This document shows, in pieces, positions 1 through 20,137 of a stretch of 20,137 nt of DNA; position 1 is the stretch's first letter, and every line of letters begins with the position of its first letter. A program made the translations under genes and the position numbers. Under the pieces are notes generated by a model. That model had not been told where the DNA came from. It made no database searches and was given only the letters and a program-made list of their open reading frames with translations. Source of the DNA: a virus. The stretch covers positions 1 to 20,137 of the IMG/VR virus record IMGVR_UViG_3300032282_000199; one strand, 5' to 3'.

Positions 1-144
1 ACATTGTTTAGTCAAGCCAAAAAGGGAAACACAGCCGCGGCAATCTTTTGGCTAAAGACACGGGCAAGATGGAAGGAAACAAGCACCCATGAAGTAACAG
101 GCGCAAACACGGGGCCATTGCTTATTTCTTGGGCAGATGAATAA
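1..144 (+). CDS. Terminase small subunit, C-terminal end (5' truncated)
   Basis: An open frame enters from the left edge in frame 1 and stops at TAA 142-144, giving about 47 residues. The peptide reads AKKGNTAAAIFWLKTRARW near residues 6-24, which matches the DNA-binding helix-turn-helix end of many phage small terminase subunits (Gly-Asn-x-x-Ala then I-F-W-L-K). The small subunit recognises viral DNA and recruits the large subunit for packaging. The large terminase gene starts inside it (ATG at 137, 8-bp overlap), the usual order for this pair. The call rests on this short motif plus the neighbour. The N-terminal part and start lie outside the window. Confidence 0.72.
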   Translation, partial: TLFSQAKKGNTAAAIFWLKTRARWKETSTHEVTGANTGPLLISWADE

Positions 145-1465
145 GATAAAGCTGGTATACCGTCCAAGGGGTATATTTAAAGACTTTCACGAAAGAAAAC
201 AACGCTGGGCAATCATCATAGCCCATCGTAGAGCGGGGAAAACGGTCCTTTGTATCAATGATTTGATATGTCGCGCCCTACTAGAGAACAAACCTAATGG
301 CCGTTACTTTTACTTAGCCCCTCTGTACAGTCAGGCTAAAAGCATTGCATGGGACTATTTAATCCGTTTTACAGCCCCTGTAGCCGTTAAAGCAAACCAG
401 TCGGAGTTATGGGTAGAACTTATAAACGGAGCGCGTATTCGCCTGTTTGGGGCCGATGCGCCCGATTCTTTGAGGGGCCAATATTGCGATGGGGCAGTTT
501 TGGACGAATTTGCCGATATGAAGCCCCGAGTTTGGGGTGAAATTTTAAGGCCGTTATTGGCTGACAGGGGCGGTTGGGCCGTCTTTATTGGGACGCCAAA
601 GGGACATAACGCCTTTTGGGAGATTTATCAGAAAGCAACGCTGGACGATGATTGGTATGTAAAAACACTTAGGGCCAGTCAAACAGGATTGTTGCCTGAC
701 GCTGAATTGATGGATGCCAAGAAAATAATGTCCCAAGCGCAATATCAACAAGAGTTCGAATGCGACTTTGAATCAGAAATTCAAGGGGCCATATACGGTA
801 AAGAGATGAGAATGCTAACCGACATTGGCAGAATCACAACTGTAGAGTATGACGACAACTTCCCCGTAATGACTGCATGGGACCTTGGTTATTCAGACGA
901 TACGGCCCTGTGGTGGTTCCAAGTTATTCATGGAGAGATTCGCGTTATTGAATACCACTCAAGCAATGGCAATCCAGTAGCGTATTACACCGGATTAATT
1001 AACTCAAAACCATATCGATATGGCACACATTGGCTACCTCATGACGCAAGAGCAAAAACTTTAGCAAGCGGCGGAAAGTCTATAATTGAGCAAATTTCTT
1101 ACAAAATTCCGTTAGAATCACTTAAAATAGTACCAAATTTGTCACTTCAAGACGGAATTCAAGCGGGACGGGTAGCTTTAAGCAGGGCTTGGTTTGATGC
1201 AGAAAAATGCTCAGACGGAATTGAATGCTTAAGACAATATCAGCGCGAGTTCGATGAGGACAAGAAGGTATTTAGGGACAAGCCAAGGCACGATTGGACC
1301 AGTCACGGCGCGGACGCATGGAGAATGCTGTCAATAGCGTGGCGTGAGGAAGAACATAAGCCGGCAAATCCTTACGATATGCGCGGTGTAACTGTTGGTA
1401 GCAACGATGTAACAATGAATGAAATGTGGGCTAGTACCCCAAAACCTTCAAAGGGTAGAATATGA
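137..1465 (+). CDS. terL: Terminase large subunit (packaging ATPase/nuclease)
   Basis: This 442-residue protein is the motor that pumps DNA into the procapsid and cuts the concatemer. The ATPase half has a Walker A AHRRAGKT at residues 29-36, a Walker B AVLDE at 120-124 with catalytic E124, and a coupling motif FIGTPKG at 150-156. The C-terminal half looks like the RNase H-fold nuclease: acidic candidates are D249 (AWDLGYSDD), D303 (LPHDAR) and D393 (HGADAW). Length is normal for the HRRAGKT type of large terminase, and all motifs are present, so the gene appears intact. The start overlaps the small subunit gene by 8 bp with no strong Shine-Dalgarno, which suggests coupled translation. The portal gene follows with an ATGA overlap. 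Motifs are seen directly; the function is known for the family. Confidence 0.96.
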   Translation: MNKIKLVYRPRGIFKDFHERKQRWAIIIAHRRAGKTVLCINDLICRALLENKPNGRYFYLAPLYSQAKSIAWDYLIRFTAPVAVKANQSELWVELINGARIRLFGADAPDSLRGQYCDGAVLDEFADMKPRVWGEILRPLLADRGGWAVFIGTPKGHNAFWEIYQKATLDDDWYVKTLRASQTGLLPDAELMDAKKIMSQAQYQQEFECDFESEIQGAIYGKEMRMLTDIGRITTVEYDDNFPVMTAWDLGYSDDTALWWFQVIHGEIRVIEYHSSNGNPVAYYTGLINSKPYRYGTHWLPHDARAKTLASGGKSIIEQISYKIPLESLKIVPNLSLQDGIQAGRVALSRAWFDAEKCSDGIECLRQYQREFDEDKKVFRDKPRHDWTSHGADAWRMLSIAWREEEHKPANPYDMRGVTVGSNDVTMNEMWASTPKPSKGRI

Positions 1466-3783
1466 ACGAAGAAATGCAGGGTTCTGAGTATCTAGGGACT
1501 GAATTCGAAACCGAATACGAAGATTGGTATAACACCATCTCGGCCTACGATAAATCCTTTAAGAAGTGGGAAGGCCGCGCAAGCAAGATTGTTGACAGAT
1601 ACCGCGATTCTAGCCGCCAACAAAACAACCCTGAAGCACGATTCAATATTCTTTGGTCCAATGTTCAGACCATTACACCAGCAATCTTCGCAAGACTACC
1701 AAGACCGGATGTAAGCCGCCGGTTTCGTGATAACGACCCTATAGGCCGAGTGGCATCAATGATGCTAGAACGCGCACTAGAGTTTGAATTAGAACACTAC
1801 GGCGACTATAAGTCAGCCATGAAGTCAGCAGTCTTTGACCGCCTTATTGGTGGTCGCGGCACTGCTTGGATTCGTTACGAACCGCATATCACCAAGACTG
1901 GCATTGAAGATGACGGCCCGCAGATTACTGAGGATGTCGAGGACGATGAAGGCATGGACCAAGATATGTCCGGTGCCGCTGGATTGCCTGAAGATGCATA
2001 CGAAGAAGAAATTGAATACGAATGTGCGCCAATTGACTATGTTCATTGGCGTGACTACGGCCACTCCGTAGCCCGTACATTTGAAGAAGTTACTTGCATA
2101 TGGCGTAAGGTTTACATGAACCGTAACGCCCTTGTAGAACGCTTTGGTGAAGATTTAGGCTGGAAGATTCCATTAGACACCAAGCCACAAGACAGCAAGT
2201 CCTACACAGCAAACACAGAAATGCCGTATCAGGCTTGTGTTTACGAGATTTGGGACAAGGAAACTAAGAAAGTTATATGGCTATCCAAGTCTTTAGGCGA
2301 AATCCTTGATGAACGGGACGACCCGCTAGAGTTAGAGAACTTTTGGCCATGTCCCAAGCCGCTTTATTCCACACTCACAACCGAGAACCTTGAGCCAATC
2401 CCTGACTTTACGATGTATCAGGACCAAGCACGGGAATTGGACGAACTGACAAACCGTATCGATGGACTGATTCATGCATTAAAAGTTCGCGGCGTTTACG
2501 ATGCATCCGAATCATCACTCCAGCGTTTATTCTCTGAAGGCGAAAACAACACTCTTATCCCAGTGAAGAACTGGCAAGCATTTGCTGAAAAGCAAGGCAT
2601 GAAGGGCGCGTTGGAATTGGTGGATATTGCCCCATTTGCGTCAGCATTAATGAATTGCTATCAAGCGATGGAGCAAGTTAAGGGTCAGATTTACGAAATT
2701 ATGGGTATTGCCGACATTCAGCGCGGCCAGTCAGACCCTAACGAAACTCTTGGCGCACAGATTATCAAGTCCAACAACGCATCCGGTCGTCTTAAGACCA
2801 TGCAACACGATGTGGTGGACTTCGCAACCAAGCTATTACAGTTAAAAGCAGAGATTATCTGCCGTCACTTCCAACCTGAAACAATCCTTCAAATTAGCGG
2901 TGCAAGCCAACTGTCAGACGCAGATAAGCAACTGATACCACAGGCCTTAGAACTATTAAAGCAAGACCCAGCTAAAAACTTCCGCATTGAAGTAACTAGC
3001 GATTCCATGATTTTCCAAGATGAGCAACAGGAGAAGCAGGACCGAGTAGAGTTTTTATCAGCAGTAAGCCAATTTATTCAAACAGCCCTGCCAGTAGCGC
3101 AAGGAGTGCCTGAATTGACCCCATTGTTGATGGAGATGCTTAAGTTTGGCGTAACCGCATTTAAGGCAGGCAAACAGATGGAAGGTTTGATTGACGAAAC
3201 AGCCGATAAGTTCCGCGAAGCCGCTAGAGCCGCAGAAGGCAAACCAAAACCACCTCCACCTAAAGTCCAAGAAATGCAAGCCGCCGCACAAGCTAAGATG
3301 CAAGAGATTCAGGCAAAAGCACAAGCCGACCTACAACTTAAGCAAGCTGATGTCGAAGTCGAGAAGATGAAGCAAGAGTTCCAATCACAGGAAACTCAGC
3401 TACGCATGCAGATGGAGCAACAACGCGACCAAGCAGAGTTTGAAATGCAAGCAAGAATTAAAGAGCATGAGATGGAACTGCAAACGCAAAAAGATATTCT
3501 CAAGACTTACCTTGATAATGCTACTAAAATTGAAACAGCGCGTATTAGTGCTGGATTGGACGCGGGCGATTTGGCCTACGCTGATGCAGTACATCAAGCC
3601 GGAATCATACAAGACCAAATGGGGTATAGCGATATGAAGAATCATCCATTACAGCCAGCGATTGAAAACATGAACCTGACTAACCAGCAAATGACACAAA
3701 TGCTGGCCGCGTTGATGGAAAAGCTAAATCAACCTAAGACAGTATTGCGCGACCAAAACGGTAAGATTGTTGGCGTACAGTAA
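1462..3783 (+). CDS. Portal protein, P22-like, with long helical C-terminus
   Basis: The product (773 residues) should form the dodecameric ring through which DNA enters and leaves the head, docking terminase outside and adaptors below. The N-terminal region has RFNILWSNVQTITPAIFARL followed by a Dxx-GR-type stretch (IGGRGTAWIRYEP). The middle carries a stem-like DELTNRIDGLIHALKVRGVY and then IQRGQSDPNETLGAQIIKS. These are typical of the large P22-type portals seen in many environmental short-tailed phages. Residues about 602-695 are a near-continuous Gln/Glu/Lys/Met-rich helix, resembling the internal barrel of P22 gp1. The start has a good upstream AAAGGG (1450-1454) and overlaps the terL stop (ATGA); the stop overlaps the next ATG (TAATG). 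The acidic stretch at about 155-180 is probably a loop. The portal call is strong; the P22 subfamily is inferred from length and the C-terminus. Confidence 0.92.
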   Translation: MNEEMQGSEYLGTEFETEYEDWYNTISAYDKSFKKWEGRASKIVDRYRDSSRQQNNPEARFNILWSNVQTITPAIFARLPRPDVSRRFRDNDPIGRVASMMLERALEFELEHYGDYKSAMKSAVFDRLIGGRGTAWIRYEPHITKTGIEDDGPQITEDVEDDEGMDQDMSGAAGLPEDAYEEEIEYECAPIDYVHWRDYGHSVARTFEEVTCIWRKVYMNRNALVERFGEDLGWKIPLDTKPQDSKSYTANTEMPYQACVYEIWDKETKKVIWLSKSLGEILDERDDPLELENFWPCPKPLYSTLTTENLEPIPDFTMYQDQARELDELTNRIDGLIHALKVRGVYDASESSLQRLFSEGENNTLIPVKNWQAFAEKQGMKGALELVDIAPFASALMNCYQAMEQVKGQIYEIMGIADIQRGQSDPNETLGAQIIKSNNASGRLKTMQHDVVDFATKLLQLKAEIICRHFQPETILQISGASQLSDADKQLIPQALELLKQDPAKNFRIEVTSDSMIFQDEQQEKQDRVEFLSAVSQFIQTALPVAQGVPELTPLLMEMLKFGVTAFKAGKQMEGLIDETADKFREAARAAEGKPKPPPPKVQEMQAAAQAKMQEIQAKAQADLQLKQADVEVEKMKQEFQSQETQLRMQMEQQRDQAEFEMQARIKEHEMELQTQKDILKTYLDNATKIETARISAGLDAGDLAYADAVHQAGIIQDQMGYSDMKNHPLQPAIENMNLTNQQMTQMLAALMEKLNQPKTVLRDQNGKIVGVQ

Positions 3784-4187
3784 TGGCTTCAAACTTAAAC
3801 TACAGCAACGGCACTAGGAACGCCCAGCAAAATGGCTTAATTGCCTATGCTGGGGCCGATGCCATCATGTTTATTTATTCGGGCGCGCAACCAGCAACCG
3901 CAAACACAGCCATATCAGGTCAAACCGTACTATGTCAAATGACGATTGGCGGGGCCTTTGGTACGGATAGCAACGGTACTTTGACAATTACGACCCCAAT
4001 ATCAGGGACCGCAGTAGCAAGCGGCACAGCTTCATTTTTTAGAATCACAAAGTCCAATGGCGCAACAGTCGTCATGGATGGTTCAATCGGTACAACGGAC
4101 GCAGATTTGATACTTGATACGACTACTATCAACAATACGCAGACGGTTACTATTTCTTCAGGCACGATTATCAGGAATAATATCTAA
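3783..4187 (+). CDS. Conserved small beta-rich phage virion-type protein
   Basis: A 134-residue protein, rich in Thr, Gly, Ala, Ser and Asn, with no cysteine pair or catalytic motif. It opens with NYSNGTRNAQQNGLIAYAG and continues with an alternating beta pattern (LTITTPISGTAVASGTASFFRI, then VVMDGSIGTTDADLILDTTT). This N-G-T-R-N-A-Q opening with a later V-M-D-G-x-x-G-T is a pattern I recall from many hypothetical structural-region phage proteins, but I know no assigned function. Its position between portal and fibre, with TAATG overlaps on both sides, suggests co-production with the fibre. It might be a fibre-associated, decoration or collar component; this is inference. No Shine-Dalgarno is obvious, so translation probably depends on portal termination. 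Confidence 0.72.
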   Translation: MASNLNYSNGTRNAQQNGLIAYAGADAIMFIYSGAQPATANTAISGQTVLCQMTIGGAFGTDSNGTLTITTPISGTAVASGTASFFRITKSNGATVVMDGSIGTTDADLILDTTTINNTQTVTISSGTIIRNNI

Positions 4188-6562
4188 TGGCTATCACCGT
4201 CAAACACCCCTTTGTCAGTACCGTACCTGATGCTACGGATACATCAATCGTCCGCCCTTCTAACTGGAATGCAGACCATACCGTAACTGGACTTGGCACC
4301 GCCGCAGAATTAAACGCAGGCGTAGCGAATGGCGTAGCAACTTTAGACGGTAGCGGAACCGTACCAATCAGTCAATTACCGGCCGCCGTATTGGGCGCGT
4401 TGAGTTATCAAGGCACATGGAACGCATCAACAAACACACCTACTCTTACAAGCTCAGTTGGTACTAAGGGTTACTACTATGTGGTTAATGTTGCCGGAAG
4501 TACAGACCTTAACGGAATTACCGATTGGAAAGTCGGCGATTGGGCCGTTTACAACGGAACAGCATGGCAAAAGATAGACAATACTGACGCAGTAACAAGC
4601 GTAAACGGCTACACAGGCACAGTCGTTTTAACTACTACGGATGTTGCTGAAGGCACAAATCAATATTTCACAACGGCTAGGGCTAGAACTTCTGTAAGTG
4701 CTGGCACAGGCATTAGCTACAACAGCACAACAGGCGTAATTACCAACTCTAGCCCATCTTTGGGTGGCGATGTAGTAGGCCCTGCTTCTGCAACAGACAA
4801 TGCAATAACCCGTTTTGATACGACTACTGGCAAATTAATACAAAACAGCGTTACTACAATTGACGATACAGGCAACGCTTCAGGTATTCTTTCACAGCAA
4901 TTTAGCAATGGTTCAGCCGTAACTTTAGCCGCAGGAAAGATATGGTATGACGGCTCTACTGGTGCTTGGAACGCTGGTATGGGTGGTGGCAACATTACCC
5001 AGCAAATAGGTGAAGAACTGTTTGTTTATGGTAAAGCTAGTGCCGCTATTACAGATAGTCCATTACAAATTGTTTACCATACAGGCACAGTAGGTGCTAG
5101 TGGCGTTATCACTTTTGCCCCTACGATTGCAGGAATTACTGATGAAAACGCTATTGTTGGTGTTGCTACTGAAAACATTGCTTTAAATGGCTTTGGTCGT
5201 GTAACCACATTTGGCGTAGTGCGTGGAATCACAACCAACGGTACGGCATTTGGTGAAACATGGGCTGACGATGATGTTATTTGGTACAACCCAGTAACAG
5301 GCAATCCAACCAAAGTAAAGCCTGTAGCACCTAATATTAAGTTTCAAATTGGTAATGTTATTAAAGCTGGTGCTGGTGGGTCAGGTTCATTCCAAGTGTC
5401 ATTAGTGCAAGGTACAGCACTTGGCGGCACAGACAGCAATGTCCAACTTACAAGTCCAACTGCCGCAAATTTACTCACATATAGCACTACAAGCGGATAT
5501 TGGAAAAACACAGCTTTAACGGCTGGTACTGGTATTAGCGTAGGAAATGCGGCAAGTGGCGTAGTCACAGTTACTAACTCTGCCCCTGACCAAACTGTAG
5601 TTTTGACTGCTGGCACAGGTATTTCAACTAGCGGTACATACCCTAATTTCACCATTACTAATACAAGCCCATCTAGCGGTGGTACGGTAACTAGCGTAGG
5701 CGGTACAGGTAGCGTAAACGGCATAACATTAAGCGGTACAGTAACTTCGAGCGGTAATTTAACTTTAGGTGGCACATTAGGCTCTATTGCCAATAGCCAG
5801 TTAACTAATAGTGCAATCACTATTAACGGCACAAGCACAAGTCTAGGTGGTTCAATTAGCGTAGGAACGGTTACAAGCGTAACGGGTACAAGTCCAGTAG
5901 TTTCCAGCGGCGGTAATACTCCTGCTATATCAATGCCAGCGGCAACAACTTCTGTAAGTGGTTATCTAACTTCTACCGATTGGAATACTTTTAATGGTAA
6001 ACAGCCTGCCGGCACTTATGTAACATCGGTTGCGGCAACTAGCCCAGTAACCAGTTCAGGCGGTACAACGCCAACCATTGCTATGCCAGCCGCTACGACT
6101 TCTGTTAGCGGATACCTTACAAGTACAGACTGGAACACCTTTAATAATAAAGGTTCAGGCACGGTTACTTCGGTAACTGGCACGGCCCCAGTAGTATCTT
6201 CCGGTGGTACTACTCCAGCTATTAGCATGGCGGCCGCAACTGGTAGCGTAAACGGCTATTTAACTAGCACCGATTGGACTACTTTTAACAGTAAAGCCGC
6301 GGCATTTACTTACACCACGGGTTACATTCCTTATGGCCAAGGCACAACTACCCCAAATCAATCGTCTAGCCTAACCTTTGCTAGTTCTACATTAACTGCT
6401 CCAATCGTCAGCGCAAGCAATGGACTGGTAGTTAATAGCAATACAGTATCGGCAAGCTATTCCATTCCTAGCGGTTCTTCTGCATCTTCAGTAGGCCCTA
6501 TGACCGTAGCTTCAGGCCAATCCGTAACCGTACCTTCCGGTAGTCGCTGGGTAGTCCTTTGA
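4187..6562 (+). CDS. Tail fibre / adhesin-like protein with tandem repeats
   Basis: This 791-residue Ser/Thr/Gly-rich protein is a likely receptor-binding or appendage fibre. The N-terminus (VKHPFVSTVPDATDTS, then VRPSNWNADH at 22-31) is a conserved start of phage fibre-like proteins. Residues 44-65 hold a GVATLDGSGTVPISQLP module. Residues 76-134 hold a GTWNA...GDWAVYNGTAW module, and 135-167 a VTSVNGYTGTVVLTTTDVAE shaft module ending in NQYFTTARA. A globular stretch of about 235-415 follows, then Gly/Thr-rich shaft. Residues 560-703 hold three repeats of about 48-50 residues. The last 45 residues end SVGPMTV...VPSGSRWVVL and resemble the C-terminus of the fibre at 19157. An AGGAA at 4173-4177 precedes the ATG, which overlaps the upstream stop. 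The fibre class is clear; the receptor is unknown. Confidence 0.87.
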   Translation: MAITVKHPFVSTVPDATDTSIVRPSNWNADHTVTGLGTAAELNAGVANGVATLDGSGTVPISQLPAAVLGALSYQGTWNASTNTPTLTSSVGTKGYYYVVNVAGSTDLNGITDWKVGDWAVYNGTAWQKIDNTDAVTSVNGYTGTVVLTTTDVAEGTNQYFTTARARTSVSAGTGISYNSTTGVITNSSPSLGGDVVGPASATDNAITRFDTTTGKLIQNSVTTIDDTGNASGILSQQFSNGSAVTLAAGKIWYDGSTGAWNAGMGGGNITQQIGEELFVYGKASAAITDSPLQIVYHTGTVGASGVITFAPTIAGITDENAIVGVATENIALNGFGRVTTFGVVRGITTNGTAFGETWADDDVIWYNPVTGNPTKVKPVAPNIKFQIGNVIKAGAGGSGSFQVSLVQGTALGGTDSNVQLTSPTAANLLTYSTTSGYWKNTALTAGTGISVGNAASGVVTVTNSAPDQTVVLTAGTGISTSGTYPNFTITNTSPSSGGTVTSVGGTGSVNGITLSGTVTSSGNLTLGGTLGSIANSQLTNSAITINGTSTSLGGSISVGTVTSVTGTSPVVSSGGNTPAISMPAATTSVSGYLTSTDWNTFNGKQPAGTYVTSVAATSPVTSSGGTTPTIAMPAATTSVSGYLTSTDWNTFNNKGSGTVTSVTGTAPVVSSGGTTPAISMAAATGSVNGYLTSTDWTTFNSKAAAFTYTTGYIPYGQGTTTPNQSSSLTFASSTLTAPIVSASNGLVVNSNTVSASYSIPSGSSASSVGPMTVASGQSVTVPSGSRWVVL
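5864..6295 (+). repeat. Three tandem ~48-50 residue protein repeats in the fibre
   Basis: Each unit runs from a T-S-V-x-x-T-x-P-V start, through S-S-G-G-x-T-P-x-I, to SGYLTSTDWNTFN or a close variant. The YLTSTDW core begins near residues 593, 643 and 691. The first two units share 21 consecutive identical residues (MPAATTSVSGYLTSTDWNTF plus N), yet 14 of those 21 codons differ synonymously, so the repeat is much clearer in protein than in DNA. Such repeats usually form the beta-rich shaft of trimeric fibres. Confidence 0.85.
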
Positions 6563-7080
6563 CCACAGCTTTTCAGCCGTCAGCGTTTCAAGGTTATGCC
6601 TTTCAGGTGGACCCTGTTACGGGTTCAATCTATGTTATTGACGAAAACGATGTAGCAACCCTGATGGGTAATGTCACCGGCGGCGGTGAAGGCATGGACA
6701 TGCACGATGGCGGCTATCGCAAAAAAGATGCATACAAAAAGCTACAAAACAAAATACAAAAAGCCCAAGAAGAACGGGACAAACTGTTTGCAGACATTAA
6801 TGCTCGCCGCAAGCTAGACCTTCGCAAAATTATTGCTCCTGAAACTATTGTAAAAGTTAAGGAAATTGAAGTAGAATCTGAACAAGCAATTGAAAAGCCT
6901 GAAGTTCAGATAGAAAACGCTGAAGCTAAGCTAAACAGATTGCTCTTGCAACAGCAGTATATGTTAAGAAGTATGGTTCAAAAGCAAGCCAAAGCGCAAT
7001 TTGATGCTTATATGGCTAAATTGCAGAAAGACCACCAAGACAACTTAGAGGACGAAGAAACGCTCTTAATGCTTTTATGA
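6559..7080 (+). CDS. AFQ-repeat N-terminus, coiled-coil virion-region protein
   Basis: A 173-residue protein that starts at TTG 6559, overlapping the fibre stop as TTGA. The start is supported because the first residues carry three AFQ repeats (4-6, 9-11, 14-16). I recognise this as a conserved N-terminal signature of phage structural-region proteins (FQ-x-x-AFQ), and it would be lost with any later ATG. Residues about 50-85 (GGYRKKDAYKKLQNKIQKA and onward) and about 100-160 are charged and helical, probably coiled coil. There is no enzymatic motif. Function is unknown. The tight link to the fibre, 3' end of which precedes it, suggests a fibre-attachment or assembly role; this is inference. 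The stop overlaps the next ATG (ATGA). Confidence 0.78.
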   Translation: MTTAFQPSAFQGYAFQVDPVTGSIYVIDENDVATLMGNVTGGGEGMDMHDGGYRKKDAYKKLQNKIQKAQEERDKLFADINARRKLDLRKIIAPETIVKVKEIEVESEQAIEKPEVQIENAEAKLNRLLLQQQYMLRSMVQKQAKAQFDAYMAKLQKDHQDNLEDEETLLMLL

Positions 7081-7973
7081 AGAACCCGCACGATTTATTC
7101 AAAGATGCCTTCAAACACTTGAACGCCGGAGAATATAAGGAAGGTTTTACGCTATACGAAAATCGTTGGCATCCTTTGACCCGCCAGTTACTGAACGAGA
7201 ACTGGAAAAAGTGGAATGAAGCCCCTACATGGCAGGGCGAGGACCTATACGGCAAGACTATCGTAGTCCAAATGGAGCAAGGATTTGGCGATGTATTCCA
7301 GTTTTATCGATTTTTACCTATGCTCAAAGTATGGGGCGCAAAAAAGCTGATTGTTTTGCAAGAAAAGTCCCTTGTACCATTCCTTATTCAATACCCTTGC
7401 GTGGACCTATCTACCGATGATTTTCAATTACCTGAACTCCAAGAAGCAGATTATTGGATTGGCAGTATGTCATTGGCGTATTTCGCTATTCATGCTCCTG
7501 CACAAGTTAAATATCTATTTCCCGTTACTCGTGAAAAGATTGTTGGGTCTGAGGGATACCTAGACTGCAATCCTAGCGAAATTGAGCCAAAAGTAGGCAT
7601 AAACTGGGCCGCCAGTCGTGGTCCTTTGCACTACTTAAAGTCCGTATCCGTGGAAGCTATGCGCGAATTATGCGGTTTAGATTGCTATTCATTAAACCCC
7701 GAAGCTGACGATATGTTTATTCCATTGCCGGAAGATGGCTGGAAACGCAACTGGTACCGCACAGCACAGCACATGAAAGCCATGAAAGGAGTGGTAGCAG
7801 TAGACACCGCTACGGCCCATTTAGCGGGTGCTATGGGCGTTAAATGCATTCTTTTGCTACCTGATGAGGACAGAATCGACTGGCGTTGGAAAAACGGCAC
7901 TTGGTACGACAGCATCATCGGTTTAAAGCGCGATGAATGGAAAGAAATCCCTGATTTGATAAGGAAAATGTAA
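7077..7973 (+). CDS. GT9/TPR-type glycosyltransferase-like protein
   Basis: A 298-residue protein resembling the glycosyltransferase domain found behind TPR repeats in bacterial proteins (related to heptosyltransferase/GT9 and O-GlcNAc-transferase-like folds). Residues 7-31 look like a single TPR-type hairpin ending in LYENRW. Residue 55 onward reads EDLYGKTIVVQMEQGFGD, with the EQGFGD core at 68-73, followed by FQFYRFLPML. A second block is KVGINWAAS at 172-180. The donor-site-like block is VDTATAHLAGAMG at 242-254, followed by DWRW at 268-271 and WYDS at 276-279. These blocks match the family in order and spacing, so the domain looks complete. A sugar transfer reaction is expected, but donor, acceptor and activity cannot be read here. 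It sits inside the virion operon with ATGA and TAATG overlaps, so a virion-glycosylation or appendage-related role is possible. Confidence 0.78.
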   Translation: MKNPHDLFKDAFKHLNAGEYKEGFTLYENRWHPLTRQLLNENWKKWNEAPTWQGEDLYGKTIVVQMEQGFGDVFQFYRFLPMLKVWGAKKLIVLQEKSLVPFLIQYPCVDLSTDDFQLPELQEADYWIGSMSLAYFAIHAPAQVKYLFPVTREKIVGSEGYLDCNPSEIEPKVGINWAASRGPLHYLKSVSVEAMRELCGLDCYSLNPEADDMFIPLPEDGWKRNWYRTAQHMKAMKGVVAVDTATAHLAGAMGVKCILLLPDEDRIDWRWKNGTWYDSIIGLKRDEWKEIPDLIRKM

Positions 7974-8365
7974 TGGCACTAGTCAAAATTACCGTTAAAT
8001 GCCCACATTGCAAGGTGGACCACGAAGAATACGACCCATCCCAATACGATGACCGCGAAAAGTATTTAGCTTATTGGAATCTGCCGTTTGAAGGGGAAGA
8101 ATCAGACAAAGCTTGGAAAGAAAAGCAAAGCATGACCGTACGGGAAGCCCCAAGGGTTATGTCAGACATTGGCGGTTATGTAAGCCAAGTTACCGGTGAA
8201 TATATTGATAGCCGGTCAAAACATAGAAATCACTTAAAACAACATGGAATGGTTGAATTAGGCAATGATTTGCCAAAACAACAAAAATCGGTTGAAATTG
8301 ATAGGAAATCGCAGGAGCAACGAAAGCGTACCATCGCCGAAGTCGCAAACGCAAGACTTAGATAA
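7973..8365 (+). CDS. Small conserved CxxC phage protein of unknown function
   Basis: A 130-residue protein that opens with a CPHC motif (C10-C13, with H17 close by), but I see no second cysteine pair, so a classical zinc ribbon would need dimerisation or the histidines. The central block VMSDIGGYVSQVTGEYIDSR, then a K-H-R-x-H-L-K-x-H-G and ELGN, matches a family I recall next to scaffold and capsid genes in many phages. It has no assigned function known to me. The C-terminus is basic (about 105-130). An AAGGA at 7961-7965 precedes the ATG, which overlaps the glycosyltransferase stop. The conserved position directly upstream of scaffold suggests a head-assembly or regulatory part; this is inference. 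Confidence 0.74.
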   Translation: MALVKITVKCPHCKVDHEEYDPSQYDDREKYLAYWNLPFEGEESDKAWKEKQSMTVREAPRVMSDIGGYVSQVTGEYIDSRSKHRNHLKQHGMVELGNDLPKQQKSVEIDRKSQEQRKRTIAEVANARLR

Positions 8366-8389
8366 CGCCTGACTACTTAGGAGAATTAA

Positions 8390-9517
8390 ATGGCAGATTT
8401 ACGCGATGCACTAGAAGCACAATTTGAAGCCGCCGAAGATGGCACACTTGACGCACCTATTGAAAAGGAAATCGAATCAAATGACGACCCAATCCAAGCC
8501 GAAAGCCGCGCCCAAGAAGGTAGCGAAGAAAGTAGCCGTGAAGAAACCCGTGATGAAAAAGGTCGCTTCAAAGGTAAGTCCCAAGAAGCCAGTAGCCAAG
8601 ACTATTCCCCTGCGGAATCTAACGATGTGGGGCAGACTGATGCTGGCCATGAAGAATTTAACGAAGTAGGCATTCAACGTCCTACTACATGGAAAAAGGA
8701 CTATTTGCCTATTTTTGACAAAATAGCCGCAAATCAACAGTTAACACCTGAAGAATCTAAAAAGTTTTTAAGTTATGTAGCCGTCCAGCGTGAAAACGAG
8801 TTCAAAAGCGGTGTATCTGCTTACAAGCGTGAAGCTGACAATGCAAGGTCTTTGATTGAAGCCATTAGTCCGTTTGTGCCGGAACTGCAAAAGCAAAACA
8901 TTCACCCTGCTGCATGGATTAATAACCTAGGCCGCGCCCATATGATTTTGTCGCAAGCACCAATGCAACAAAAAATAGATATGTTTCAAAAACTTGCACA
9001 AGATTATGGTATACAATTTAATCCAAGTGAACAGCAATACGGAAACGAATCGCAATATGCGCCCGTTGACCCGTATGCTCAACAACTGTACCAACAGCTT
9101 CAACAGATGAACCAAGAAGTAAGTTCTCTTAAGGGCCGGTACGAGCAAGAAGATAATCAACGATTGATGTCAGAAATCAATCGGGTAGCACAAGATACGG
9201 AGAAGTTTCCGCATTTTGAAGCGGTACGGGAACAGATGGCTCAACTACTTGAGAATAATCTTGCCCCTGACCTCGAAACAGCTTATGCAAAAGCTGTGCG
9301 TTTGCAGGACGATGTTTGGCAACTTGAACAGAACAGACTTCTGAATCAGGCCAAACAATCTCAAAGCAAACAACAGCAAGTAGCGAAAGCGAAGGCGACT
9401 GCGGTAAGTCCAAGGTCCGTTACACCTAACGGGATGGTAGCTACAGGCGATAAAAACAAGGATAGGCGTTCGATGTTGGAATCACAAATTGATTCTGCAA
9501 TGAATGGCCGATTTTAA
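8390..9517 (+). CDS. Probable capsid scaffolding protein
   Basis: A 375-residue, highly charged protein immediately before the capsid gene. Residues about 1-95 are acidic and low complexity (Glu, Asp, Ser and Gln rich), with DEKGRFKGK near 53-61. Next comes RPTTWKKDYLPIFDKIA (about 95-111), a block I associate with phage scaffold-like proteins. The rest is Gln/Glu-rich helical sequence with probable coiled coil at about 225-330. The end is basic (KNKDRRSMLESQIDSAMNGRF). Scaffolds guide procapsid assembly and are then released or proteolysed; no protease gene is seen beside it. A clear Shine-Dalgarno AGGAG (8379-8383) sits 6 nt before ATG, after a 24-bp gap, suggesting independent and strong translation. 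Assignment rests on composition and position. Confidence 0.85.
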   Translation: MADLRDALEAQFEAAEDGTLDAPIEKEIESNDDPIQAESRAQEGSEESSREETRDEKGRFKGKSQEASSQDYSPAESNDVGQTDAGHEEFNEVGIQRPTTWKKDYLPIFDKIAANQQLTPEESKKFLSYVAVQRENEFKSGVSAYKREADNARSLIEAISPFVPELQKQNIHPAAWINNLGRAHMILSQAPMQQKIDMFQKLAQDYGIQFNPSEQQYGNESQYAPVDPYAQQLYQQLQQMNQEVSSLKGRYEQEDNQRLMSEINRVAQDTEKFPHFEAVREQMAQLLENNLAPDLETAYAKAVRLQDDVWQLEQNRLLNQAKQSQSKQQQVAKAKATAVSPRSVTPNGMVATGDKNKDRRSMLESQIDSAMNGRF

Positions 9518-9539
9518 TTTTATTTAATAAGGAAATATC

Positions 9540-10535
9540 ATGGCATTCGCTAACTCAGCAATCACCGATATTATCGCTACTACAATCCAAAGCCGTAGCG
9601 GTGAATTGGCAGACAACTTAACAAACAACAACGCGCTTCTGCGCCGCTTGAAATCTAAAGGTAATGTTAGACCCTTTAGTGGAGGAAATGTAATTTTAGA
9701 GGAGATCATGTATAACGATCCCGCTACCGATAATGCAAATTCCTATAGTGGATATGAAGTAATCAACATTCAACCTGATAGTCCTATCAGTGCCGCACAA
9801 TACTCAATCACTCAGTACGCAGACAGCGTAACAATGAGCGGTTTAGAAATGTTGCAGAATGCTGGTAAAGAAGCAATCATCGACTTGCTCGATGGTCGTA
9901 TGCAAGTATCTGAAGCTCGTCTTTTGAATCGTATTTCTACTGACATTTATGGTGATGGCACCGGCAATGGCGGAAAAAATATCACAGGACTTGCCGCGGC
10001 TGTTCCTGATGTTCCAACTACTGGAACCTACGGCGGCATCGATAGAAGCCAATGGACCTTCTGGCAGTCTAAGAAGTATTCAGGCGTAACCGATGGTGGC
10101 GCGGCTGTTTCTTCTACAAACATTCAAAAATACATGACTTCTTTGGCTATCCAATTAGTTCGTGGTAACGATAAAGCTGACCTTATCGTAGCTGACAATA
10201 ACTACTACTCATTGTATGTTCAGTCATTGCAAGCTATTCAGCGTATTACTTCCGAAGAATCTGCGGCCGCTGGTTTTGCGTCCCTCAAGTTCTACGGCGG
10301 CGGTACTTCAGCTGATGTCGTGTTGGATGGTGGTGTAGGTAATTCTTGTACTACTAACCACATGTTCTTCTTGAATACTAACTACATCTTCTTGCGCCCT
10401 CATAAAGAGCGTAACTTTGTACCTATCGGTGGTGAGCGTCAGTCCATCAATCAGGACGCGATTGTAAAATTATATGGTTGGGCCGGTAATTTAACGACCT
10501 CCAATAGTTTCCTCCAAGGCGTATTGATTGCTTAA
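9540..10535 (+). CDS. Major capsid protein
   Basis: A 331-residue protein, probably with the HK97 fold, that builds the head. The N-terminal part has the pattern SRSGELADNLTNNNALLRRL, then KGNVRPFSGG near 40-49 and YSGYEVINIQP at about 69-79. These blocks, together with SGLEMLQNAGKEAIIDLLD at about 100-118, are characteristic of a common capsid family in short-tailed phages. The C-terminal end (FVPIGGERQSINQDA then LYGWAGNLTTSN) is also typical. Codon use in most of the gene (CGT, CGC, GGT, AAC, ATC) fits high expression. AAGGA (9529-9533) lies 6 nt before ATG. Both GATC sites of the window lie in this gene, at 9704 and 9717. The fold is inferred from family knowledge. Confidence 0.92.
   Translation: MAFANSAITDIIATTIQSRSGELADNLTNNNALLRRLKSKGNVRPFSGGNVILEEIMYNDPATDNANSYSGYEVINIQPDSPISAAQYSITQYADSVTMSGLEMLQNAGKEAIIDLLDGRMQVSEARLLNRISTDIYGDGTGNGGKNITGLAAAVPDVPTTGTYGGIDRSQWTFWQSKKYSGVTDGGAAVSSTNIQKYMTSLAIQLVRGNDKADLIVADNNYYSLYVQSLQAIQRITSEESAAAGFASLKFYGGGTSADVVLDGGVGNSCTTNHMFFLNTNYIFLRPHKERNFVPIGGERQSINQDAIVKLYGWAGNLTTSNSFLQGVLIA
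9704..9720. other. Only two GATC sites of the window, 13 bp apart
   Basis: GATC occurs at 9704-9707 and 9717-9720 inside the capsid gene, and I found no other copy in the 20 kb on hand scanning. The flanking codons from about 9664 to 9790 (AGA, GGA, GAG GAG, AGT, CCC) differ from the codons just upstream. Confidence 0.85.
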
Positions 10536-10565
10536 TCACAGATAGATAAATTAAAGGAAATAATC

Positions 10566-10868
10566 ATGGCAACTGTATATTCAGTAACCCCAATCGCCGG
10601 TATTGATTTGAATGGTGTAACAACTACCAATACAAACTCTGCCGGTACTGCAATCCCAACATTTGGCCCTTTAGGTACTCAAGTGTTTGGTTCTGACGGT
10701 AAGCGTTATGTTTTCGCCAAAGCTGGCGCTACCATTTCTGCTTCAACAGCAGTATGCGACATCAATACCACTACATTCGTTGTAGCGGCTACTGGTGGTT
10801 CATATCTGTCACCAACCGTTGCGCTTGCTTCAGGCAATTACGCATGGTTTAGCAAGGCTTCAGTTTAA
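10566..10868 (+). CDS. Probable head decoration / capsid-associated protein
   Basis: A 100-residue protein, rich in Ala, Thr, Gly and Val, directly after the capsid gene (30-bp gap). It has the pattern VFGSDGKRYVFAKAGATISA at 40-59 and ends ALASGNYAWFSKASV. This is a small beta-rich family I recall following the major capsid gene in many phages. That position and size fit a decoration or capsid-stabilising protein, but no structure is implied by the sequence alone. A good Shine-Dalgarno AAAGGA (10553-10558) precedes ATG by 7 nt; the leader resembles that of the fibre gene at 19764 (both read AAATTAAAGGA). A terminator follows 25 bp after the stop, so this is the last gene of the capsid segment. 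Confidence 0.75.
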   Translation: MATVYSVTPIAGIDLNGVTTTNTNSAGTAIPTFGPLGTQVFGSDGKRYVFAKAGATISASTAVCDINTTTFVVAATGGSYLSPTVALASGNYAWFSKASV

Positions 10869-10892
10869 TAGCTGAATATGTAGCAAAGAACG

Positions 10893-10923
10893 GGGGCTAT
10901 CGGTAGTAGGTAGCCCCTTTTTT
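10893..10923 (+). terminator. Rho-independent terminator after the capsid genes
   Basis: GGGGCTA (10893-10899) pairs with TAGCCCC (10911-10917) around an 11-nt loop, followed by TTTTTT then ATTT. The stem has 7 perfect pairs, 4 of them GC at the base. It sits 25 bp after the decoration gene stop and 38 bp before the next ATG. Because adaptor, hub and ejection genes follow on the same strand, it is more likely a partial terminator than a full stop. No downstream promoter consensus is recognisable. Confidence 0.88.
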
Positions 10924-10960
10924 ATTTAATGTTTTACCTTAACCACTTAAGGAGTATTTC

Positions 10961-11581
10961 ATGGCACTAGAGAGCGATATTCGCGGAACAGGCGGCGTAA
11001 CTGCAATCTTTTATAAGAAGGCACTACCCAACAATTTCAAAACCGAACAAGAAGGCCGTCCCATTTTTGACGATGTAGACATGATTAAAATCTACATTTC
11101 AGGTGACAGCCACAATGTAATTGACACTCTTGTGCGAGAGGACCATAAGCAACGGTTCCCGCACCAATGGCAAAACTACATGAACAAGAACGGCAATGAC
11201 CCCCATTTATCAGGAACTCCACTATCTCAATGGCCATTAATTACTATGTCACAAGCCGAAGAATTAAAGGCCCTTAAGTTTTTTACAGTAGAGAATGTAG
11301 CCGCGGCATCTGATGCCCAACTGCAACGACTTGGTATGACAGCCGGAATGTCACCGCATGCTTTCCGTGACCGTGCTGTTAACTTCTTAAAAGTAGCGCG
11401 TGATGAAGCTGATGTAAACAAAAATGAAGAACAAATACGCACACTTCAAGAGGAAAATGCTAAAATTAAGGCAGAAACAGATGCGAAGTTAGCCCAAATG
11501 CAGGAACAAATGGCTACTATACTTGCGGCTGTTGGTGAAAAGAAACCCCGCAAAAAAAAGGCGGAATCCGTAGAGGAATAA
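10961..11581 (+). CDS. Conserved phage protein of unknown function, coiled-coil C-terminus
   Basis: A 206-residue protein and the first gene after the terminator. It has a strong TAAGGAG (10948-10954) 6 nt before ATG. The N-terminal domain contains EGRPIFDDVDMIKIYISGD (31-49), then RFPHQW at 65-70 and SGTPLSQWP at 84-92. The middle has LKALKFFTVENVAAASDAQL (102-121) followed by RLGM, a segment resembling a short helix-hairpin-helix-like pattern. Residues about 153-190 are coiled coil and the tail is basic then acidic (KKPRKKKAESVEE). I recall this G-R-P-x-F...G-T-P-L-x-x-W-P family from many environmental phages between capsid and connector genes, always unnamed. A structural or assembly role is inferred from its place only. 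Confidence 0.76.
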   Translation: MALESDIRGTGGVTAIFYKKALPNNFKTEQEGRPIFDDVDMIKIYISGDSHNVIDTLVREDHKQRFPHQWQNYMNKNGNDPHLSGTPLSQWPLITMSQAEELKALKFFTVENVAAASDAQLQRLGMTAGMSPHAFRDRAVNFLKVARDEADVNKNEEQIRTLQEENAKIKAETDAKLAQMQEQMATILAAVGEKKPRKKKAESVEE

Positions 11582-11584
11582 GAT

Positions 11585-12490
11585 ATGTCATCAACAATGC
11601 TCCAATTAGTTCAGCAAGTTACAAGCGAACTGAACTTAGCTATTCCAACTTATGTAGCAGGCAATACATCGCAGGATGTCCAACAGGTCCTAGCCCTGAT
11701 GAACGCCGGCGGTAAAGAATTGACCAAGGAATACGATTGGGAAGTGTTGACGAAACCATTTCGATTCTATACGCAATACCTTCAAACAACGGGGTCCTGC
11801 GTAACGGGTTCTTACCAAATTTTTGATTTAGCCGATACGACCGGTATTGACAGCAATTACACCGTAACAGGTAGTAGTTTTCCTCAAGATACCCAAGTCG
11901 TATCCGTTGATTCACCAACCCAAGTAACTGTAAGCCAAAAGTGTTCTGCAACACAGATTAATCAATCCGTGCTGTTTAGTCGAACAATCTATCCTTTACC
12001 TTTTGACTACGAAACCATTACAGACCGCACTCAATGGGATAAGAGCAAACATTGGGAAATGTTGGGACCTGAAACAGCCCAGCAATGGGAATGGCTTAAA
12101 TCAGGCTATATTTCAACAGGACCGCGTGTCCGTTGGCGTTTGTATACCGGCAAGTTTCAGATTTGGCCGCCGATGAATACCAGCGAATATCTTGGTTTTG
12201 AGTATCGTTCTAACGCTTGGGCCTTATCAGCTACCGATGTAGCGCAGACCCAGTTTATTGCAGACACAGACACAACCGTGCTGGACGACCGTTTGCTGGT
12301 TCAATATACAAAACTTAAATATTTCCAAGTTAAGAACTTTGACACTACTGCGCTGGCACAAGATTACTTCCGTTACCTTAATATTGTTAAAGCTAACGAC
12401 AAAGGCAGTCCAAATCTATCATTTGCCCCACAGCCGTCACAAGTTCTTATTGGCTGGGCCAACATTCCTGACAGCGGATACGGAACCTAA
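11585..12490 (+). CDS. Head-tail adaptor candidate (connector)
   Basis: A 301-residue protein that probably docks under the portal and joins it to the tail hub. The N-terminal helical part (QVTSELNLAIPTYVAGN to LTKEYDWEVLTKPF at about 46-59) is typical of short-tailed phage adaptors. YPLPFDYETITDRTQWD (136-152) and RVRWRLYTGKFQIWPPM (181-197) follow, then EYRSNAW and FIADTDTTVLDDRLL (224-238). This block order is one I recognise in podovirus connectors near the gp10-like hub. Residues about 68-133 look like an inserted small beta module. Adaptor identity is inferred from layout and pattern; a tail tubular protein A-like role is an alternative name for the same job. GAGGA (11573-11577) precedes ATG. 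Confidence 0.72.
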   Translation: MSSTMLQLVQQVTSELNLAIPTYVAGNTSQDVQQVLALMNAGGKELTKEYDWEVLTKPFRFYTQYLQTTGSCVTGSYQIFDLADTTGIDSNYTVTGSSFPQDTQVVSVDSPTQVTVSQKCSATQINQSVLFSRTIYPLPFDYETITDRTQWDKSKHWEMLGPETAQQWEWLKSGYISTGPRVRWRLYTGKFQIWPPMNTSEYLGFEYRSNAWALSATDVAQTQFIADTDTTVLDDRLLVQYTKLKYFQVKNFDTTALAQDYFRYLNIVKANDKGSPNLSFAPQPSQVLIGWANIPDSGYGT

Positions 12491-12492
12491 TT

Positions 12493-14253
12493 ATGGCAGT
12501 CGCGCAAAAACGCTCTGCCATGACTGCTTCCCTTCCTTCGCCTATTGGCGGCTGGAACGCAAGAGATTCATTGGCAGAAATGAACCAGCTAGATGCGGTT
12601 CAGATGGTCAATTTCTTTCCAACACCAACTGATGTAACGCTTAGAAAAGGTTACACAAAAACCTCTACAGGCATTACGGGTAATGTTGAAAGCTTGATGA
12701 ATTACACAAAGCAAGTGAGTTATGAACTTTTTGCTTTTGCAGGCAATACTATCTACGAATCCAAGCAAGACCCTGCTTTGCCAGTATTTACAGGAATAAC
12801 AAACGCAAAATGGCAACATGCCAACATGACAAACGCGGGTGGACACTATTTGGCCGCAGTAAACGGTCAAGACCCTGCGCTTTTTTATGACGGAACAAGC
12901 TGGGCATTTCAAGCTACAACTTCCACAGCTCAAACCATTTCTAGTATTACCCATGTAGCGGCTGTAGCGACCCTTACGACAGCCGCGCCCCATGGTTTGA
13001 TAGATGGCAACAAAGTCGTTATTTCAGGGGCAACACCGGCCGCTTATAACGGAACCTATGTAATTGATGTAACTGGGGCCAATACCTTTAAATACACTAT
13101 GGCAAGCACTCCAGCTGGAAATGCAACCGTTGTGGGTAGCTATACCGTATTTGGCATTACAGGCGTGGATTCAAGCACATTAGTGGCCGTTAACTTATTT
13201 AAAAACCGTCTTTATTACACCCAAGAAAATAGCCTAGACTTTTGGTATACCGGTGTTGATGAAATTAGTGGTGCTTTAACCAAATTCCCATTAGGCGGAA
13301 TTGCCCGAAATGGCGGTTATTTACAAGCTATTGGGACATGGACGCTAGACGCAGGATATGGAGTAGACGACTTCTTAGTTTGCGTAACTTCCATGGGCGA
13401 AGTGATTGTTTATAAAGGTTCAAACCCTTCAGACCCTAATGATTGGTCATTAGTAGGTGTATGGCAGATGGGCCAAACCTTTAGCCGCCGGTGCTTTTTT
13501 AAGTATGCAGGCGACCTTTTGCTATTAACCCAAGATGGACTTGTGCCATTGTCAGCCGCATTACAGTCATCAAGACTGGACCCACGGGTAAACATTACTG
13601 ATAAGATTTACTATGCAGTAAGCCAAGCGGCTACGCAGTTTTATGCATTAAATGGCTGGCAAATCAATTACTTTGCATCGCAAAATATGCTGATTTTGAA
13701 TGTGCCTACCAATAACGGCATAGAACAGTATGTTATGCACACCATTACTAAGTCTTGGGCGCGATTTACCGGAATTCAAGCTTATTGCTGGGAAGTTTCC
13801 GGAGATGCTGATATTCACTTTGGGGGTCAAGGCTTTGTTGGGGACTTTTATCAAACTACTAGCGATAACGGGACTAATATTGTTGGGACTGTTCAGCAGG
13901 CTTACTCTTACTTTGACACCCGTGGCGCACTTAAACGATGGACTATGGTCCGCCCAATATTGCAAACGGATAACGGACTACCGACCGTGCTATGCGGTAT
14001 TTCCACAGACTTTGATACAGTTAACTTAACTAATCAGATTAGCTTTAATCCTTCCATTCTTGGGACTGGTATATGGGATGTTTCTGTATGGGATGAAGCC
14101 AACTGGGGTAGTGGACTGGTAACAACAAAAACATGGCAGGGCGTAACAGGACTGGGATATGCCGGTTCAATTAATATGAATGTGGCATCACAAGGAATTG
14201 AATTTCATTGGGCCAGCACGGATTATGTAATGGAAAAAGGTGGAGTTCTCTAA
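12493..14253 (+). CDS. Tail hub / P22 gp10-like stabilisation protein
   Basis: A 586-residue, mostly beta protein expected below the adaptor, closing the DNA channel and holding fibres or ejection proteins. It begins LPSPIGGWNARDSLAEM (14-30) and FFPTPTDVTLRKGY (41-54), a signature I recognise in tail hub proteins of this phage type. Repeating aromatic beta blades follow: NLFKNRLYYTQENSLDFWY (234-252), GEVIVYKGSNPSDPNDWSL (302-320) and QDGLVPLSAAL (347-357). Residues about 146-216 hold an inserted APHGLIDGNKV...YNGTYVI module, common as a beta-sandwich insert in phage proteins. There is no catalytic motif. The start ATG lies 2 bp after the adaptor stop with no strong Shine-Dalgarno, suggesting coupling. 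The GNAT gene begins directly after the stop. Confidence is good for a hub-type protein and moderate for the gp10 comparison. Confidence 0.78.
   Translation: MAVAQKRSAMTASLPSPIGGWNARDSLAEMNQLDAVQMVNFFPTPTDVTLRKGYTKTSTGITGNVESLMNYTKQVSYELFAFAGNTIYESKQDPALPVFTGITNAKWQHANMTNAGGHYLAAVNGQDPALFYDGTSWAFQATTSTAQTISSITHVAAVATLTTAAPHGLIDGNKVVISGATPAAYNGTYVIDVTGANTFKYTMASTPAGNATVVGSYTVFGITGVDSSTLVAVNLFKNRLYYTQENSLDFWYTGVDEISGALTKFPLGGIARNGGYLQAIGTWTLDAGYGVDDFLVCVTSMGEVIVYKGSNPSDPNDWSLVGVWQMGQTFSRRCFFKYAGDLLLLTQDGLVPLSAALQSSRLDPRVNITDKIYYAVSQAATQFYALNGWQINYFASQNMLILNVPTNNGIEQYVMHTITKSWARFTGIQAYCWEVSGDADIHFGGQGFVGDFYQTTSDNGTNIVGTVQQAYSYFDTRGALKRWTMVRPILQTDNGLPTVLCGISTDFDTVNLTNQISFNPSILGTGIWDVSVWDEANWGSGLVTTKTWQGVTGLGYAGSINMNVASQGIEFHWASTDYVMEKGGVL
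14238..14245 (+). promoter_or_regulatory. Shine-Dalgarno that supports a TTG start
   Basis: AGGTGGAG lies at the end of the hub gene, 8 nt before TTG 14254, which directly follows the hub stop (TAATTG). No ATG lies in frame until residue 20, which would remove the first part of the GNAT-like domain, so the TTG start is preferred. Confidence 0.7.
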
Positions 14254-14685
14254 TTGCGCCGCGTAACTACTGAAAATCAATCGCATTTAAGGGCGTGGAT
14301 TACAGGGGTTATGGGCATTCAGTTTGATGAAAATACCACTTGTATAGGGCAAGAAATTGACGGGGATGTGAAAGCGGTGATTGCTTACACTAATATTCAA
14401 GACAAATCTTGCTGTATGCATGTAGCAAGCATTCAAGACGGATGGATTAGTAAAGATTTATTGTGGGCGGCTTTTGATTACCCCTTCAACAAACTGAAAG
14501 TAAAGGTTATACTAGCGGCAGTAGCTTCAACTAACGAAGAAGCCCTGAAGTTAGACCGACACCTTGGTTTTGTTGATAAAGCGTATATCGAAGATGCCCA
14601 TACTGATGGGGATTTAGTTATATTAGCAATGCGGCGTGAAAACTGTCGATGGCTCGACATAAACGCCCCATTAAAAGGAGCATGA
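14254..14685 (+). CDS. GNAT-like acetyltransferase-fold protein
   Basis: A 143-residue protein that starts at TTG. Beta-strand KAVIAYTNI (40-48), CMHVASIQDGWIS (54-66), FDYPF (74-78), then VILAAVASTNEEAL (85-98), LGF (104-106) and VILAMRRENCRWL (122-134) match the family of short phage GNAT proteins often found between virion genes. In GNAT enzymes this fold binds acetyl-CoA and transfers acetyl to an amine. The usual R/Q-x-x-G-x-G/A CoA loop is not visible, as is common in this phage subfamily, so activity is uncertain. The acceptor is unknown. It is encoded between hub and an S74-bearing virion protein, so it may act on a virion protein or be a structural protein that kept the fold. Confidence 0.76.
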   Translation: MRRVTTENQSHLRAWITGVMGIQFDENTTCIGQEIDGDVKAVIAYTNIQDKSCCMHVASIQDGWISKDLLWAAFDYPFNKLKVKVILAAVASTNEEALKLDRHLGFVDKAYIEDAHTDGDLVILAMRRENCRWLDINAPLKGA

Positions 14686-14686
14686 C

Positions 14687-15760
14687 ATGGGTGGTGGTGG
14701 CGGAATATTAAGTCCTGTAACAAATTTACTGTTTGGTGAACCGCAACAAGCGGCAACACCGGACTACACAGGCGCGGCCCAAGCAACAGCGGCAGGCAAT
14801 GTAGCGGCGGCACAAACAGCTACTGCGGCAAACCGCGTAAACCAAGTAACTCCTTACGGAACGCTTACCTACACTGAATCAGGTACAGATTCTCAAGGCA
14901 ATCCACGATGGACTGCTACTCAAGCATTAAGCCCTGACCAACAAGCTTTATACAATATGGACATTGCAACAAGCAAAGGTCTGGGAGCATTACAAGAAAA
15001 AGGTCTTGGTTATGTAGGCAATATGCTGGACCAACCATTTGATACAAGCAAGCTTGTCAGCACCGGCATGGACCCAAGCCAAAGCTATCAAGATGCTTAT
15101 ATGAAGCGTTTGGCACCCCAAATTAATCAAAGCCGCGAACAATTGGACCAACAGCTTGCTAATCAAGGCATTAAGCTGGGTTCCGAAGCTTATAACCGCG
15201 CTAAAACATTGCAAGCACAAAAAGAAAACGATATTTTACTGGGAGCAACAACTCAAGGATTTGGCGTTGGTCAACAAGCTCGTCAGCAAGGCTTTCAAGA
15301 AGCGGCTTATCAGCGTAATGAACCAATCAACACCCTTAATGCAGTGCGTTCAGGTTCACAAGTTACAGGCCCAACCTTTGTAAACCCTTATAACCAAGCA
15401 ACTACAGCAGGCGCAGATTATATGGGCGCGGCTGGCTTAACTGGACAATCAAACATTGCTAACGCTAACGCGCAAAACGCGCAAACAAACGCCATGATGA
15501 GCGGATTGTTTAGTCTTGGCGGTGCTGGCGTAGCTAAGTATTCAGACATTCGCACTAAAGAAAACATTGTCAAGATTGGTATTGCTGAAAACGGTTTGCC
15601 GGTCTACATTTACGAATACAAGCCTGAATTTAAAGACCAACCACTTGCTGGTCATGGCTTGCAAGTCGGCCATATGGCGCATGAAGTGGAAAAAGCTTAT
15701 CCACAGGCTGTTATGACCCTTGAAAACGGATACAAAGCCGTAGATTACGGAATTCTATGA
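14687..15760 (+). CDS. Virion protein with C-terminal S74 self-cleaving chaperone
   Basis: A 357-residue protein in two parts. The body begins MGGGGG and is Ala/Gln/Gly-rich, with NRVNQVTPYGTLTY (49-62) and ALSPDQQALYNMD (80-92), then long helical, Gln-rich sequence to about residue 275. This body type recurs in podovirus-like virion modules and is probably an ejection or tail-tip protein. The end, residues 286-357, matches the intramolecular chaperone/peptidase S74 domain of endosialidase and fibre proteins: SDIRTKENI at 286-294, then VYIYEYK, VGHMAHEVEK and YKAVDYG. The catalytic Ser-Lys pair is S286 and K291, spaced five residues as in the K1F endosialidase. The domain should trimerise, assist folding and cleave itself off. 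AAAGGAG (14674-14680) precedes ATG by 6 nt. The stop overlaps the next ATG (ATGA). Confidence 0.83.
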   Translation: MGGGGGILSPVTNLLFGEPQQAATPDYTGAAQATAAGNVAAAQTATAANRVNQVTPYGTLTYTESGTDSQGNPRWTATQALSPDQQALYNMDIATSKGLGALQEKGLGYVGNMLDQPFDTSKLVSTGMDPSQSYQDAYMKRLAPQINQSREQLDQQLANQGIKLGSEAYNRAKTLQAQKENDILLGATTQGFGVGQQARQQGFQEAAYQRNEPINTLNAVRSGSQVTGPTFVNPYNQATTAGADYMGAAGLTGQSNIANANAQNAQTNAMMSGLFSLGGAGVAKYSDIRTKENIVKIGIAENGLPVYIYEYKPEFKDQPLAGHGLQVGHMAHEVEKAYPQAVMTLENGYKAVDYGIL

Positions 15761-16080
15761 ATATTGAAAATCCATACATGCAGATGACTAACTTGGGTGG
15801 CACAGACCCAACTATGCAAAACATTAATGCACAGCAACAAATGTATCAGCAAAATATGAGCAACATGGGTAACTTGGCCAATCAAGCAAAAGATACAAAA
15901 GGCACACAAATTGTGCAATTTGACAATAAAGCTATGGCTAACGCATTGCGCGCTGGACAAGAACCACCAAAACCCGCACCTGTGATTGATAACTCAACAA
16001 TGTCACCTAATGCTTATCAAGATTACATGGATTTGCTTAATGCTCAAAATCAAGATTACTTTGCTGGCTGGAGTAAATAA
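15757..16080 (+). CDS. Small Met/Asn/Gln-rich protein of unknown function
   Basis: A 107-residue product, unusually rich in Met, Asn and Gln (for example NINAQQQMYQQNMSNMGN at about 22-39). A proline-rich stretch EPPKPAPV lies at about 69-76. The C-terminus ends NQDYFAGWSK. I do not recognise a family, and no catalytic motif, signal peptide or membrane segment is visible. It is real as a gene because it is coupled on both sides: ATGA with the S74 gene and TAATG with the next gene. Its codon use is like that of its neighbours. It may be a virion, ejection-complex or chaperone component, judged from place alone. Confidence 0.66.
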   Translation: MNIENPYMQMTNLGGTDPTMQNINAQQQMYQQNMSNMGNLANQAKDTKGTQIVQFDNKAMANALRAGQEPPKPAPVIDNSTMSPNAYQDYMDLLNAQNQDYFAGWSK

Positions 16081-17282
16081 TGGCACAAATTGACCAAACA
16101 AGTCCTTATCAAGCAGAGATAGTCGGGTTAGACCGTCAACGCAAACTTGCTCAAATGCTCTTAAAACAGGGCATGGACCAAAACAACATGCAAGGTCAAA
16201 TGGTGTCCGGCCGTTATGTTGGTGCTAGTCCGTGGCAAGGAATTGCTAACTTGGCACAAATTTGGGCTGGTAAGTCTATTGGTGAAGAAGCTGATGTAGA
16301 ACAAGGAAAAATTGCTGAAAGATTGCGTAATCTTGGTAAACAAGAAGTTAACGCAATTATTAACAGAGCAAAAGGCACCGAAGAATTGGCTGGCCCCGCT
16401 TATCAAGGCGTTGCACCATCTATTCAATATCCTGAAGGAAAAGCCAATACAGACGCGGCACTTGCTATGGCCGCTGGCGCACAAACACCGGAAGGTCGTG
16501 CATTTGCCGCTCCGTTGATGGCTAACTTTATTCCTAAAGAAATTACACCTTACGAAAAAGAAAAACTGCGTTTAGAAGAAGAAGCACTAAAACTTCAAAG
16601 AGCAAACGCTGGGCGCGTAAATATGACGCCATTTGAGAGTAGTAACGGCATGGTGTTTAATTACAATCCAAGAACCGGTCAATATACACAAGCATTAGAT
16701 GCAAGTGGCAAGCCTATTATGGGCAAAGCCAATGCTTTAACAGAAGCTCAAGGAAAAGCTACCACTTTCCAAGGCACTATGATGAACGCCGCTAAAAACA
16801 TGAAGGAATTGGAAGATAAAGGATATAACCCTGCATCATTCAAATCTCAAGCTCAACTGTCCGCTCCTTCTATGGGTAATGTGGCTATTCCAGTGCAATC
16901 ACAACAATACAAGCAAGCGATGGATAACTTTGCTAACGCTTATTTGCGATTCCAGTCCGGCGCAAATATGTCTGAAGCAGAAATTTCTCGCAACCTTCGC
17001 GAAATGATGCCTGTCTTTGGCGACAAACCTGAACTTATAAAACAAAAAGCTGATGCTCGTGAGCAAGCTATTCGTTTGATGGGATTCTCGGCAGGGCCGG
17101 GTGCACAAATGAACGCAGTAGCAAATCCAAGCTTAACGCCAACTGCTCCTCCTCAGGCATCAGCGGCTCCTGCAAAGCCTGCACAAGCAGAAGCACCACA
17201 AACAGCATGGATGGGCAATCGTAAAATTGTTGTGCGTGGAAACGGATGGGTCTACGAAGATAATGGACAGGCGGTGAAATAA
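16080..17282 (+). CDS. Probable internal virion / DNA ejection protein
   Basis: A 400-residue, Ala/Gln-rich, mostly helical protein with no catalytic motif. The N-terminus (about 16-70) has DRQRKLAQMLLKQGMDQ, GQMVSGRYVGASPWQGIANL and IWAGKSIGEEADVEQGKIAE, a pattern I recognise from proteins in the ejection region of short-tailed environmental phages. A helical section EKEKLRLEEEALKLQRANAG follows (about 158-177). The centre has AYLRFQSGANMSEAEI (about 292-307). A Pro/Ala-rich linker (about 350-372) leads to a small end domain with RKIVVRGNGWVYEDNG. The ejection role is inferred from location and composition; no membrane segment is clear. GGAG (16070-16073) precedes ATG, which overlaps the upstream stop. 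Confidence 0.7.
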   Translation: MAQIDQTSPYQAEIVGLDRQRKLAQMLLKQGMDQNNMQGQMVSGRYVGASPWQGIANLAQIWAGKSIGEEADVEQGKIAERLRNLGKQEVNAIINRAKGTEELAGPAYQGVAPSIQYPEGKANTDAALAMAAGAQTPEGRAFAAPLMANFIPKEITPYEKEKLRLEEEALKLQRANAGRVNMTPFESSNGMVFNYNPRTGQYTQALDASGKPIMGKANALTEAQGKATTFQGTMMNAAKNMKELEDKGYNPASFKSQAQLSAPSMGNVAIPVQSQQYKQAMDNFANAYLRFQSGANMSEAEISRNLREMMPVFGDKPELIKQKADAREQAIRLMGFSAGPGAQMNAVANPSLTPTAPPQASAAPAKPAQAEAPQTAWMGNRKIVVRGNGWVYEDNGQAVK

Positions 17283-19153
17283 TGGCTATACCACTACCTA
17301 CTGGCGCAAGCTTAACTCCTCCTCCTTTACCAAAAGGTGCGTCACTAACTGCCCCTGAACAAGGCAATATGTATACGCAGGGCGCAGAGGATATTGTCTA
17401 TGACCAAGCAAGCGGTATGCCTTTATACACATCGTCTTATGGTTCTGCTCCTACCGGAACAACGGAAACATATCAAAAAGGTTTAACAGCCGCGGCCGCA
17501 TTACCAGTAAACATTGCAACCGGCGTAGCTAAAAACGCTGGCGGTGTTGCACAAACTTTAGGCAAATATTTTGGTGTTGGCGGTCGTTCTGCTGATGAGA
17601 TGGTCAACGCTATTAATCAGATTGAATCAGGCACTCAAGCGGCTTCAGGCGACACAGGCGGCACAATTAGTGCTATTGGTAGTGCAGTAGGTCAAGCGGC
17701 CCCATGGCTTGCCACAGGCGGCGGCGTAATCCCTAGCTTTGCTAAGGCAGTAGAACGCGGATTTGTAACTGGCGGTGCTTCAGCTTTAGCAACTCCTGAA
17801 CAAGTAGGGTTAACCCCTGAACAGTTTGCGGATGCAAAGAAAAAGAACATTATGTTGCAGTCCGGTCTTGGCGTAGCTATGCCATTTGCCGGTAAATTGA
17901 TTGGAACTGGCTATAACGCAGTAAAAGGCGCATTAGAGCCATTTTATGAAACAGGCAAAAATCAGATTCTAGGCCGCGCATTACGCGAATTTGCAGGCGG
18001 TGAAGCCGATACAGCCATTTCTAACCTTAAAAACGCCCCTGAATTAGTTAAGGGTTCAATCCCAACCGTAGGACAAGCGGCAGGGGTCCCATCATTGGCG
18101 GCCCTAGAAAACAGCGTAATGGCATCCAGTCCGCAAGCTAAGAACTTGTTGGCCGGTACCAAAGCCGCGCAAGAACAAGCCCGTGTGAACGCTTTGGAAG
18201 GCATTGCAACGCCAACCCGTGTAGGAAAGTATGCAGACCTACGGGAACGGTTAGGCGAAGAATTGTATGCAGATGCGCTAAAACCCCTGAATTTAGGCAC
18301 TTTGAACCCTAAAATGGAAAAAGAAATAGGTGGATTGATTAGCCGTCCAGCTATTGCTAACGCCATGGAAGCGGCTAAAACCAATGCCGCCAATAAAGGA
18401 TTAAATATTGCGGACCCAGCAGGCTCCATGACTGGCTTGCATCAAACCAAAATGGCTTTGGACCGCGAAATTGCATCCGTTAAGGGTAAGCTAGCCCGCG
18501 ACCAAGCTGGTTCCACAAGCGCAGAATTAGATGCCTTAAATTCAGCTAAAACTGACCTTTTGAAATTTATGGAAAAGGTTAGCCCTGAGTACAAAACTGC
18601 TCGCGAAACTTATGCAAGAGTATCTAAGCCGGTAGAACAGTTAGAAAGCATTCAAGGACTAGCTAAGAGTTCAGTATCTGAATTAAGTGACAAAGTCAAA
18701 GCTGGTCAGTTTATGAATAACTTGGCAAAGCTTAAAGACGAAGGCATCCTTTCTGACGCGCAACTTAAACGCTTGACCAATATTGCAGAAGATATTAAAC
18801 GCGGCACTAAAGCAGAAGCCGCTGGACGCGGTACTGGTTCAGATACAGCGCAAAAGCTTGCATATAACAATATGCTTAATATGTCCGGCATTCCTAATGC
18901 ATTACGCAATTGGGGACCAACGCAAACAATTGGAAACATGCTAGGCCGTGCCGCAGATTTTGGATACGGTCGTCAAAACAAAGAACTGCAAGCAAAACTT
19001 GCGGAAACTATGGTCAATCCAGCAGAAGCCGCACGATTGATGGAAATGGCCGCGCCAAAAGTAAGCATTGCCGGACCAACGACACAAAAAGCCAAGCAGT
19101 TAGCTAAAATGTTAATGATGCAAACTACTGGCCAAGCCCTTCAAGGAGAATAA
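17282..19153 (+). CDS. Probable large DNA ejection / internal virion protein
   Basis: At 623 residues this is the largest protein of the ejection block. The N-terminus has a twice-used LPxGASLT motif (5-12 and 16-23). Residues about 66-100 and 125-150 are Gly/Ala/Val-rich and weakly hydrophobic (GGTISAIGSAVGQAAPWLAT), of the kind that could insert into membranes during DNA ejection. The rest is Ala/Lys/Glu-rich helix, with likely coiled coil at about 330-520 (including LHQTKMALDREIASVKGKLA). There is no lysozyme or transglycosylase motif, so peptidoglycan attack is not supported. Its start overlaps the upstream stop (TAATG). Its end carries the Shine-Dalgarno AAGGAG (19143-19148) of the fibre gene. 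Role is inferred from composition, size and place. Confidence 0.72.
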   Translation: MAIPLPTGASLTPPPLPKGASLTAPEQGNMYTQGAEDIVYDQASGMPLYTSSYGSAPTGTTETYQKGLTAAAALPVNIATGVAKNAGGVAQTLGKYFGVGGRSADEMVNAINQIESGTQAASGDTGGTISAIGSAVGQAAPWLATGGGVIPSFAKAVERGFVTGGASALATPEQVGLTPEQFADAKKKNIMLQSGLGVAMPFAGKLIGTGYNAVKGALEPFYETGKNQILGRALREFAGGEADTAISNLKNAPELVKGSIPTVGQAAGVPSLAALENSVMASSPQAKNLLAGTKAAQEQARVNALEGIATPTRVGKYADLRERLGEELYADALKPLNLGTLNPKMEKEIGGLISRPAIANAMEAAKTNAANKGLNIADPAGSMTGLHQTKMALDREIASVKGKLARDQAGSTSAELDALNSAKTDLLKFMEKVSPEYKTARETYARVSKPVEQLESIQGLAKSSVSELSDKVKAGQFMNNLAKLKDEGILSDAQLKRLTNIAEDIKRGTKAEAAGRGTGSDTAQKLAYNNMLNMSGIPNALRNWGPTQTIGNMLGRAADFGYGRQNKELQAKLAETMVNPAEAARLMEMAAPKVSIAGPTTQKAKQLAKMLMMQTTGQALQGE

Positions 19154-19156
19154 TTA

Positions 19157-19738
19157 ATGTCACGGAATGGAACGGGTACTTACAATCTCCCAGCTGGGAA
19201 CCCAGTGGTCACTGGAACCACAATTAGCTCTACATGGGCTAATAACACCCTTACGGATATTGCTAATGCATTAAGTGGTTCAGTCGCGGCAGATGGTCAA
19301 ACTCCAATGACCGGTCAGTTAGATATGAATAGCAACAAGATTAAGAATTTGATAGCAGGAACAGCGGCAGGACAAGCGGTAGAGTTTGCACAATTTACTA
19401 CGCCAACATTTACCGGCGATGTCACCATGCTATCGACCGGTTATGTATTGATTCCTAAAGGAACAACAGCAGAACGCCCATTGGTTCCTGTAGCCGGCGA
19501 AATTCGCTACAACACAGACTATGGTCAATACGAAGGCTACTACGCAAGCGGCTGGTCACAAATTGGTGGTGGTGCTACAGGTGGTGGCGGTGACCAAGTA
19601 TTCGTAGAAAACGGTGTTACCGTTACAACCTCTTATACATTGACTACAAACAAAAATGCCGAATCTGTTGGGCCAATCACAATCAACGCAACCAAGACTG
19701 TTACCATTCCAAGTGGACAACGCTGGGTAATCTTGTAA
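19157..19738 (+). CDS. Short tail fibre / appendage protein
   Basis: A 193-residue protein with a recognised N-terminal virion-attachment pattern, MSRNGTGTYNLPAGNPVVTG, then TTISSTWANNTLTDIANAL (21-39), common in podovirus-type fibres. GQLDMNSNKIKNLIAGTAAG (53-72) is a typical fibre shaft start. IPKGTTAERPLVPVAGEIRY (99-118) and the nearby Y-x-G-Y-Y-A-S-G-W form another widespread fibre module. The last 41 residues (SYTL...SVGPITI...TVTIPSGQRWVIL) resemble the end of the big fibre at 4187. It is short for a complete receptor-binding fibre and may be an adaptor or side-fibre base. AAGGAG lies 8 nt before ATG. Confidence 0.85.
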   Translation: MSRNGTGTYNLPAGNPVVTGTTISSTWANNTLTDIANALSGSVAADGQTPMTGQLDMNSNKIKNLIAGTAAGQAVEFAQFTTPTFTGDVTMLSTGYVLIPKGTTAERPLVPVAGEIRYNTDYGQYEGYYASGWSQIGGGATGGGGDQVFVENGVTVTTSYTLTTNKNAESVGPITINATKTVTIPSGQRWVIL

Positions 19739-19763
19739 AATAGACGAAATTAAAGGATAAACA

Positions 19764-20137
19764 ATGAGTTCAATCGTTCTTTCGGGTGATACAAGCGGTA
19801 CAGTTACCGTATCAGTCCCTGCCGTAGCTGGTACGAATACCGTCACAATACCTGCGGTTACTGGTACTGCGGTTGTTTCAGGTCAAAATAGTGCCATTAC
19901 TGCTGGTACTGCCGTAGCTTCTACAAGCGGAACATCTATTAGTTTTACTGGTATTCCATCTTGGGTAAAGCGTATTACTGTAATGTATTCAGGAACATCA
20001 ACTAATGGAACTTCAGGAGTTATTGTTCAACTTGGAACTGTTAGCGGTTTTGAAACAACCAGTTATATAAGTGCTGGGGCTTATTGTGGCGCAAGCACAT
20101 ACGGTATTACTGCCACAACTGGATTGTTAGCAACCGC
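19764..20137 (+). CDS. Tail fibre-like protein, 3' truncated by window edge
   Basis: The frame opens at ATG 19764 and is still open at the right edge (about 124 residues seen). It begins MSSIVLSGDTSGTVTVSVPA, then GTNTVTIPAVTGT and ISFTGIPSWVKRITVMYSG, a pattern I recognise in the start of many phage fibre/structural proteins. The W-V-K-R-I-T-V core followed by GVIVQLGT suggests a beta-sandwich. A clear AAAGGA precedes ATG within AAATTAAAGGA (19749-19757). It follows the other fibre by 25 bp and is probably part of a multi-gene fibre set. Length and C-terminus cannot be judged here. Confidence 0.83.
   Translation, partial: MSSIVLSGDTSGTVTVSVPAVAGTNTVTIPAVTGTAVVSGQNSAITAGTAVASTSGTSISFTGIPSWVKRITVMYSGTSTNGTSGVIVQLGTVSGFETTSYISAGAYCGASTYGITATTGLLAT

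Follow-up and report, generated by a model that had tools for sequence, protein, structure and literature searches.

Why is GATC almost missing from this stretch of virus DNA, and is it the only word to have been lost? The stretch, hereafter the window, is the whole of IMG/VR record IMGVR_UViG_3300032282_000199 (20,137 bp; G+C 44.9%). Its genes are of terminase, portal, capsid and tail types by their PHROGs matches and indicate a tailed dsDNA phage, and the window is probably a piece of a genome of 32-36 kb, a size read off longer relatives. The terminase large subunit (137..1465, + strand; phrog_2, 1.1e-35), which served as the query for finding relatives, is about 42% identical to those of Pelagibacter, Rhodoferax and Methylophilales phages. 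It is followed by a portal protein (1462..3783, + strand; phrog_12082, 5.6e-181) and, further on, by the major capsid protein (9540..10535, + strand; phrog_9953, 4.3e-107), on which our tree is based and for which the nearest named capsids, those of BUCT555, ppBjS10J-1 and Mx8, are 51-53% identical.

No near-DNA match to the window was found in 50,697 phage records. As hints to a host, a genome scan returned only terminases at most 47% identical to the window's, and ten loci of five phages yielded one tRNA. A partial search of proteins (the record lacks the early region of the window phage) gave no integrase, and the phage is probably virulent. Amid the tail genes lies an acyl-CoA N-acyltransferase-like gene (14254-14685; phrog_4470, 8.9e-38), and an acetyltransferase is annotated at a similar place in BUCT555, ppBjS10J-1 and HTVC100P. 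Between the tail-fibre-like and capsid genes, positions 7077-7973 encode a 298-aa protein for which PHROGs, Pfam and PADLOC gave no match.

Words removed from the window

The two copies of GATC given in the earlier note, at 9704 and 9717, are the only ones in an exact count of the 20,137 bp. Its observation that ATC and GAT are plentiful is also borne out: 226 ATC and 316 GAT triplets are present, so the scarcity sits in the tetramer GATC. The large shortfall stood while the figures behind it shifted, base composition giving 75.7 expected copies rather than about 70 and the measured G+C being 44.9% rather than about 43%. A maximum-order Markov model predicts 49.8 copies, and a shuffle that preserves every protein and the codon usage puts the expectation at about 48 and not near two (48.4 ± 5.3 over 1000 runs, z = −8.7; lowest shuffle 32-34).

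Four further words are depleted to a similar degree in the same codon shuffles. ACGT, rarer than GATC, occurs once (8677..8680) against 57.5 expected (z = −9.9), and GCWGC, the strongest depletion of the words tested, once (8909..8913) against 57.6 (z = −11.2). CCNGG is also found once (17097..17101; expected 25.8, z = −5.5), as is RGCGCY (10725..10730; expected 19.5, z = −4.5). Observed-to-expected ratios are thus all below 0.1 (GATC 0.04, ACGT 0.02, GCWGC 0.02, CCNGG 0.04 or lower, RGCGCY 0.05), and for these five main motifs the depletion exceeds what codon usage and protein sequence impose (z from −4.5 to −11.2). The shuffles rule out chance, base composition and codon usage as explanations, and the motifs of the window were also recovered by Markov and greedy motif searches. 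CGWCG (0 against 21.6, z = −5.1) and CCAGA/TCTGG (2 against 40, z = −5.8/−4.4) have probably been purged as well. The latter is low in both orientations; one of its two copies is at 10060..10064 on the − strand (TCTGG on the + strand) and the second at 14980.

The removal is specific to particular words. ACGT and GATC, both palindromes, are the only plain tetramers strongly depleted in the window, where no non-palindromic tetramer falls below a ratio of 0.63; CCAGA is the one asymmetric exception among the depleted words. GCNGC in total is near expectation (104 against 108) while GCSGC is doubled (103 against 50.8), so that the loss of GCWGC amounts to a third-position swap, the pattern that synonymous swaps would give. 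Likewise, GCGC overall is normal (67 against 65) while RGCGCY has been removed.

Both residual GATC sites lie in the major capsid gene, 13 bp apart and in conserved codons, the first (9704..9707) spanning the Glu-Ile codons GAG-ATC and the second (9717..9720) the Asp-Pro codons GAT-CCC. Several GATC-tolerant relatives carry the same sites, and GATC avoiders mostly write GAA-ATC and GAC-CC at these two positions. The pair may, for instance, have been imported together in a short piece of DNA from a relative that tolerates the word.

Purged sets among relatives and their turnover

Scanning IMG/VR with the terminase and the capsid turned up 160 loci, at least two of which share one contig, and 41 records were read whole. 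GATC is missing from nearly all terminase relatives. All genomes were scored with identical thresholds against one and the same list of Type II specificities; the list and the assignment of enzymes to removed words draw on REBASE specificities. Up to 18 of 52-56 testable specificities are missing at once in nearly complete relatives (G007, G014, G015 and G016). The same test gives five for the window, six for T7, eight for N4 (first 40 kb), three for lambda (first 40 kb), one for sk1 and none for ppBjS10J-1, and none for sequences simulated from each genome.

Expected counts in relatives come from a second-order Markov model, which for CCNGG in the window gives a higher figure than the codon shuffle (57 against 26), so that for words of five and six bases the relatives' counts have less precision than the window's. 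In the 44-kb genome G011, observed and expected counts are 0 and 130 for ACGT, 0 and 101 for GATC, 0 and 92 for CCGG and 0 and 105 for CCNGG. Degenerate Type II specificities are also among the words removed from relatives (RCATGY, GGYRCC, GGWCC, CMGCKG and GTYRAC). Loss of GCWGC is confined to two of 71 scored records, the window and G018.

Other kinds of depletion were also seen. In G040 (loci L237 and L238, with L169 on the same contig) and in L170, strong depletion already affects the trinucleotide ACG/CGT (the two strands together have 43 ACG in G040 against 523 in G042); TCGA is near expectation and CCGG is absent. The non-palindromic CCCG/CGGG is nearly absent from G005, G006 and G008 (ratios 0.07-0.15) and came up in G027 and G029 too; GAGC is low in G005 (0.17). 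CCCG/CGGG and GAGC are possible candidates for asymmetric restriction targets.

Close relatives differ in their purged sets. GATC counts are 115 and 0 in two phages whose aligned parts are about 85% identical, and counts of 0 in G022 and G025 stand against 119, 115 and 85 in G023, G024 and G026, which are near expectation. Among 72 relatives, ACGT, CCGG and CGCG nearly always have a ratio either below 0.1 or above 0.4, and in-between values are more frequent for GATC and CCWGG. On the capsid tree, GATC requires at least six changes of state and ACGT and CGCG nine each, counts that are rough since the tree was made quickly and many of its forks are weak; such repeated changes rule out inheritance alone. 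Motif states differ even among phages with 97-99% identical capsid proteins: G011 and G018, with capsids 98% identical and genomes 76% identical where aligned, differ in seven.

At homologous positions, all 63 coding GATC sites compared between G024 and G025 differ, 81% of them synonymously, whereas eight control tetramers retain 40-68% of their sites in the same pair. All 61 coding sites compared between G023 and G025 likewise differ (82% synonymously). These comparisons are undirected and do not tell which genome changed. The replacements are chiefly GACC/GGTC, i.e. A-G and T-C changes.

Proposed host restriction and its alternatives

It is very likely that several motifs have been purged under selection exerted by the Type II restriction-modification systems of the host population. 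We infer host Type II endonucleases as the agent behind the depletions, their specificity, their mostly on/off states, their turnover and the synonymous route. Phage DNA without a site could not be cut, so that variants with fewer sites would spread, and sites would be lost mostly through synonymous changes. If lineages meet differing sets of host systems, the purged set should differ among them and turn over quickly, and GATC would be one entry in the set of the window lineage, together with ACGT, CCNGG, GCWGC and RGCGCY. Such restriction explains the palindromic and degenerate targets, the synonymous route, the loss of CCAGA in both orientations and the lineage-specific sets. Exposure to a GATC-specific host system, as proposed in the earlier note, therefore survives in the part that supposes long contact with a sequence-specific system; the restriction to GATC does not, several unrelated palindromes being gone.

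Some observations weigh against host restriction. We know of no Type II specificity that matches CGNCG, CGWCG or CCAGA, which are among the removed words. For most motifs, the window retains one or two sites. Methylophilales and Pelagibacter phages also miss many motifs despite their streamlined hosts, so the pressure on them would need a host population wider than the laboratory host. Bloom-forming cyanobacteria are rich in restriction systems and carry very many of them (PMC8262939), for which reason Microcystis was weighed as a host; two Microcystis phages have purged sets unlike the window's in the same specificity test.

Selection on GATC alone, whether it acts by Dam methylation, in repair directed by MutH or through a single system specific to GATC, has been discussed for T7 and phiX174. 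It would fit the near absence of the word from the window and from T7 (6 against 141 expected), and phiX174 lacks any GATC (PMC5014478). As the sole cause, however, it is contradicted, and we consider it very improbable, although it could add pressure on GATC. ACGT, GCWGC, CCNGG and RGCGCY have been removed equally well from the window, and neither Dam nor MutH can account for the missing ACGT, GCWGC and CCNGG. A single GATC-specific system is no full account either, as relatives purge other sets with or without GATC: G023, G024 and G042 keep normal GATC yet purge other motifs, and even GATC-keeping phages lack, or nearly lack, AGATCT, CGATCG and GGATCC. A GATC adenine methylase was found in none of the relatives searched (PF02086, 0 of 21; PF05869, 0 of 42; the window record lacks the early region), and a phage Dam methylase was rejected as cause or substitute, there being no gene for one in these 21 or 42 records.

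Decay without selection, in which deamination of 5-methylcytosine made by a host or phage enzyme erodes the sites, would give C-to-T products of ACGT, and ATGT is in fact enriched in the window (91 against 65). Cytosine methyltransferase genes (PF00145) occur in nine of 42 records of relatives, and PF01555 in ten of 42. Against this, GATC has been replaced mainly by GACC/GGTC and not by GATT or AATC, a spectrum that rules such decay out for GATC, and the number of removed motifs is alike with or without methyltransferase genes (p = 0.37), which makes methylation-driven loss a poor general account that we think has very little chance of being right. The same lack of relation led us to reject the idea that methyltransferases of the phages stand in for avoidance. 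One relative, G018, which shares the window's loss of GCWGC, encodes a protein of 395 aa in which a ParB-like domain is fused to an N6/N4 DNA methyltransferase (L110:3390-4577; PF02195, PF01555).

Sequence-specific nucleases of the phage itself, destroying host DNA and sparing a genome without their sites, could produce complete removal without any host system. To account for the removal of up to 18 specificities, a genome of 36 kb would then have to encode many nucleases, and the early region of G018 offers little of the kind: PHROGs gave no site-specific nuclease for ten of its proteins, and searches of ten proteins each in Pfam and PADLOC gave a single weak PD-(D/E)XK match beside a PHROGs exonuclease match. 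We regard such self-protection, too, as highly unlikely. Least likely of all is that the words are rare on account of composition or codon usage, of common descent or of an artefact of the library, since, although depletions are common to many relatives and several of these have lower G+C, codon usage is excluded for the window by the shuffles, states differ at 97-99% capsid identity, and metagenome 3300020044 yielded both the GATC-rich G024 and the GATC-free L032.

With host restriction as the preferred cause, we are evenly divided on a broader reading, namely that the clade carries an evolving barcode of up to 18 purged sites, each gained or lost on the short scale that separates near relatives, such that the genome of an uncultured phage might serve to list the restriction systems that its unseen hosts possess, among them undescribed specificities such as CGNCG, CGWCG or CCAGA. 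With many motifs almost fully purged, sets that vary among close relatives and homologous sites open to site-by-site comparison, the clade offers a natural experiment on the speed at which restriction reshapes phage genomes and a possible route from the genomes of uncultured phages to restriction repertoires and to links with hosts.

Comparison with known cases of site avoidance

Descriptions of restriction-site avoidance usually deal with a known host and a single motif or a handful of them. In a survey of viral genomes with which the host-restriction account agrees, orthodox Type II sites were almost the sole targets of elimination, which was strongest in non-temperate dsDNA phages and complete or nearly complete in about one tenth of the genomes (PMC6286503). 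The near-complete removal of Type II sites reported here, with ratios under 0.1, is like the cases of Rusinov et al. 2018 (PMC6286503); unlike them, many specificities go together and the sets differ between near relatives.

The coliphages T7 and N4 resemble the window in being nearly without GATC, N4 having 1 copy in its first 40 kb against 124 expected, and the likeness to T7 drawn in the earlier note holds in its counts. Both also miss some further sites, as the window does; they differ in that members of the clade miss up to 18 specificities, against six in T7 and eight in N4, and that the five missing from the window are a different set. The Methylophilales phage Venkman EXVC282S, which infects a marine OM43 host and has a terminase 42% identical to the window's, is likewise without GATC, ACGT and CCNGG. 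Venkman misses 11 more specificities, and it lacks CTNAG and GGCC, both of which the window keeps or reduces only mildly. CTNAG is wholly absent from Venkman (L083; 0 against 148) and from Pelagibacter phage HTVC010P (L082; 0 against 113). In the Mx8-like capsid group (Mx8, BUCT555 and ppBjS10J-1), which holds the closest named capsids, BUCT555 misses only four of the tested specificities and ppBjS10J-1 none, unlike the clade. The kind of mechanism is already known. Measured against 14 named phages, the breadth of removal and the quick turnover of sets are unusual.
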